Source: a virus. Taken from it: a DNA stretch of 49,666 nt. A program made the position numbers and the translations under genes. Of the stretch, positions 1 to 49,666 are shown piece after piece (the first letter of the stretch is position 1; the number at the start of each line of letters is the position of its first letter). Location: the IMG/VR virus record IMGVR_UViG_3300037246_000876, positions 1 through 49,666 of that record; one strand, given 5' to 3'. The notes beneath the pieces were generated by a model that saw nothing but the letters and a program-made list of their open reading frames with translations, searched no databases and was not told the origin of the DNA.

Positions 1-105
1 AAGGACAAAGCCAAAGAGCTTGCAAAGAATGAACGCCGGAGTTTAGGAACATATATTGAAACTCTGATTTTAGAGGCATGGGATAAATGGCAAAAGACTA
101 TTTGA
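1..105 (+). CDS. 3' part of ribbon-helix-helix protein (complete copy at 49476-49622)
   Basis: The window opens inside this gene. The frame starting at base 1 encodes the last 34 residues, from KDKAKELAKNERR to the TGA at 103-105. The full gene, with its ATG, is at the other end of the window and is described there. The next gene starts one base after the stop, suggesting translational coupling. Confidence 0.85.
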   Translation, partial: KDKAKELAKNERRSLGTYIETLILEAWDKWQKTI

Positions 106-149
106 TATGGATTTATCGAAAATAGACAATATCGAATTTGGAGAAGTCA
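1..149. repeat. Terminal direct repeat, left copy
   Basis: These 149 bases are repeated in the same orientation at 49518-49666. The only difference is position 127 (C here, T at 49644). This is what a circular or circularly permuted genome looks like when linearised with an overlap, or a genome with a short direct terminal repeat. The substitution is synonymous (GAC/GAT, Asp7 of the protein starting at 107), which points to population variation rather than random error. Confidence 0.95.
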
Positions 150-292
150 CAGAAAATGACTCACCCGACTTTGCAGATACTTACATTTCAAATGCCAATT
201 ACAACGGCGAAGAAATGACAGAATCACAATTAGACGAGATAAACGAAAACACAGAATTTGTGCATGAAAAATTAATTGAACATTTATATTGA
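107..292 (+). CDS. Small acidic phage protein, 61 aa
   Basis: An acidic 61-residue protein with the pattern DSPDFADTYISNANYNG followed by EEMTESQLDEINE. It resembles a family of short conserved phage proteins of unknown function, often found next to recombination genes. It starts one base after the stop of the ribbon-helix-helix gene and is followed within 5 bases by the DUF1367-like gene, so the three are probably one transcript. Function unknown. Confidence 0.8.
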   Translation: MDLSKIDNIEFGEVTENDSPDFADTYISNANYNGEEMTESQLDEINENTEFVHEKLIEHLY

Positions 293-296
293 TTGT

Positions 297-707
297 ATGA
301 AAATCTTTGTTAAAAAAACAATATCTGGCTTAGTTCCTGCATCAAGAAATGAATTTGATAAACTCCAGGATGCTAAATTGAAGATGGGGGAATTTTACGA
401 GGTTGATATTAAGAAGAAAAGAAATGTACAATTTCACAGAAAATTGTTTGCTCTTTTTAATATTTGCTTTGAGAATCAGGATCAATTTGAAACATTGGAA
501 GATTTGAGAGCATGGATAACTATTAAGGCAGGATACTATAAAGAGATTGAAACACCAACAGGCGTATTTTATATGCCAAAATCCATTAGTTTTTCAAAGA
601 TGGATGATATAGAATTTGAAAAATATTATAATCAATGTATAGTTGTTGTTATGCGATTTATTGGAGTTGACAAAATGGATTTAATAGAAGAAATAAATCA
701 ATTTTAG
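297..707 (+). CDS. DUF1367-like phage protein, 136 aa
   Basis: The frame is open from a TTG at 276, but the ATG at 297 is preferred because it lies just after the upstream stop and begins MKIFVKKTISGLVPAS. The core KMGEFYEVDIKKKRN followed by VQFHRKLFALFNI matches my memory of the DUF1367 family found in many phages and prophages; its biochemical role is not established. It lies in a string of small early genes ahead of the RNA ligase. Confidence in the family is moderate, and high that it is a gene. Confidence 0.75.
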   Translation: MKIFVKKTISGLVPASRNEFDKLQDAKLKMGEFYEVDIKKKRNVQFHRKLFALFNICFENQDQFETLEDLRAWITIKAGYYKEIETPTGVFYMPKSISFSKMDDIEFEKYYNQCIVVVMRFIGVDKMDLIEEINQF

Positions 708-709
708 CT

Positions 710-868
710 ATGAACGAATTAGAATTATTAAACCGGCACACAGAAGTATCCGAAACAATCGGCTTTGATATTTTTAAAGATTGTGAGCCCATTGATATAA
801 TTGGACTTTATGATTTTGCCCGGGTAATTTGGAATTATGAGAAGATGGATGAACGTTTAAATGTGTAA
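710..868 (+). CDS. Hypothetical protein, 52 aa
   Basis: The reading frame from ATG 710 to TAA 868 encodes an acidic 52-residue protein starting MNELELLNRHTEVSE. It fits exactly between the DUF1367-like gene (stop at 707) and the RNA ligase gene (start at 871), with 2-base spacings on both sides. That tight packing is the main support. No family recognised. Confidence 0.65.
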   Translation: MNELELLNRHTEVSETIGFDIFKDCEPIDIIGLYDFARVIWNYEKMDERLNV

Positions 869-870
869 TT

Positions 871-1590
871 ATGAAACCACTAAACAGAAAGAATTATGGT
901 TCTATTCCGCACTTGTTAGGCTCTAAATTAGGCGGAACTGATAAGTATGTGCACGAGGGACAACACAAAATATTAACGGAAAAAACAAGAGATTCTAAAG
1001 ATTTTGTTATAGTCACAGAAAAATATGACGGGAGTAATGTTGGAATAGCCAGAAAGGATAATAAAATTATTGCACTGACTCGCTCTGGATATTTAGCCGA
1101 AACAAGCCCATATAAGCAGCATCATTATTTTTCTGAATGGGTGCAGCGTCAAAAAGATAGATTTCATTTCATTGGAGAGGGGGAGCGATTGACAGGAGAA
1201 TGGCTAATGGTGGTTCATTCAATTGAATACAAAATATTAAACGATCCATTTGTTGCGTTTGATTATTTTACGATAGACAATAACAGGATATTATATAAAG
1301 ACCTTATTACAAAAACTAATTTGGCAAATATTGAAACGCCGCGTATTCTGTTTGCCGGACGACAATCATTCCCTTTGGATGTTGTCTTTGAAGAGTTGAA
1401 TGGAAGCAAGCATCATCATCCCATAATAGCTAATGGCAAACCAGAGGGGGTTGTTTATAGGGTCGAAAGAAACGATTCTTTTGATTTTGCAGCAAAGTTT
1501 GTCAGATCTGATTTTAAACCAGGCATATATTGCATTGGTGTTGATGGTAATGATTTGAAATGGAATATTTCACCTGAGAACTTGAAATAA
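871..1590 (+). CDS. RNA ligase, Rnl2-like nucleotidyltransferase
   Basis: A 239-residue member of the covalent nucleotidyltransferase superfamily. Visible motifs are I (KYDGSN, residues 51-56, with Lys51 as the AMP-accepting residue), III (GEWL, 109-112), IIIa (FVAFDYF, 127-133), IV (PEGVVYR, 191-197) and V (AAKFVR, 207-212). The length matches the catalytic domain of the T4 Rnl2 type rather than a DNA ligase with an OB fold. RNA ligases of this type reseal nicked RNA, typically tRNAs cut by host anticodon nucleases. This genome also encodes at least six tRNAs, which fits a tRNA-repair role (inference). No polynucleotide kinase partner was seen. Confidence 0.88.
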   Translation: MKPLNRKNYGSIPHLLGSKLGGTDKYVHEGQHKILTEKTRDSKDFVIVTEKYDGSNVGIARKDNKIIALTRSGYLAETSPYKQHHYFSEWVQRQKDRFHFIGEGERLTGEWLMVVHSIEYKILNDPFVAFDYFTIDNNRILYKDLITKTNLANIETPRILFAGRQSFPLDVVFEELNGSKHHHPIIANGKPEGVVYRVERNDSFDFAAKFVRSDFKPGIYCIGVDGNDLKWNISPENLK

Positions 1591-1616
1591 AATGAAGCCT
1601 TCTAAATATTCACATA

Positions 1617-1808
1617 ATGGCAACAATATCATGCGCAGAATGTAAATCATTCATAACCGATGGCAGTAAAATTAAAGAAGAAATTGCAAGGGAGAATAAA
1701 TGGCAAACGGGTATGCTAGGTATTTATATTTGTCCTCATTGCAGAAAGATCAGACTGTTGAAAATTATATTGATTAAAGTTAGTAAATTTTACATAATAG
1801 GAAAATGA
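1617..1808 (+). CDS. Small zinc-ribbon-like protein, 63 aa
   Basis: It carries two CxxC pairs (CAEC near residue 6 and CPHC near residue 39), as in a zinc ribbon, followed by a hydrophobic basic tail. It overlaps the start of the NinG gene by 4 bases (ATGA), a typical coupled junction. Function unknown; zinc binding is inferred from the cysteine spacing only. Confidence 0.7.
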   Translation: MATISCAECKSFITDGSKIKEEIARENKWQTGMLGIYICPHCRKIRLLKIILIKVSKFYIIGK

Positions 1809-2419
1809 AAAACACAACATGCCAACATAAAGATTGCGCCGAAGCGCGTTTAAAAAAACCCGGTAATAATATCCTATACTTTAAATTCTGTACCGATCAT
1901 CAAATAGAGGCTAATTTAAGCAAAATAAGAGCCGATGTACAGAAAGATAGGGAAGAACTAAAAAAGGCTAAGGAATCGAAGAAAAAGACGGGTACTGAGC
2001 GTTTTTATACATCTTCTGCCTGGCGGAATTGCAGCCACTTTATACTTTTGTATTATTCTGACGATAATTTAATGGTCAGATGTTCAACATCTCCACATCT
2101 TCAGTATCATATAACCGACAAAGAAATACATTGCGGGCATTATCACAAAGCCGATCAGCACAAAGCTACTGCCTTTGAACTTAGGAATATCTGTCCTCAG
2201 TCTTATTCTGATAATGTGCATTTTTCCGGCAAGCCTGAAATTATGGCAAAGTGGATTGAATTAACACATGGTGAAGGGACATTGGAGTGGTTAGACAGAA
2301 AAAAGAATGAAACATTAAAATTAGATAAATACACCCTAGATAAAATTAGTAAACATTATTTAGGGTTATTAAACGCAGAATTAAAAAGAAGAGGAATAAA
2401 AAACCCGTGGAGAAAATGA
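1805..2419 (+). CDS. ninG: NinG-like recombination protein
   Basis: A 204-residue protein with an N-terminal Cys-rich segment (C6, C11, C29, H32), a charged coiled region at about 40-62, and a C-terminal block CGHYHKADQHKATAFELRN followed by ICPQ. This resembles lambda NinG (Rap), which acts with RecT/Red-type annealing systems and resolves branched recombination intermediates. A RecT and a YqaJ exonuclease are encoded about 4 kb upstream across the junction, giving a consistent recombination set. It overlaps both neighbours by 4 bases. Confidence 0.8.
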   Translation: MKNTTCQHKDCAEARLKKPGNNILYFKFCTDHQIEANLSKIRADVQKDREELKKAKESKKKTGTERFYTSSAWRNCSHFILLYYSDDNLMVRCSTSPHLQYHITDKEIHCGHYHKADQHKATAFELRNICPQSYSDNVHFSGKPEIMAKWIELTHGEGTLEWLDRKKNETLKLDKYTLDKISKHYLGLLNAELKRRGIKNPWRK

Positions 2420-2490
2420 AAAACGAAAATATTGAATACGATTTAACACCATATCCAGACGACACAACAACCGTAATATTTAGCAGATAA
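2416..2490 (+). CDS. Tiny protein, 24 aa
   Basis: A short frame (MKNENIEYDLTPYPDDTTTV...) that starts at the ATGA overlap with the NinG stop and ends in a TAATG overlap with the next gene. Both junctions are of the coupled type, which is the only support. It may simply be a coupling peptide. Confidence 0.4.
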   Translation: MKNENIEYDLTPYPDDTTTVIFSR

Positions 2491-2654
2491 TGGAAGAAAT
2501 AAGACTATCTAAAGAGCCTGTGTGCGAAACCCACAATCTTAAAGACCTCGGATATATTGAGCGTCAGGAATGGGCAGAGAAGCAATTAAAGGCAGGGAAA
2601 AAGCAAGCACAATGTATTAAATGTGGTAGATGGTTATTCCCTTTTGAAATATAA
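2490..2654 (+). CDS. Small phage protein with CxxC knuckle, 54 aa
   Basis: The 54-residue product reads MEEIRLSKEPVCETHNLKDL, then GYIERQEWAEKQLKAGKKQA, then a C-terminal CIKCGRWLF. The CxxH plus CxxC arrangement suggests one bound zinc. Similar short proteins are common beside ninG-type genes in phages of Bacteroidota and Firmicutes. It is the last gene before the operator-bearing promoter at 2665. Confidence 0.75.
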   Translation: MEEIRLSKEPVCETHNLKDLGYIERQEWAEKQLKAGKKQAQCIKCGRWLFPFEI

Positions 2655-2664
2655 TTTCAAAACC

Positions 2665-2707
2665 TGATAAAAATCATATTTTTTGTTAATTGGCAGTTGT
2701 AATTTAG
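2665..2707 (+). promoter_or_regulatory. Operator-promoter site 1
   Basis: The palindrome TGATAAAAATCA (2665-2676) is followed after exactly 23 bp by the -7-like box TAATTTAG (2700-2707). The sequence after the box, TGGTATA, recurs downstream of other promoters in this genome. The leader to the next ATG is 30 nt. The operator occupies the position just upstream of where a -33 TTTG would be. Confidence 0.75.
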
Positions 2708-2737
2708 TGGTATATTAATAATTAAAAATTTAGCGAT

Positions 2738-3115
2738 ATGAAATTAAATGCAAAAACAGTACACGACACATTTCTTGAATGTCTATTTAAGGATGGAGAA
2801 CCAACCGAAAATCATAAGTGGGGAGAAGCAGTTCGAATGAAAGTTGGTTTTAATCCTGAACGACTGAAAGAAAAAGAGCCACTTATTGAAGAACTTTTAA
2901 AAGAACTACCAAATGAATTTCAAAAAAACGGTGGTGGTGGAATGAGTTTTCTGAATATGTGTAATGACAAAAACGGAAACCAATGGGCAGATATGCACAA
3001 AACTATGGATGAGCTTGTGGCTCTTGGAACTGCAACTGATAAACTTTCATTTTTGATGTCGAAAGAAATGTGGAGTGAATTGCCCGGAGGAATGCCTTAT
3101 TTAGTAGTTAATTAA
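2738..3115 (+). CDS. Conserved phage hypothetical protein, 125 aa
   Basis: The protein contains NGGGGMSFLNMCNDKNGNQW near the middle and ends in MWSELPGGMPYLVVN; I recall this pattern from hypothetical proteins of Bacteroidota phages. It has its own operator-controlled promoter and its leader is nearly identical to that of the gene at 35852-36130. It is followed by a structured gene-free region. Function unknown. Confidence 0.8.
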   Translation: MKLNAKTVHDTFLECLFKDGEPTENHKWGEAVRMKVGFNPERLKEKEPLIEELLKELPNEFQKNGGGGMSFLNMCNDKNGNQWADMHKTMDELVALGTATDKLSFLMSKEMWSELPGGMPYLVVN

Positions 3116-3276
3116 TCCGCAAGTTTCCGCTAAATTCTTGCGGTTTCTGCTGGATGCTTTACGAGGTGTCCGGCTTTGTGGGTGAAAGATGTTAATAATC
3201 AAAGATACATAATGATTTTGCTTTATAATCACATATTAGGAGTTATTAAATATGTCATCCATATAATCCAGACGAA

Positions 3277-3284
3277 TATATTTG
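3277..3284 (+). promoter_or_regulatory. -7 box TATATTTG for a candidate ncRNA
   Basis: A perfect TAnnTTTG box in a gene-free region. Transcription would start near 3291, just ahead of a run of hairpins. No palindromic operator is found at the 23-bp position and no clear TTTG at -33. Confidence 0.55.
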
Positions 3285-3289
3285 ATGGA

Positions 3290-3485
3290 TTAATATTTAA
3301 TGCTCCTGATAGCTCGCTATTAACCAGACGGTCGCACCGTCCGAGATACTATTTGTCGTATGATGATTATACGAAGGTGCCGGAAGCGGCGAACGAAAGG
3401 CACCGACACAGCGAAAGCACATAGGATGTAATACTTATTTTGATTATAAAGCTACGCCCCGCACTGAGATAAATGCGGGGCTTTG
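3290..3485 (+). ncRNA. Candidate structured RNA, about 195 nt
   Basis: A gene-free stretch (3116-3533) holds, after the TATATTTG box, four consecutive hairpins: GATAG/CTATT near 3310, GACGGT/ACCGTC near 3328, TCGTAT/ATACGA near 3357, and GGTGCC/GGCACC at about 3375-3405. A strong GCCCCGCA/TGCGGGGC hairpin closes it at 3456-3481. The region is visibly richer in GC than its neighbours and has no convincing reading frame (an 82-codon frame at 3176-3424 has no family features). The part before it (3116-3276) holds a CCGCAAG/CTTGCGG hairpin just after the preceding stop. No known RNA family was recognised. Confidence 0.55.
3456..3485 (+). terminator. GC-rich hairpin, probable terminator
   Basis: An 8-bp GC-rich stem (GCCCCGCA with TGCGGGGC) and a 10-nt loop, followed by a short TTT. 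The U-run is weak, so it may be a stable 3' end rather than a classical intrinsic terminator. Confidence 0.5.
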
Positions 3486-3533
3486 GGGGTGAAAGACTGT
3501 GGGGGTGGGTGTTTTAACTAGATGTTTTGATAT

Positions 3534-4487
3534 ATGGATGAATTAAACAAAGTACATCATAAGAATTTCTTAGATAATGATATTCCAGATAAATCGGTGC
3601 AACTAATAATTGCAGATGCGCCATATTATCGTGTGAAAGGAGAGTTTGATTTTATCTGGAAAACATTTGATGATTATCTAAAGGATGTTGAAAAATGGGC
3701 GATTGAATGTAAAAGGATTTTAGCTGACAATGGGACTTTACTTTGGTATGGAGATGCTAAAAATATTGCTTATGCTCAGATAATATTTGATAAACATTTT
3801 GACCTACTGAATAGTATAGTTTGGGAAAACACAAACGACCATAAACAACAGATAAGATTTAATGAAGATTTGAGGTCATTTGCGCCGCTTACTGAAAGGA
3901 TTTTAATGTATAGTAATGAAACATACAACCTAACACAGTGTATTTATCACATAAGAAACTATATAAGAGCCGAAATAACAAGTGCAAAAGGTAAAATAGT
4001 ATTGAAGCATATAAATGAATCTTTAGGAGCTGCAACAAATGGTGGCGGTGTTGCTTCAGCTTGTTTAAGTTTAGACAAAGCAGAACCAACAATGCTAACA
4101 AAAGAAATGTATGAGAAGTTACAAAAATGGTGTTATCCACACTTACGCAAAGAATATGAAGACTTACGCAAAGAATATGAAGACTTACGGCGACCATTTA
4201 ATAACTCCTTACATTTGGGTGATGTAATAAGAATACCAAATCTTGAAACGAGCAAATACGACCACGACACTATTAAGCCAGAGAAGCTAACAAGGATACT
4301 TATAAATACATGCAGCCGAAAGAATGATCTAATAGCTGTTCCTTTTGCTGGCTCTGGTACAGAATGCGCCATGAGCGCAAAAGAAGGCAGATCATTTATA
4401 GGTTTCGATATTGAAAAGAAATATGTTGATATGTCAAATGAGAGAGCACAAACAATATTAAGAGAACCGCAATTATTTCAAGTTTGA
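3534..4487 (+). CDS. DNA methyltransferase (N6-adenine or N4-cytosine, beta-class order)
   Basis: A 317-residue protein. The catalytic motif IV appears as ADAPYY (residues 27-32), a variant of DPPY/DPPF in which Pro is replaced by Ala. The SAM-binding motif I (FAGSGTE) is near residues 271-277, followed by GFDIEKKYVDMSNER, which is typical of the fold. Motif IV before motif I is the beta-class order. Phage methyltransferases modify phage DNA to evade restriction or signal packaging; the target base and site cannot be read here. Residues about 204-221 contain three near-identical KEYEDLR heptads encoded by a 21-bp tandem repeat. Confidence 0.87.
   Translation: MDELNKVHHKNFLDNDIPDKSVQLIIADAPYYRVKGEFDFIWKTFDDYLKDVEKWAIECKRILADNGTLLWYGDAKNIAYAQIIFDKHFDLLNSIVWENTNDHKQQIRFNEDLRSFAPLTERILMYSNETYNLTQCIYHIRNYIRAEITSAKGKIVLKHINESLGAATNGGGVASACLSLDKAEPTMLTKEMYEKLQKWCYPHLRKEYEDLRKEYEDLRRPFNNSLHLGDVIRIPNLETSKYDHDTIKPEKLTRILINTCSRKNDLIAVPFAGSGTECAMSAKEGRSFIGFDIEKKYVDMSNERAQTILREPQLFQV
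4141..4182 (+). repeat. In-frame 21-bp tandem repeat
   Basis: Two perfect copies of the 21-mer ACTTACGCAAAGAATATGAA+G at 4141-4161 and 4162-4182, followed by a partial third. They encode repeated KEYEDLR heptads inside the methyltransferase, between the catalytic and SAM-binding parts. Copy-number slippage would keep the frame. Confidence 0.85.
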
Positions 4488-4639
4488 TGCAAAACACAAA
4501 CCACGATCTATCATTACCAATTCTCGAAAAAGAACTTAAAGCACTTCGAGAATACAACAGATCACCTAATCAGTTCGGTAAAGTATCAGAAGCCGGATTA
4601 ATTGAGGCTATTGAGAATAAACAAGGTAAATTGTTTTAA
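4487..4639 (+). CDS. Hypothetical protein, 50 aa
   Basis: It starts at an ATG overlapping the methyltransferase stop (TGATG) and encodes a charged helical peptide (MQNTNHDLSLPILEKELKAL...). It ends one base before the next ATG. The coupled junctions support translation. No family recognised. Confidence 0.6.
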   Translation: MQNTNHDLSLPILEKELKALREYNRSPNQFGKVSEAGLIEAIENKQGKLF

Positions 4640-4640
4640 C

Positions 4641-4796
4641 ATGAAAAACCCCGATATCGAAAGATGCAGATTTAATATTGCATTGAGTGAACGAGCTGAA
4701 AAGCAATCAATGAGGCTTATTGACAGGCTAAGGAATAACCCTATCGACCATGTAGTTCTTTGTATTAATATGGTTGTATGTAATAGGCTTAATTGA
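4641..4796 (+). CDS. Hypothetical protein, 51 aa
   Basis: The ATG at 4641 is chosen because it directly follows the upstream stop; the frame is open from a TTG at 4602. The 51-residue product (MKNPDIERCRFNIALSERAE...) looks helical and basic. It is the last rightward gene before a terminator hairpin. Confidence 0.6.
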   Translation: MKNPDIERCRFNIALSERAEKQSMRLIDRLRNNPIDHVVLCINMVVCNRLN

Positions 4797-4819
4797 AGAG
4801 ATTGTAATGTGTGTAATTA

Positions 4820-4864
4820 AAAGCGGTTAATATTCGTATAGTGTATTAACTGCTTTTTTATTTA
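4820..4864 (+). terminator. Rho-independent terminator
   Basis: A long stem (AGCGGTTAATA paired with TATTAACTGCT) ends in TTTTTT. It closes the rightward early transcript, and the genes beyond it are on the other strand. Flanking A and T tracts would let it work on both strands. Confidence 0.8.
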
Positions 4865-4874
4865 AAACAAGTAA

Positions 4875-5003
4875 TCATGAGCATTCGGGCTTTTTACTGT
4901 TTTGTTCTCTCGCCTCCTTCATGATATCACTCTGTCGTTCTCTACATTGCATCATGAATTTAAGGAGCTTTTTAGATGGGTTTTTGATGTGTAGTGTTTT
5001 CAT
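4875..5003 (-). CDS. Small basic protein, 42 aa
   Basis: A short leftward frame beginning MKTLHIKNPSKKLLKFMMQC, basic and helical, with an A-rich leader. It lies 25 bases downstream of a 93-residue gene on the same strand and the two may be co-transcribed. No family recognised. Confidence 0.45.
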   Translation of the reverse strand: MKTLHIKNPSKKLLKFMMQCRERQSDIMKEAREQNSKKPECS

Positions 5004-5028
5004 ATCTTATATTATTAGTATCCAAAGG

Positions 5029-5310
5029 TTAGGGCAAAGTATATCTAACATAGTTTTTCTTCATAAAAAGAAAGTATATGCACACGTATTTTAAACTTAA
5101 TCTTCTCTGATTATACGCCCTTCTAAATAGCTCTTTATTTAATCTCAAATCAACTCTAAACTTTTTAAATAGACTGACCAATACTTTATATGCAAACAAG
5201 ACAATCCTGTCTGTTGGTTTTATTTTGTAAGTTTGAATATAGTATGTATCAAACACATGCCGGTGTAATCTTTCGATGTTGTATTCAATTATTAATTTTA
5301 GCGTTTTCAT
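5029..5310 (-). CDS. Hypothetical basic protein, 93 aa
   Basis: A lysine/arginine-rich protein (MKTLKLIIEYNIERLHRHVF...) without recognisable motifs. Its start is preceded by the A-rich leader ATAAATAAAACTAAAATG typical of this genome. With the 42-residue gene downstream it forms a two-gene leftward unit between a terminator and a gene-free region. Coding status is likely but not certain. Confidence 0.5.
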   Translation of the reverse strand: MKTLKLIIEYNIERLHRHVFDTYYIQTYKIKPTDRIVLFAYKVLVSLFKKFRVDLRLNKELFRRAYNQRRLSLKYVCIYFLFMKKNYVRYTLP

Positions 5311-5651
5311 TTTAGTTTTATTTATCTAAGTTAACATTATTATCCGGTAATCTGAAAAGGTTTGAGGTAAAAGGTACACAAAATAAGTCCCCCTATATCC
5401 CCCTAAAGACATAGAAAGCAGTTTATAATGCGTACCGCTATCATCCGTATAAACTTTAAGGAATCGGCTTTTTGGCTCATAGCGGAAAACAAGTCCCCAG
5501 AAATCACGCTATGATTTAAACACTCAATCTTAATTCGACTCGTTACTTTTTAAAGTGTTTGCAATTCCATCACTGTGATTATGTGATGGGCGTTAAGGCG
5601 GTCTTTGAACTGTTTCCATTTTGGAAATAGTTGATGCCTGATATATTAAAC
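5311..5651. other. Gene-free region with several inverted repeats
   Basis: No convincing reading frame on either strand. It holds at least three clear hairpins: CCGCTAT/ATAGCGG (5435-5485), CCATCAC/GTGATGG (5567-5589, 7-bp stem) and an 11-bp stem AACTGTTTCCA/TGGAAATAGTT (5608-5632). Two near-copies of a C-rich motif (GTCCCCCTATATCCCCC) lie near 5385-5402. It could be the distal part of a leftward RNA starting near 5775, a replication-control region, or the long leader of the 93-residue gene. Confidence 0.5.
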
Positions 5652-5775
5652 AAGAAAAATCCGACCACGTTAAGACTAGCCACAAGAAGCTACGTGTCGG
5701 ATTTAATATGTAATTAAAATAATGTTCAATATTCATCTTGTGGTTTTTGAGGCGCGTCTTAATTCACCTGTATTA
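5652..5775 (-). ncRNA. Candidate small RNA with own promoter and terminator
   Basis: Leftward transcription from the promoter at 5780-5810 would give about 120 nt ending in a strong hairpin: AAATCCGA paired with TCGGATTT, extended by ACGTG/CACGT with one bulge (5658-5704 on the plus strand), followed by TTTTTCTTG. Within it, CCACAAGA near the 5' end is complementary to TCTTGTGG in the terminator loop, so an alternative pairing that breaks the terminator, or a pseudoknot, is possible. There is no reading frame of note. Confidence 0.55.
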
Positions 5776-5779
5776 ACCA

Positions 5780-5810
5780 CAAAGATAGTTGATTGTTTTG
5801 TTTAATCAAA
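5780..5810 (-). promoter_or_regulatory. Canonical Bacteroidota promoter
   Basis: On the minus strand TTTG (5810-5807) and TATCTTTG (5787-5780) are separated by 19 bp, a textbook match to TTTG-N19-TAnnTTTG. The box is followed by TGGTTAATA, like the TGGTATA found after other boxes here. It lies just downstream of the 176-residue gene and drives no gene, hence the ncRNA call. Confidence 0.7.
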
Positions 5811-5812
5811 GT

Positions 5813-6343
5813 TTAAGTGTGTAATTTTCCACCGCTCAATTCACATAGAAATTGCATTACTTTTTCAAGCTCTGGGTTTCTAAAAGCACCGGATAAATAA
5901 TTAACAGGATTATTTAGATTGTGTTTATTGCATTGGATATGTTCGTCACATGCTTTTGATGTTAAGAAAGCGTTACTATATACGTCAATTTCTTGCACGT
6001 TATATTTTGAAAATCCTTTATCTTCTAAGAGTGAATCAATATCATATTCAGAAAGACTTTCATATTGTTTTCTAATCTCTTCGTGGGAGTGAAGCCCAAA
6101 TGCATTATCATGCGCCCATTCGCATAACCATTCAATTTTTTCGTCTAATCTTCTAACTTCACATTCATCTTCATTATTATATAACACCTCGTCGCCAGAA
6201 CCTTCATGCGCTGGCATTTCCTTTTTTTCTTGTATCTGAAAGATATATGGCATGCGTGTGCCTCTATGATCTTGCGTATTCAATTCTTTTGACAAGTTCA
6301 TTAAAAACTCATGCATTTCATCTGATAATTCAATTGTTTTCAT
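5813..6343 (-). CDS. Conserved phage hypothetical protein, 176 aa
   Basis: The N-terminus (MKTIELSDEMHEFLMNLSKE, then TQDHRGTRMPYIFQIQEKKE) resembles a widespread family of phage and prophage proteins of unknown function. An acidic middle region is followed by a C-terminal part with Cys132, Cys138 and Cys166. It is the last gene of a leftward set running from the divergent promoter at 7070. Confidence 0.75.
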   Translation of the reverse strand: MKTIELSDEMHEFLMNLSKELNTQDHRGTRMPYIFQIQEKKEMPAHEGSGDEVLYNNEDECEVRRLDEKIEWLCEWAHDNAFGLHSHEEIRKQYESLSEYDIDSLLEDKGFSKYNVQEIDVYSNAFLTSKACDEHIQCNKHNLNNPVNYLSGAFRNPELEKVMQFLCELSGGKLHT

Positions 6344-6346
6344 AAC

Positions 6347-6520
6347 TCAATCTTTACCAATTAATACTAATTTATCAAGCCCATAAACGAGCACTTTTGT
6401 TTTCTTGTGCACAACTACTATAATCATCTTTTCAGGCGAATTATAGTTGCCTATGCTTGTTATTGTCCCGGATTTGTTTGTTCCTGGGATTAGTGCTTTT
6501 TGTTTTAGTAGGTTTTTCAT
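6347..6520 (-). CDS. Hypothetical protein, 57 aa
   Basis: A beta-rich-looking 57-residue product (MKNLLKQKALIPGTNKSGTI...) that might be a small SH3-like or KOW-like barrel. It ends three bases before the ATG of the 176-residue gene. Its place in a tightly packed leftward series supports translation. Confidence 0.6.
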   Translation of the reverse strand: MKNLLKQKALIPGTNKSGTITSIGNYNSPEKMIIVVVHKKTKVLVYGLDKLVLIGKD

Positions 6521-6524
6521 TTAT

Positions 6525-6692
6525 TTAAGATTTATTTTCTTTTAGCCATTCATTGAATTGTTCGATGTTTCTTTTATCGAAGAGACAATCGCGGCAATCT
6601 ACTTCTTGAGTCAAACAGTGTGCTTCGCCACATAAATAATCTTGCGTATCATTGCTTATGTGAGGTACATTCAATCCTTTAAATTTTTTCAT
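6525..6692 (-). CDS. Small Cys-rich protein, 55 aa
   Basis: It contains four cysteines (CGEAHC then CRDC) and His residues, suggesting a small metal-binding fold. It begins MKKFKGLNVPHISNDTQDYL. It sits between two other small leftward genes with spacings of a few bases. Function unknown. Confidence 0.6.
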   Translation of the reverse strand: MKKFKGLNVPHISNDTQDYLCGEAHCLTQEVDCRDCLFDKRNIEQFNEWLKENKS

Positions 6693-6695
6693 AAT

Positions 6696-6875
6696 CTATA
6701 TTTCTATTGGTTCATCATCCCATGTTAGGGTTTTACCTGTTAGTTTTTTGATCGACCCCTTGGATAGCTTCACATAGCTATGTCCCCTATAACAACACCA
6801 GCACCAATCAGTTTTCTCTGGGATATTCTCAAAAATCCACTCATTCCCATCTTTATCTACTGCTAACCATGCCAT
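6696..6875 (-). CDS. Small phage protein, 59 aa
   Basis: It begins MAWLAVDKDGNEWIFENIPE, a pattern common to short phage proteins, and has CWCC in the middle and an acidic end. Spacing to the next gene downstream is 3 bases. Function unknown. Confidence 0.65.
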   Translation of the reverse strand: MAWLAVDKDGNEWIFENIPEKTDWCWCCYRGHSYVKLSKGSIKKLTGKTLTWDDEPIEI

Positions 6876-6896
6876 AATTAAAAATATTACAAGTTA

Positions 6897-7040
6897 TTAC
6901 TTAATCAATAATTCAAAGAAGACAATTGACAAACACATACCTGACAAACACATAAACATCTTACCCCAAGTGCCATCAATCTTAATACCCATTGCAAGGC
7001 ATACCATCATTATTATTATAAACTTTACTACTGTGCCCAT
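6897..7040 (-). CDS. Small membrane protein, 47 aa
   Basis: Two hydrophobic stretches (VVKFIIIMMVCLAMGI and MFMCLSGMCLSIVFFELLI) predict one hairpin or two membrane segments. It is the first gene of the leftward set and starts about 29 nt from the divergent -7 box at 7070-7077. Function unknown. Confidence 0.6.
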   Translation of the reverse strand: MGTVVKFIIIMMVCLAMGIKIDGTWGKMFMCLSGMCLSIVFFELLIK

Positions 7041-7069
7041 ATCATTTATTTTTTTAATTAAACATACCA

Positions 7070-7143
7070 CAAATTTCGGGATAATCTTTTTACTAAACTA
7101 TGATATTTATCAGGTTTTTTGAGTTTTTAATGTTGTAGATTTG
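7070..7143. promoter_or_regulatory. Operator-promoter site 2, bidirectional
   Basis: The palindrome TGATATTTATCA (7101-7112) is flanked on both sides by -7-like boxes at exactly 23 bp: TAGATTTG on the plus strand (7136-7143) and GAAATTTG on the minus strand (7077-7070). Leaders to the first genes are 29 nt each way. The symmetrical spacing strongly suggests that one bound dimer serves both promoters. Confidence 0.75.
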
Positions 7144-7172
7144 TGTATATTAACGGCATAAAATTATATAAG

Positions 7173-7418
7173 ATGACAAACTATGATTTATTAAAAGCAT
7201 TTGAAGCCCTACCAAATGATGTTGAAAAATGGAAATGGGTTAAGGCTCACCAAATAACTGGAATTATAATCAAACTTGATAATGACGATACGTTTGGAAC
7301 GTTACCTGATCCAGACGATAAAGATGATGTGCTTATATTTCAGTTTAGTGACTATATTGGATATGGAGGTGTCGAAGAGTTATTGAAGGCTTATGGAATT
7401 AGATCAGAGGGTGTGTAA
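7173..7418 (+). CDS. Acidic phage protein, 81 aa
   Basis: The ATG at 7173 is chosen because the promoter box ends at 7143, which makes the earlier in-frame GTG at 7143 unusable. The product (MTNYDLLKAFEALPNDVEKWKWVK...) has an acidic stretch LPDPDDKDDV and ends near GYGGVEELLKAYGI; similar short proteins occur in other phages. A single-gene rightward unit that ends at the terminator at 7503. Function unknown. Confidence 0.75.
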   Translation: MTNYDLLKAFEALPNDVEKWKWVKAHQITGIIIKLDNDDTFGTLPDPDDKDDVLIFQFSDYIGYGGVEELLKAYGIRSEGV

Positions 7419-7502
7419 GTTTTTAATTACGTTTCCGTAAATATGATAAAATATTAATAGAAAGGAGATGTTATGAAATAGTTTAACGTAAATCACACAC
7501 AA

Positions 7503-7532
7503 GGAAAGCCGGACTAATAACCCGGCTTTTTT
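7503..7532. terminator. Bidirectional terminator
   Basis: AAAGCCGG, an 8-nt loop, then CCCGGCTTTTTT. With A-runs on one side and T-runs on the other it can end the rightward gene at 7173-7418 and the leftward tRNA transcript. Confidence 0.8.
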
Positions 7533-7535
7533 AGT

Positions 7536-7614
7536 TGGATAGAAGGGATTCGAACCCCTATAGCCTAAGCGACAGATTTACAGTCTGCTGATTTAACCAA
7601 TTTACCATCTATCC
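7536..7614 (-). tRNA. tRNA-Tyr(GTA)
   Basis: A complete class II cloverleaf: acceptor GGATAGA/TCTATCC, anticodon arm GCAGA-CTGTAAA-TCTGT giving anticodon GTA, a long variable arm, T-loop TTCGAAT and discriminator A. CCA is not encoded. Confidence 0.9.
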
Positions 7615-7620
7615 AGTATG

Positions 7621-7703
7621 CGGAAGGTAAAGGAATCGAACCCTCAACCGTAAAGTTGGTACGGTTTTCAAGACCGCTTAAGCACCATTGCTTACTACCT
7701 TCC
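7621..7703 (-). tRNA. tRNA-Ser(TGA)
   Basis: Acceptor GGAAGGT/ACCTTCC, anticodon arm GCGGT-CTTGAAA-ACCGT giving TGA, a long variable arm as expected for serine, T-loop TTCGATT and discriminator G. Confidence 0.9.
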
Positions 7704-7709
7704 ATTTAG

Positions 7710-7783
7710 AGGTGATAATTGGATTCGAACCAATGACTTTCAGGGTTGCAACCATCTACCTTAGACCACTCAGACATATCACC
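7710..7783 (-). tRNA. tRNA, probably Cys(GCA), with weak anticodon stem
   Basis: The acceptor (GGTGATA/TATCACC) and T-arm (TTGG-TTCGAAT-CCAA) are sound, and the D-arm resembles bacterial tRNA-Cys. The anticodon loop TTGCAAC gives GCA, but the proposed stem GATGG/CCTGA pairs only at its two inner positions. It may be a degenerate tRNA, or its identity may differ. Confidence 0.65.
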
Positions 7784-7787
7784 ATTG

Positions 7788-7875
7788 CGGAAGACAAGAG
7801 AATTGAACTCTCACCGCCATTATAGCGGACCTGTTTAGCAGACAAGCGCAACGAACCAATATTTGCCTATCTTCC
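7788..7875 (-). tRNA. tRNA-Ser(GCT)
   Basis: Acceptor GGAAGAT/GTCTTCC, anticodon arm CTTGT-CTGCTAA-ACAGG giving GCT, a long variable arm (CCGC/GCGG) and discriminator G. With the TGA isoacceptor it covers two serine codon boxes. Confidence 0.9.
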
Positions 7876-7880
7876 GTTTG

Positions 7881-7954
7881 TACTCCGAGTCGGACTTGAA
7901 CCGACAACTCTCAGGTCTTAAACCTGATGCCTCTACCAATTGGGCTACCGGAGC
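7881..7954 (-). tRNA. tRNA with anticodon TAA (Leu) in a class I body
   Basis: Acceptor GCTCCGG/TCGGAGT, D-arm, anticodon arm TCAGG-TTTAAGA-CCTGA giving TAA, T-arm GTCGG-TTCAAGT-CCGAC and discriminator A. The anticodon reads UUA (Leu), but the variable loop is short (about 5 nt), whereas bacterial tRNA-Leu normally has a long variable arm. Fold and anticodon are clear; the charged amino acid is less certain. Confidence 0.85.
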
Positions 7955-7956
7955 AA

Positions 7957-7993
7957 ATAAAAAAAAGCCTCCCGAAACTAATCAAGAGGCTTT
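7957..7993 (-). terminator. Terminator of the leftward late transcript
   Basis: On the minus strand AAAGCCTC, a 14-nt loop, then GAGGCTTT followed by a T-run. It lies after the last late gene (ending at 8134) and before the tRNA cluster, so the tRNAs either come from read-through or have their own promoter. Confidence 0.75.
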
Positions 7994-8133
7994 AAAATAT
8001 CTTTATTTTGTATAATTTAAACAATACAATGCCTCTTGTTATTTATTGATAAATAACTTAAACAAGACGAGTTGTATGTGTTTACTGTTTTCATATAATA
8101 CAAATGGATATATTTTTATCCGATAAAGCAATT

Positions 8134-8766
8134 CTACTTAACCTTCTTATACTTCACCACTTCAACGGTTCCGCAATCACTTTTTGCAATCATATTGTTT
8201 TCTTTCTTTCCGATTCTTAATCCAAACAATAGTTTTACCGGCTTTCTTCTGGTATAGTCAAGTATTGAAATATTTGTTTTAAATCCTGGATTAATTACAT
8301 TCAAATGGAACTTGTCATCAAACAGCATTGAGGCAGTAAAATAGATGCATCCATTATTAAACTCGTAGTTTCTTTTAATTACCTTCTTTTCGGGCTGAAT
8401 TACGTCCGTATTTGAACTATCTGCTACAGTGATGTATATTGTGTCAACTTCTGGTTTAAGCTCCGTTATTTGAATGCTTTTGTATCTTAGTATTATGTTT
8501 TCAGCTTCATTTAGATTACGATCTTTTATGTTGTATTCGTCCTGGAGGCTGGCGATTTTTGCTAATTGCTTATCGCTATTCTCTTTCTTTAACTTTTTGA
8601 GCTCTGATAATGTAAGATTGACAACACGAATAGAATCATTTGCAGATATGTAGTTGTCCGACATTCTTACATAGGCCTTGTGTTTGTTCCGGTAGCTTCT
8701 ATACAATACGGTATTACCTATAATTGACAGTATAAAAAGTATTGCTAAAACTGTTTTGAGTTTCAT
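8134..8766 (-). CDS. Membrane-anchored coiled-coil protein, possible inner-membrane spanin
   Basis: A 210-residue protein with an N-terminal membrane segment (residues about 5-22, VLAILFILSIIGNTVLY), a helical charged region (about 45-95) and a C-terminal domain likely outside the cytoplasm. Type and position at the end of the late operon after the lysis genes fit an Rz-like spanin, but the C-terminal part is longer than usual and no spanin motif is visible. Spanin is an inference. Confidence 0.55.
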   Translation of the reverse strand: MKLKTVLAILFILSIIGNTVLYRSYRNKHKAYVRMSDNYISANDSIRVVNLTLSELKKLKKENSDKQLAKIASLQDEYNIKDRNLNEAENIILRYKSIQITELKPEVDTIYITVADSSNTDVIQPEKKVIKRNYEFNNGCIYFTASMLFDDKFHLNVINPGFKTNISILDYTRRKPVKLLFGLRIGKKENNMIAKSDCGTVEVVKYKKVK

Positions 8767-8907
8767 ATTTTTAAGTTTTAATTATTTATAATGATTCAAT
8801 ATAGGTAAACATTTTGTAATGATTATAATTAATTATTAACCAAATGCTTAATCCTAAACTCTGAATTTCATTATGTTATGTTTTTATAAATTAACAAATG
8901 TTTACAT

Positions 8908-8991
8908 TTATATAAACTTTGTTAAATATATTATTGCTAATGTTCCCAAAACTATCATGAATAACCACCATTGGATATCATGCTTTCTCAT
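8908..8991 (-). CDS. Small membrane protein, 27 aa
   Basis: It begins MRKHDIQWWLFMIVLGTLAI and is one membrane segment with short charged ends. Its ATG overlaps the stop of the 62-residue gene (TAATG), a coupled junction. The 141 bases beyond it (8767-8907) are AT-rich and hold no gene; they probably contain the leader of the 210-residue gene. Confidence 0.5.
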   Translation of the reverse strand: MRKHDIQWWLFMIVLGTLAIIYLTKFI

Positions 8992-9179
8992 TATTCTGAA
9001 AAGAAGTTTGTAAGAAACTTCCCTAATACCCCTATGCCTAAACTAATATATGCCAGTACATCATTTCCAGATGCTATTGAGGCACTTGTTATTGTTGTTG
9101 ATACTGCTAATAGTCCATCACCTAAACGCCTCATATTTTTTGGCGTTGGCTTCATGTAATTTCTTTGTGAAAAATTCAT
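8991..9179 (-). CDS. Small membrane protein, holin candidate, 62 aa
   Basis: A charged N-terminus is followed by two hydrophobic stretches (GLLAVSTTITSASIASG and VLAYISLGIGVLGKFLTNFF). An alternative start is Met9 (MKPTPKNMRR). It lies directly downstream of the DUF5675 lysis-type gene, and the size, topology and position fit a holin. No holin family motif is identifiable. Confidence 0.55.
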   Translation of the reverse strand: MNFSQRNYMKPTPKNMRRLGDGLLAVSTTITSASIASGNDVLAYISLGIGVLGKFLTNFFSE

Positions 9180-9194
9180 ATCATTTATTTTAAA

Positions 9195-9593
9195 TTAACT
9201 TGATATTGTTAATGTATATTTATCCGTCAATGCTTCTAATTCTTTTCTTGTTCTTACTGAGTCAGTAACATCTACTAATCCGTCTTTGTTTATATCAACT
9301 AAATTTAACCCTATTAATTGACACCCTAAAGTATCGGTTAAATAGTTTCCGTTGTGCTGTAAAATATCGGTTCTGCTTGGTACGTTTAGGACATGAAAGC
9401 AATTGCCATATGTGGGTGATATGCTTTTTTCAACTTCATATTCTCCTTCTGGAATACAGCTTATGAAAGGTTCGTTATTTATATTTGGAGGCTCTAACAT
9501 GTGACATTTAAATATTAATTTGTCACCATCGAACATGTGAAATATGCCTGTCGTTTGATGTAGTCCATATGTGCGAAGTAATGTTGCTTTCAT
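9195..9593 (-). CDS. DUF5675 family protein, probable lysis enzyme
   Basis: A 132-residue protein with the DUF5675 pattern: LEPPNINNEP, SCIPEGEYEVE, YGNCFHVLNVPSRTDILQHN, then DTLGCQLIG. Cys and His residues (Cys46, His83, Cys99 approx.) recall L,D-endopeptidase-like active sites, but the reaction is not settled for this family. After the GC motif there is DINKDGLVDVTDS, a calcium-loop sequence like that of dockerin repeats. It overlaps the upstream membrane-protein gene by 4 bases in a lysis block. Confidence 0.75.
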   Translation of the reverse strand: MKATLLRTYGLHQTTGIFHMFDGDKLIFKCHMLEPPNINNEPFISCIPEGEYEVEKSISPTYGNCFHVLNVPSRTDILQHNGNYLTDTLGCQLIGLNLVDINKDGLVDVTDSVRTRKELEALTDKYTLTISS

Positions 9594-9919
9594 TGTTTAA
9601 GTAGCTTTATATAATCTTTCAGATCTTGGAATCTAGTATCTTGGCTTGCACTAAATGTTTCAAATTTACCATCAAAATATTTTTCTAATTTTTCTAATTT
9701 ATCATCTTCTGCATCTGCATGGGTTTTTATTGCATCATCAGTGTGCTTTATTGCTATATCATGATATTTATCAACATAAATTGTTGATGCTGCGTTTTCA
9801 ATTTTAGTTTCTTTTTTGATATACCCGCTAGCGGTAACCGTTGCGGCAAAAGCAAACATAGCAGATATAAAAGTCATTAATAAATAGACTTTCCAGTTTT
9901 CCTTAAGATTGTCACCCAT
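9590..9919 (-). CDS. Membrane protein with coiled-coil tail, 109 aa
   Basis: It has an N-terminal membrane segment (YLLMTFISAMFAFAATVTA, residues about 12-30) and a long charged helical tail rich in Asp, Lys and Glu. Such proteins occur beside lysis enzymes in phages of Bacteroidota and could be a holin or a spanin-related component. It overlaps genes on both sides. Confidence 0.65.
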   Translation of the reverse strand: MGDNLKENWKVYLLMTFISAMFAFAATVTASGYIKKETKIENAASTIYVDKYHDIAIKHTDDAIKTHADAEDDKLEKLEKYFDGKFETFSASQDTRFQDLKDYIKLLKQ

Positions 9920-10263
9920 TTTTTATAATTTTTTAAACACAACCCCATAAATGCAAACAATGTATATCCTGCAAATACATATCCAGAAAGTTTGCTATCT
10001 ACACTCACCATATATTTTTCATAACTTAGATTGCATAAACTTAATTCATATCCAGCCCTTGCAAACAATATTAAAGATGCTATAATGTAAAATATTCTCG
10101 ATAACTTACTACTACCGATAATATCATCAATCGATATGGTTCCTAACGCAATGAATATAGAAGAAAACCAAAAGATACTCCACCCAATATTTTGGGGCGG
10201 AGCTTTGACATCAAATAAAAACCATGCAAATAATAGGTATATAAAGCCTATGAATTTAAACAT
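9877..10263 (-). CDS. Polytopic membrane protein, 128 aa
   Basis: Four predicted membrane segments are visible: FIGFIYLLFAWFLF, SIFWFSSIFIALGTI, IFYIIASLILFARAG and YVFAGYTLFAFMGLCL. The start MFKFIGF at 10263 is preferred over an upstream in-frame lysine-rich extension to 10314, because it overlaps the stop of the 35-residue gene. It overlaps the following gene by 43 bases. Probably part of the lysis or membrane block. Confidence 0.65.
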   Translation of the reverse strand: MFKFIGFIYLLFAWFLFDVKAPPQNIGWSIFWFSSIFIALGTISIDDIIGSSKLSRIFYIIASLILFARAGYELSLCNLSYEKYMVSVDSKLSGYVFAGYTLFAFMGLCLKNYKKWVTILRKTGKSIY

Positions 10264-10363
10264 CTTTTTCTTTTTTGTCTTTCTTTTCTTTTTCAACAGT
10301 TTCGACAGTTTCAACTACTGTTTTTTCGTCTCCATCTGTTGGTTTTTCTGGATGTGTTGGCAT
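10256..10363 (-). CDS. Low-complexity charged peptide, 35 aa
   Basis: The frame reads MPTHPEKPTDGDEKTVVETV and ends in a Lys/Glu/Asp-rich tail. Its end overlaps the start of the four-segment membrane protein. Position in a packed leftward operon supports it; composition is simple and function unknown. Confidence 0.45.
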   Translation of the reverse strand: MPTHPEKPTDGDEKTVVETVETVEKEKKDKKEKDV

Positions 10364-10390
10364 AATAATAAATTTAAAAATTAAACAATA

Positions 10391-10507
10391 TCATAAAGAT
10401 AACCGTTTTTTCTTAATCTCCTTAACTCGCAATACGATAAACCAAATTATTCCGGGTGAAAATAATATTGCCGCTAATACTAATGTTTCAATAACAAACT
10501 TTTCCAT
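10391..10507 (-). CDS. Small membrane protein, 38 aa
   Basis: A single membrane segment (FVIETLVLAAILFSPGIIWF...) with a basic C-terminus KEIKKKRLSL. It lies between the 137-residue exported protein and the charged peptide on the same strand. A phage membrane peptide of unknown role. Confidence 0.55.
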   Translation of the reverse strand: MEKFVIETLVLAAILFSPGIIWFIVLRVKEIKKKRLSL

Positions 10508-10538
10508 AATTTTTTATGTCAAGTTACGATAATTTATA

Positions 10539-10952
10539 TTAAAGACCTAAAGCGTCTAATAGCTTTTGCTCTTGAATCTTACGCAATTCAATATCATTAA
10601 GTTCATCCTGTATCGTATTGTATCGTTGTTTCAGCTTATTTAACCGGCTAACTTTAGATACAGAGTCCACTTCTGCATTATTTTTGATAGATATATATTG
10701 AGCTCTTAACGGAACAATTGCATCCTCACAGTTTACTGAGTCCTGAACTAAATTCGCAATTTTAATAGATACCTGACCCGGTGTTGATACTCCGTTTTGT
10801 CGATATACTTTTTTAGTATATTTCTGATAATGGATATAGTCACTACCATCAATAGTGGATACTGAATCAAAAACATTTAAGTATTCTCTTTTCTGTTGAG
10901 CCTGGGAGCCTAGCACCCAAAACATCATAATTATTATAATTGTGTTTTTCAT
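10539..10952 (-). CDS. Exported coiled-coil protein, 137 aa
   Basis: It has an N-terminal signal peptide (MKNTIIIIMMFWVLGSQAQQ, probable cleavage after AQA/SQA), then a mature part with Cys103 and a C-terminal coiled coil. It lies 7 bases downstream of the large fibre gene, which also begins with a signal-like sequence, so both may act outside the cytoplasm or at the fibre tip. No family recognised. Confidence 0.65.
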   Translation of the reverse strand: MKNTIIIIMMFWVLGSQAQQKREYLNVFDSVSTIDGSDYIHYQKYTKKVYRQNGVSTPGQVSIKIANLVQDSVNCEDAIVPLRAQYISIKNNAEVDSVSKVSRLNKLKQRYNTIQDELNDIELRKIQEQKLLDALGL

Positions 10953-10959
10953 AGTCTTT

Positions 10960-13900
10960 TTATCTTCCGATCATATACCAATTAGTGCCATCTGATTGTA
11001 TTGATATTATAGATCCTGTTGGTATACTGGTAGATGCCACTCCTACCTGATTAATGTAGCTCGTTATTGTGGCGATTGATGCCTGATTAGTTATATTATA
11101 AATCCTACCTGTTGCAGATACTGCGCTAGGTAGCGTAATAGTTACTGTTGCGCCTCCTGTTATTATTAGAGAGTAATCAGTTGCATCAAGAGTAGTGCTT
11201 GCGGTGGTTATTCTTATTTGGGCAGCAACCGCTCGCTCCATTTTAAATTCCTCAAATACACTTACAGAAACCCCATCATTAAAATCCATCATTAAATTGT
11301 CTGGTCCCGTATCTCCTGTAAAAATACCAAAATCCCCTTCTCCTATATTCTTAAGTTCGAGGTAGCCATCAACCTCATTGGTCAGTATCAATTTTTCATT
11401 GAACCCAGTAATTTTTACACTTCCTTCAATTTCCAATGTATCCCCGTCGTATGTTAATTCGCTCTCAGCAACAATAGCACTTGTTCCATTCCCCGTAAGA
11501 AGGGAATTTGACGTTAATGTTGAGTTTCCTGTTCCTCCACTTGCAACATCTAATCCTGATATTGAAATGGACGTGTGCGTATGTCCGGGATTTGCTTCTG
11601 ATGTTACATTGCCTCCTGTTATTATTCCTGTCACATCTACACCGCCAGCATTAACTTCCATTACAAGTGTTCCTCCATTGACGGCCATTGAGCCATATCT
11701 AAACCTAGCGATAGTATTTGTACTAGAAGTACTAACCGCCCCTTGCTGAACATGAAGAGCAGGAGCAGTAACAAAATTTCTAGCCAGTAGATTATAATCG
11801 ACATTATCTGAATTAGACCTAAAAGCGTCAGCCGTTAAGATACCTCCGAATGTTCCACCACCCGATAAATCAAGCGATGTTGCCCATGTTGCGTCTGCTG
11901 TTATTCCTGCGCCCGTTAGGATAGTGTTTAACGCCCCTAAGCTGCCAACTTTGAAAGGATTTAGCTTTAGTTCGGTTCCTCCTATTTTGTAAATTCCTGA
12001 TAAATCCAAATCCCCATTAAAATAACCATCTCCATCGACTCCGAATAGCTCTGAACCTACGGGGACATTTAATCCTACCAATACGACACCATTATTTCTA
12101 ATAACAATTCGGCTTTCTAAATTAGTTTTATCATATATTGAGAATCCATTAGAAGAAACACCAGGAACTCCTGCAATTATCATATATTCTTCATTTGCTG
12201 TTGTGTTCTCTACCATAAATCCTTTAGTGTTAGTCACTACACCAGAGTTTAATGCCTTTACTAATCCTGCAAATATGTTATCCCCTATTCCGTCAACGTT
12301 TATTACTTCATCTACGGTTAGGGTGCCTGTTAAAGTTGTATTTCCAGTATTGTCAATTGATAGCCTTTCTTCCTCTGTTTCATCACCCGATGCGGTAAAT
12401 ATTCCAAATCTAAATGTTTTGCCAGTCGCACTCTCCGAGATAATTTTGATTGCCGCTGGCTTATGTTGTGCGCCCGAAGATACGTCATTGGTTCGAAATA
12501 ATATCTCATTCTGAACATTTCCTGTGGTAGCAGCCTCCCCCTCATCTTCAAACCTTAATGTTTTACCCAGAATTATCAATGAATCTCCTGATATTACCGC
12601 ATCATTCCCAATATTAACAGTACTAGACCCAGAGCCAATATTAATATCAGTTGCATTTGATGTGTATAGGCTTGCTGTTGCTGATGTGGTTGTTAGATTA
12701 CCACTATTTGCTGCTATGTCACCAGCAACTGTAAATTTCCCATCTAAAGTAGCATTCAATATTCCTGTGCCTGAATTAAACATATTGAATGTTCTGTCAG
12801 CAGTTGAGTTTATATCTAACTCTGGATTAGCAGCATTATTACGCAGTGTTGTTGTAGCGTTTCCTGCACTTGTGAATAAAGTTATCTCTCCTGTTGTTGT
12901 TGCGGATTCTCCAACATTAATCACGCCTCCATCAACATCCATATTCCCAACCGTCATATCCTGAGCAGAAGTATTTCCATTAGTTAAAACATCATCTAAT
13001 GTCGGATTTGCAGATGATGTATTAGCCACGACTTCATCAAATTTTGCTTTACTCATTACACCCGCCCTGGATGTTGATGCAGGTTGTAAAGTTGCATTAG
13101 TACCGTCACTTGAATTAACATCAACGGTTGTAGTGGTAGTTGTTCCTTCGCTTAGATTAGTAGTAACATTACTTACTTTTGCATTATTCGTCTCTATATT
13201 TGAAACTAATGTCGAGGTCATGTATCCGGTTTGTGCATTCGTAGCAGCCCTATTGCTGATATCCTGTCCTATGATGGACATTCCTCCTGTAGTGGCGGAT
13301 GCGTTCAGTGTAACGTCTCCTGTGTTGGTGTTGGCTAGGTTGTTTCCTGTGATATCTCCAGCAGCAACCAGATCATTGCCTATATTTACTGTGCTAGATG
13401 CCTTCCCTATATTAATAGTAGTTGGGGTCACGGCGAATAAATTACCTGTTGCGGCAGATGTTAATATATTACCATCTTGTACACGTAAATTCCCATTAAT
13501 ATCAAATTTTGCAGAAGGGTTAATCTCATCAACGCCAATATTTCCTGCATTATCAAAAAACATTCTATTACTATTAGTACCCCCTACATCTATAACTAAG
13601 TCACCTCCGGCTGTACCTCTTATTCCTTCAAATGTGCTTCTAAAATAAATGCCTTTTGTTGTTTGTAGTTGGATGTCTCCACCTATCGTTGCTCCGTTAG
13701 TTACTGAGAGGGAATCAGTTAATGTCCAACCAGTAACGGTCATATTTCCGCTTCCATCAACTTCAACATTTTTATATTCTAAATTAGCCTCGCCGCTACC
13801 AACCCCTATGAGCTTATTCGCTGAACCTGCTTTAGACGCTGGTGTATCCGTCAATCCATCCCATGTCCCTGCCACTCCTGCGCTGCCTCCTCCGCCAGCA

Positions 13901-15594
13901 TATCCCGGTTCATTGCCTTGTATATTGGTAGTACTAAAAACAGACCAAGTACCACCGGATGGATTTGAATGAGTCATTACTGTTTCAGTTGTGAATCCAG
14001 AAAATGATCGCATAGTATAAGGTATTTCTGTGACCTTAAACCCGCTCACGTCTGCTTCTGCATCTGCCCCATTTGAATATGACCCATTCGGTAAATTAAC
14101 CCACATATGGGAAGGCTCACCAGTTTTATTCTGTGAAATCCAAAATACCCATGTCCATGCCCTACCGGCTAATGAAGATCCGGTTGCATCAATTAATACT
14201 TCATTTAAGTCAATAATAGCCGTATCTGGATGATCGGGATAGTTAAGTACATAAATACTATCACCAATGAACATATCCATTGCGTCCAATACTTGTTCGT
14301 TTGCTTGTGACCAATTGCCTTGACCAATTGCATAGGTAACTGTATCAGCTAATCCGCTTGCTGGTCTGACTGTTACTGTTCCATTAGATCCATTGATATA
14401 TTTTAAATTTCTTAATCTCTGCCAATTGCCTATCTGCGCTATTCTACCTCGCATGGTTGTTGTATTCGCAACATAATCATTATAATTTTGAATACCTTTT
14501 AATCCATTTGTCTGTGTACGTGCTGCGCTCCATGCATCTGTTTTAGCAATAGATTTATATTGAGTCCCAATAGGAAAGTAACTTGTGCTTGCAGTTAGAT
14601 TTCCTGTTGATTGTGGGATATAAATATAAGATACTTGGGAATTATTGTTAGTGCCAGGGGGAATAGTTACAGTCGTTGGTACTGATATTTTTGAAAATCC
14701 ATCACTCCACCGCACAGTTAAATAATCTTTTCCATCTGAACTTTCTAGTGTACCTGTTATTGTCGTTCCATTTGAAGCCGATGTAAAATCAAAATTTTCT
14801 ACAATATTAGCATTATTAATATTGTGCATTATATCATCAATTTGACCTTTAGGATTAATAAATATCTTTCCTGAATCATTATCAACTGTATGGATAAACC
14901 CAATTTCATATTGGAAATTTGGAAATATGGGAATAGTAGTTGTCCAATTTTTGCCGCCCTGTAGAGTATCAACATATACCCTCGCTCCTTCAGTTTCTCC
15001 GGTAGTAGTTAGTGATCCTACTGTACCGTATGTTGTTAAAAATCCAAATGTCCCGGATTCTACACTATGCGTCAACATACCTATGGCGTCTGCTGTCATA
15101 AAATCTCTATTATGAGCAATAGAGACTGTAGGAAATCCAGACGATGAACCACTGATATATACTAATATTCCATTTGCAAAAGTTGATCCATTATTATTTT
15201 TGATTTTTAGCCACAATTCTTGGCCCATTTGCATGGCAATATCAACTTCATCATTATAGAATCTTAATACCCCGTTAATTGTATCAACATCAACTTTGTA
15301 AGGATTATGGCCAGTCGTTATTGCATTTCGATTTAGGAATAGTGAATCTAATGGCTGTGCAAATACATTATCATCTACGTATTTTTTTGTCGCTGCGTCT
15401 TGATCGGCAACTGGATCGGATACATTTTTAATATTAACTGTCCCGTCGCCATTTGGTCGCATCAAAGTGGACTGAATACCATTATTGTATAGCGTCATAC
15501 TATCTCTTAATGTTAATTCATCAACCTCAATGTTCTGAGAGAATAGATTAAATGTCAATAACATCAATCCTATTAATGTCAATAGCTTTTTCAT
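10960..15594 (-). CDS. Large tail-fibre-like protein, 1544 aa, with N-terminal signal-like sequence
   Basis: The largest gene in the window. The product is rich in Gly, Asn, Thr and Ser with repeated short beta-type units such as INIGSGSSTVNIGND, INIGKASSTVNIGNDLV, LTGTLTVDEVI and GDITGN, as in trimeric tail fibres. The C-terminus (LDATDYSLIITGGATVTITL then PSAVSATGRIYNITNQASIA) resembles the end of adhesive fibre proteins. Unusually it starts MKKLLTLIGLMLLTFNLFSQ, which looks like a Bacteroidota Sec signal peptide. It lies at the distal end of the tail module, as expected for a receptor-binding fibre. Antisense frames inside it are an effect of composition. Confidence 0.85.
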   Translation of the reverse strand: MKKLLTLIGLMLLTFNLFSQNIEVDELTLRDSMTLYNNGIQSTLMRPNGDGTVNIKNVSDPVADQDAATKKYVDDNVFAQPLDSLFLNRNAITTGHNPYKVDVDTINGVLRFYNDEVDIAMQMGQELWLKIKNNNGSTFANGILVYISGSSSGFPTVSIAHNRDFMTADAIGMLTHSVESGTFGFLTTYGTVGSLTTTGETEGARVYVDTLQGGKNWTTTIPIFPNFQYEIGFIHTVDNDSGKIFINPKGQIDDIMHNINNANIVENFDFTSASNGTTITGTLESSDGKDYLTVRWSDGFSKISVPTTVTIPPGTNNNSQVSYIYIPQSTGNLTASTSYFPIGTQYKSIAKTDAWSAARTQTNGLKGIQNYNDYVANTTTMRGRIAQIGNWQRLRNLKYINGSNGTVTVRPASGLADTVTYAIGQGNWSQANEQVLDAMDMFIGDSIYVLNYPDHPDTAIIDLNEVLIDATGSSLAGRAWTWVFWISQNKTGEPSHMWVNLPNGSYSNGADAEADVSGFKVTEIPYTMRSFSGFTTETVMTHSNPSGGTWSVFSTTNIQGNEPGYAGGGGSAGVAGTWDGLTDTPASKAGSANKLIGVGSGEANLEYKNVEVDGSGNMTVTGWTLTDSLSVTNGATIGGDIQLQTTKGIYFRSTFEGIRGTAGGDLVIDVGGTNSNRMFFDNAGNIGVDEINPSAKFDINGNLRVQDGNILTSAATGNLFAVTPTTINIGKASSTVNIGNDLVAAGDITGNNLANTNTGDVTLNASATTGGMSIIGQDISNRAATNAQTGYMTSTLVSNIETNNAKVSNVTTNLSEGTTTTTTVDVNSSDGTNATLQPASTSRAGVMSKAKFDEVVANTSSANPTLDDVLTNGNTSAQDMTVGNMDVDGGVINVGESATTTGEITLFTSAGNATTTLRNNAANPELDINSTADRTFNMFNSGTGILNATLDGKFTVAGDIAANSGNLTTTSATASLYTSNATDINIGSGSSTVNIGNDAVISGDSLIILGKTLRFEDEGEAATTGNVQNEILFRTNDVSSGAQHKPAAIKIISESATGKTFRFGIFTASGDETEEERLSIDNTGNTTLTGTLTVDEVINVDGIGDNIFAGLVKALNSGVVTNTKGFMVENTTANEEYMIIAGVPGVSSNGFSIYDKTNLESRIVIRNNGVVLVGLNVPVGSELFGVDGDGYFNGDLDLSGIYKIGGTELKLNPFKVGSLGALNTILTGAGITADATWATSLDLSGGGTFGGILTADAFRSNSDNVDYNLLARNFVTAPALHVQQGAVSTSSTNTIARFRYGSMAVNGGTLVMEVNAGGVDVTGIITGGNVTSEANPGHTHTSISISGLDVASGGTGNSTLTSNSLLTGNGTSAIVAESELTYDGDTLEIEGSVKITGFNEKLILTNEVDGYLELKNIGEGDFGIFTGDTGPDNLMMDFNDGVSVSVFEEFKMERAVAAQIRITTASTTLDATDYSLIITGGATVTITLPSAVSATGRIYNITNQASIATITSYINQVGVASTSIPTGSIISIQSDGTNWYMIGR

Positions 15595-15600
15595 TTTGTT

Positions 15601-16740
15601 TTATTTATATTTCTTTTGAACAACATTGATATCTAAAGTCACGCCAACCCCAACGATGGTAAAATAGAGAATAAATGAATTTTCATATTGTGCTAAAAGT
15701 TTTAAATATTCTCTATCTAATGTATATACAGGATTTGCCGTTGTTATTGTTTTTGGGCTTGAAACTTCATCGCCCGATACTGTTGTCCCGACTTTAACCG
15801 TTCCACTTGTTCCGGTTTTTAAAACAAACATTAAAGTATCAGGTAAATAATTTTGTGTTATTGTTAATTGTTGATTCCCTGCAACATCTTCTAAATTTAG
15901 GAATGTAATATTTTGCATATCTTCTGGTATTGGCTCAGGTAATTCGCCACTATCGTCTGAATTGACACCCGGCGTTTCAAACTCTGAGCAAATTAATGTA
16001 ACTTGTTTTGATGTAGTACTTCCAAATCGTTCAGATGTTAATTCTTCTCCCGTATATCTGATGTCATTGATATAAAAGAAAAATAAAGATTGAGATAATA
16101 CTAATTGTCTTACAATATATTCGGGTATTTCTCCGGTTGTAAATTCTCCATTAAATGTTGTAGCCGAATATGTTTTTTGTTTTTTGTTTTGATTGTCGTA
16201 AATATCCTGGTCGGTTTCATCTTCTCCATCTGGTATTCGCGCGACAATATTAACAAAGTGTCTGATTCCCGTTGAATAATCTACGAATTCCGTGCTTGTT
16301 TCATTGAAGTAATCAAGTCTCAATATGTTTTTGTGCGATGTCTCAACGTCGATAGGCTCACTTTCGTATTCTACTGAGTCTTGAACAGAATCAGTTCCAT
16401 TTACAAATATTGTAAAATTGCCGTTTGTATCGAATATATATGTAAATTCCCATGTCGAATAATTTGTATAAACCTCTTTTTCGGTTACGGATATTGGAGT
16501 GCTCGAATTGTCTGAGTTATCGACTATTCTAGCCGTTACGGGGTCGTCAAAATCTGTCCTTATTTGAATAGTTACCTTGTTTCTATCATCGGTGCTATCG
16601 CTATTGATTAATTGACAATAAGGCTTTATAATCAATCCCACTTGCTCACGTTCGCTGTGTAGTTGATTGTTATAATTTGGCAATAAATCATTTCTTATCG
16701 CAAATCGTAAACTATTATATGGCGATATAATAAAGCTCAT
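15601..16740 (-). CDS. Tail or baseplate protein, 379 aa
   Basis: A beta-rich acidic protein (MSFIISPYNSLRFAIRNDLL...) between the 869-residue tail protein and the fibre. The promoter-like box TAAATTTG lies on the minus strand at 16761-16768, about 20 bases before its ATG. Position suggests a distal tail component connecting the fibre. No family recognised. Confidence 0.7.
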   Translation of the reverse strand: MSFIISPYNSLRFAIRNDLLPNYNNQLHSEREQVGLIIKPYCQLINSDSTDDRNKVTIQIRTDFDDPVTARIVDNSDNSSTPISVTEKEVYTNYSTWEFTYIFDTNGNFTIFVNGTDSVQDSVEYESEPIDVETSHKNILRLDYFNETSTEFVDYSTGIRHFVNIVARIPDGEDETDQDIYDNQNKKQKTYSATTFNGEFTTGEIPEYIVRQLVLSQSLFFFYINDIRYTGEELTSERFGSTTSKQVTLICSEFETPGVNSDDSGELPEPIPEDMQNITFLNLEDVAGNQQLTITQNYLPDTLMFVLKTGTSGTVKVGTTVSGDEVSSPKTITTANPVYTLDREYLKLLAQYENSFILYFTIVGVGVTLDINVVQKKYK

Positions 16741-16786
16741 GATATTGTTTCTTTAAATTCCAAATTTACTAAATTTATGACATTTA

Positions 16787-19396
16787 TCATATTTCTATTG
16801 GTGTTACGTATTCACTTATCTCTACTCCTGTTAATCTTCCCTTGCCACTTTGGCCTCCTGTTTGTACATCTTGAATCCAAATATATTTATAATCGTCATT
16901 AGTATTCATCCTCCATTTTACCAATCCTAAATACTTCTGTTTAGTTTCTCCAGCGAAAGTGTCATTTAATACATCAATGACATCTTTATTAATAGGTAAA
17001 TCAAATTCCCATTGTATTGCAGTTAGGTATGGTTCATCCAAATCATTTATCTGAACATCTGCATTTTCAACAACTGGCACTGTTTCAGTGTCTTTTTGTG
17101 TTGATAATGTGCTGTTTTTATCAGATGTGTTAAACCTTATAAATTTACTTAAGTTGTTTTCAAGTGCTGCCCTTATCTCTGATCCGTGATTTCTTAGATT
17201 TCTGGCTGGTGTTATGTCGAGATTCATAGAATTATCGCCATCGATTGAATTTTCAATAGATGTATATCCTTCATTTGTTTTTGCCTTGTACTGAGCCTTT
17301 CCAAAATAGACATCATCCAAAACTAATCCCTCAGTGCTAACCATTTTAAAACTTATAGTTCCATCTTCAGGTATATCGTCAGCTATTAATGAAAATGTTC
17401 TAAATGATTGCAATTCTGTTTCTTCTGTTGGGGGTATATTGGCGTCGTAATAGATAAATGTTTCTGTCGTTATTAACCATGTGCCATCTGATTGTAGATA
17501 ATAAACATTTGCTCCGGCATTTAATTTAATGGAAAAGAAAGGATTAATAACAGCATCCCCTATATTCTCATAGCTGAAACTAATATTTAATGATTCTGAT
17601 TGCGCGACCATTGCAATATCTTGTTTTATCTGTGCAAATCCGGCAAATCCTGATACAAAATAACATCTATTAGAGTTTAATATAAGTTTTCTTAAAACAA
17701 CAGTAGTTCCCAACAAATCCCAATCATCAGGGGTGTTATCATCTGTCCAGCTTTCAAAATCCCCATTTATAACAAATGTCGTATTCTTGATAAGAGTGAT
17801 TAGAAAATTACTCGTATCATATCGCGTATCGTCAGTTGGAAATTCTGATTTACTTTTAGCCCTTGCGTTGTTTATTGCTTGCTGATCTGCTCTTGCAATA
17901 GACACAGCATTATATTCATTACTTACAACAGATATAGGTGTACTAAAACTTGATTTCTGATTATACTCAAACAAACCATCTTTTTGCTCATATTCTGCCT
18001 TGCTGTACCCTATTGATATCCTGCTTACTATATTTGTTTTTAATGTCGATTCTGTTACATTCGCCGCATTGTCAATAGTTAATACAATTCTATCATCAAA
18101 GAAGTATCTTTTTTCTTCTAATCTAATATTATCAATGCCTCCTATTTTCTCAATCCCTACACCTATAGGCCTTATACCAAAAATAGTTGTGAATATATCT
18201 TTAAATCCTAGCGTTATCGGCGATTCATCGCGTGTAAATTGCCTTATTCTTTCGCCATTTGTTATTAAAATGTTTCTTAGTGCTCCGTCTGACGCATAAC
18301 TTCGCGGTTCTGAATTTGTGCCTCCTAAAAGTTCAGAATAAAGTGGAATGTCGGTATTTGATATTATCTGTAAAAGCCTGCTTACTAATTCATGAAGCAA
18401 CATTCCCGACACCTCTATCTCTGGCAATGCGTCAACATTTGCCGCAGTATCCACTCTGGCAAGGTAGGGGGGCAAACTTTCAAATACTGTGACTAATCCA
18501 CCTTCTACTGACAATATAAAATAGTCACCATCTGAAACGGTATCGAATAATTCTCCATCAGGATTATTATATGAAAGATTTTTAGTTGAAGGAAATGGAC
18601 TTGTTCCGGTTATGGATGCCAATATATCAGTGCCTGGATTTTGCTGAATATCTGATGAATTATAATGCTTTAATCTTAAATTAATGGTCGGATCAAAGCT
18701 CTGTATTTCAAAATCCGTATCAAAATTAATTGTGATTAGCAAACTATTCACTGATGAAACAATATAAAAAGCTCCATCTATGCTATCCGTCACGGTAGAG
18801 TCAATAACCGAAACTACGTTATCATCTTCGCTTGATGTTATTGTTAATGGTGCTGCGTGTTTGTTGTTTTGAATGGGTGCATTTGCTGATGTTAACGCCC
18901 CAAATAAATTGATAGGTTTTGCCGGAAGAGTTATAAACACTTCTTCATTGGTGAATCCTGAAATTTGCAAACCGTCCAGGCTTTCAAGTTTTGATAATTG
19001 AGGTTTATCTGATTCTCTGTTTTTAATGGTGTTCCAAAAAGAAGAATCTACAATATTTATATCAACGCTTTTACCATCGTTCCCATTAATATATTTAGCT
19101 TTTACAAAATCAAAACTTCCCTGAAACCTTAAAAATTCTTCATTCCCATTGTCAAAATCTTCCTCGTATTGCTTAAATGTTGCAGAACTTTCAAACCCTG
19201 TCTGGGTTTTTATATCTCTCAACAATTGTGCTCCGGTTCCTTTAAATGTAAGATTATTTGCAGCGAATTTTCTAAAAATACCTTTATATGTATCAGATCG
19301 AGGAAATACACTTTCGCTATCCTTCCATCCGCCCGGTGCATCAACATCCCTGTTCTCTAGGTTCGGTGTCTCTATCCTATATCTGAATTTCCCCAT
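16787..19396 (-). CDS. Large tail protein, 869 aa, with a carbohydrate-binding-like domain
   Basis: Directly downstream of the tape measure gene with a 1-base junction, so likely a distal tail or baseplate protein. Around residues 540-690 the sequence VINGDFESWTDDNTPDDW, followed by a beta-rich region ending LVLDDVYFG, is the pattern of galactose-binding-like (CBM-type) domains, which may contact host glycans. The N-terminal part (MGKFRYRIETPNLENRDVDA) looks like a tail protein conserved in Bacteroidota phages. Assignment rests on position plus the domain. Confidence 0.75.
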   Translation of the reverse strand: MGKFRYRIETPNLENRDVDAPGGWKDSESVFPRSDTYKGIFRKFAANNLTFKGTGAQLLRDIKTQTGFESSATFKQYEEDFDNGNEEFLRFQGSFDFVKAKYINGNDGKSVDINIVDSSFWNTIKNRESDKPQLSKLESLDGLQISGFTNEEVFITLPAKPINLFGALTSANAPIQNNKHAAPLTITSSEDDNVVSVIDSTVTDSIDGAFYIVSSVNSLLITINFDTDFEIQSFDPTINLRLKHYNSSDIQQNPGTDILASITGTSPFPSTKNLSYNNPDGELFDTVSDGDYFILSVEGGLVTVFESLPPYLARVDTAANVDALPEIEVSGMLLHELVSRLLQIISNTDIPLYSELLGGTNSEPRSYASDGALRNILITNGERIRQFTRDESPITLGFKDIFTTIFGIRPIGVGIEKIGGIDNIRLEEKRYFFDDRIVLTIDNAANVTESTLKTNIVSRISIGYSKAEYEQKDGLFEYNQKSSFSTPISVVSNEYNAVSIARADQQAINNARAKSKSEFPTDDTRYDTSNFLITLIKNTTFVINGDFESWTDDNTPDDWDLLGTTVVLRKLILNSNRCYFVSGFAGFAQIKQDIAMVAQSESLNISFSYENIGDAVINPFFSIKLNAGANVYYLQSDGTWLITTETFIYYDANIPPTEETELQSFRTFSLIADDIPEDGTISFKMVSTEGLVLDDVYFGKAQYKAKTNEGYTSIENSIDGDNSMNLDITPARNLRNHGSEIRAALENNLSKFIRFNTSDKNSTLSTQKDTETVPVVENADVQINDLDEPYLTAIQWEFDLPINKDVIDVLNDTFAGETKQKYLGLVKWRMNTNDDYKYIWIQDVQTGGQSGKGRLTGVEISEYVTPIEI

Positions 19397-22266
19397 TAGT
19401 TGAGATATTGATTTTTATATGATTGAGATATAGCTCTATTTCTTTGTTGTTTATCCATTCTTATAGCTCTGACTATTTTATTTGTGTTCTTAACGCCTTG
19501 CCTCTGTAATGCTACCGTATCAAAGTTTATATTATTGACCTGTTCGCCACCTCTCATTATTGCTTCTGTTTCTTTGTTGTTATGAACAGTTGCGCCTTTG
19601 AATTTATTACCTGAAAATAATGTATCTTTTTCTGCCATATATGATTCTCCCGACTTTGTTACTACCAATTCTCTAGCTGCCATTCCTGTTGGTGAATCTC
19701 CGGCTATAAATGTATCAGGTGTCCCTTTTTTACCTTTGTAAAATTTAGGGATGGGCTGTGCCAGAACCACTGCCGCTTGGATTACTCCGGCTGCTATGAT
19801 TCCAGGTATAACAAAAGGAGCTAATACACCTGTTTGTGCGAGTGCTTTAGTTACTGCGACTGCGGTATTAATGGCAATGTCAAATAATGATTGAAGTTTA
19901 TTTGCTTTCGCCGCTTTTACTTTTAATTCATTACTTTTCTTTTCAAAGTCGGATTCTATTTTAGCCCTTTTATCTGCATCATCGCCAGCCGCTAATAATC
20001 TTCTGTCTCTTTCTTCTTCTAGTGCTACACGCTCTCTCTCTATCCCACCACCAATAAGACTTGACAATGCATCTGCTCCCACTTGTGCAAGTTCTAATTT
20101 TGCATCAAAATTTTGTCGATCTAGTTCTTTCTTTTTTTCTGCTTCTCCTTCGGCTAATTTAATACTTTCGTCTGCGGCTTTCTTTTCTTCTTTTGATTTT
20201 TCTTCTAAAAACTTTATTGTTTGATCCAGACTTTTTGCATCTTCTTTTACTTGCTGTTCAAATGCTAAAGTATCCAGATCGGCGGCAGCTTTTAATTCAT
20301 CATCTGCAAATTCTGCATTTTCCTTAAGAAATTTATCTGACGCTCTTTTATTTTCCTTTGCTGTTTTTGCGTTTGCTTTTTCTGTTGCCGATTCTTTTTC
20401 AATTCTTGTTTTTTCTGCTGCATTTTGTTTAGCGGTTTCTGCTGCTAAAACTGCCGCTTCTTCTATCGCAGTTTGTTCTTCTCTCCTTCTTACGTATTCG
20501 TCCCATAAATCTACCGATTGTTTAAGTGAGAAACCTATCCCTTTTAACCCTTCAAGTGCTATTCTCTCAACATCTGCCAATCCCAATTCGTCAGCATCAA
20601 ATAAATCTAATGTATTTATTAATTCCTGAAATCCTTCAGATGTCTTTTTAACAGTGTTTATAACATCGCCAGAAATTAATTTGTCAAATGTGTTTTTGAT
20701 CTTAGTAGCCTCTTCATCAATTCTCGTAAAGTCTTTTACAACAGATGTAAGTCCCTGTACTACTTTTCTGAAAAATCCAATATCACCAAGTGATAATACT
20801 AATCCATCCCATGCACTTGCAAGTAATGTAACATCCCCGGCCATATTGTCCAGCTGAGTATCTACAATGCCCTGTAATTCATCTTGAACATCTATTAATC
20901 CATCTCTCAGCTTTTCTGCGCTTTCGGCTCCTTCTAAAAATCTATTAAACGCTGCTACACTTCTCTTATCTGTTAAGTCAAGTGTCTCATTCAATGATAT
21001 TCCTTTGTTTCTTAATTCAATCAAAGCAGGAATTAATTCATCAAAACTCCTGACGCTTCCACCTAATGCTTTGGCTAATGTGCCGCCACTATCTGCTAAG
21101 TTTAGTAATATATTTCTCGTTGCTACAGATGCTTTATTTGCCTCAAATCCTGCATCTCTTAAATTTCCTAATAATGCGACTGTTTCTTCAATGCTAAATC
21201 CAAACGCTTTGGCAACAGGCGCAACATTTGATAATGAGCTTTCAAAGTCCTGAAATGTTAATGCGCTTTTTGTTGTTGCCACTGCCAGAACTGATGCCAC
21301 CCTACCGGCTTCAGACGCATCCAATCCAAATGCTCTCAATGCAGAACCGGCAACTTTTGCCGCTAATGATAAATCGCTTTCAGTTGCTGCCGCTAAATCT
21401 AAAATGGCTTTTGTAGATGCTAATATTTCCGGCTGTGTGAATCCTAATTTCGCAAGTTCTTTCTGTAATCCTGAAACTTCTGAGGCTGTGAATTTAGTAA
21501 CTCTTCCAAATTCCAATGATGCCGCCGTAAGGTCTTTTATTTCATCGGTATTCGTTCTAAGAATTGCGGCTAATTCTGACTGAGCCTTTTCAAATTTAAC
21601 AACGGTTTTAAATGAACTTGTCAATACTTTAGCAAATGCCGCAACGCCTCCGACCAATCCAAATGCACCTAATAATGATTTTGCAGACTGTTTAATTGAA
21701 TCAGTGTAACTTCCTACCCCCCGTTGGCTCCTGCCTATTGTTTTATCAAGTTTTTTTAATTCAGCATCTTGGCGCTGAATTGTTGCTGTTAATTCTTTAC
21801 CTCTTTTACTTGTTTCCCTCTCTGTTTCGCTTAAGGCTTTGAACTTGGCTATATTTTTACTCAAAGACAGGCTAATAGCATTATAGGAGCCTTTAAGTGC
21901 GCTATTGGCTAAAACTTCCTGCCTTGTCGCTTTTGTAGATGCTTTCGCGGCCTCCGTTTTGGCAATAGTAGCTTTTTGAACTTGTTTGTATGCTGCAGTT
22001 ACCTTTATTTCTGCGGTTTCCATTTGCTTATCTAATTTGATAAGCTCCCTGGTTGTTGCATCTAGTTTTTTGGCGGCTGTGTTATTTTCGGTTTGTGCTT
22101 TTTTTACACTTTCAATCGTTGCTACATTTGATTTTAATAAATCATTGAATTTCTGAACTGTCTCCAATAACCTATCAAGAGTCTTATCCGTATCTTGGAG
22201 TCCTTCGTTAAACTTAATGATTTTGTCTATCTCTTTATTGCTCAGTATATCGTCAATCTCTGGCAT
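19396..22266 (-). CDS. Tail tape measure protein
   Basis: A 956-residue protein with N-terminal coiled coil (about 1-180), a TP901/PhageMin-type core (about 205-420: VKFEKAQSELAAILRTNTDE, FTASEVSGLQKELAKLGFTQ, GFSIEETVALLGNLRDAGFE), Ala/Lys/Glu-rich coiled coil (about 580-760) and hydrophobic segments near 790-845 (INTAVAVTKALAQTGVLAPF...). This is typical of tape measure proteins that set tail length. There is no sheath gene nearby, which supports a siphovirus. Confidence 0.93.
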   Translation of the reverse strand: MPEIDDILSNKEIDKIIKFNEGLQDTDKTLDRLLETVQKFNDLLKSNVATIESVKKAQTENNTAAKKLDATTRELIKLDKQMETAEIKVTAAYKQVQKATIAKTEAAKASTKATRQEVLANSALKGSYNAISLSLSKNIAKFKALSETERETSKRGKELTATIQRQDAELKKLDKTIGRSQRGVGSYTDSIKQSAKSLLGAFGLVGGVAAFAKVLTSSFKTVVKFEKAQSELAAILRTNTDEIKDLTAASLEFGRVTKFTASEVSGLQKELAKLGFTQPEILASTKAILDLAAATESDLSLAAKVAGSALRAFGLDASEAGRVASVLAVATTKSALTFQDFESSLSNVAPVAKAFGFSIEETVALLGNLRDAGFEANKASVATRNILLNLADSGGTLAKALGGSVRSFDELIPALIELRNKGISLNETLDLTDKRSVAAFNRFLEGAESAEKLRDGLIDVQDELQGIVDTQLDNMAGDVTLLASAWDGLVLSLGDIGFFRKVVQGLTSVVKDFTRIDEEATKIKNTFDKLISGDVINTVKKTSEGFQELINTLDLFDADELGLADVERIALEGLKGIGFSLKQSVDLWDEYVRRREEQTAIEEAAVLAAETAKQNAAEKTRIEKESATEKANAKTAKENKRASDKFLKENAEFADDELKAAADLDTLAFEQQVKEDAKSLDQTIKFLEEKSKEEKKAADESIKLAEGEAEKKKELDRQNFDAKLELAQVGADALSSLIGGGIERERVALEEERDRRLLAAGDDADKRAKIESDFEKKSNELKVKAAKANKLQSLFDIAINTAVAVTKALAQTGVLAPFVIPGIIAAGVIQAAVVLAQPIPKFYKGKKGTPDTFIAGDSPTGMAARELVVTKSGESYMAEKDTLFSGNKFKGATVHNNKETEAIMRGGEQVNNINFDTVALQRQGVKNTNKIVRAIRMDKQQRNRAISQSYKNQYLN

Positions 22267-22897
22267 CCTCTTTAGGTTTTTTGGTGTTCATTTCGATTAA
22301 CTGTCTTTCCAATGCTAAAAAATGCAATAACTTTGTTCTTTCATTAAATGACTGTGGAGTCTGTAAATAAACACGTGCAACTTTATCGCCAAATGTGAAT
22401 TTCTTTTGCGGTTCAGGCGTTTTATTATTTGGGTTTTCTTCCGGAAATGTTTCTATAAATTTATCATATCTTCTCTCAATCTCTTTGTCTAATCGCTTGA
22501 CATCTTCGGCGGTTTTTATTTCATAGCCTGTAATCTTTTTAACCGCTTCCAGATATTTATTCAGTTTTGAATTATGCTTTTTATACTTTCTTTTAGCCCA
22601 ATTCAAGATAGATATAGAGCGAGGCAAAAAACTCATATTGACAGCTATCCCGGCTCTTGCTATTTTTAATTCTAAGTTTTTACCCCTTATTATCTCCTTC
22701 TCTTTTTCGTGTCTCAGATTATCACTGCTATCCTCGCCATTAATTTTATCAAATATCTCACGTGTTAATCTTTCCCTTTCTTCCGGCCACCATTTTATAG
22801 GAAACGGATTATACCACTTTTTCAAATGTTTTGCATCGTCTTTTCTTTCGAGTTTGAAAACATCTCCTAATATAATATCGTAAATGGTTTTTATCAT
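22253..22897 (-). CDS. Tail assembly protein, 214 aa
   Basis: It lies immediately before the tape measure gene and overlaps it by 14 bases. It is charged and helical (IKWWPEERERLTREIFDKIN). Genes in this position usually encode tail assembly chaperones, but no ribosomal-frameshift arrangement was seen and no family was recognised. Confidence 0.6.
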   Translation of the reverse strand: MIKTIYDIILGDVFKLERKDDAKHLKKWYNPFPIKWWPEERERLTREIFDKINGEDSSDNLRHEKEKEIIRGKNLELKIARAGIAVNMSFLPRSISILNWAKRKYKKHNSKLNKYLEAVKKITGYEIKTAEDVKRLDKEIERRYDKFIETFPEENPNNKTPEPQKKFTFGDKVARVYLQTPQSFNERTKLLHFLALERQLIEMNTKKPKEDARD

Positions 22898-23355
22898 CTG
22901 AAAACTGCTCTTTTATAACTTCGCCCTATTGCTTTGTTTGTTAATCCTTTCGCCTCTGACTGGTCTTTCTTTGGTATTCCAAAAATTGCCTTTCCGTAAT
23001 CATCCTGCAATATGTTTGTTTTCTCATCATCGCTACCTATCAAATATTTGGGAAAGTTTACATCTAAAAACATATTCTTCTGGAACTCCCCACTTAAAAA
23101 CAAATCTGGTTTTGATTTATTTTGTGCTTTTGCGTATGCCGGGGTTAAAAGTATCGATCCTGTTGATTGGTGAATTAACGCATTATCATTTGAATCACGA
23201 CTAAGCAACATTTGTTCCCGGTTAATATCAATAATCTGATTATCTACCGACATAATCGCCTTCTCAACATTTACAGCGATGTTATTAACCCACTGTTGCG
23301 ATCTTTTTGCTATGTCTTTTATTTGGCCCATTAAACTTTTTAACCAATCTTTCAA
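22894..23355 (-). CDS. Tail module protein, 153 aa
   Basis: The product (GQIKDIAKRSQQWVNNIAVN...) contains LFLSGEFQKNMFLDV and YLIGSDDEKTNILQDDYG, suggesting a small virion or assembly protein. The frame opens at 23355 (overlap of 71 bases with the preceding gene); the ATG at 23331 is an alternative. Unrecognised family. Confidence 0.6.
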   Translation of the reverse strand: MKDWLKSLMGQIKDIAKRSQQWVNNIAVNVEKAIMSVDNQIIDINREQMLLSRDSNDNALIHQSTGSILLTPAYAKAQNKSKPDLFLSGEFQKNMFLDVNFPKYLIGSDDEKTNILQDDYGKAIFGIPKKDQSEAKGLTNKAIGRSYKRAVFR

Positions 23356-23707
23356 TTAATGATTCAGGCTTATTTTTAACCTTATTAATCCTGTCTGCCT
23401 CTCTCATAAACCTTTTCAACATTTCATCAATGGCAATTCCTTTTTCTGCATACCTCTTTCCGGTCTTATTAATAAGCTGCTCTATTTCATCGAGTGTAAC
23501 AGAGCTTTGCATCGTTGCCCTTAATATTTTTAACTCAAGTACCCCAGTATCAAATGGTTGTTTGAATATTCGCTTAATCTTAACGGATATCTTTATTAAT
23601 TGCCTTCTAACCTTTCGCGTCACAATGCTAAGCGATGCCATTGTCTCTATCTTTTCACGCTCTTTTAATCGTGATTCTATTCCTAATACTGTATCTGTGT
23701 TTGTCAT
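23285..23707 (-). CDS. Tail module protein, 140 aa
   Basis: A basic helical protein (MTNTDTVLGIESRLKEREKI...) between the tube protein and the tape measure gene. It could be an assembly chaperone. Its end overlaps the next gene by at least 47 bases, which is unusually long for this genome. Confidence 0.6.
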   Translation of the reverse strand: MTNTDTVLGIESRLKEREKIETMASLSIVTRKVRRQLIKISVKIKRIFKQPFDTGVLELKILRATMQSSVTLDEIEQLINKTGKRYAEKGIAIDEMLKRFMREADRINKVKNKPESLIERLVKKFNGPNKRHSKKIATVG

Positions 23708-23728
23708 AATAGATAAAAATAAAGGGGG

Positions 23729-23911
23729 TTATTCGCCCCCCTCAGTTTTTGCAGGAACTTTTATTCCTAATTTTTTAGCCGCCGCCTTTGATGTTATTTT
23801 AGCGTCTTTTTCATGATTAGCTTTCCAATACTTTTCAAACTCTGGAAACTCCATCTTTAAAACTCCATCACTAACAGCCAAATTACCGACTTTATTATTT
23901 TGCTTTCCCAT
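23729..23911 (-). CDS. Small basic protein, 60 aa
   Basis: A lysine-rich peptide (MGKQNNKVGNLAVSDGVLKM...) whose start overlaps the stop of the tube-protein gene. Position in the tail operon supports an assembly role. Function unknown. Confidence 0.6.
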   Translation of the reverse strand: MGKQNNKVGNLAVSDGVLKMEFPEFEKYWKANHEKDAKITSKAAAKKLGIKVPAKTEGGE

Positions 23912-24792
23912 TACGCAACATCTATTTCCATTACCTGAGACTGGTACGTTAGATTTGTACTATCATCATCTCTTGCCTGAATGTCGATATCATCAGCAAC
24001 ATTTAGTGTGGTTAAAACATAAACACCAATTGACTTACTTGCATCATCAACCGCACTTATTGAAGGGGTCAAATCTGAATCAGCCGATATGATAACAAAG
24101 TCACCAGGAGCTGCCGCCATATAAACGTAAGGTTCACCTGGACTACAACGTTTCGTAATTTTTACGGTTACTTCATTGGTTGACCAGGGAACAACAACTT
24201 CCATAAATAAACCGGCTGGCTGTGCCATTGCAAGTTCTTTAACACTAAAGTTAGGTATTACCTGGGTGCTTTTAACTTTCCATTCGTTAATATCAAGGAA
24301 ATTAACATAGAATGGGTATCCTTCAGCGATATTGTCAGCATTAGGCGCATTATATCTTGTATTAAGACTCCCCCAATACCCGGTAAAACTACCCGAACTA
24401 TCAAGTGTTCCCTCAATTACTCCATCGTCCAGAATCAGATAAAAATCTCTATCCTGACCATCGGCAGCAAAGAAAGTTTTGTAATCACAGTAAGATATTT
24501 TTCCAAATCCAACAATTTGTGGTGCAGGATCAGATACCTTTTCTGTATATCCAGTATTTGAGGTTACAAGCTCAATATCTGCGGTGTTGTTTTGATATCC
24601 CCTTTGGACAGGAATGTAAATGCCTGTTGGGGTTGCAATCGGAGCCATTATATCCTTATACGTGGCTAACAGCTTTGCGGTTGCAGTTGTCATTGTAGTA
24701 CCTTTATCAACCATGAACAAGCCGACTAACTTTTCTCGCAAGCAGTCTTTTTGTCCTATTCCTGACGGTACAAAAAATTGTGAACAACTCAT
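23911..24792 (-). CDS. Probable major tail (tube) protein
   Basis: A 293-residue beta-rich protein whose length and position (after head-completion genes, before the chaperone and tape measure genes) are those of the tail tube subunit. Recognisable phrases are MSCSQFFVPSGIGQKDCLRE and FPFYVNFLDINEWKVKS-like strands. No diagnostic motif is visible, so the call is mainly by synteny. Confidence 0.6.
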   Translation of the reverse strand: MSCSQFFVPSGIGQKDCLREKLVGLFMVDKGTTMTTATAKLLATYKDIMAPIATPTGIYIPVQRGYQNNTADIELVTSNTGYTEKVSDPAPQIVGFGKISYCDYKTFFAADGQDRDFYLILDDGVIEGTLDSSGSFTGYWGSLNTRYNAPNADNIAEGYPFYVNFLDINEWKVKSTQVIPNFSVKELAMAQPAGLFMEVVVPWSTNEVTVKITKRCSPGEPYVYMAAAPGDFVIISADSDLTPSISAVDDASKSIGVYVLTTLNVADDIDIQARDDDSTNLTYQSQVMEIDVA

Positions 24793-24803
24793 ATTTTATT
24801 TTT

Positions 24804-25304
24804 TTAACAATTAATATTATATTCTAAACTTGTATTAAACCTAAAAAGATAATGTGGTGACATATCTGCTATCGCCTGACCTTCCGATCCCCAATCATAA
24901 GTACTGAAACCATCAAAGCCCCTTACTAATTCTGTAATTTTAAACTGCGAATGAATAATTATGCCCTCCGCGTCTATGTGGGCTTGTTCGGTTGCCTCTG
25001 TCCGGGTGAGCAATGGATACAATCTTTGTAAATCCGCCATAAAACAAATCCAAACAGTAGCAGTATGTACATTTGATCCAACTGAATCGGTAGGCTGAAC
25101 ATCGAAAAAACACTGACCATCAAATTTAGTATCTTTTAATACCTCAATATATTTAGTCGTGCTTATCCATATTTCAGGGCTTACAGATCCGCTTCTTTCA
25201 TTTCGGAACACCCTACCAAAAAAACTATTATTTTTACCTGGCCACAAATGATTTGTGATGTCGGCCAATAGCCTATTAATCGGTATATCTATCCCTTTGC
25301 TCAT
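24804..25304 (-). CDS. Probable head-tail or tail completion protein, 166 aa
   Basis: The sequence includes INRLLADITNHLWPGKNNSF and a beta-rich body ending in YLFRFNTSLEYNI. It lies between the 407-residue connector-like gene and the tube gene with a 4-base overlap upstream, the usual place of a tail terminator. By position only. Confidence 0.55.
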   Translation of the reverse strand: MSKGIDIPINRLLADITNHLWPGKNNSFFGRVFRNERSGSVSPEIWISTTKYIEVLKDTKFDGQCFFDVQPTDSVGSNVHTATVWICFMADLQRLYPLLTRTEATEQAHIDAEGIIIHSQFKITELVRGFDGFSTYDWGSEGQAIADMSPHYLFRFNTSLEYNINC

Positions 25305-26524
25305 ATCGAACCTAGTTGAAAATTATCGTCCTCATTGGCTGCAAATGCACTATCCTTATATCCAAGTTTGGCGAGTGTCGCCCTCAGTCTTTTCTTTGCT
25401 GACGTAAGAATCCTAATAACTGTATTCCCTTCGAAGCTTTTCAACTCAAACAATAAGTCTTTTGAATCGAAGCGATTTAGGTTTCTTTGCCTTCCTGAAC
25501 TTTGGATGTCTGGATTATAAAGAAACCAGCTAAGCGTATCATGCTCAAATTGACGTTGAAAACTTTCTGCGAATTGTAGCATGTGTTGTTTTACAAAATC
25601 AGTTAAATCATAACTTATTGAGAAATTTAAATTAACCCCGTAAGTTTTATCAAGAACCAAATTCGATTCACTAACATCTGCAATATCCGAAATATCATCA
25701 ATCTCAAAAGGAGTAATATTCGCATACCTATACATGCAATTGTAAAAGATGGTATTATTGCCTATCGCCCGACCTGTTAATTGGTCTTGGTCATATAGTA
25801 AATACCATGCTCCTGTATTGCTTGTGATTTCTAGTTGTATTATATCCTTCCATTCAAAGAATTTAGCCGAAGAGTCTAAAGAAAATGTACTTATTAATTT
25901 ATTCTGATTGTAAAGTTTAAATTCAATAGTCTCGCTATTCTCAAAGTCCAGACCGATTTGATTAATTACAAAAAGTAAGTGGTCGGACGAAATAGGGTTA
26001 ATCCTATACCCGACCAACTTACCTGTATTTTCAATCAAATCATCTGTAGTATCTGCAATTCTATACATGAATACACTATCTTCAATGAAGTTAGGCACAA
26101 TCATGTCTGTTATTACAGTCTCTATTGAACTTCTTATTTTATCCTTTAAAACCAACGACAACAAAGTTGTCTCCTTCCAAAAGGCAGTATCATTCACGGC
26201 ATTACCTAAATTAGCATCAGCAATTGAAATGTAGAATTTCGAACTATCCGTAACTACATTATCTAAACTGAAATCTAAATTATAGTTGCCATAAGTTGTC
26301 CCGTTGTCATACGCGGCAATTGTATATTCAGAAAGCACCGGAAGCATAGCCTCTATGTTTTCTAAATTAATCACCGGGTTAACACCAGAATTAAAATACC
26401 TGTTGGATTTAGAAACTCCCGTTATATCACTGTCTAATACACTTGTTGAGCTGTTTAACGAACTCTTAAAAGTTATTAGTTTATCAGTGAAAAACTTCGC
26501 TTGTATGTCGCCTAAATTATACAT
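25301..26524 (-). CDS. Head-tail connector or structural protein, 407 aa
   Basis: A mostly beta-rich protein (MYNLGDIQAKFFTDKLITFK...) with a C-terminal helical part containing ILTSAKKRLRATLAKLGYKD. It follows the capsid and beta-helix genes. Likely a virion component at the head-tail interface; no family recognised. Confidence 0.55.
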   Translation of the reverse strand: MYNLGDIQAKFFTDKLITFKSSLNSSTSVLDSDITGVSKSNRYFNSGVNPVINLENIEAMLPVLSEYTIAAYDNGTTYGNYNLDFSLDNVVTDSSKFYISIADANLGNAVNDTAFWKETTLLSLVLKDKIRSSIETVITDMIVPNFIEDSVFMYRIADTTDDLIENTGKLVGYRINPISSDHLLFVINQIGLDFENSETIEFKLYNQNKLISTFSLDSSAKFFEWKDIIQLEITSNTGAWYLLYDQDQLTGRAIGNNTIFYNCMYRYANITPFEIDDISDIADVSESNLVLDKTYGVNLNFSISYDLTDFVKQHMLQFAESFQRQFEHDTLSWFLYNPDIQSSGRQRNLNRFDSKDLLFELKSFEGNTVIRILTSAKKRLRATLAKLGYKDSAFAANEDDNFQLGSI

Positions 26525-26530
26525 CTGTAA

Positions 26531-27322
26531 TTAAGCCCCCACTATTGTAGCTGAGAAAGCACCAGGGAAATCACTAGCATCAACTAAAACTGGTACAAAC
26601 TCCACTGCCTCTGTCCAACAATACGCTGTTGAAATAACGTTATTGGCATGGCCTCCCGTCATTCCCTCATGTGGTAATTTGCAATTACTGAAGAAATACG
26701 AAGCCACCACATCAACAACCGCAGTAACTAAATTCTCTTCAATATTAACACCTCTTAACACTAAGCGGTCGCCAGTATCTTTAGGAGTGTGAGCAATACC
26801 ATCAACATTACCGCCATTCCAGTAAACTCTTATAGCGTTTGCGCCATCTGAATTAACAACAGTTAAGGCTTTGCCGGTTCCGTTATCCTCAATATCGACT
26901 TGATTGATATAAACATTAACTTTTTTGTTAACATTAGTATTCAGCACGTGAAGCCCGATCTTATTCGAACCACCTTTGATATGTACATTTTCAAGGCTGT
27001 ACTCAAACGTTGCAGTTGCTTCTGCCGGATCAATCAAAACAGCCTCATCAGCAGCGGCAGCACCAGTAATTGATACTGATCCAATTCCCTTTAATCCTCC
27101 ACCTGTGGCGGCTAGCAAGATTGTTAACGACTCGGTTAGTACATAATCACCAGCGACTATCTCAATAGTTTGTCCCGCTATTTGCGCGGCGACTGCGGCT
27201 TCTAACTCTGCGACTGTACCCACTGTTACAACGGATGCGGAAGCGTTATTAGATGTCTGCGTTCTTTCTGTATACACGCGAGCCTGTGACCCGTCTGCAT
27301 TTGATTTTACATATTCTGACAT
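26531..27322 (-). CDS. Beta-helix-like virion protein, possible capsid decoration
   Basis: A 263-residue protein. After a short polar N-terminus it has VGTVAELEAAVAAQIAGQTI, then repeated short strands with Asn/Gly turns (GGSNKIGLHVLNTN, VNVYINQVDIEDNGTG, DRLVLRGVNIEEN), the pattern of right-handed parallel beta-helix (pectin-lyase-like) folds. It sits 11 bases downstream of the major capsid gene, where decoration or head-fibre proteins are encoded. Role inferred. Confidence 0.6.
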   Translation of the reverse strand: MSEYVKSNADGSQARVYTERTQTSNNASASVVTVGTVAELEAAVAAQIAGQTIEIVAGDYVLTESLTILLAATGGGLKGIGSVSITGAAAADEAVLIDPAEATATFEYSLENVHIKGGSNKIGLHVLNTNVNKKVNVYINQVDIEDNGTGKALTVVNSDGANAIRVYWNGGNVDGIAHTPKDTGDRLVLRGVNIEENLVTAVVDVVASYFFSNCKLPHEGMTGGHANNVISTAYCWTEAVEFVPVLVDASDFPGAFSATIVGA

Positions 27323-27333
27323 ATCATCTAATA

Positions 27334-28401
27334 TTAAGTTGTTTTACCGACAATTTTTAAAATCTCATTAACTCTAGTTGTTAAATCAGAGTTATAATTA
27401 GAAACAAGGAAAAATTTATCTAAAAATCCCCACTCCTCTAAAGTAGTCATGTTTAAGCTACCAGTAGTTTCACCCAATGAAGAAGCATCAACCGCCTCTT
27501 TATTGTTATAGACATTCAGTCGTTCCCCAATAAACGGAGCTGGTGAGTCCATTACACCCCAGATTTTAGAATCAACATTAGATCCTGTTCTGAAATCAAA
27601 AGGATAATTTTGAACGCTTCCTATTGCGCCGTCACGCATCATAAACCCTGAGAACTGATCTGAACCGGGAGAAATGCCTAAAGATTCAAAGAATAACGGT
27701 AATTGATTGTCTGCAAATTGGCGATTCTCTTGGTTCATTTGACCGAACTTGAAAATCTCGTTTAATGCTAAATTCCAACCACCCTCATTAATGACTGAGT
27801 TATATCCACCGACCTTTTTATTAATTCTAAAAAGAGTCTTTAGATTAGAAAACATCACGTCTTTTTGAGCCGCTTTGTTAATGTCTAAATTATCGGTCGC
27901 GGTTTGGAAGGTAAATGTTCCATCACCATTATTAACCTGAGTTGTGCCATTCCAAACCTGAGTCCTAAAGGCGTTTAACAGATTAAAAATCTGAGTTTCT
28001 TTAGCGGCTGCCATAGCTGAAAATACCTCGTCAAATTTATTAGACATATAATCTTGCATCGCTATTGTGTTATTTACAAAATATGCAGGATAAACCTGAA
28101 ATCCTGAAAATATAGATATCGATGTCAATGTCCTTTGCTCTGATTCCGACAAGTTAGCAGGAATAGTAAAACTCTCAACCGTAGTTGTGGTTATTACGTC
28201 CTCTTTTAATCCGGTATATTCAGTCGTGCGACCTTCAACCGTCTGCAAGTGTGCTCTCAATGTTGGACTAAGCACCTTGTTCATGGGCGAGTTGTGCTGT
28301 AAGCACTCGATCAGCCCGTACCTTTGTCTTTCCTTTTCGGTCTGCGTTACACGATCTTGGTACGCATTCAGAACGGAAAAATCAATAAATCTGTCTGCCA
28401 T
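27334..28401 (-). CDS. Major capsid protein
   Basis: A 355-residue protein placed after the scaffold gene and before the decoration and connector genes. Sequence such as VYPAYFVNNTIAMQDYMSNK, the helical AAAKETQIFNLLNAFRTQVW and the ordered domain ends fit a HK97-fold capsid subunit. No separate protease was recognised, so maturation by the scaffold or by a hidden protease is open. Confidence 0.8.
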   Translation of the reverse strand: MADRFIDFSVLNAYQDRVTQTEKERQRYGLIECLQHNSPMNKVLSPTLRAHLQTVEGRTTEYTGLKEDVITTTTVESFTIPANLSESEQRTLTSISIFSGFQVYPAYFVNNTIAMQDYMSNKFDEVFSAMAAAKETQIFNLLNAFRTQVWNGTTQVNNGDGTFTFQTATDNLDINKAAQKDVMFSNLKTLFRINKKVGGYNSVINEGGWNLALNEIFKFGQMNQENRQFADNQLPLFFESLGISPGSDQFSGFMMRDGAIGSVQNYPFDFRTGSNVDSKIWGVMDSPAPFIGERLNVYNNKEAVDASSLGETTGSLNMTTLEEWGFLDKFFLVSNYNSDLTTRVNEILKIVGKTT

Positions 28402-28448
28402 TTTTTTAAATTTTAATTAATGATTAGTACCAAGATTAGTCTATTAAC

Positions 28449-29303
28449 TTATAGTACACTGTTCTCTTTGCACAATTCTTTGAAACGTTCAGAATATTTA
28501 GCGTCCAATTTATCAACCTTTTCAACTGTTGACATATATTCACGAATAATCTGTTGTGCAGCTCCTTTGTTGATGTTTTCGGGAATACTCAGGGTTTTTG
28601 TTGTTTTTTTCCCGCTACCCCCGCCGCCACCTGAACTCTGATCTATCAGTATCAAGTCTTTTAATTCTTCATCATTCTTTAATAATTCAGAGAATAATGT
28701 TTTTTGATAATCCTTAGTGCCTATTAATTTGCCCTTTTCATCATAAGACAATTCATAGGTATTTTTAATGCGGTCTATCGCGTTCTGTTTCTTTGCTTCT
28801 AATTCAAATTGATTTACATTATCATCAAATTTCGGCATCGCATCAAAAACAGACCTTTCCAACTTTGCGGAGCTGTGAATATCCTCAAGCAATTTATACT
28901 TGTCGTTTAACTCTGTTTCCTTCGCCTTTAGTAAATCAGGAATTTTTGCGACCTCTCCCTGAGCTGTTAATAAATCAGCCTTTAGTGTTTCGTCACCTTT
29001 GTGATTCTCAAATTTACCTTTCCATTCGTCACGCTCTGCCTCTATTGCTGTTATTTTGCCTTTACTTGCCTCCGGTAGCCATTCAGTGCCCAATCTTTCA
29101 AAGTATGCTGAATACTGCTCTTTTTCTTCTTTCTGGATACCTGTTAAGGTTGCCAACTTTACAGATGCACCATTAAAAATACCGTCTGCATTCTTATTGG
29201 CTAATCCCTTAAGTTCGGTTTCTTTTAACGTATAAGCGGATTCGTATGCTTCCTGAATCTGTTCAGGTGTTTTTCCTTCTGTTTCAAAATTTTCTATTAA
29301 CAT
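28449..29303 (-). CDS. Capsid scaffolding protein
   Basis: A 284-residue, highly charged, largely helical protein with Glu/Lys coiled coils, including a Gly-rich linker (SSGGGGGSGKKTTK) near residue 225. It lies directly upstream of the capsid gene. This is the usual composition and position of a scaffold. Confidence 0.8.
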   Translation of the reverse strand: MLIENFETEGKTPEQIQEAYESAYTLKETELKGLANKNADGIFNGASVKLATLTGIQKEEKEQYSAYFERLGTEWLPEASKGKITAIEAERDEWKGKFENHKGDETLKADLLTAQGEVAKIPDLLKAKETELNDKYKLLEDIHSSAKLERSVFDAMPKFDDNVNQFELEAKKQNAIDRIKNTYELSYDEKGKLIGTKDYQKTLFSELLKNDEELKDLILIDQSSGGGGGSGKKTTKTLSIPENINKGAAQQIIREYMSTVEKVDKLDAKYSERFKELCKENSVL

Positions 29304-29317
29304 AGTCTGTTATGTTT

Positions 29318-29920
29318 TTAAAGTTTAAACTCTTTGTCTTTTTCGTTGATTCTCTCTAATAGTTTTACATCGCCTAATCTTGTACCAAATTTAATATCAA
29401 GTTCTTTGGCTTTGGCTTCAAGTTTAGCCCTGCGGATATCACCATCACTATGAATAGGCTTTACATGTGTCCCATAAAGTCCCTCATTGTCCAAATTCTC
29501 CCTCTCCATTCTCTTGATTTTATCTTTTAAAGTCTCTGTCTCCTCACTCCCTCCTTTACCATCCTCTAATGCCTCTAATCTCTCCATTATGGATGCGTTG
29601 CTAACTTTCAATTTTTGGTTTTCCTCTTCCAATAACTGAACTTTAGTTTTAGCCTTTTGATTAACCGCTTTGATTGATTTGTTCACTTCATCCATCCGAT
29701 CTGTAAATTTCACTTTAACGTCGCCGGAATCATAGCAATCAACACACAAAATCTCACAGCATCCTAATGCCTTATAGGCATCGTCTGTTAGCAAATCACT
29801 TAGTTCTTTTTCTCCTACAATCTTGGGAGTTACTACGGAATTTTTTAATTTACCGCTCACGTCATAGTTTGGGGTCTTTCCCAAAATCATACGCATTTTG
29901 TACACTTTCGTTTTGGACAT
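29318..29920 (-). CDS. Head module protein with coiled coil, 200 aa
   Basis: A small N-terminal domain with CCEILCVDC near residue 55 is followed by a coiled coil (VQLLEEENQKLKVSNASIME...). It lies between portal and scaffold genes, so it may be a minor head or assembly protein. No family recognised. Confidence 0.6.
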   Translation of the reverse strand: MSKTKVYKMRMILGKTPNYDVSGKLKNSVVTPKIVGEKELSDLLTDDAYKALGCCEILCVDCYDSGDVKVKFTDRMDEVNKSIKAVNQKAKTKVQLLEEENQKLKVSNASIMERLEALEDGKGGSEETETLKDKIKRMERENLDNEGLYGTHVKPIHSDGDIRRAKLEAKAKELDIKFGTRLGDVKLLERINEKDKEFKL

Positions 29921-29932
29921 AATCTATTATGT

Positions 29933-31663
29933 TTATTCTTCCTGAACTGTTTCAGGTGTTTCTACTTTTTCAATTAATAGCTTTCTAGCCATTTCTAATT
30001 TATTCGAATCGGTTACATTTTCACCGAAATAATTATTTAGGAATATGTCTAAATCCCCATATTGTCCCTCAAATAAATCTATATAATATGGAAAATTTAA
30101 TCTTAATTCCCTCATTTCAGGATCAACTCCAGACATTGAATTGAACTCTGAATCCGTTATAGTTGAATAGGGCAACAACTTATACATAAAGCTATTTCTC
30201 AACAATCTCTGAGGGTTATTTTTGTACAATGAATAATTAATCCTGCTAATAATATTTTCCTTATCAATTGGATCAATTGCTTTTGTAAGTGAATCCCTCA
30301 ATTCAAATTCTGTCTCTAAATAAAAGTCAGTTCCTTTGTCTATAAAACAACTTATAAAAGAATCGCCAAACGCAATCTTTAGCATTTTACTGTCTAATGA
30401 CTTTTGTAACTTGGATAATTTCGCGCTTAATTCAATTAATGTATTTTCAAGTGTTTGGTTACCTCTTGCAATCTGATCTTTATTTTTGGCTTGACCATTT
30501 GAGTCCTCTAATCCTTTGCCTACTAATTGAAATTTTATTTCACTGGCCTTTTTATCTACGAATTCATCCCACCATTTAAGTATATCAACAGGTATGTAAT
30601 GAAATTTAACAAAGTTGGCGTTTAGATCAAACGGTCTTTCTCCATTTTCTCCGAACTTCGGAACTGGTAATCCTATGACCGTTCCCGCTTGAATGATAGT
30701 TTTTGAATTGCATACTGGGCACGGTATTAAATTATCCTTATCACCTATCACTCCATTCTGTCCCGAAATATAGCCCTTTACACATTGAGTACCATTCTCA
30801 AACTTAGTCTCACAAACTGTATTGTTTTTCTTATAATGGGTAATTACCGGAATAGCTCCATGTGGCAGACACATCTTCTGGAGAGTGTAATAGTTCACAT
30901 AGTTTTCAAACTTCTCGGCAAAGTTGGAAAATATACTTTTGCGAACTACAAATTTATTGACGTTCAAAGGCTCGACTGAAATAAAATCAGCCGGACACGC
31001 ACCTATATTGTGTAAGTTTTTTGATTCCTCTGTAAAATTTTCATCTGATTTAATATAAACAGCATAGAATTCATCAGTATAGTAGAACCATCTTTTTTCT
31101 CCTTCCTGATTTACTCCTGTAAAGACAATCCGTTTAATCTCACCGTTGATAGTCGGCTCAATACATTTTACACTATCAATGTTTATTAAATAGCGATAAG
31201 GTTTTGAGCTTTCTATAAAGTCGGTTATTGCTATTGAGTTGTGATTATTTATAAGAGCATCAAAAACAACATCCTTGCAATACCCTGCATTCTCTTTTAT
31301 TAATTCACCAGAGGTTGCCTTTGATCCATTGGATGTAAAATTATAGTTGTAATATGCGTTAGTTGCATCAAACACTTTCTTTAACTCTGGTACAATATCG
31401 TCCTGAACTAGTGAGGCCGTCGGTAATGGGTTTCTTAAAAACTTAAGGTAGGAGTCAAAGTTTTCCTTCCTCATCCAACTCTTGATCCAATTAATGAACG
31501 GATTATTTGAGTACCAAGTATTATTTATGGTTGAAGTTTTATTTACGTAAACATCCGAATTAAGATGCGTTTGAATGAAGTAAGCAAGTTTATTCTCATA
31601 GGCGACTGCCTCTGATATTTCAGATTTATATTTGCATGTTTCCAAAAAATCCTTTATGCTCAT
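29933..31663 (-). CDS. Portal protein
   Basis: A 576-residue protein directly downstream of the large terminase and upstream of the scaffold and capsid. Its N-terminal part and helical C-terminal half (NQTLENTLIELSAKLSKLQK) fit a portal subunit. Between residues 265 and 318 it carries a Cys cluster (C265, C284, C294, C315, C318) that looks like an inserted zinc ribbon. The start lies 26 nt beyond a promoter-like site. Confidence 0.85.
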   Translation of the reverse strand: MSIKDFLETCKYKSEISEAVAYENKLAYFIQTHLNSDVYVNKTSTINNTWYSNNPFINWIKSWMRKENFDSYLKFLRNPLPTASLVQDDIVPELKKVFDATNAYYNYNFTSNGSKATSGELIKENAGYCKDVVFDALINNHNSIAITDFIESSKPYRYLINIDSVKCIEPTINGEIKRIVFTGVNQEGEKRWFYYTDEFYAVYIKSDENFTEESKNLHNIGACPADFISVEPLNVNKFVVRKSIFSNFAEKFENYVNYYTLQKMCLPHGAIPVITHYKKNNTVCETKFENGTQCVKGYISGQNGVIGDKDNLIPCPVCNSKTIIQAGTVIGLPVPKFGENGERPFDLNANFVKFHYIPVDILKWWDEFVDKKASEIKFQLVGKGLEDSNGQAKNKDQIARGNQTLENTLIELSAKLSKLQKSLDSKMLKIAFGDSFISCFIDKGTDFYLETEFELRDSLTKAIDPIDKENIISRINYSLYKNNPQRLLRNSFMYKLLPYSTITDSEFNSMSGVDPEMRELRLNFPYYIDLFEGQYGDLDIFLNNYFGENVTDSNKLEMARKLLIEKVETPETVQEE

Positions 31664-31671
31664 ATTGTAAG

Positions 31672-31732
31672 CAAAGTTAGAAACTTATAATTACATACGC
31701 AAAAAATATTAAATAAAAAATGATTTTTGTCA
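31672..31732 (-). promoter_or_regulatory. Operator-promoter site 3, upstream of the portal gene
   Basis: On the minus strand the palindrome TGACAAAAATCA (31732-31721) precedes the portal gene. At the usual 23-bp distance there is only a poor box (TATGTAAT, 31697-31690). A very good promoter, TTTG-N20-TAACTTTG, lies further downstream (31703-31672), but it would leave an 8-nt leader. Either could be used. Confidence 0.55.
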
Positions 31733-31735
31733 GGT

Positions 31736-33001
31736 TTATGAAATATCTATGTCAGAATAGTATTCGTCCATGTTACTTCCTATTGGGAACAAATGAGTAA
31801 ATCCATGAACCTGCGCATCTAATAAGTTTGGTGATATTTCCCCGATTGCACCTGTATATGTTGTCATTTCTTCCTCTAATTTCGGGAACACTCCAACGTG
31901 TGACATTTTACCCTCTTCGTACATTGCGCTTATTGGTTCGGCTCTCAATATCTTTCCTTTACTTGCATGGACTAATTTAATTGGAACATTCTCCGAGGCT
32001 GTTTTGATGGTATGTTTCACCATATCGCCACCCTGGTTCTTTTCTCCTATTATCCAATTAGCGTTCCATTTGTGATATAGTTTAACTGTCTCATTGGCCC
32101 ACTCAGCAGGTGAGTATTTACCAGAATTTTCCTCTAATACGTATCCTCTATTATCAAATCCTTTACCAACTACCACTATCCCTGTGTCGTCACTATTTGC
32201 ATTTTTAGATACCGCCGGATCGACTGATACAATTATTTCTTTTAACTTTGGTATTTCATAAATCCTGTATTGATCTATCAACTTCATGTCCCACAATGCA
32301 CCATCTGCCCCACTATTCCAATGCCCTAAAAATAGATTATTGTATTTTTTAATATTCCTTTGTTTGACTTTTTCAATCATCTCCAAGTAAGGGATTGACA
32401 GATTACCTAAGTTATCTAAATATGTAGTGTGGATATATTGAACATCATCAATTATACCATTAAACTCATTCGGTATATTATTAGGTTTAAAGAATCGCTT
32501 ATAAATCCAATGCGAAACATGACAAGGGTTAAGCATTATAATGATAAGGTTAATAACTCCTTTTTCCCTTATTGAGCCCTCCAATGTATCAAATGCACCT
32601 TCATCTATCCATTCTTCCCCTTCGTCCATTACAAAAATATTTAAGCCCTGTATTGATTTTAATTTTGCTGTCTGATTTCCTGAAGATGTTTTTAGACCTC
32701 TGAAAAGTATCTTATTCCCATTCCTGCAATATAGGTTATTCTTTATCGGAGTGAAATATTGAGTGTAGCCAAGTTCTTCAATCCGTTGATTAAATTCTGG
32801 AATAATAGAATCATGCGCGGCTTCCATTGTATAACGTGCATATAGGCAAGTCATTTTGGCTTTCTTCGTTACTTGCTTTGTTATTGCTATTGGGGCCACA
32901 TAGGACTTACCAGAGCCACGCCCTCCGGTTAGAAGTATTATCCTTGTGGTTGGATTGAATAAAGGTTTATATTTATTATTCAGTTTTATCATCTGAATCA
33001 A
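31736..33001 (-). CDS. terL: Terminase large subunit
   Basis: A 421-residue packaging motor. Walker A is GGRGSGKS (residues 26-33), Walker B is IFVMDEGEE (122-130), and the nuclease domain shows SVDPAVS with Asp261, IIGEKNQGGD with Glu320 and a late Asp in LLDAQVHGF. The protein cuts and translocates DNA into the prohead together with the small subunit. It overlaps the small-subunit gene by 26 bases. Confidence 0.95.
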   Translation of the reverse strand: MIQMIKLNNKYKPLFNPTTRIILLTGGRGSGKSYVAPIAITKQVTKKAKMTCLYARYTMEAAHDSIIPEFNQRIEELGYTQYFTPIKNNLYCRNGNKILFRGLKTSSGNQTAKLKSIQGLNIFVMDEGEEWIDEGAFDTLEGSIREKGVINLIIIMLNPCHVSHWIYKRFFKPNNIPNEFNGIIDDVQYIHTTYLDNLGNLSIPYLEMIEKVKQRNIKKYNNLFLGHWNSGADGALWDMKLIDQYRIYEIPKLKEIIVSVDPAVSKNANSDDTGIVVVGKGFDNRGYVLEENSGKYSPAEWANETVKLYHKWNANWIIGEKNQGGDMVKHTIKTASENVPIKLVHASKGKILRAEPISAMYEEGKMSHVGVFPKLEEEMTTYTGAIGEISPNLLDAQVHGFTHLFPIGSNMDEYYSDIDIS

Positions 33002-33350
33002 AAAACTCTATTTCCGGGATGGTTACTTCTTTGTTTAGATTTTCGGTATAGTTCATTGATAAGCGCTTTCTTTCATCTTCATCACCTATCAGCTTATATA
33101 AGGCGAGTAGTTCAGCCGCTTTATCTCCATTCCTTAGCTTATTCTTTATCTCTATCTTGGTTTTTATTCTATTGGCGATTAATAACGCTTTTATAGATTC
33201 CGATTTTTCCGAGTCCTCCGGGAATAAAACATAAAACGTTGTCTTTTCGCATGGAAGAAAACAAATCAAATCTTTTATAAAATAGATATCTCGATTCCCC
33301 TCTATAATCTCAACTGATAAGTCATATATTTTCTTTTCTTCGGCTTTCAT
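32976..33350 (-). CDS. terS: Probable terminase small subunit
   Basis: A 124-residue helical protein immediately upstream of and overlapping the large subunit. The phrases ICFLPCEKTTFYVLFPE and AELLALYKLIGDEDERKRLS resemble small subunits of Bacteroidota phages and prophages. It would recognise the packaging site. Confidence 0.75.
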   Translation of the reverse strand: MKAEEKKIYDLSVEIIEGNRDIYFIKDLICFLPCEKTTFYVLFPEDSEKSESIKALLIANRIKTKIEIKNKLRNGDKAAELLALYKLIGDEDERKRLSMNYTENLNKEVTIPEIEFFDSDDKTE

Positions 33351-33414
33351 TTTACAAAATGTTTTGTTTTATCGGTAACACTTTTACTATTTGCTATTTT
33401 ATTCCCTTTATTCG

Positions 33415-33621
33415 TTACAGTTTGGCATAATTGGCATAATGTATTTCAATTATTTCCGGCACTGTCTTATCACTTCTCCCTATATCCATGACAGACAATG
33501 AATATACCCCCTTTCCCTTGTCCTTAAACTCATTTAATTCAATGTCCCGGTGGTATCCTTCATTATCGAATACCTGGTCTATTTTAATGTCCTCTAATTG
33601 TAATCCGTTTATTGTTTCCAT
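33415..33621 (-). CDS. Hypothetical protein, 68 aa
   Basis: A small acidic protein (METINGLQLEDIKIDQVFDN...) upstream of the terminase genes. The 64 bases between it and the small-subunit gene hold an inverted repeat ACAAAA/TTTTGT (33354-33369). Function unknown. Confidence 0.65.
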   Translation of the reverse strand: METINGLQLEDIKIDQVFDNEGYHRDIELNEFKDKGKGVYSLSVMDIGRSDKTVPEIIEIHYANYAKL

Positions 33622-33639
33622 AATTTACTTTTATTAATC

Positions 33640-33921
33640 CTAATCACCCAAATAAACAGGCAAAATGATACTCCTATCTTCTGACACTACCCATTTGCAA
33701 TGCTTGATTCTCTCCGGGTTACCGGTTACATATTTTGGCAATGGTGTATCCTCTATTTTTGCTATTCTTCCAAAGAGACTAATGGATTTCATTATACAGG
33801 AGCCCCCATGAGCTAATGCATCCAGATTATTAAACCTCTCCACGGTTATCAGATTAGCATAAGCCTCCATTTTTAAATGACCTAATACCTGTTCTTTTGT
33901 TTCTATTGTACTTGAACTCAT
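33640..33921 (-). CDS. Hypothetical protein, 93 aa
   Basis: The product (MSSSTIETKEQVLGHLKMEA...) contains LAHGGSCIMKSISLFGRI and a C-terminal CKWVVSEDRSIILPVYL. It is packed 3 bases from the upstream gene. No family recognised. Confidence 0.65.
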   Translation of the reverse strand: MSSSTIETKEQVLGHLKMEAYANLITVERFNNLDALAHGGSCIMKSISLFGRIAKIEDTPLPKYVTGNPERIKHCKWVVSEDRSIILPVYLGD

Positions 33922-33924
33922 TAT

Positions 33925-34356
33925 CTACTTTATCAATTCGTAAGCCTTCACCAATATATCAAAATCAGTTTTCATATATAACCATTCTTTATCATGCTCT
34001 TTGTGATTGACTAATTTAATAGCTGAATTAATTAAAGCATCTTTTAACTTATCTGCGGCATCCGGGATAAATTGACCACGTCCATCAATTATTACATACT
34101 CATCATTAATGTATCCTTGACGGTTAGTAAGTGATATTTCCATCAATGGATATATGGGTATCATTAAATTTTCAGATTTAGGCTTTTCTTCAATGTCACT
34201 AAATCTCACCTCTTTATTTGATACCGCATTAAGGGTATCTAATATATTATTATTTGCCTTTCTTAAATTAGGATGATACTCAATGCCATTAATTAAGTTA
34301 ACGGCTTCTTTGAGCTTGCTTATCAATCTTTTTATATCCTTTTTGTTTATCTTCAT
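33925..34356 (-). CDS. Hypothetical protein, 143 aa
   Basis: A helical basic N-terminus (MKINKKDIKRLISKLKEAVN) is followed by a mixed domain with EYVIIDGRGQFIPDAADKLK. It lies within the leftward accessory block upstream of the terminase genes. Unknown function. Confidence 0.65.
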   Translation of the reverse strand: MKINKKDIKRLISKLKEAVNLINGIEYHPNLRKANNNILDTLNAVSNKEVRFSDIEEKPKSENLMIPIYPLMEISLTNRQGYINDEYVIIDGRGQFIPDAADKLKDALINSAIKLVNHKEHDKEWLYMKTDFDILVKAYELIK

Positions 34357-34415
34357 TTTATCGGCTTTATAGTTATATTATGTACTATGCTTAAATTTTC
34401 AAAATCTTCTTTCAT
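34353..34415 (-). CDS. Possible tiny ORF, 20 aa
   Basis: It reads MKEDFENLSIVHNITIKPIK, preceded by AAAAGGA and ending in a TGATG overlap with the 143-residue gene. Only the coupled junction supports it. Confidence 0.25.
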   Translation of the reverse strand: MKEDFENLSIVHNITIKPIK

Positions 34416-34437
34416 TCCTTTTCTTCTAGCTTATTTT

Positions 34438-34692
34438 TTAATTCAGTCTGGATTTATCAAATAAAATGCAATCATCATTCATTGATTCAATATCTTCTTT
34501 ATAGGTGGTGCCTTGAGGATAATTCAAAGCATAATAAGCCTTTAGAGACAAACATCTTTCTATAGTGGCTTTTTGACTATATATCTTTCCAATATTTTCA
34601 CGACTCAACCCGAAATTGTTAATTACATCATCGTGAGCCATTTCAAATTCTGCCCATTTACCGCTTAAGTATGTTTTAGATATTTTGCTCAT
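34438..34692 (-). CDS. Hypothetical protein, 84 aa
   Basis: The product (MSKISKTYLSGKWAEFEMAH...) is helical with an acidic end. Its ATG directly follows the stop of the 53-residue gene. Unknown function. Confidence 0.6.
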   Translation of the reverse strand: MSKISKTYLSGKWAEFEMAHDDVINNFGLSRENIGKIYSQKATIERCLSLKAYYALNYPQGTTYKEDIESMNDDCILFDKSRLN

Positions 34693-34854
34693 TCAATTCA
34701 ATTTAAACAATTCCATTTTAATACAAGAAAAGTAAAATACATCAGGACACAAATTCTTTGTCAAATGTCTTTTTATATCCCATTCGTTAAACTCCTTCAT
34801 CTCTACATCTAACCATGAAGGTGCTAAGTCTAATATTGTATTTACTCTTTGCAT
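34693..34854 (-). CDS. Hypothetical protein, 53 aa
   Basis: The frame encodes MQRVNTILDLAPSWLDVEMK and ends adjacent to the ATG of the 84-residue gene. It starts just downstream of the tRNA-Thr, so it may share a transcript with the tRNA. Confidence 0.55.
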   Translation of the reverse strand: MQRVNTILDLAPSWLDVEMKEFNEWDIKRHLTKNLCPDVFYFSCIKMELFKLN

Positions 34855-34868
34855 AATTTTCTAAATAG

Positions 34869-34942
34869 AGCCTAATGAAGGATTTGAACCCTCGACCCGC
34901 TCATTACAAGTGAGCTGCTCTAACCAACTGAGCTAATCAGGC
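34869..34942 (-). tRNA. tRNA-Thr(TGT)
   Basis: Acceptor GCCTGAT/ATTAGGC, D-arm GCTC/GAGC, anticodon arm GCTCA-CTTGTAA-TGAGC giving TGT, T-loop TTCAAAT and discriminator T. It is separate from the main tRNA cluster and sits just downstream of a candidate large RNA. Confidence 0.9.
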
Positions 34943-34953
34943 TGTTTGAATTA

Positions 34954-34961
34954 TAAAGATA
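34954..34961 (-). promoter_or_regulatory. -7 box for tRNA-Thr
   Basis: TATCTTTA on the minus strand lies 11 bases before the tRNA 5' end and just after the terminator of the upstream RNA. There is no clear -33 TTTG. Confidence 0.45.
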
Positions 34962-34984
34962 ATCAATTAATACTTAATTTAAAA

Positions 34985-35397
34985 ATACCCGTCTTTCCGG
35001 GTTGTCATCCTCTTGCAAATCGTTCCTTGTTTGCCAATCCTCTTGAGGCTGATTATATTTTCAAATCTGACCATCTGCCTGGATGGGATACCATGGTTCA
35101 GCCAACCGCAAACGTTTCCAAATGCTTCGCTTCTCAGCTACCTCTCCACCAAACACGCCACTGGCAAATGGCTCTGACATCTTCGTTCGGACACCTCTAT
35201 TCGGTTTCGACCAGATTATATTTTAAAGAACAGAGAGGTCGATATTTATACATCCAGACCTCGACTGGGATAGTTGGTTTTATGAGACCGCTCTAACTCG
35301 TTTTTTGCTCTCTGTCTATATTTTCAATGAACATCTTTTACCGCCAATACCCCCACGTTTATTTGAGTGTGAGATTGGCTTTATTTACTAGTTATCT
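34985..35397 (-). ncRNA. Candidate large structured RNA, about 410 nt
   Basis: A gene-free stretch between the 97-residue gene and tRNA-Thr, visibly less AT-rich than its surroundings. On the minus strand it has a long-range pair ACAGAGAG/CTCTCTGT (about 35320 with 35230), enclosed hairpins such as GAGGTC/GACCTC and ATCCCAG/CTGGAT, then GCCA/TGGC, GGTT/AACC and CATC/GATG hairpins. It ends in the terminator ACCCGGAAAGACGGGTATTTTT. The only long frame is a rightward 116-codon one without protein-like features. Neighbouring a tRNA is common for large ornate phage RNAs, but I do not recognise a family. Confidence 0.5.
34987..35002 (-). terminator. Terminator hairpin
   Basis: On the minus strand ACCCG-GAAAGA-CGGGT is followed by ATTTTTAAA. 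It closes the candidate RNA before the tRNA-Thr. Confidence 0.6.
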
Positions 35398-35691
35398 TTA
35401 ATTACTGGCTAATACACGGGTAAATCGTAAATAATATCCTAAGTTTCCATTTCCATCTTTACCATTACATTGTCCGAAGATGTCATCCATAATTATATAC
35501 AGAATCGCCTTTGGCAATGGCTTATCGATATGCTTTATATAAGCATCAGCAAGTTCATGTTTAGCTACTACGGTTTCGTTTTTTTCAAAACAGTCTGCAA
35601 TTGCATCAAATGGCAATCCGTTTTCTTTTGGGTTTGTAATTAGCTTTTTATAAGCAGAAATCGTTTCAGGTGTTAATTGTATTGTACCCAT
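35398..35691 (-). CDS. Hypothetical protein, 97 aa
   Basis: The product (MGTIQLTPETISAYKKLITN...) is helical with DAIADCFEKNETVVAKHELA and a Gly/Asn-rich turn near the end. The leader is A-rich without Shine-Dalgarno. It lies between the 36-nt hairpin element and the candidate large RNA. Unknown function. Confidence 0.65.
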   Translation of the reverse strand: MGTIQLTPETISAYKKLITNPKENGLPFDAIADCFEKNETVVAKHELADAYIKHIDKPLPKAILYIIMDDIFGQCNGKDGNGNLGYYLRFTRVLASN

Positions 35692-35746
35692 TTTATTTAT
35701 ATGTTATTGGTTATTAATCCTACGCAAAGCAACTAAAAGTTAACAC

Positions 35747-35779
35747 ATAATAAACCATATTAAAACAACGGTTTATTAT
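35747..35779. repeat. 10-bp inverted repeat
   Basis: ATAATAAACC and GGTTTATTAT are separated by 13 nt in the gene-free leader of the 97-residue gene. It could be a terminator-like stem without U-run or an operator. Confidence 0.6.
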
Positions 35780-35797
35780 CATCGCCCTATACCACCT

Positions 35798-35833
35798 ATA
35801 CCCGATCCTTCTGGCAAGGTATCGGGCTGGCTT
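35798..35833 (-). repeat. 36-nt hairpin element, copy A
   Basis: On the minus strand this is identical over 36 nt to 49433-49468 on the plus strand, with similarity continuing to 43 of 45. It contains the stem CCCGAT-A-CCTT / AAGG-ATCGGG with loop GCCAG. It starts 18 nt after the stop of the 92-residue gene. Confidence 0.8.
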
Positions 35834-35851
35834 GTCCGCAGAATTTGCGAA

Positions 35852-36130
35852 TTAATTGTGATTTCTGCCTAACGCTTGGATGCATCTAGATCTTACTTCA
35901 TGTGAATTAAACCCAATACCACTCACACCGGCAGTATATATAACCTCCGACACAATAGTTTTAAACGGTTCTGATTTAGGGATAAAAAAAGAAGTGCCAC
36001 GATAAAGAGATATTTCACACTTTCTTTTAGCGCCATGTCTGTGTATTGGGTCTATTACTTCAGAAAACGCTACGACATTCATCTCTTTACATATGCTGGC
36101 ATCGTATAGGCTATAGTTTAAAATTTTCAT
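35852..36130 (-). CDS. Hypothetical protein, 92 aa
   Basis: It reads MKILNYSLYDASICKEMNVV and contains HRHGAKRKCEISLYRGTSFF. It has an operator-bearing promoter (site 4), and the 22 bases around its start (TTAAAAATTTAGCGATATGA and on) match the leader of the gene at 2738. It is followed by the 36-nt hairpin element. Unknown function. Confidence 0.65.
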   Translation of the reverse strand: MKILNYSLYDASICKEMNVVAFSEVIDPIHRHGAKRKCEISLYRGTSFFIPKSEPFKTIVSEVIYTAGVSGIGFNSHEVRSRCIQALGRNHN

Positions 36131-36162
36131 ATCGCTAAATTTTTAAATGATTAATTATACTT

Positions 36163-36205
36163 CAAAGATACAATCCTTATTTTACATTAAATATGATAAA
36201 AATCA
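36163..36205 (-). promoter_or_regulatory. Operator-promoter site 4
   Basis: On the minus strand the palindrome TGATTTTTATCA (36205-36194) is followed after exactly 23 bp by TATCTTTG (36170-36163). The leader to the ATG at 36130 is 32 nt. Confidence 0.75.
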
Positions 36206-36233
36206 GGTTTTGAAAATATTTTGAAATTATATT

Positions 36234-36629
36234 TTACCGGTTCATTGCAAAATTAAACCCAATCGTATATGATAGTTTTGAAGTTGAATTATACATAACC
36301 CCCAAGCTAATCACCTTTATTCTAATCGCGGCTAATACTCCAATCTGCAGCCCTCTTTTGTTATATCTGGATGTTCCATAACCCAACATCGGAACAATTG
36401 AAATACAGTCCTTAAACTGCTCTCCAATCATGTAATAACCACACATACCCATCTCTTTATCTTTGGTGTTTTCTCCGGTTATCCCGATTATTAAATCGTT
36501 TACGCTGCCGAATATTATGACAGTGCTTGTTTCTAATCCTGGGGCATATTGGGTTAGTATTGATACCCGGTCTTTTGATTGGGATGTTAATACTATGATC
36601 AATAGTAGTGTTGTTAGTAGTGTTTTCAT
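36234..36629 (-). CDS. Exported protein, possibly a small outer-membrane barrel, 131 aa
   Basis: A signal peptide (MKTLLTTLLLIIVLTSQS) is followed by alternating hydrophobic strands, e.g. GLQIGVLAAIRIKVISLGVM, and an aromatic-rich end LSYTIGFNFAMNR, suggestive of an outer-membrane beta-barrel. It overlaps the two-segment membrane protein gene by 4 bases. A phage-encoded surface protein could alter receptors or block superinfection, which is speculation. Confidence 0.6.
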   Translation of the reverse strand: MKTLLTTLLLIIVLTSQSKDRVSILTQYAPGLETSTVIIFGSVNDLIIGITGENTKDKEMGMCGYYMIGEQFKDCISIVPMLGYGTSRYNKRGLQIGVLAAIRIKVISLGVMYNSTSKLSYTIGFNFAMNR

Positions 36630-36829
36630 GAGTTAATTTGTTTTTTACTGAATGGATATATTAGTCCAAATAAAATTCCTGCTATACACATTTCAATCAA
36701 CATTCTTATATCATATGATTTAAGATCCGATAGAGATGTTAATCCCCCATTGTATGTACATATAAGCGCGTATGCTCCAATTACTAATATAATTGATAGT
36801 ATTAATGGGAGTCTGATTTGTGTTTCCAT
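36626..36829 (-). CDS. Membrane protein with two segments, 67 aa
   Basis: Segments LILSIILVIGAYALICTY and MLIEMCIAGILFGLIYPF lie in the inner membrane with a short polar loop. It is coupled to the exported proteins on either side (2- and 4-base junctions), forming a three-gene envelope-directed cassette. Function unknown. Confidence 0.65.
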   Translation of the reverse strand: METQIRLPLILSIILVIGAYALICTYNGGLTSLSDLKSYDIRMLIEMCIAGILFGLIYPFSKKQINS

Positions 36830-36831
36830 GA

Positions 36832-37659
36832 TTAGTCTATTTTGTATTTAGTTTTTAGCCAAATAATGAAGCCTGCAAATGTTGGTTGTTTGTGTATATA
36901 AATGTTTTTTCTACCAATATATCCCATTATATGCCCTGGATCGATTGATGGAGATTGTATTGTGGTGTCATTACCCCATTTATAATAATCGTAAGCTGCT
37001 TCTGTACTATCATTATAACATTCCTCTTCATATTCCATTAAATCACTAAGTGTTATAATCTTCTCTCCTTTGTATGAAGTAATAGTAAATGTAGAATCCA
37101 TTGCTAGGACTGTTTCGCCCTTTTTGTTGGATATTTCAATGAAATGTGTAGGTGATGTATTCCACAAACCTAGACATCCAGAATCATTAATGCCTGTGTG
37201 AAATGAAATTTCAATGTCTTTATAAACTCCAATGCCAACCCCGGCATCTCCAAGCCATCCAGTGCTTATTGATGGCTCTGAAAGAGTGTCTTTCTCGATA
37301 TCATCTATGACTTTAATCAGATCATGCGTCTCAATGCTATCAAATGTAACTCTACATATTCCTTCATCAAGAAGTTCAACAGTTGGTACTTCACCAAGAA
37401 TCCTTTCATAAAATTTCATAGCTTCTTCTCTGTCAGAGAATTGTTTGACATGATCGCAATCATATTCTGTTTGGAAATGATATACCAGACAAGAATATCC
37501 CTTGTTAATTTCTCTACCATATTTATCTTTCTTGTTTGCGTCCGGACAAGGAACTTGTATCATAGAAGAGATGCACCATTCGACTTTGTATTCAAAAGTC
37601 TGCCCTATTGCTCCTAATGAGCAAATAATTATTAATAGTATTGTTAATGTTTTTTTCAT
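36832..37659 (-). CDS. Exported protein, 275 aa
   Basis: A clear signal peptide (MKKTLTILLIIICSLGAIGQ) precedes a Cys-rich mature domain (CISSMIQVPCPDANKKDKYG and more). The C-terminal LKTKYKID is basic. It looks host-derived and sits in the accessory part of the leftward operon. No family recognised. Confidence 0.7.
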   Translation of the reverse strand: MKKTLTILLIIICSLGAIGQTFEYKVEWCISSMIQVPCPDANKKDKYGREINKGYSCLVYHFQTEYDCDHVKQFSDREEAMKFYERILGEVPTVELLDEGICRVTFDSIETHDLIKVIDDIEKDTLSEPSISTGWLGDAGVGIGVYKDIEISFHTGINDSGCLGLWNTSPTHFIEISNKKGETVLAMDSTFTITSYKGEKIITLSDLMEYEEECYNDSTEAAYDYYKWGNDTTIQSPSIDPGHIMGYIGRKNIYIHKQPTFAGFIIWLKTKYKID

Positions 37660-37694
37660 GTCTTTTCTTTTATCTACCCTTTAGGATAGAGGGG

Positions 37695-37985
37695 TTAAAC
37701 GTCAATATTTCTCAATAGTATTTTAGCTTTTGCCAGAGCTTTTTCAACCACCTCAATGCTTTTAATGTCAGTAAATGTGAGTATTGCTTCTGGATTGGTA
37801 TTATCAGTTGTGCATCCGGCGGTGTTAACCTTTGTCCCAATGGGGTTTGGTGTGTCATTTACAAATTCCACTCCTGTATATTTATTTACTTTACAACTAA
37901 TTGCGCCTATTATGACATCCCCATAACCAAGCTCTATTAATGTAATTCCTTTTGTATTTCCAATCTGTGCATTTTTATGAATCAT
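37695..37985 (-). CDS. Hypothetical protein, 96 aa
   Basis: A beta-rich 96-residue product (MIHKNAQIGNTKGITLIELG...) with two Cys and a helical C-terminus. Its context is accessory genes. Unknown function. Confidence 0.65.
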   Translation of the reverse strand: MIHKNAQIGNTKGITLIELGYGDVIIGAISCKVNKYTGVEFVNDTPNPIGTKVNTAGCTTDNTNPEAILTFTDIKSIEVVEKALAKAKILLRNIDV

Positions 37986-38046
37986 AATCTTCTATATTTT
38001 AGTCAATAATTATTTATCCTTTTCAATATCAAAGTAAAAGCCGTTT

Positions 38047-38907
38047 TTAATCTCTGCTTTTACTGTAAACGTGTGCTAAAATACGCATTACCTTCATAAA
38101 TGATTCATCGTCAGTAACCGTTTTCTCTAATATGTCACCAAGATGTGCATCCATTTTAGCTTCATCTAAGATTACTTTCTTTTCCCTTCTCTCCTTCTCT
38201 TTCTTTACAAACTCTTTGGCTGCTTTGGTGGTGGAGAAATACCACACAGCATTACTGGAATCCCCTGAATACGGATGTATCGATTTTATGTTAACAGAAA
38301 GTGTTTTTTTATCTACTACTACATAATCTCCACTATTCTCATACCATTTTACATTATCTTCTGTTGTGAATATTGGGGTTAGTTTTTCTGCCCATTTGCC
38401 GGATTCTAATTTGCAAACGTAACCATGATTTATCCGAATATATCCTTTATACACATCTGTCAGTCCATCAGATTTACGTATAGCTCCATTGCGAACACCT
38501 ATAAATCTCGTTCCCTCTGGATATTCCCTCTTTGCTTTCTCTAATCGAAAGTTATCGTATTTTTGTTGTAGGTTTTCGGCTTTTAGGTAGTCTTGGAATT
38601 GGAGGATTTGAATATCCTTGCAATTGCGAGGATCACTTCTTTCGGGATAATCAACAAGCCAGATATATTCCGTTTTATTCTCTTTGGGCTTAAACCAATC
38701 ACCGCCCCAATTAATATTCCTGTGTTTTGTGATAAATTCCCATTTATCAAAATTATCACACTCAACAGCCTGTTTGGATTCTTTAATTTCTGATGCAAAA
38801 CGTGATAAAACATCATTGGTCACACGCTCAAAATCAGTTATTATTTCTCCATTTCTATTTTTGAATTGTGCCATAATCTCTTTAAATTCTTCTTTTAATG
38901 TCGTCAT
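38047..38907 (-). CDS. Hypothetical protein, 286 aa
   Basis: Charged ends and a central aromatic-rich part (INWGGDWFKPKENKTEYIWL, and TKAAKEFVKKEKERREKKVI near the C-terminus). The layout resembles conserved phage proteins of unknown role. It is followed by a 61-base spacer. Confidence 0.65.
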   Translation of the reverse strand: MTTLKEEFKEIMAQFKNRNGEIITDFERVTNDVLSRFASEIKESKQAVECDNFDKWEFITKHRNINWGGDWFKPKENKTEYIWLVDYPERSDPRNCKDIQILQFQDYLKAENLQQKYDNFRLEKAKREYPEGTRFIGVRNGAIRKSDGLTDVYKGYIRINHGYVCKLESGKWAEKLTPIFTTEDNVKWYENSGDYVVVDKKTLSVNIKSIHPYSGDSSNAVWYFSTTKAAKEFVKKEKERREKKVILDEAKMDAHLGDILEKTVTDDESFMKVMRILAHVYSKSRD

Positions 38908-38917
38908 ATTATTTCGT

Positions 38918-39157
38918 TTATATAGTTTTCATTATTAATTCAAGTTCAATGACAAATCTATCAGGCTCTAATTCCTGAGATTCTTCAAATAATTTATCAA
39001 AGTTTGATTCTTTCGCTTTGGGCTTATAATCTTCCACTAAGTTAATGAAAGTCAATATGATAAGAAAGCCAATAGTGTAAAATATTGCTTTAGTTTTTAG
39101 CCATATTATCAAGGCATGACCAAATATATTGATGTAATCTTTTACCGGAATACCCAT
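38918..39157 (-). CDS. Membrane protein, 79 aa
   Basis: One or two segments (IFGHALIIWLKTKAIFYTIG, FLIILTFINLV) are followed by an acidic cytoplasmic tail. It overlaps the stop of the 47-residue gene by 16 bases. Unknown function. Confidence 0.6.
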   Translation of the reverse strand: MGIPVKDYINIFGHALIIWLKTKAIFYTIGFLIILTFINLVEDYKPKAKESNFDKLFEESQELEPDRFVIELELIMKTI

Positions 39158-39285
39158 GTCTTAGCATCAATTCGTTCGCGTTTCATTTTTGATAGGTCAG
39201 GCGATATTACTTTATCCTTTTTAAGTCTCTTTCTATCTTCCTCTGATCTTTTCCTCATTGAGCCGATTAAATCTAAGTCTGCCAT
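39142..39285 (-). CDS. Small basic protein, 47 aa, first gene of the leftward set
   Basis: A highly charged product (MADLDLIGSMRKRSEEDRKR...) that starts 23 nt from the leftward -7 box of the divergent promoter at 39309. Being the first gene under that promoter makes it an early or regulatory candidate. Confidence 0.55.
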   Translation of the reverse strand: MADLDLIGSMRKRSEEDRKRLKKDKVISPDLSKMKRERIDAKTWVFR

Positions 39286-39308
39286 GATTTCTGTTTTAGT
39301 TTGAATTG

Positions 39309-39381
39309 TAAAGGTCGGAACAATATTTTTAATTAAATATGATTTTTATCATGTTATTTGATTTTTTTAGTTGGATATTTG
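39309..39381. promoter_or_regulatory. Operator-promoter site 5, bidirectional
   Basis: The palindrome TGATTTTTATCA (39340-39351) has GATATTTG at 22 bp on the right (39374-39381) and GACCTTTA at 23 bp on the left (39316-39309, minus strand). It lies at the divergence of the leftward and rightward halves of the genome, so it is the main control point candidate. Confidence 0.75.
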
Positions 39382-39416
39382 TGTTTAATAATGAATGTAA
39401 ATTTAAAACAAATATT

Positions 39417-39743
39417 ATGGCATGGGCAAATGATTATAGCATATCACACTCAGACGGCATGAGATGTGGAAATATGAAATGCGACAAATGTGAGGAGGAA
39501 ATAGAAGGGTTTTATTTAATTAGAGATAGAACTAACTTTAAGCACAGAGGAAACGAAACTGATGAGCGCTATATCTACCATGAAAAATGCAGCCCAACAG
39601 GAACCTCGAGGCATTGGGATAATTATAGAGAGAGTTGTGCAGAGGAAGAAAAAAAAGAAGCCAAAAGAGAAATAAAACGACTTGAATTAATTAAAGACAT
39701 TAGAAAATGGGGGTTTGATGAAGAGGATTTGTTTGATGATTAA
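39417..39743 (+). CDS. Small CxxC protein, 108 aa
   Basis: The ATG at 39417 is chosen because it follows the promoter at 39374-39381 with a 35-nt leader; the frame is open further upstream. The sequence has CGNMKCDKCEEE and a later HEKC, suggesting one zinc site, followed by a Glu/Lys-rich helical end. First gene of the rightward replication block. Confidence 0.7.
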   Translation: MAWANDYSISHSDGMRCGNMKCDKCEEEIEGFYLIRDRTNFKHRGNETDERYIYHEKCSPTGTSRHWDNYRESCAEEEKKEAKREIKRLELIKDIRKWGFDEEDLFDD

Positions 39744-39757
39744 AAATAAATCAAAAC

Positions 39758-39800
39758 TGACTTTTATCATATTTTTTTAAATAAACTATCCTGACCTTTG
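39758..39800 (+). promoter_or_regulatory. Operator-promoter site 6
   Basis: The palindrome TGACTTTTATCA (39758-39769) and, after exactly 23 bp, GACCTTTG (39793-39800). The ATG at 39805 is only 4 bases further, so the transcript would be almost leaderless. Confidence 0.6.
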
Positions 39801-39804
39801 AATT

Positions 39805-40284
39805 ATGAAAAACAAAGAAAAGCAAATAACTGAAATATTCTCAGGCTTGTATAATGCGGGCTTAATCATGACTCATGAACGTAAAATTGAAATTGGTTTT
39901 GACTCCGGCGTTGAACAGGCTTTAGTGTTTGGTATTCCTATTAAGGATATAATTCAGATAATTAAAGATACCTGCAAGGAGTTGGACGGCAGAAAATATA
40001 ATGCAACACAACACATACTTAATAGAATTAAACCATTGGATGCCGCTTTCCATTACAGTTTTATCGAACCTAATATCATTGACCTTGATTACAAATGTGA
40101 GGATTTTGAAATATTTGGGGATATCGTAATAACATTATCCGGCTCCGTATCTTTTGAAGGAACAGAGATTGTTTATCTGGACAATAAAGGTGAACATATT
40201 TGTACATACAATAAGCAAAAGATATTCGACTGGTTAAAACAAGTTCCATTATATGACTATAATTTAAAACTATGGGAACCATGA
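39805..40284 (+). CDS. Hypothetical protein, 159 aa
   Basis: The N-terminal half is helical (KQITEIFSGLYNAGLIMTHE) and the C-terminal half beta-rich (ITLSGSVSFEGTEIVYLDNK). It overlaps the next small gene by 4 bases. No family recognised. Confidence 0.65.
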   Translation: MKNKEKQITEIFSGLYNAGLIMTHERKIEIGFDSGVEQALVFGIPIKDIIQIIKDTCKELDGRKYNATQHILNRIKPLDAAFHYSFIEPNIIDLDYKCEDFEIFGDIVITLSGSVSFEGTEIVYLDNKGEHICTYNKQKIFDWLKQVPLYDYNLKLWEP

Positions 40285-40379
40285 GAACTAATAATAAAAT
40301 AAAATATCGAATATCGGCGACTTATTTTTTGGTTGTCCTTCTGATAATATTTTGTGTTTGTTTAATATTTGCATCGTGA
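40281..40379 (+). CDS. Membrane peptide, 32 aa
   Basis: MRTNNKIKYRISATYFLVVL followed by a hydrophobic stretch: a single membrane segment with a basic cytoplasmic start. Its ATGA junction with the 159-residue gene supports translation. Confidence 0.5.
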   Translation: MRTNNKIKYRISATYFLVVLLIIFCVCLIFAS

Positions 40380-40389
40380 GATATGCATT

Positions 40390-40437
40390 ATGGCTAAAAT
40401 AATAACGCCTTGGGAGGGCTTCGTAAAACCCACATGA
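40390..40437 (+). CDS. Possible 15-aa peptide
   Basis: ATG 40390 to TGA 40437 encodes MAKIITPWEGFVKPT, ending 4 bases before the next gene. Very short; it could be a leader peptide for the 63-residue gene. Confidence 0.25.
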   Translation: MAKIITPWEGFVKPT

Positions 40438-40441
40438 AAAG

Positions 40442-40633
40442 ATGAGTGATTTTAAAACACGCCTTGTTGAAGAACAGGCACAACTTGAAGGCAAGCTTAA
40501 TAAGCTTAACGACTTTAACCAAAGCGAAAAAGCTAATGAGATTGATCCATTGCAAAAAGACCTGTTATTAGTGCAGTCGGGAGCTATGTACACTTACAAT
40601 GAGTGTTTGAAAGCGCGAATTGCAAGATTGTAA
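40442..40633 (+). CDS. Small helical phage protein, 63 aa
   Basis: The sequence (FKTRLVEEQAQLEGKLNKLN, then LQKDLLLVQSGAMYTYNECL) matches the pattern of a common short phage protein (E..L..K..KL..F, Q..LL..Q...M..Y...L..R) of unknown function. It is the last gene before a terminator. Confidence 0.7.
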   Translation: MSDFKTRLVEEQAQLEGKLNKLNDFNQSEKANEIDPLQKDLLLVQSGAMYTYNECLKARIARL

Positions 40634-40677
40634 GTGCGCCGGAGTATTATTATCCTCCACAATTACGTACGAATACT

Positions 40678-40730
40678 GAAACGAGCTACAAGCAGTATTT
40701 TTTATACTGCGTTTGTAGCTTCGTTTTAAT
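40678..40730 (+). terminator. Strong terminator hairpin
   Basis: A long stem: ACGA, GCTACAA and GCAGTAT pair with ATACTGC, TTGTAGC and TCGT around a T-rich loop, followed by TTTTAA. It ends the first rightward unit. The 60 bases after it are AT-rich with a small AAAAC/GTTTT repeat. Confidence 0.75.
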
Positions 40731-40790
40731 GAACACTCAACGCGTCTATAAAAACACGTTTTATTACAAATAAAACATTAGAACAGCCCA

Positions 40791-41108
40791 ATGGTCACCA
40801 TGAAAACAAAAACATACATTTCCGGTAAGATATCAGGACTGCCAGAGAGCGAATATAAGCCACTATTTAAGGATGCTTATATGTTTGTGTTCTATCGGGG
40901 AGAAGAACCAATAGCACCCATCTATATCAAACCATTTAAAGGGATTTACCAATGGTGGGCCCATATGATATCAGATATAAAAGCATTATTTGATTGTGAT
41001 AAAATATTAATGCTCCCAACATGGATAAAAAGCAAAGGAGCAATTATCGAATGGTGTATTGCTAAATTGATTGGATTAGAAGTTGAATTTTATAAATCTG
41101 AATTATGA
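40791..41108 (+). CDS. DUF4406-like protein
   Basis: A 105-residue protein whose YISGKISGLPESEYKPLF, MISDIKALFDCDKILMLPTW and SKGAIIEWCIA pattern is that of DUF4406, related to nucleoside 2-deoxyribosyltransferases. Such proteins probably bind nucleotides; the reaction in phages is unknown. A second start exists at 40800. It overlaps the DUF7768-like gene by 4 bases. Confidence 0.75.
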   Translation: MVTMKTKTYISGKISGLPESEYKPLFKDAYMFVFYRGEEPIAPIYIKPFKGIYQWWAHMISDIKALFDCDKILMLPTWIKSKGAIIEWCIAKLIGLEVEFYKSEL

Positions 41109-41425
41109 AAAGAGTTATATTAGAATCTCCATTTGCAGGAGATATAGAAAGAAATATTGATTACGCACGCATGTGTGTTAGACATAGCCTATCGCTTGGC
41201 GAAGCTCCTATTGCAAGCCATTTGTTATATACTCAGGAAGGCATTTTAAACGATGATATATCAAATGAAAGGCAATGGGGTATAGATGCGGGTCTAGCAT
41301 GGAAAAAAGTTGCAGAAAAGCATGTTTTCTATGTTGACTATGGTATGAGTAATGGCATGAAGTACGCTAAAAAATATGCATCTGAAAACAATATAGAAAT
41401 TGAGTTCAGAACGATATTGAGTTAA
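41105..41425 (+). CDS. DUF7768-like protein (nucleoside deoxyribosyltransferase-like fold)
   Basis: A 106-residue protein with ILESPFAGDIERNIDYARMC, APIASHLLYTQEGILNDD, ERQWGIDAGLAWKK and DYGMSNGMKYA, the characteristic pattern of this phage family. It is thought to share a Rossmann-like fold with deoxyribosyltransferases. It is coupled to the DUF4406-like gene, so the two may act on the same nucleotide pool. Confidence 0.78.
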   Translation: MKRVILESPFAGDIERNIDYARMCVRHSLSLGEAPIASHLLYTQEGILNDDISNERQWGIDAGLAWKKVAEKHVFYVDYGMSNGMKYAKKYASENNIEIEFRTILS

Positions 41426-41456
41426 TGAGAATTGAAATTGAATATTATAAACAATA

Positions 41457-42050
41457 ATGGAGTTTACAGAAAAAACTATACTTGAAAGACTTTATGGTCA
41501 TTTTAATACACATAAATATCAATTATCTAATGTGTATATGTTCGATTGGGAAAGCGACCTTTTCTCTATTACAAAATCTGGATATTGTTGGGAATTTGAG
41601 ATAAAAATATCACGATCAGATTTTAAAGCAGATTCTAAAAAGATCCGTAAACATAGCTGCTTAAAGAGAAACAATGATAAATTTACAGTAACCAAAGGTG
41701 TTGAAAGCGATACTACATTTGATTGTGATGTTAATGGTAATTTTCGGCTTATATATTATCCATCATGTCAAGTATATATAAATAGAAATATAATACCTAA
41801 TAGATTTTTTTATGTTGTCCCAGATGGAATGATAGACAAATCTGAAGTTCCGAAATATGCAGGGCTTATATACATTAATGACAATGGATTTTTAAGTGAA
41901 GTTAAAAATGCACCAATACTACATAGGGAAAAGCTTGATCTTTCCGGGAAATTAGTAGATAAATTATATTACCGAAATATTGATTTAAGAAATAAAATAG
42001 CTGAATTAGAAAGAGAAATTGATGATATGAACCTAGAAATTGAAATATGA
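41457..42050 (+). CDS. Putative PDDEXK-fold nuclease-like protein, 197 aa
   Basis: The segment YCWEFEIKISRSDFKADSKK (about residues 43-62) matches the E-x-K plus SD(F)..D.KK pattern of MmcB-like PDDEXK proteins, with an upstream acidic residue in DWESDLFSI. The C-terminal 30 residues form a coiled coil. It may act in replication or repair; activity is an inference from few residues. Confidence 0.6.
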   Translation: MEFTEKTILERLYGHFNTHKYQLSNVYMFDWESDLFSITKSGYCWEFEIKISRSDFKADSKKIRKHSCLKRNNDKFTVTKGVESDTTFDCDVNGNFRLIYYPSCQVYINRNIIPNRFFYVVPDGMIDKSEVPKYAGLIYINDNGFLSEVKNAPILHREKLDLSGKLVDKLYYRNIDLRNKIAELEREIDDMNLEIEI

Positions 42051-42232
42051 CACATTACGGCAAATGCCCCAAATGCAAAAACAAAAACTACGGACACATA
42101 TTTAAAGTTGGTAATTTAATACCGGAAAATGCAAAAGTAATGTGCTTTCATGGATATTGTGATTTTAGTATGAATATATTAGAGTGGAATGCACTTTATC
42201 CGCATATGAAATTTAGAGTTAAAAATTATTGA
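42047..42232 (+). CDS. Small zinc-ribbon protein, 61 aa
   Basis: Two Cys pairs (CPKC near residue 7 and a later CFHGYC) suggest a zinc ribbon. It overlaps the nuclease-like gene by 4 bases and is the last gene before a promoter. Confidence 0.65.
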   Translation: MTHYGKCPKCKNKNYGHIFKVGNLIPENAKVMCFHGYCDFSMNILEWNALYPHMKFRVKNY

Positions 42233-42264
42233 TTTGCACAACAATAAATAATTGCTTATCTTTG
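42233..42264 (+). promoter_or_regulatory. Canonical promoter without operator
   Basis: TTTG (42233-42236), 20 bp, TATCTTTG (42257-42264). It precedes the HTH-like gene after a GC-rich CCCGAAAGGGG hairpin in the leader. No palindromic operator is present, so it should be regulated differently from the eight operator sites. Confidence 0.75.
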
Positions 42265-42311
42265 AGTATCCCGAAAGGGGTTTTATTTTGAAATGAAATT
42301 TACAATACGTA

Positions 42312-42464
42312 ATGAGAAAGATTAAAGTAAGAGATGATTTAATGAGTAAGCAGGAATATTCCAAGCAATACGGGATAGATCGGGTTACTGTAAATAGCAT
42401 GATTGAGAGGGGAGAATTATCAGTTGAAGAGATTTCAAAAAAGCATTATATTAAAATAGCTTGA
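42312..42464 (+). CDS. Small HTH-like protein, 50 aa, candidate regulator
   Basis: The sequence VRDDLMSKQEYSKQYGIDRV then TVNSMIERGELSVEEISKKH resembles a helix-turn-helix of the excisionase/MerR type (helix with S-x-x-E-Y, turn G-I, recognition helix V-T-V-N-S-M-I). It has its own canonical promoter. A phage regulator is the likely role (inference). Confidence 0.6.
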   Translation: MRKIKVRDDLMSKQEYSKQYGIDRVTVNSMIERGELSVEEISKKHYIKIA

Positions 42465-42527
42465 GGTTATTTTCGGCTATTGATTTTTACAATGTGTAAA
42501 TATATTATTCACTTAAATTAATTAAAA

Positions 42528-42746
42528 ATGGAAGACGGATCAAAAGTAAGTACAAAAGACAAATGGATTGGCGTGTCTGATGATATGTCACAATGTATAA
42601 TCTCTGATTTCTCGATAGAGGAACAAAATGAGATATTGAGGGCAATTAAACACAATATAAAGAAAAGTAGAGAGTGTTTAATTGAGTCAGATACTAAATC
42701 TTTGGAAAATTTAAAGGTTCGCACTGAAGAATTGTGTGCTATTTAA
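42528..42746 (+). CDS. Hypothetical acidic protein, 72 aa
   Basis: A helical product (MEDGSKVSTKDKWIGVSDDM...) whose stop codon directly abuts the tRNA-like minihelix. The 63 bases before it hold an inverted repeat TTTACA-ATG-TGTAAA (42486-42500), possibly an operator for this gene. Unknown function. Confidence 0.6.
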   Translation: MEDGSKVSTKDKWIGVSDDMSQCIISDFSIEEQNEILRAIKHNIKKSRECLIESDTKSLENLKVRTEELCAI

Positions 42747-42790
42747 TCCAAAACGGTTTTATAAGGGGTTCGATTCCCCTTTTTGGAACA
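42747..42790 (+). other. tRNA-like acceptor/T-arm minihelix
   Basis: A 7-bp acceptor-like stem (TCCAAAA with TTTTGGA), a perfect T-arm (AGGGG, loop TTCGATT, CCCCT) and an unpaired A after the stem, but only 10 nt where the D and anticodon arms would be. The T-arm plus T-run could also act as a terminator. A relic tRNA, a minihelix or a terminator are all possible. Confidence 0.6.
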
Positions 42791-42818
42791 AATTTAATAT
42801 TTACAAATAGTTTGAATT

Positions 42819-43400
42819 ATGGCAAAAATAAAAATAAACGGCTGCGGCTATTGCTCAAAGTCAATAGGATGTAAAATAAAGAAAGATATTAGATCGCTCA
42901 TAGATAAATATCCATTACTACCATACGATAATGGAATAGGTGATATCCGGCATTATAACCCAATATTTAATCTCAGATGTCCTTACACTTCTGCTAAATA
43001 TAAATCAGGTGATAAAATAACTTTTACAATAGGTATTCAGCGATATATAAAAACTCATAAATGGGAATGTGAAAATGAATGCGATTATTGCAAAAGAGAA
43101 AATTGTGAGGATGGATATATTAATTTTGAGAATGTGAGATATGGAGAGTATGTTCAATTAAATGGCGTTATTTCGAACTATTATAGCAATGGGAAATTTG
43201 TTATAAAAGTTTCCACATACGATATCAATAAAATCTATGATGATTTAAACGATAAAGACAAGTCATTTATAAATGAAGTATCGGAGGCATTAGGAGGATG
43301 CAATGTTGATGGGGAAAGACCTAATAGCGCTTTCTTTTCACATGATGATTTTTATTTATTATTCATAAGCAAACAGAGATTTATTAAGGTTAATAGTTAA
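42819..43400 (+). CDS. Cys-rich hypothetical protein, 193 aa
   Basis: Multiple Cys (CGYCSKSIGCK, then CENECDYCKRENC) suggest two zinc sites. The rest is beta-rich, with a KYKSGDKITFTIG motif like an OB or SH3 fold. It sits at the start of the replication sub-block. Unknown function, possibly nucleic-acid binding. Confidence 0.6.
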   Translation: MAKIKINGCGYCSKSIGCKIKKDIRSLIDKYPLLPYDNGIGDIRHYNPIFNLRCPYTSAKYKSGDKITFTIGIQRYIKTHKWECENECDYCKRENCEDGYINFENVRYGEYVQLNGVISNYYSNGKFVIKVSTYDINKIYDDLNDKDKSFINEVSEALGGCNVDGERPNSAFFSHDDFYLLFISKQRFIKVNS

Positions 43401-43402
43401 TC

Positions 43403-44062
43403 ATGGCAAAAGACAAAAAGTCATTTGTAGCATATACTGATTGGAAAGAAACATTTGAGGCTTTACCGGATGATAAAGCGGGTCAATTAATAAAGCATAT
43501 TTTTGCTTACGTATCAGATGAAAAACCACAAACCGATGATGTATTGATAAATGCTGTTTTTGCAAATATCAAAAATACACTCAAAAGGGATCTAGCAAAA
43601 TGGGATAAACAACACCAACAAAGAATTGAGGCAGGGAAAAAGAGCGCAGAGATTCGTAAACGAAATTCAACGACCGTTGAACGACCGTTGAACGAAACTC
43701 AACAAGCGTCAACTGTAAGTGGTAGTGTAAGTGGTAGTGATAGTGTAAGTAAAATTAAGGAATATATATATAACCAATTTTATGATTCTCAATTAAAAGA
43801 ATCAAATAATGATAAAAGTTATTTACGATTCATTGAGATTCTTTTCGGTAAAAACGAAGAAGGGGAAAAACTTAAAGGTGTCTTATCCATACGTGACCAA
43901 TTAACATTTAAACAATTCGATAAATTGCTGAGCCAAAAACCAAAGGATGTATATTTTGAAACTACATTACTGAAGATTGATAATGATTCAAAATATTATA
44001 AAGGCAAAAAGAGATTAAACACAATACTTAGTAATTGGTTTGAAGGGAGGTTTTTAAAATGA
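43403..44062 (+). CDS. Replication-initiator-like protein (DUF6291-like N-terminus)
   Basis: A 219-residue protein. The N-terminal FVAYTDWKETFEALPDDKAG followed by QLIKHIFAYVSD and IKNTLKRDLAKW is a pattern I associate with DUF6291 proteins from phage replication modules. A low-complexity linker (NSTTVERPLNETQ, VSGSVSGSDSVSK) leads to a C-terminal domain. The linker DNA contains 11- and 12-bp repeats reminiscent of iterons in lambda O-type genes. The gene is coupled to the next by a 4-base overlap. Confidence 0.65.
   Translation: MAKDKKSFVAYTDWKETFEALPDDKAGQLIKHIFAYVSDEKPQTDDVLINAVFANIKNTLKRDLAKWDKQHQQRIEAGKKSAEIRKRNSTTVERPLNETQQASTVSGSVSGSDSVSKIKEYIYNQFYDSQLKESNNDKSYLRFIEILFGKNEEGEKLKGVLSIRDQLTFKQFDKLLSQKPKDVYFETTLLKIDNDSKYYKGKKRLNTILSNWFEGRFLK
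43666..43750 (+). repeat. Iteron-like direct repeats inside the replication gene
   Basis: AACGACCGTTG occurs twice in tandem (43669-43679, 43680-43690) and its first copy lies in the palindrome TTCAACG-AC-CGTTGAA (43666-43681). Then GTAAGTGGTAGT occurs twice (43715-43738), with further GTAAGT/GATAGT units to 43750. Confidence 0.65.
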
Positions 44063-44514
44063 TTGAAAGAGATAATTTCATAAGGCAAACGAATAACTTA
44101 ATTGGAAAGTTTAAAGACTCCAAAAGTCCTATTAAAGAGTATTTAAAAACAGTTTGTATTTACTCTGAAAAGATAGATACATTAAAAACTAAAAACATAC
44201 ATGAGCTAAAAACTGAATTAGACCGCATTCAAATGTTTATTGAAATAATATGTTTCCATGTGAATATAGGACTGGAAACATTCATATCATTTACGCCTTT
44301 AGGCTCATTTATAATTGCATTGTCTGATGATTTTATGGAATACTTTCTGATGCATAAGAACGAAACAAAGGAATTGATTAAATGGGATATGATTTGTGAA
44401 CTACAAGACAAATACAACCAAGCAAAACTTGAAACATTGGTATCTGGAAATTTGTGTGATTTTAATATTGAAATCGGGAAAGATTTAAAACTAATAGACT
44501 TATGGGAGAATTAA
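44059..44514 (+). CDS. Hypothetical protein, 151 aa
   Basis: A helical protein (MIERDNFIRQTNNLIGKFKD...) between the initiator-like gene and the RecA-fold ATPase, overlapping both. It may be an accessory replication or helicase-loading factor by position. No family recognised. Confidence 0.6.
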   Translation: MIERDNFIRQTNNLIGKFKDSKSPIKEYLKTVCIYSEKIDTLKTKNIHELKTELDRIQMFIEIICFHVNIGLETFISFTPLGSFIIALSDDFMEYFLMHKNETKELIKWDMICELQDKYNQAKLETLVSGNLCDFNIEIGKDLKLIDLWEN

Positions 44515-45365
44515 GAGATAGCGAACTATACGCCAATAAACAGGAGTCAAAAGAAGATAAAATTGATTGTGCTTCTATAATTTCAGAATCATATATTCAT
44601 ATTTCACAAAACATTAAGCGACCGCCCATTCTATTATCTCTTAGGCAATACGGAAATAGGGATGTACCAGTAATGACATTATCTAACTTTTCCGTAATAA
44701 AAGGAGCCAAAAAGACCCGTAAATCATTTGTGACTGCATTCATTCAGGCTTCATTAGCTTATAATAAAGTAATTTCAAACTTATTTGTCCCAAAACAGAA
44801 AGATGCAGGAGTTGTATATATTGATACAGAACAGGCCAACTATGATGTTTATACAAAGCTTTCCGCAACGGTTAATTTGTCAGGGGAGTTACTACAATGT
44901 GATAATTTAAAAGCTGTCGCATTCAGGAAGTACGAAACCAGCTTAAGATTAATGTTAATTGAGCACTTGATATATAATTCTCCGGGGGTTAAATTATTTG
45001 TTATTGATGGAATCAGGGATTTGATAAGAGATATCAATTCACCGGACGAGGCCACAATGATAGCAGACAAGCTAATGAAATGGACGGCAGATACCAATTG
45101 CCATATAATAGTGATAATACACGAAAATAAAGAAGGAGGCAAAGCCAGGGGGCACATAGGAACTGAACTAACAAATAAAGCTGAAACTATTATAAAAGTT
45201 AAATTGTGCGAACAGGATAAACGAATATCAATTGCATCTGGCGAAGGAACCAGGGGCGCACCGTTTGATGATTTCGCTTTTCAAATATCACAAAATGAAT
45301 TAGGCATTTATCCTGAAATTTGCGATATGCCGGAAAGCGAAAAGCTTAACACTGATAGATTTTAA
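44502..45365 (+). CDS. RecA-fold ATPase of the replication module (RepA/DnaB-like)
   Basis: A 287-residue ATPase. A Walker A variant is KGAKKTRKSF (residues 67-76), then VVYIDTEQ (104-111), Walker B LFVIDGIRDL (165-174), a sensor strand HIIVIIHENK (201-210) and RGHIGTEL (216-223). This is the domain order of hexameric RecA-like helicases and of RepA. A glycine-poor Walker A of this kind is common in such phage ATPases. It would serve as replicative helicase or loader. An SSB-like tail is encoded just downstream in the -1 frame. Confidence 0.78.
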   Translation: MGELRDSELYANKQESKEDKIDCASIISESYIHISQNIKRPPILLSLRQYGNRDVPVMTLSNFSVIKGAKKTRKSFVTAFIQASLAYNKVISNLFVPKQKDAGVVYIDTEQANYDVYTKLSATVNLSGELLQCDNLKAVAFRKYETSLRLMLIEHLIYNSPGVKLFVIDGIRDLIRDINSPDEATMIADKLMKWTADTNCHIIVIIHENKEGGKARGHIGTELTNKAETIIKVKLCEQDKRISIASGEGTRGAPFDDFAFQISQNELGIYPEICDMPESEKLNTDRF

Positions 45366-45415
45366 CAATAGAACCAGACAACGATTACTTTGCAAAAATA
45401 GATATACCATTTTAA
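45362..45415 (+). other. Out-of-frame SSB-like tail, LTIEPDNDYFAKIDIPF
   Basis: One base before the ATPase stop, the -1 frame is open for 17 codons (45362-45412) to TAA 45413-45415 and reads LTIEPDNDYFAKIDIPF. An acidic stretch ending in D-I-P-F is the C-terminal hallmark of SSB proteins. There is no ATG for a separate peptide. It could be reached by -1 slippage at GATTTTAA, or the stop may result from an indel in the T-run. Confidence 0.5.
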
Positions 45416-45435
45416 TAATTAAAAACAATATAATT

Positions 45436-45813
45436 ATGAAATACAAAATTAAATACAAAGAATTAACAGAATATTTGAAAACGTTAAAAGAGAGTGATTT
45501 TCAAAGAAACAGGCATAATCCAGATGCGGCAATGAAAGAGGGACATTCAATTGATGATATAATATTCTTCAAGATGGATAAGTCCAAAATAACATTAGAC
45601 ACTGTGATTGATTACGGAGCTCCTTTTTTGGTTGATGCTCTTGGCAATGATTTATCAATTATCATTCAGACTAAAAGAAAATATAAATTACCAAATGGTA
45701 GAGCTGTGAAAGGTAAATTCGACAGGACATTAATTAATGATTGTCGAAAATTATATGGCACTCCTTTAAATGGATATTGGATTATCCCCGATAGATTCCT
45801 AATTGCACAATAA
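45436..45813 (+). CDS. Hypothetical protein, 125 aa
   Basis: A basic protein (MKYKIKYKELTEYLKTLKES...) with YKLPNGRAVKGKFDRTLIND near the middle and a Trp-rich end. Its leader AAAAACAATATAATTATG is of the A-rich type. Unknown function. Confidence 0.6.
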   Translation: MKYKIKYKELTEYLKTLKESDFQRNRHNPDAAMKEGHSIDDIIFFKMDKSKITLDTVIDYGAPFLVDALGNDLSIIIQTKRKYKLPNGRAVKGKFDRTLINDCRKLYGTPLNGYWIIPDRFLIAQ

Positions 45814-45836
45814 TAACATTTATAAAAAACAATATT

Positions 45837-46307
45837 ATGGAACAAGTATTTATTAAATGTCCTGAATGTGGAGAAATTCAACTGCATGTATTTGAAGGTG
45901 GTATTTATTTTCAGTGTACTGAATGTAATAAAATTCAACATAACTTCCCAGCGCCACTAAAAGCCCTGTCAATAAAACAGCCGTGGGCATGGTTAATAGT
46001 CAATGGATATAAGGATATTGAAAACCGTAATACATTAAAGAATTTTAGGGGTGATTTTTTGATACATGCCGGGTTGCAATTTGATAAGGAATGTATGCAT
46101 AAATTAGATTTTGATTTAATTATACCTGATGATGCTAGATATAATTACGGTGGTATAATCGGACATGCAACAATAACCGACTCAATAACCAAATCTGACT
46201 CACCGTGGTTTAGTGGCAAATATGCATTTGTGATGAAGGATCAGCAAACTTTACCGTTCACACCATGCAAAGGAAAACTTTCATTTTTTAATCCTGAAAT
46301 ACTTTAG
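45837..46307 (+). CDS. Zinc ribbon plus ASCH-domain protein
   Basis: A 156-residue protein with an N-terminal zinc ribbon (CPECGEI, CTECNK, residues 9-36) and an ASCH domain from about 40 (ALSIKQPWAWLIVNGYKDIE, then NFRGDFLIHAG, GGIIGHATITDSI). ASCH domains bind RNA and some have hydrolase activity. The N-terminal fusion is less usual. Located among replication genes, perhaps acting in RNA-level regulation. Confidence 0.75.
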   Translation: MEQVFIKCPECGEIQLHVFEGGIYFQCTECNKIQHNFPAPLKALSIKQPWAWLIVNGYKDIENRNTLKNFRGDFLIHAGLQFDKECMHKLDFDLIIPDDARYNYGGIIGHATITDSITKSDSPWFSGKYAFVMKDQQTLPFTPCKGKLSFFNPEIL

Positions 46308-46309
46308 CC

Positions 46310-46786
46310 ATGACAGAACAACAATTCAATAACCAATTCTTCCGCAAAGGAATGAGTGTAAAATTAGCTAATAATGCAATTCTGCCGATATTAGGCGTTA
46401 ATTTTGATACAATGTACATAACGATAGGTAAAGGTGAATGGGTTCATTATTCAAGGTGTGAGGTATATTATAATGAACTTTTAGATTTGTTTAAGGATAT
46501 AGTTTCACAGTATCTAAAAATATCACCCGAACATGTTGTAAGGAAAATAAGACAGGGACAAAATGCCGTAGCTCGCCATTTATTAATGATTATGGCCTAT
46601 GATTCTGGGAAATACACTCAACAACAAATAGCTACTTATTGTAATTGTAAAAATCATGATACCGTAACTCATGCACACAGAGTAAGGAGATATGATTATG
46701 ATATTATTTCACATCTGAAAGTCATTAAAATTGAGAATGGTCATTTGATTAAAAATATTGAAAAGTATAAATGTTTTAAAACCTGA
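46310..46786 (+). CDS. DnaA domain IV-like DNA-binding protein
   Basis: A 158-residue protein. Residues about 60-130 (VVRKIRQGQNAVARHLLMIM, then QQQIATYCNCKNHDTVTHA) match the DnaA domain IV signature (R-x-x-R/N-x-x-A-R and H-D/T-T-V-x-H-A). The N-terminal 60 residues are not DnaA-like. Such truncated DnaA-domain proteins occur in phages and are proposed to bind origin-like sequences. Its 3' end overlaps the operator of site 7 by 3 bases. Confidence 0.78.
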   Translation: MTEQQFNNQFFRKGMSVKLANNAILPILGVNFDTMYITIGKGEWVHYSRCEVYYNELLDLFKDIVSQYLKISPEHVVRKIRQGQNAVARHLLMIMAYDSGKYTQQQIATYCNCKNHDTVTHAHRVRRYDYDIISHLKVIKIENGHLIKNIEKYKCFKT

Positions 46787-46826
46787 TAAAAGTCATTGTT
46801 TATGATATTGGGGTTTGGTAAATTTG
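46784..46826 (+). promoter_or_regulatory. Operator-promoter site 7
   Basis: The palindrome TGATAAAAGTCA (46784-46795) and, after exactly 23 bp, TAAATTTG (46819-46826). The palindrome's last base starts ATTG, spaced 20 bp from the -7 box. The leader is 25 nt. Confidence 0.78.
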
Positions 46827-46851
46827 AATATAATAACTTAAAATTAAGAAA

Positions 46852-47085
46852 ATGATTAAAAGTAGCATTGAAAAAATATCTGAGGGCATAGGTTTTGACA
46901 TAGCACATTCAGACGATCAAGTACAGGCTAATTTAATAAATGGATTAAGCAGAGGGTTATCTAACTCTATGCAGAAACATGATCGTGAGATGCAGTTATG
47001 TTACATAGTCGATAAATTAACACCAGATTCATGTAATATAATTAAAGAATTAGCGGAATTTGTTAAGTTAAAAGAGAATAAATAA
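46852..47085 (+). CDS. Conserved phage protein, 77 aa
   Basis: It begins MIKSSIEKISEGIGFDIAHS and later has DKLTPDSCNIIKELAEFVKL. Helical, with operator-controlled expression. A similar short protein is common upstream of recombination genes. Function unknown. Confidence 0.65.
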   Translation: MIKSSIEKISEGIGFDIAHSDDQVQANLINGLSRGLSNSMQKHDREMQLCYIVDKLTPDSCNIIKELAEFVKLKENK

Positions 47086-47127
47086 GCCTTTGTAAATTTG
47101 TAATAAATTAATTAAACAATATTAGCT

Positions 47128-47316
47128 ATGGACAAAGTACCTAAATTAGTCGAAAGAGAAGATGCGTTTTGTGAAAGCATTGATTGCACAAGAAACAAAG
47201 CAGAGCAATTTATTTATTGCAGTAAAGATGGTAAATCTATGATGAATTTGCCTTATATTTTACTTGAGTATAAACAGTGGATGATTGAACAAGGTTTTAT
47301 TAAACAGTTAAAGTAG
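47128..47316 (+). CDS. Hypothetical protein, 62 aa
   Basis: The product (MDKVPKLVEREDAFCESIDC...) resembles a small domain with EYKQWMIEQGFIKQLK at the end. Its leader ACAATATTAGCTATGG follows the 77-residue gene by about 40 bases. Unknown function. Confidence 0.6.
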   Translation: MDKVPKLVEREDAFCESIDCTRNKAEQFIYCSKDGKSMMNLPYILLEYKQWMIEQGFIKQLK

Positions 47317-47351
47317 CTCTTTTAAAATAAGCTCAAAGAAAATAAATAACC

Positions 47352-47394
47352 TGACAAATATCATATTAATTAACAAATGATATCGCGATATTTG
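47352..47394 (+). promoter_or_regulatory. Operator-promoter site 8
   Basis: The palindrome TGACAAATATCA (47352-47363) and, after exactly 23 bp, GATATTTG (47387-47394). A second, bulged inverted repeat, ACAAAT-gat-ATCG/CGAT-ATTTGT (47373-47395), overlaps the -7 box. The leader to the recT ATG is 21 nt. Confidence 0.75.
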
Positions 47395-47415
47395 TAGAAA
47401 CTAATAATTGAAATT

Positions 47416-48342
47416 ATGAATTACGAGAATATCAAAAAAGAACTTTCAAAAATACACCCAGATGCAAAAGTTAACAGATATGTTAATTACCTTATGTTTC
47501 TGGAAGTGGAAACTGACAAGAACAAAAAGATTGTTAACTGGTGGTTTAATGATGTCAAAGAACATCAATTCATTGACGTGTACATTAAAGTTGCAATTGA
47601 CGGGCTATCTATTGATGGTGAAACAATTACACTACAATATAGGAAAAAATTAATAATTTCCTACAATTATCAGGCATATAAAAACAAAGTCCTCCTTATT
47701 TATCCTGAGTCTATTTTTGATATGCAATTAGTACATAAGGGCGATAGTTTTTCATTTAGAAAAGAAAGTGGAAAGGTTATATATTCGCATGAAATAAAAG
47801 AGCCATTTAAAAGGGATAAAGAAATAATAGGAACTTATTGTATTGTTAAAAATTCCCGCGGAGAGGTGTTGGAAACATTAGAAATGGAAGAGGTGGCGAA
47901 GATGAAAAATACATCTAAAATGAAGGGGATTTGGGATGCATGGTTTGGCGAAATGGTCTTAAAGTCAGTAATCAAAAGAGCATGCAAAAGGCATTTCCGG
48001 GATATCACAACCAATATGGACAATCTGGACAATGAAGGATATGAGCCTGAAAATGTAACTATTGACTCACTAATTCAAACTAAAATCTCCGAAGTAAAAA
48101 CATTTGATGAACTTGGAACGCTCTATCATAAAGAAGAGGGAAACGTAAAAGATAAAGTTCGGTTTACCCAACTATTAGGAGATCGCCGAGAAGAACTGAA
48201 AGCTGCATTGCCTGAAATTACAGAGGCAGATCATGAAGAAGCTATAGAGATGCTAAAAAGCGGTAAACGACCAAGTCAACTTCTTTTTAAATGGAGAATA
48301 GATAAAGATACACAGGAACTCTTAATCTCTAAGGCGGTATGA
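47416..48342 (+). CDS. recT: RecT-family single-strand annealing protein
   Basis: A 308-residue protein with the RecT core: ITLQYRKKLIISYNYQAYKN, GKVIYSHEIKEPFKRDKEII, MKGIWDAWFGEMVLKSVIKR. It anneals complementary single strands made by the exonuclease encoded next (4-base overlap). The pair is an annealing recombination system that also concatemerises phage DNA. Confidence 0.85.
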   Translation: MNYENIKKELSKIHPDAKVNRYVNYLMFLEVETDKNKKIVNWWFNDVKEHQFIDVYIKVAIDGLSIDGETITLQYRKKLIISYNYQAYKNKVLLIYPESIFDMQLVHKGDSFSFRKESGKVIYSHEIKEPFKRDKEIIGTYCIVKNSRGEVLETLEMEEVAKMKNTSKMKGIWDAWFGEMVLKSVIKRACKRHFRDITTNMDNLDNEGYEPENVTIDSLIQTKISEVKTFDELGTLYHKEEGNVKDKVRFTQLLGDRREELKAALPEITEADHEEAIEMLKSGKRPSQLLFKWRIDKDTQELLISKAV

Positions 48343-48956
48343 AAATATACGATAATATAGTGCAACAGTCGCCGGAATGGTTTGAAATTAGAAAATTAAA
48401 AATGACTGCATCTCATGCGACTGCAATAGGTAATTGTGGATCAGGATTGGACACATACATTGATGAATTAATATTGGATGTAATCGCACCAGAAGAAAGC
48501 TATACATCAAAAGATATGGAACGAGGTAATGAATTAGAGCCTATTGCCAGGTTGGAATATGAATTTAAAAATGATATCATTACTCGTCAGGTTGGATTTA
48601 TTGAGTATAATAATTATGTGGGGTGTAGCCCTGATTCTCTGGTAGGAGAGGATGGAGGATTGGAATTAAAAGCCAGAAATAATAAAAAACATTTAGCATT
48701 ACTCAGATACGGGAAAGTTGATTCTGCTACTATATGGCAAATGAACATGTGTATGTTGATATGTAATCGTAAATGGTGGGATTTTGGTTCTTATAATCCA
48801 AATTTTAAACACTCTCTGTATCTTCAACGGTTTTCCCCCGATAAAGTCAAATTTGAAAAATTATTAAATGGATTTGGAAAAGGAGAACAAATGATTAAGG
48901 ATGCACTAAGTAGCGATGCTGTAAATGCTGAACTTAGGAATCTTAAAATAGCATAA
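48339..48956 (+). CDS. YqaJ/lambda-type exonuclease
   Basis: A 205-residue alkaline exonuclease. Visible are ERGNELEPIA (Glu66), GCSPDSLVGE (Asp99) and GGLELKAR (Glu109, Lys111), the PD-(D/E)XK residues of lambda exonuclease and YqaJ. It resects duplex ends to make substrates for RecT. It ends the rightward block before a terminator. Confidence 0.88.
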   Translation: MKIYDNIVQQSPEWFEIRKLKMTASHATAIGNCGSGLDTYIDELILDVIAPEESYTSKDMERGNELEPIARLEYEFKNDIITRQVGFIEYNNYVGCSPDSLVGEDGGLELKARNNKKHLALLRYGKVDSATIWQMNMCMLICNRKWWDFGSYNPNFKHSLYLQRFSPDKVKFEKLLNGFGKGEQMIKDALSSDAVNAELRNLKIA

Positions 48957-49020
48957 TTAAAATAATTGTCGTAACTTCATAATTCATAATTCAATTTAGG
49001 TTTAGTAAGGTAATATTCAT

Positions 49021-49050
49021 AGAGGCATCACAAAGGTGATGCCTCTATTT
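49021..49050 (+). terminator. Rho-independent terminator
   Basis: A perfect 11-bp stem AGAGGCATCAC / GTGATGCCTCT, with a short loop, followed by ATTTTGTGTTT. It ends the exonuclease transcript; nothing else is seen between 48957 and 49088. Confidence 0.85.
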
Positions 49051-49088
49051 TGTGTTTAAATATTTATTTGCTTTTTATTGTGTTTTTA

Positions 49089-49120
49089 TTTGGAGTGTAT
49101 TACTTTTTAGCTTATCTTAG
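49089..49120 (+). promoter_or_regulatory. Promoter TTTG-N20-TATCTTAG
   Basis: TTTG (49089-49092), 20 bp, TATCTTAG (49113-49120), then TGGTATAA as at site 1. There is no palindromic operator. It drives the 85-residue gene. Confidence 0.65.
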
Positions 49121-49143
49121 TGGTATAATTAAAACTTGCAATT

Positions 49144-49401
49144 ATGAAAACTACGGCGATTTTTACGGCAGAACTCCAAAATTGTACATTCTTAGACCAA
49201 TTTGTATTAACCTCGGCAGAATGGAGTGAATTTGAAAGTGGGACACCTGCATATCGAGTAAAGACGTTTAATGATAGCGGAAAGCTGGTTGGGCGTGAAT
49301 ATGTGTTAAGGAATATGGATAACACGGATGAAGTTTTAGAGGATATGCAAGCCGTTGCTGGTGGATATTATACCGACACTTGCGCAGTAACAAGAAAATA
49401 A
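49144..49401 (+). CDS. Hypothetical protein, 85 aa
   Basis: A soluble acidic product (MKTTAIFTAELQNCTFLDQF...) without known motifs. It is the first gene after the terminator and is followed by the hairpin element and the ribbon-helix-helix gene, probably in one transcript. A hairpin ATCCT-CGAG/CTCG-AGGAT just after its stop precedes the 36-nt element. Confidence 0.6.
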   Translation: MKTTAIFTAELQNCTFLDQFVLTSAEWSEFESGTPAYRVKTFNDSGKLVGREYVLRNMDNTDEVLEDMQAVAGGYYTDTCAVTRK

Positions 49402-49432
49402 TCCTCCGAGTTCCTGCAAGTCTCGTAGGATA

Positions 49433-49468
49433 AAGCCAGCCCGATACCTTGCCAGAAGGATCGGGTAT
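49433..49468 (+). repeat. 36-nt hairpin element, copy B
   Basis: Identical over 36 nt, in inverted orientation, to 35798-35833. The stem CCCGAT-A-CCTT / AAGG-ATCGGG lies at 49440-49465, ending 10 bases before the ATG of the ribbon-helix-helix gene. It is therefore in that gene's leader, where it could affect its translation. Confidence 0.8.
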
Positions 49469-49475
49469 TGGTAGT

Positions 49476-49622
49476 ATGAAAAAGAACTACACATTTTATT
49501 TAGAAACCTCAATAATAAAGGACAAAGCCAAAGAGCTTGCAAAGAATGAACGCCGGAGTTTAGGAACATATATTGAAACTCTGATTTTAGAGGCATGGGA
49601 TAAATGGCAAAAGACTATTTGA
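49476..49622 (+). CDS. Ribbon-helix-helix (Arc/MetJ-like) protein, 48 aa, candidate repressor
   Basis: The sequence MKKNYTFYLETSIIKDKAKE, continuing to LAKNERRSLGTYIETLILEA, has the order beta-strand (YTFYLE), helix A and helix B with the SLGTYIE turn, as in Arc-like dimers. Its 48 residues are close to the size of Arc. RHH dimers bind palindromic operators in the major groove, so it is the best candidate to bind the TGAY-N4-RTCA palindrome (inference). The gene continues past the repeat boundary; its 3' part is also at 1-105. Confidence 0.7.
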   Translation: MKKNYTFYLETSIIKDKAKELAKNERRSLGTYIETLILEAWDKWQKTI

Positions 49623-49666
49623 TATGGATTTATCGAAAATAGATAATATCGAATTTGGAGAAGTCA
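49518..49666. repeat. Terminal direct repeat, right copy
   Basis: A repeat of bases 1-149 with T at 49644 in place of C at 127. From 49624 it contains the start of the 61-residue acidic gene (complete copy at 107-292). Confidence 0.95.

Follow-up and report, generated by a model that had tools for sequence, protein, structure and literature searches.

Dimers of the CRP/FNR superfamily recognize a TGA-N6-TCA core, and in class II promoters, such as those dependent on FNR or CRP in E. coli, the activator occupies a site centered at -41.5. Phage T4 instead encodes its own factor, MotA, which uses a box at -30 in the middle promoters. In phage T1, a host CRP-family protein is already known to act on phage promoters, with repression as the effect: host cAMP-CRP represses the pir, dam, and recE promoters (PMC6737242). 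Here we analyze a phage genome with a repeated operator-promoter element, and we consider it quite probable that its promoters belong to class II and are activated by a host CRP/FNR-superfamily protein.

The window, i.e., the whole stretch of DNA that was analyzed, is the IMG/VR record IMGVR_UViG_3300037246_000876 in its full length (49,666 bp); the record lacks end repeats and is possibly incomplete. It contains 12 TGAY-N4-RTCA palindromes, compared with a mean of 4.6 (standard deviation, 2.0) in shuffled sequences. The palindromes are not equally frequent inside genes: 9 of the 12 are intergenic, with intergenic DNA making up 10.0% of the window according to curated genes (binomial P, 1.7e-7). 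The original prediction, made from the sequence alone, had listed eight sites, and a palindrome is indeed present at all eight; three of the remaining four lie inside genes and one lies in a short intergenic gap (Table 1). Counting TAnnTTTG-like boxes with at most one mismatch, we observed 7 lying 23 bp downstream of a palindrome arm and 2 at 22 bp, and between 0 and 2 at every other spacing from 10 to 40 bp. In dinucleotide shuffles (n = 300), the number of boxes at 23 bp averaged 0.10, with a maximum of 1. The nine promoter arms that had been proposed are real, seven being strong and two weaker. As had also been proposed, the palindrome stands in place of the -33 TTTG, which is missing: of the seven strong arms, six offer nothing closer to TTTG at 18 to 21 bp than a match with two of its four positions wrong. 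In every phage arm, TGAY is preceded by C or A. A scan of the window for near matches (a palindrome with 1 or 2 mismatches and a box at 22 to 24 bp) found none in intergenic promoter positions.

Table 1. Palindromes, promoter boxes, and neighboring genes in the window
Feature	Position	Strand	Sequence	-7 box (position)	Spacing	Associated gene or remark
Operator, FNR/CRP-type	2665..2676	+	TGATAAAAATCA	TAATTTAG (2700-2707)	23 bp	Gene 2738-3115 (PHROG_26039)
Divergent operator, + arm	7101..7112	+	TGATATTTATCA	TAGATTTG (7136-7143)	23 bp	Gene 7173-7418 (+)
Divergent operator, - arm	7101..7112	-	TGATATTTATCA	GAAATTTG (7070-7077)	23 bp	Small-ORF block beginning at 7040 (-)
Palindrome	9762					Intragenic
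Ninth intergenic palindrome	16778..16789	-	TGATAAATGTCA	TAAATTTG, perfect (16761-16768)	9 bp	Short intergenic gap, upstream of the box
Operator upstream of portal-gene promoter	31721..31732	-	TGACAAAAATCA	Absent at 23 bp		Canonical promoter nearby
Portal-gene promoter			TTTG (31700-31703)	TAACTTTG (31672-31679)		Ordinary TTTG-N20-TAACTTTG
Operator	36194..36205	-	TGATTTTTATCA	TATCTTTG (36163-36170)	23 bp	Gene 35852-36130 (-)
Palindromes	37308; 37451					Both intragenic
Divergent operator, + arm	39340..39351	+	TGATTTTTATCA	GATATTTG (39374-39381)	22 bp
Divergent operator, - arm	39340..39351	-	TGATTTTTATCA	GACCTTTA (39309-39316), 4/6 match	23 bp
Operator	39758..39769	+	TGACTTTTATCA	GACCTTTG (39793-39800)	23 bp	Gene 39805-40284, ATG 4 bp past box
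Stand-alone DnaA C-terminal (HTH) domain protein	46310..46786	+				PF08299, E 4.4e-8
Operator at end of DnaA_C-like gene	46784..46795	+	TGATAAAAGTCA	TAAATTTG (46819-46826)	23 bp	Gene 46852-47085
Operator	47352..47363	+	TGACAAATATCA	GATATTTG (47387-47394)	23 bp	recT
recT, RecT-like annealing protein	47416..48342	+				Main identified target; PHROG_148, E 4.7e-19

Since the core is short and occurs many times in AT-rich genomes, and since an exact TGAT...ATCA scan of IMG/VR returned, among the matches listed, mostly unrelated coding ones, palindromes could in principle have arisen by chance in AT-rich promoters, or one promoter could have been recently duplicated. The shuffle and binomial tests, the divergence of spacer sequences between the arms, and the recurrence of the same spacing in unrelated phages (see below) speak against such explanations, however. 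We give such an origin virtually no credence.

At the level of sequence, the TGAY-N4-RTCA palindrome is the TGA-N6-TCA core of CRP/FNR-superfamily proteins. The sigma-A box TAnnTTTG spans -12 to -5 in Flavobacterium psychrophilum (PMC9723704), and a spacing of 23 bp thus puts the center of the palindrome at -41.5, a value derived from sequence with the box positioned as in that species. An operator at this class II position explains why the distance is invariant and why the -33 element is missing. As judged by sequence, the phage arms have the TGA-N6-TCA core, the center at -41.5, and the weak or absent -33 element of class II promoters. Our results support the original prediction of a single protein in a fixed geometry relative to RNA polymerase, and also that of a phage-wide range of targets, among them recT, the gene that follows the DnaA-like open reading frame, and the divergent promoters. 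The choice between activator and repressor, left undecided in that prediction, can be narrowed, with the -41.5 center and the missing -33 element pointing to class II activation. The phage arms do not match the E. coli-type FNR box TTGAT-N4-ATCAA; unlike it, phage sites favor TGAT preceded by CC or A as the 5' flank.

The palindrome at 31721 precedes the -7 box of the portal promoter by 41 bp, with its center at about -59.5, a geometry that differs from that of the arms and is not class II. The one at 16778 may occupy a repressing position, which is uncertain. Its geometry resembles that at host fnr-like genes (8 to 10 bp; see below), and this repressor reading stays weak because no phylum-wide palindrome peak at 8 to 10 bp was found beyond the fnr-like genes.

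A system specific to phages is not supported, as the chromosomes of Bacteroidota contain a regulon with the identical operator, spacing, and -7 box. Scanning 85,000 species, each represented by one genome, for the pattern TGAC-W4-GTCATA-N21-TAnnTTTG, we found at least 80 records that carry it; among the matches listed, essentially all were from Bacteroidota, with two from Ignavibacteria (Bacteroidota in GTDB) and two titled "uncultured bacterium" alone. In 80 evenly drawn Bacteroidota genomes, 26 of the 72 pairs of TGAT-W4-ATCA and TAnnTTTG were spaced by 23 bp and 7 by 24 bp, with about 2 at each other spacing, and TGAC-W4-GTCA stood at 23 bp in 6 of 10 pairs. Sixteen host genomes, each selected for having at least one match, yielded 67 matches to the element and 0 to the reversed pattern. 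Genes downstream of host elements repeatedly encode cbb3 oxidase subunit I (ccoN; TIGR00780, E 1e-196), oxygen-independent coproporphyrinogen oxidase (hemN; TIGR00538, E 2e-126), copper nitrite reductase (nirK; TIGR02376, E 3e-105), the FixS/CcoS cbb3 maturation protein (ccoS), and proteins that look UspA-like, OmpW-like, truncated-globin-like, or persulfide-dioxygenase-like by eye; a CRP/FNR protein (PF00027 and PF13545) is also encoded downstream. The operator with TAnnTTTG at 23 bp upstream of such anaerobic and microaerobic genes is an FNR-type chromosomal regulon of Bacteroidota. Phage and host elements share the core, the spacing, the box, and a T-rich 3' flank (at host sites, RTCA is mostly followed by T rather than A), and the phage flanks deviate slightly from those of the host.

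The same host loci encode FNR-like proteins with an N-terminal Cys-x2-Cys motif and with a palindrome of their own just upstream. One of these proteins matches FNR of PDB entry 5e44 (E 7e-17) and the Crp/Fnr protein 2gau (E 3e-28). In the fnr-like promoters, just 8 to 10 bp separate the palindrome from the box; a protein bound there would repress, suggesting negative autoregulation. This arrangement would also fit a reading of the phage sites as repressor operators, at which the bound protein, whether the host regulator or a repressor of the phage, would block the -33 region and silence the phage genes under one condition; the palindrome does abut the -33 position, and T1 promoters are under host cAMP-CRP repression (PMC6737242). 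Repressor operators, however, have no need of an exact 23-bp spacing, and arms without the -33 TTTG would be weak unaided. Moreover, the same 23-bp geometry precedes host ccoN and hemN, whose functions are activated by FNR-type proteins elsewhere, and the cbb3 oxidase and heme enzymes of F. psychrophilum go up under oxygen limitation (PMC9723704). We regard repression as very improbable.

Class II activation by a host protein could also be exerted by a different CRP/FNR paralogue, responsive to nitric oxide or carbon, which would be a sub-case with the same mechanism. Two distinct CRP/FNR types adjoin such host sites, and phage and host flanks differ slightly. Recognition of similar motifs by CRP/FNR paralogues is a stated difficulty, and homologues from metagenome-assembled genomes of Ignavibacteria, Flavobacteriales, and Saprospiraceae have been assigned to carbon sensing (PMC8510549). 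The host genes at the sites are, however, mostly microaerobic and denitrification genes, and we consider this sub-case rather unlikely, if worth serious attention. Which paralogue is involved, and hence which signal (oxygen, nitric oxide, or carbon state), is less certain than the mechanism, with the host targets favoring oxygen. The presence of an FNR-like regulator in the actual host of the phage is assumed. A portal protein search of 395 Bacteroidota genomes gave 2 distant matches, and named phages with related portal or capsid proteins (∼25% identity) infect Flavobacterium, Croceibacter, Bacteroides, and Parabacteroides.

Between two and six such promoters are also present in each of several other phages. 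A relative with a 72% identical portal protein (G001) has three exact elements, and a palindrome (24116) lies upstream of its portal gene, where most other relatives have none. No clear intergenic elements were found in six relatives with similar structural genes (G003, G004, G006, G009, G011, and G012), which rules out a universal phage feature and indicates that the promoter trait has been gained and lost. Six such arms are present in L069 (9.7 kb), where they precede a homologue of the 39805-40284 product (30% identity over 154 amino acids) and an ERF recombinase in the place of recT; an operator also follows a DnaA_C-like gene, in the same place as the operator at 46784 in the window. The promoter plan has thus been kept despite a different recombinase. 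A search with the 39805-40284 protein again returned L069 as the sole match. Three elements each were observed in G431 and in the overlapping sequences G432 and G433, and two each in G435 and G017, with a spacing of exactly 23 bp in every case; since a 23-bp pattern served to find these records, the first site in each is ascertained and only further sites are independent. The strict TGAC form is likewise not universal: 6 stretches matched it in 2.9 million viral contigs, and 3 matched a control with the spacing shifted. The looser TGAT...ATCA scan of IMG/VR gave, among the matches listed, mostly redundant and unrelated coding ones, and the loci used from it are those that were individually inspected.

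A six-frame search for the Crp-type helix-turn-helix domain (HTH_Crp_2) was negative in all 18 phage records, including the window, and positive in 14 of 14 control genomes, with the caveat that the phage records may be incomplete. Nor did we see an activator candidate common to the compared motif-bearing phages. The proposal that a phage RHH or HTH protein is the binder is not supported, with no shared candidate seen and no Crp-type HTH found in the phage records examined, and the DnaA_C-domain protein was considered and not favored. Phages commonly carry their own activators, and a non-Crp DNA-binding protein encoded by the phage might by coincidence recognize the same site as the host regulator; candidates would be the DnaA_C-domain protein (46310-46786), the 39805-40284 product, or, if the record is incomplete, a protein missing at the contig ends. 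L069, with the same promoters, shares both the 39805-40284 homologue and the DnaA_C-like gene. On the other hand, the core, spacing, box, and T-rich 3' flank are the same as in the host FNR-type regulon, G001 has almost no early genes in common with the window despite having the element, and the other motif-bearing phage loci that were compared share almost none of its proteins. A phage-encoded activator is therefore unlikely in our view, and a host protein is the simplest common factor, given the phage records without a Crp-type HTH and the almost unshared early genes of G001.

Under the preferred reading, class II activation by a host protein, we infer that the activator is most likely the FNR-like protein encoded near the ccoN/cbb3 oxidase genes. 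Its dimer would bind TGAY-N4-RTCA centered at -41.5, just upstream of a -33 region that is degenerate, and by class II activation would bring sigma-A RNA polymerase to the TAnnTTTG box. At no fewer than nine transcription starts, among them that of recT and those of two divergent control regions, the phage would have adopted this class of host promoter, and a protein borrowed from the host probably turns on the phage genes. The phage program would thereby be tied to a global regulator of the host and, if this is the oxygen-responsive one, to low oxygen or the redox state. It is conceivable, although we stop just short of endorsing it, that a class of Bacteroidota phages gates its whole expression on an oxygen- or redox-sensing FNR-like host protein as general activator, in replacement of a phage-encoded one, with infection proceeding only or best under low oxygen.

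If the phage is wired to a host FNR-type regulator across its genome, phage productivity would be a direct function of the host respiratory state, and the element would be a sequence-readable predictor of oxygen-dependent infection. The promoter class itself is already known in kind. In the open-access literature, we found neither its use as the main promoter class of a phage nor a published operator definition for an FNR-type regulon across Bacteroidota, for which the rule TGAY-W4-RTCA-N23-TAnnTTTG emerges here as a by-product.

The phage arms resemble E. coli class II FNR/CRP promoters in the TGA-N6-TCA core, the center at -41.5, the nonconsensus -35/-33 element, and the predicted use of housekeeping-sigma RNA polymerase, and they differ in the Bacteroidota-type TAnnTTTG -7 box, the lack of the 5' T of TTGAT, and the phage genes as targets. 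With the Bacteroidota chromosomal regulon they share the palindrome, the 23-bp spacing, the -7 box, and the T-rich 3' flank, whereas they favor TGAT and AACC or AACA 5' flanks and would drive replication, recombination, and functionally unassigned early genes. As in T1, phage transcription would be set by a host CRP/FNR-superfamily regulator, but T1 is a case of CRP repression, whereas here a class II activator geometry is repeated across the genome. As with T4 MotA, one factor would take over the -35 contact at many phage promoters; in contrast to MotA, this factor is apparently encoded by the host and positioned at -41.5.

One operator-promoter of phage G432 (locus L417, 12056) and the two of phage G017 (locus L421, 8070 and 9289) were found to have the operator (TGAY-N4-RTCA), the TAnnTTTG box and part of the spacer, CATAGTTTTCGCCTYCRTATGGC, in common. 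These two phages differ greatly in size, and the early proteins downstream of all three promoters look similar. Another phage, G435 (48 kb), carries two nearly identical copies of its operator-promoter, one on each strand and separated by 20 kb.

The gene for a stand-alone DnaA C-terminal domain occupies the same relative position in the window and in L069, a 9.7-kb phage stretch. We also observed that NinB/Orf and NinG/Rap are both encoded by one Bacteroidota phage, the window, which carries five tRNA genes. The first bases of the record fall within an ORF, and the record is either cut at its start or circularly permuted; by eye, the product of this ORF resembles part of a ribbon-helix-helix protein.

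Features in the window and in other phages
Feature	Location	Remarks
ORF already open at record start	window 1-106	KDKAKELAKNERRSLGTYIE
NinB/Orf recombination protein	window 276-707	PHROG_319
NinG/Rap recombination protein	window 1805-2419	PHROG_5034
tRNA cluster	window 7534-7954	Tyr, Ser, Ser, Leu
Ninth intergenic palindrome	window 16778-16789	9 bp ahead of perfect TAAATTTG; upstream of gene 15601-16740
Lone tRNA	window 34868-34942	Thr
DnaA C-terminal domain protein	window 46310-46786	stand-alone, without AAA+ domain
DnaA C-terminal domain protein	L069 3591-3995	stand-alone, without AAA+ domain
Operator-promoter copies, nearly identical	G435 6737+ and 27070-	two copies

The ninth intergenic palindrome is possibly a chance occurrence, or the gene behind it is possibly a repressed phage gene. 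Its palindrome-to-box geometry matches that of host fnr-like promoters, in which TGATN4RTCA lies 8-10 bp from the TAnnTTTG box of FNR-like genes near the oxidase gene ccoN (Bacteroidota loci L272, L274, L314, L318, L326, L330 and L332). Because the palindrome sits this close to the genes' own box, the host sequences suggest negative autoregulation of FNR-like genes in Flavobacteriia.
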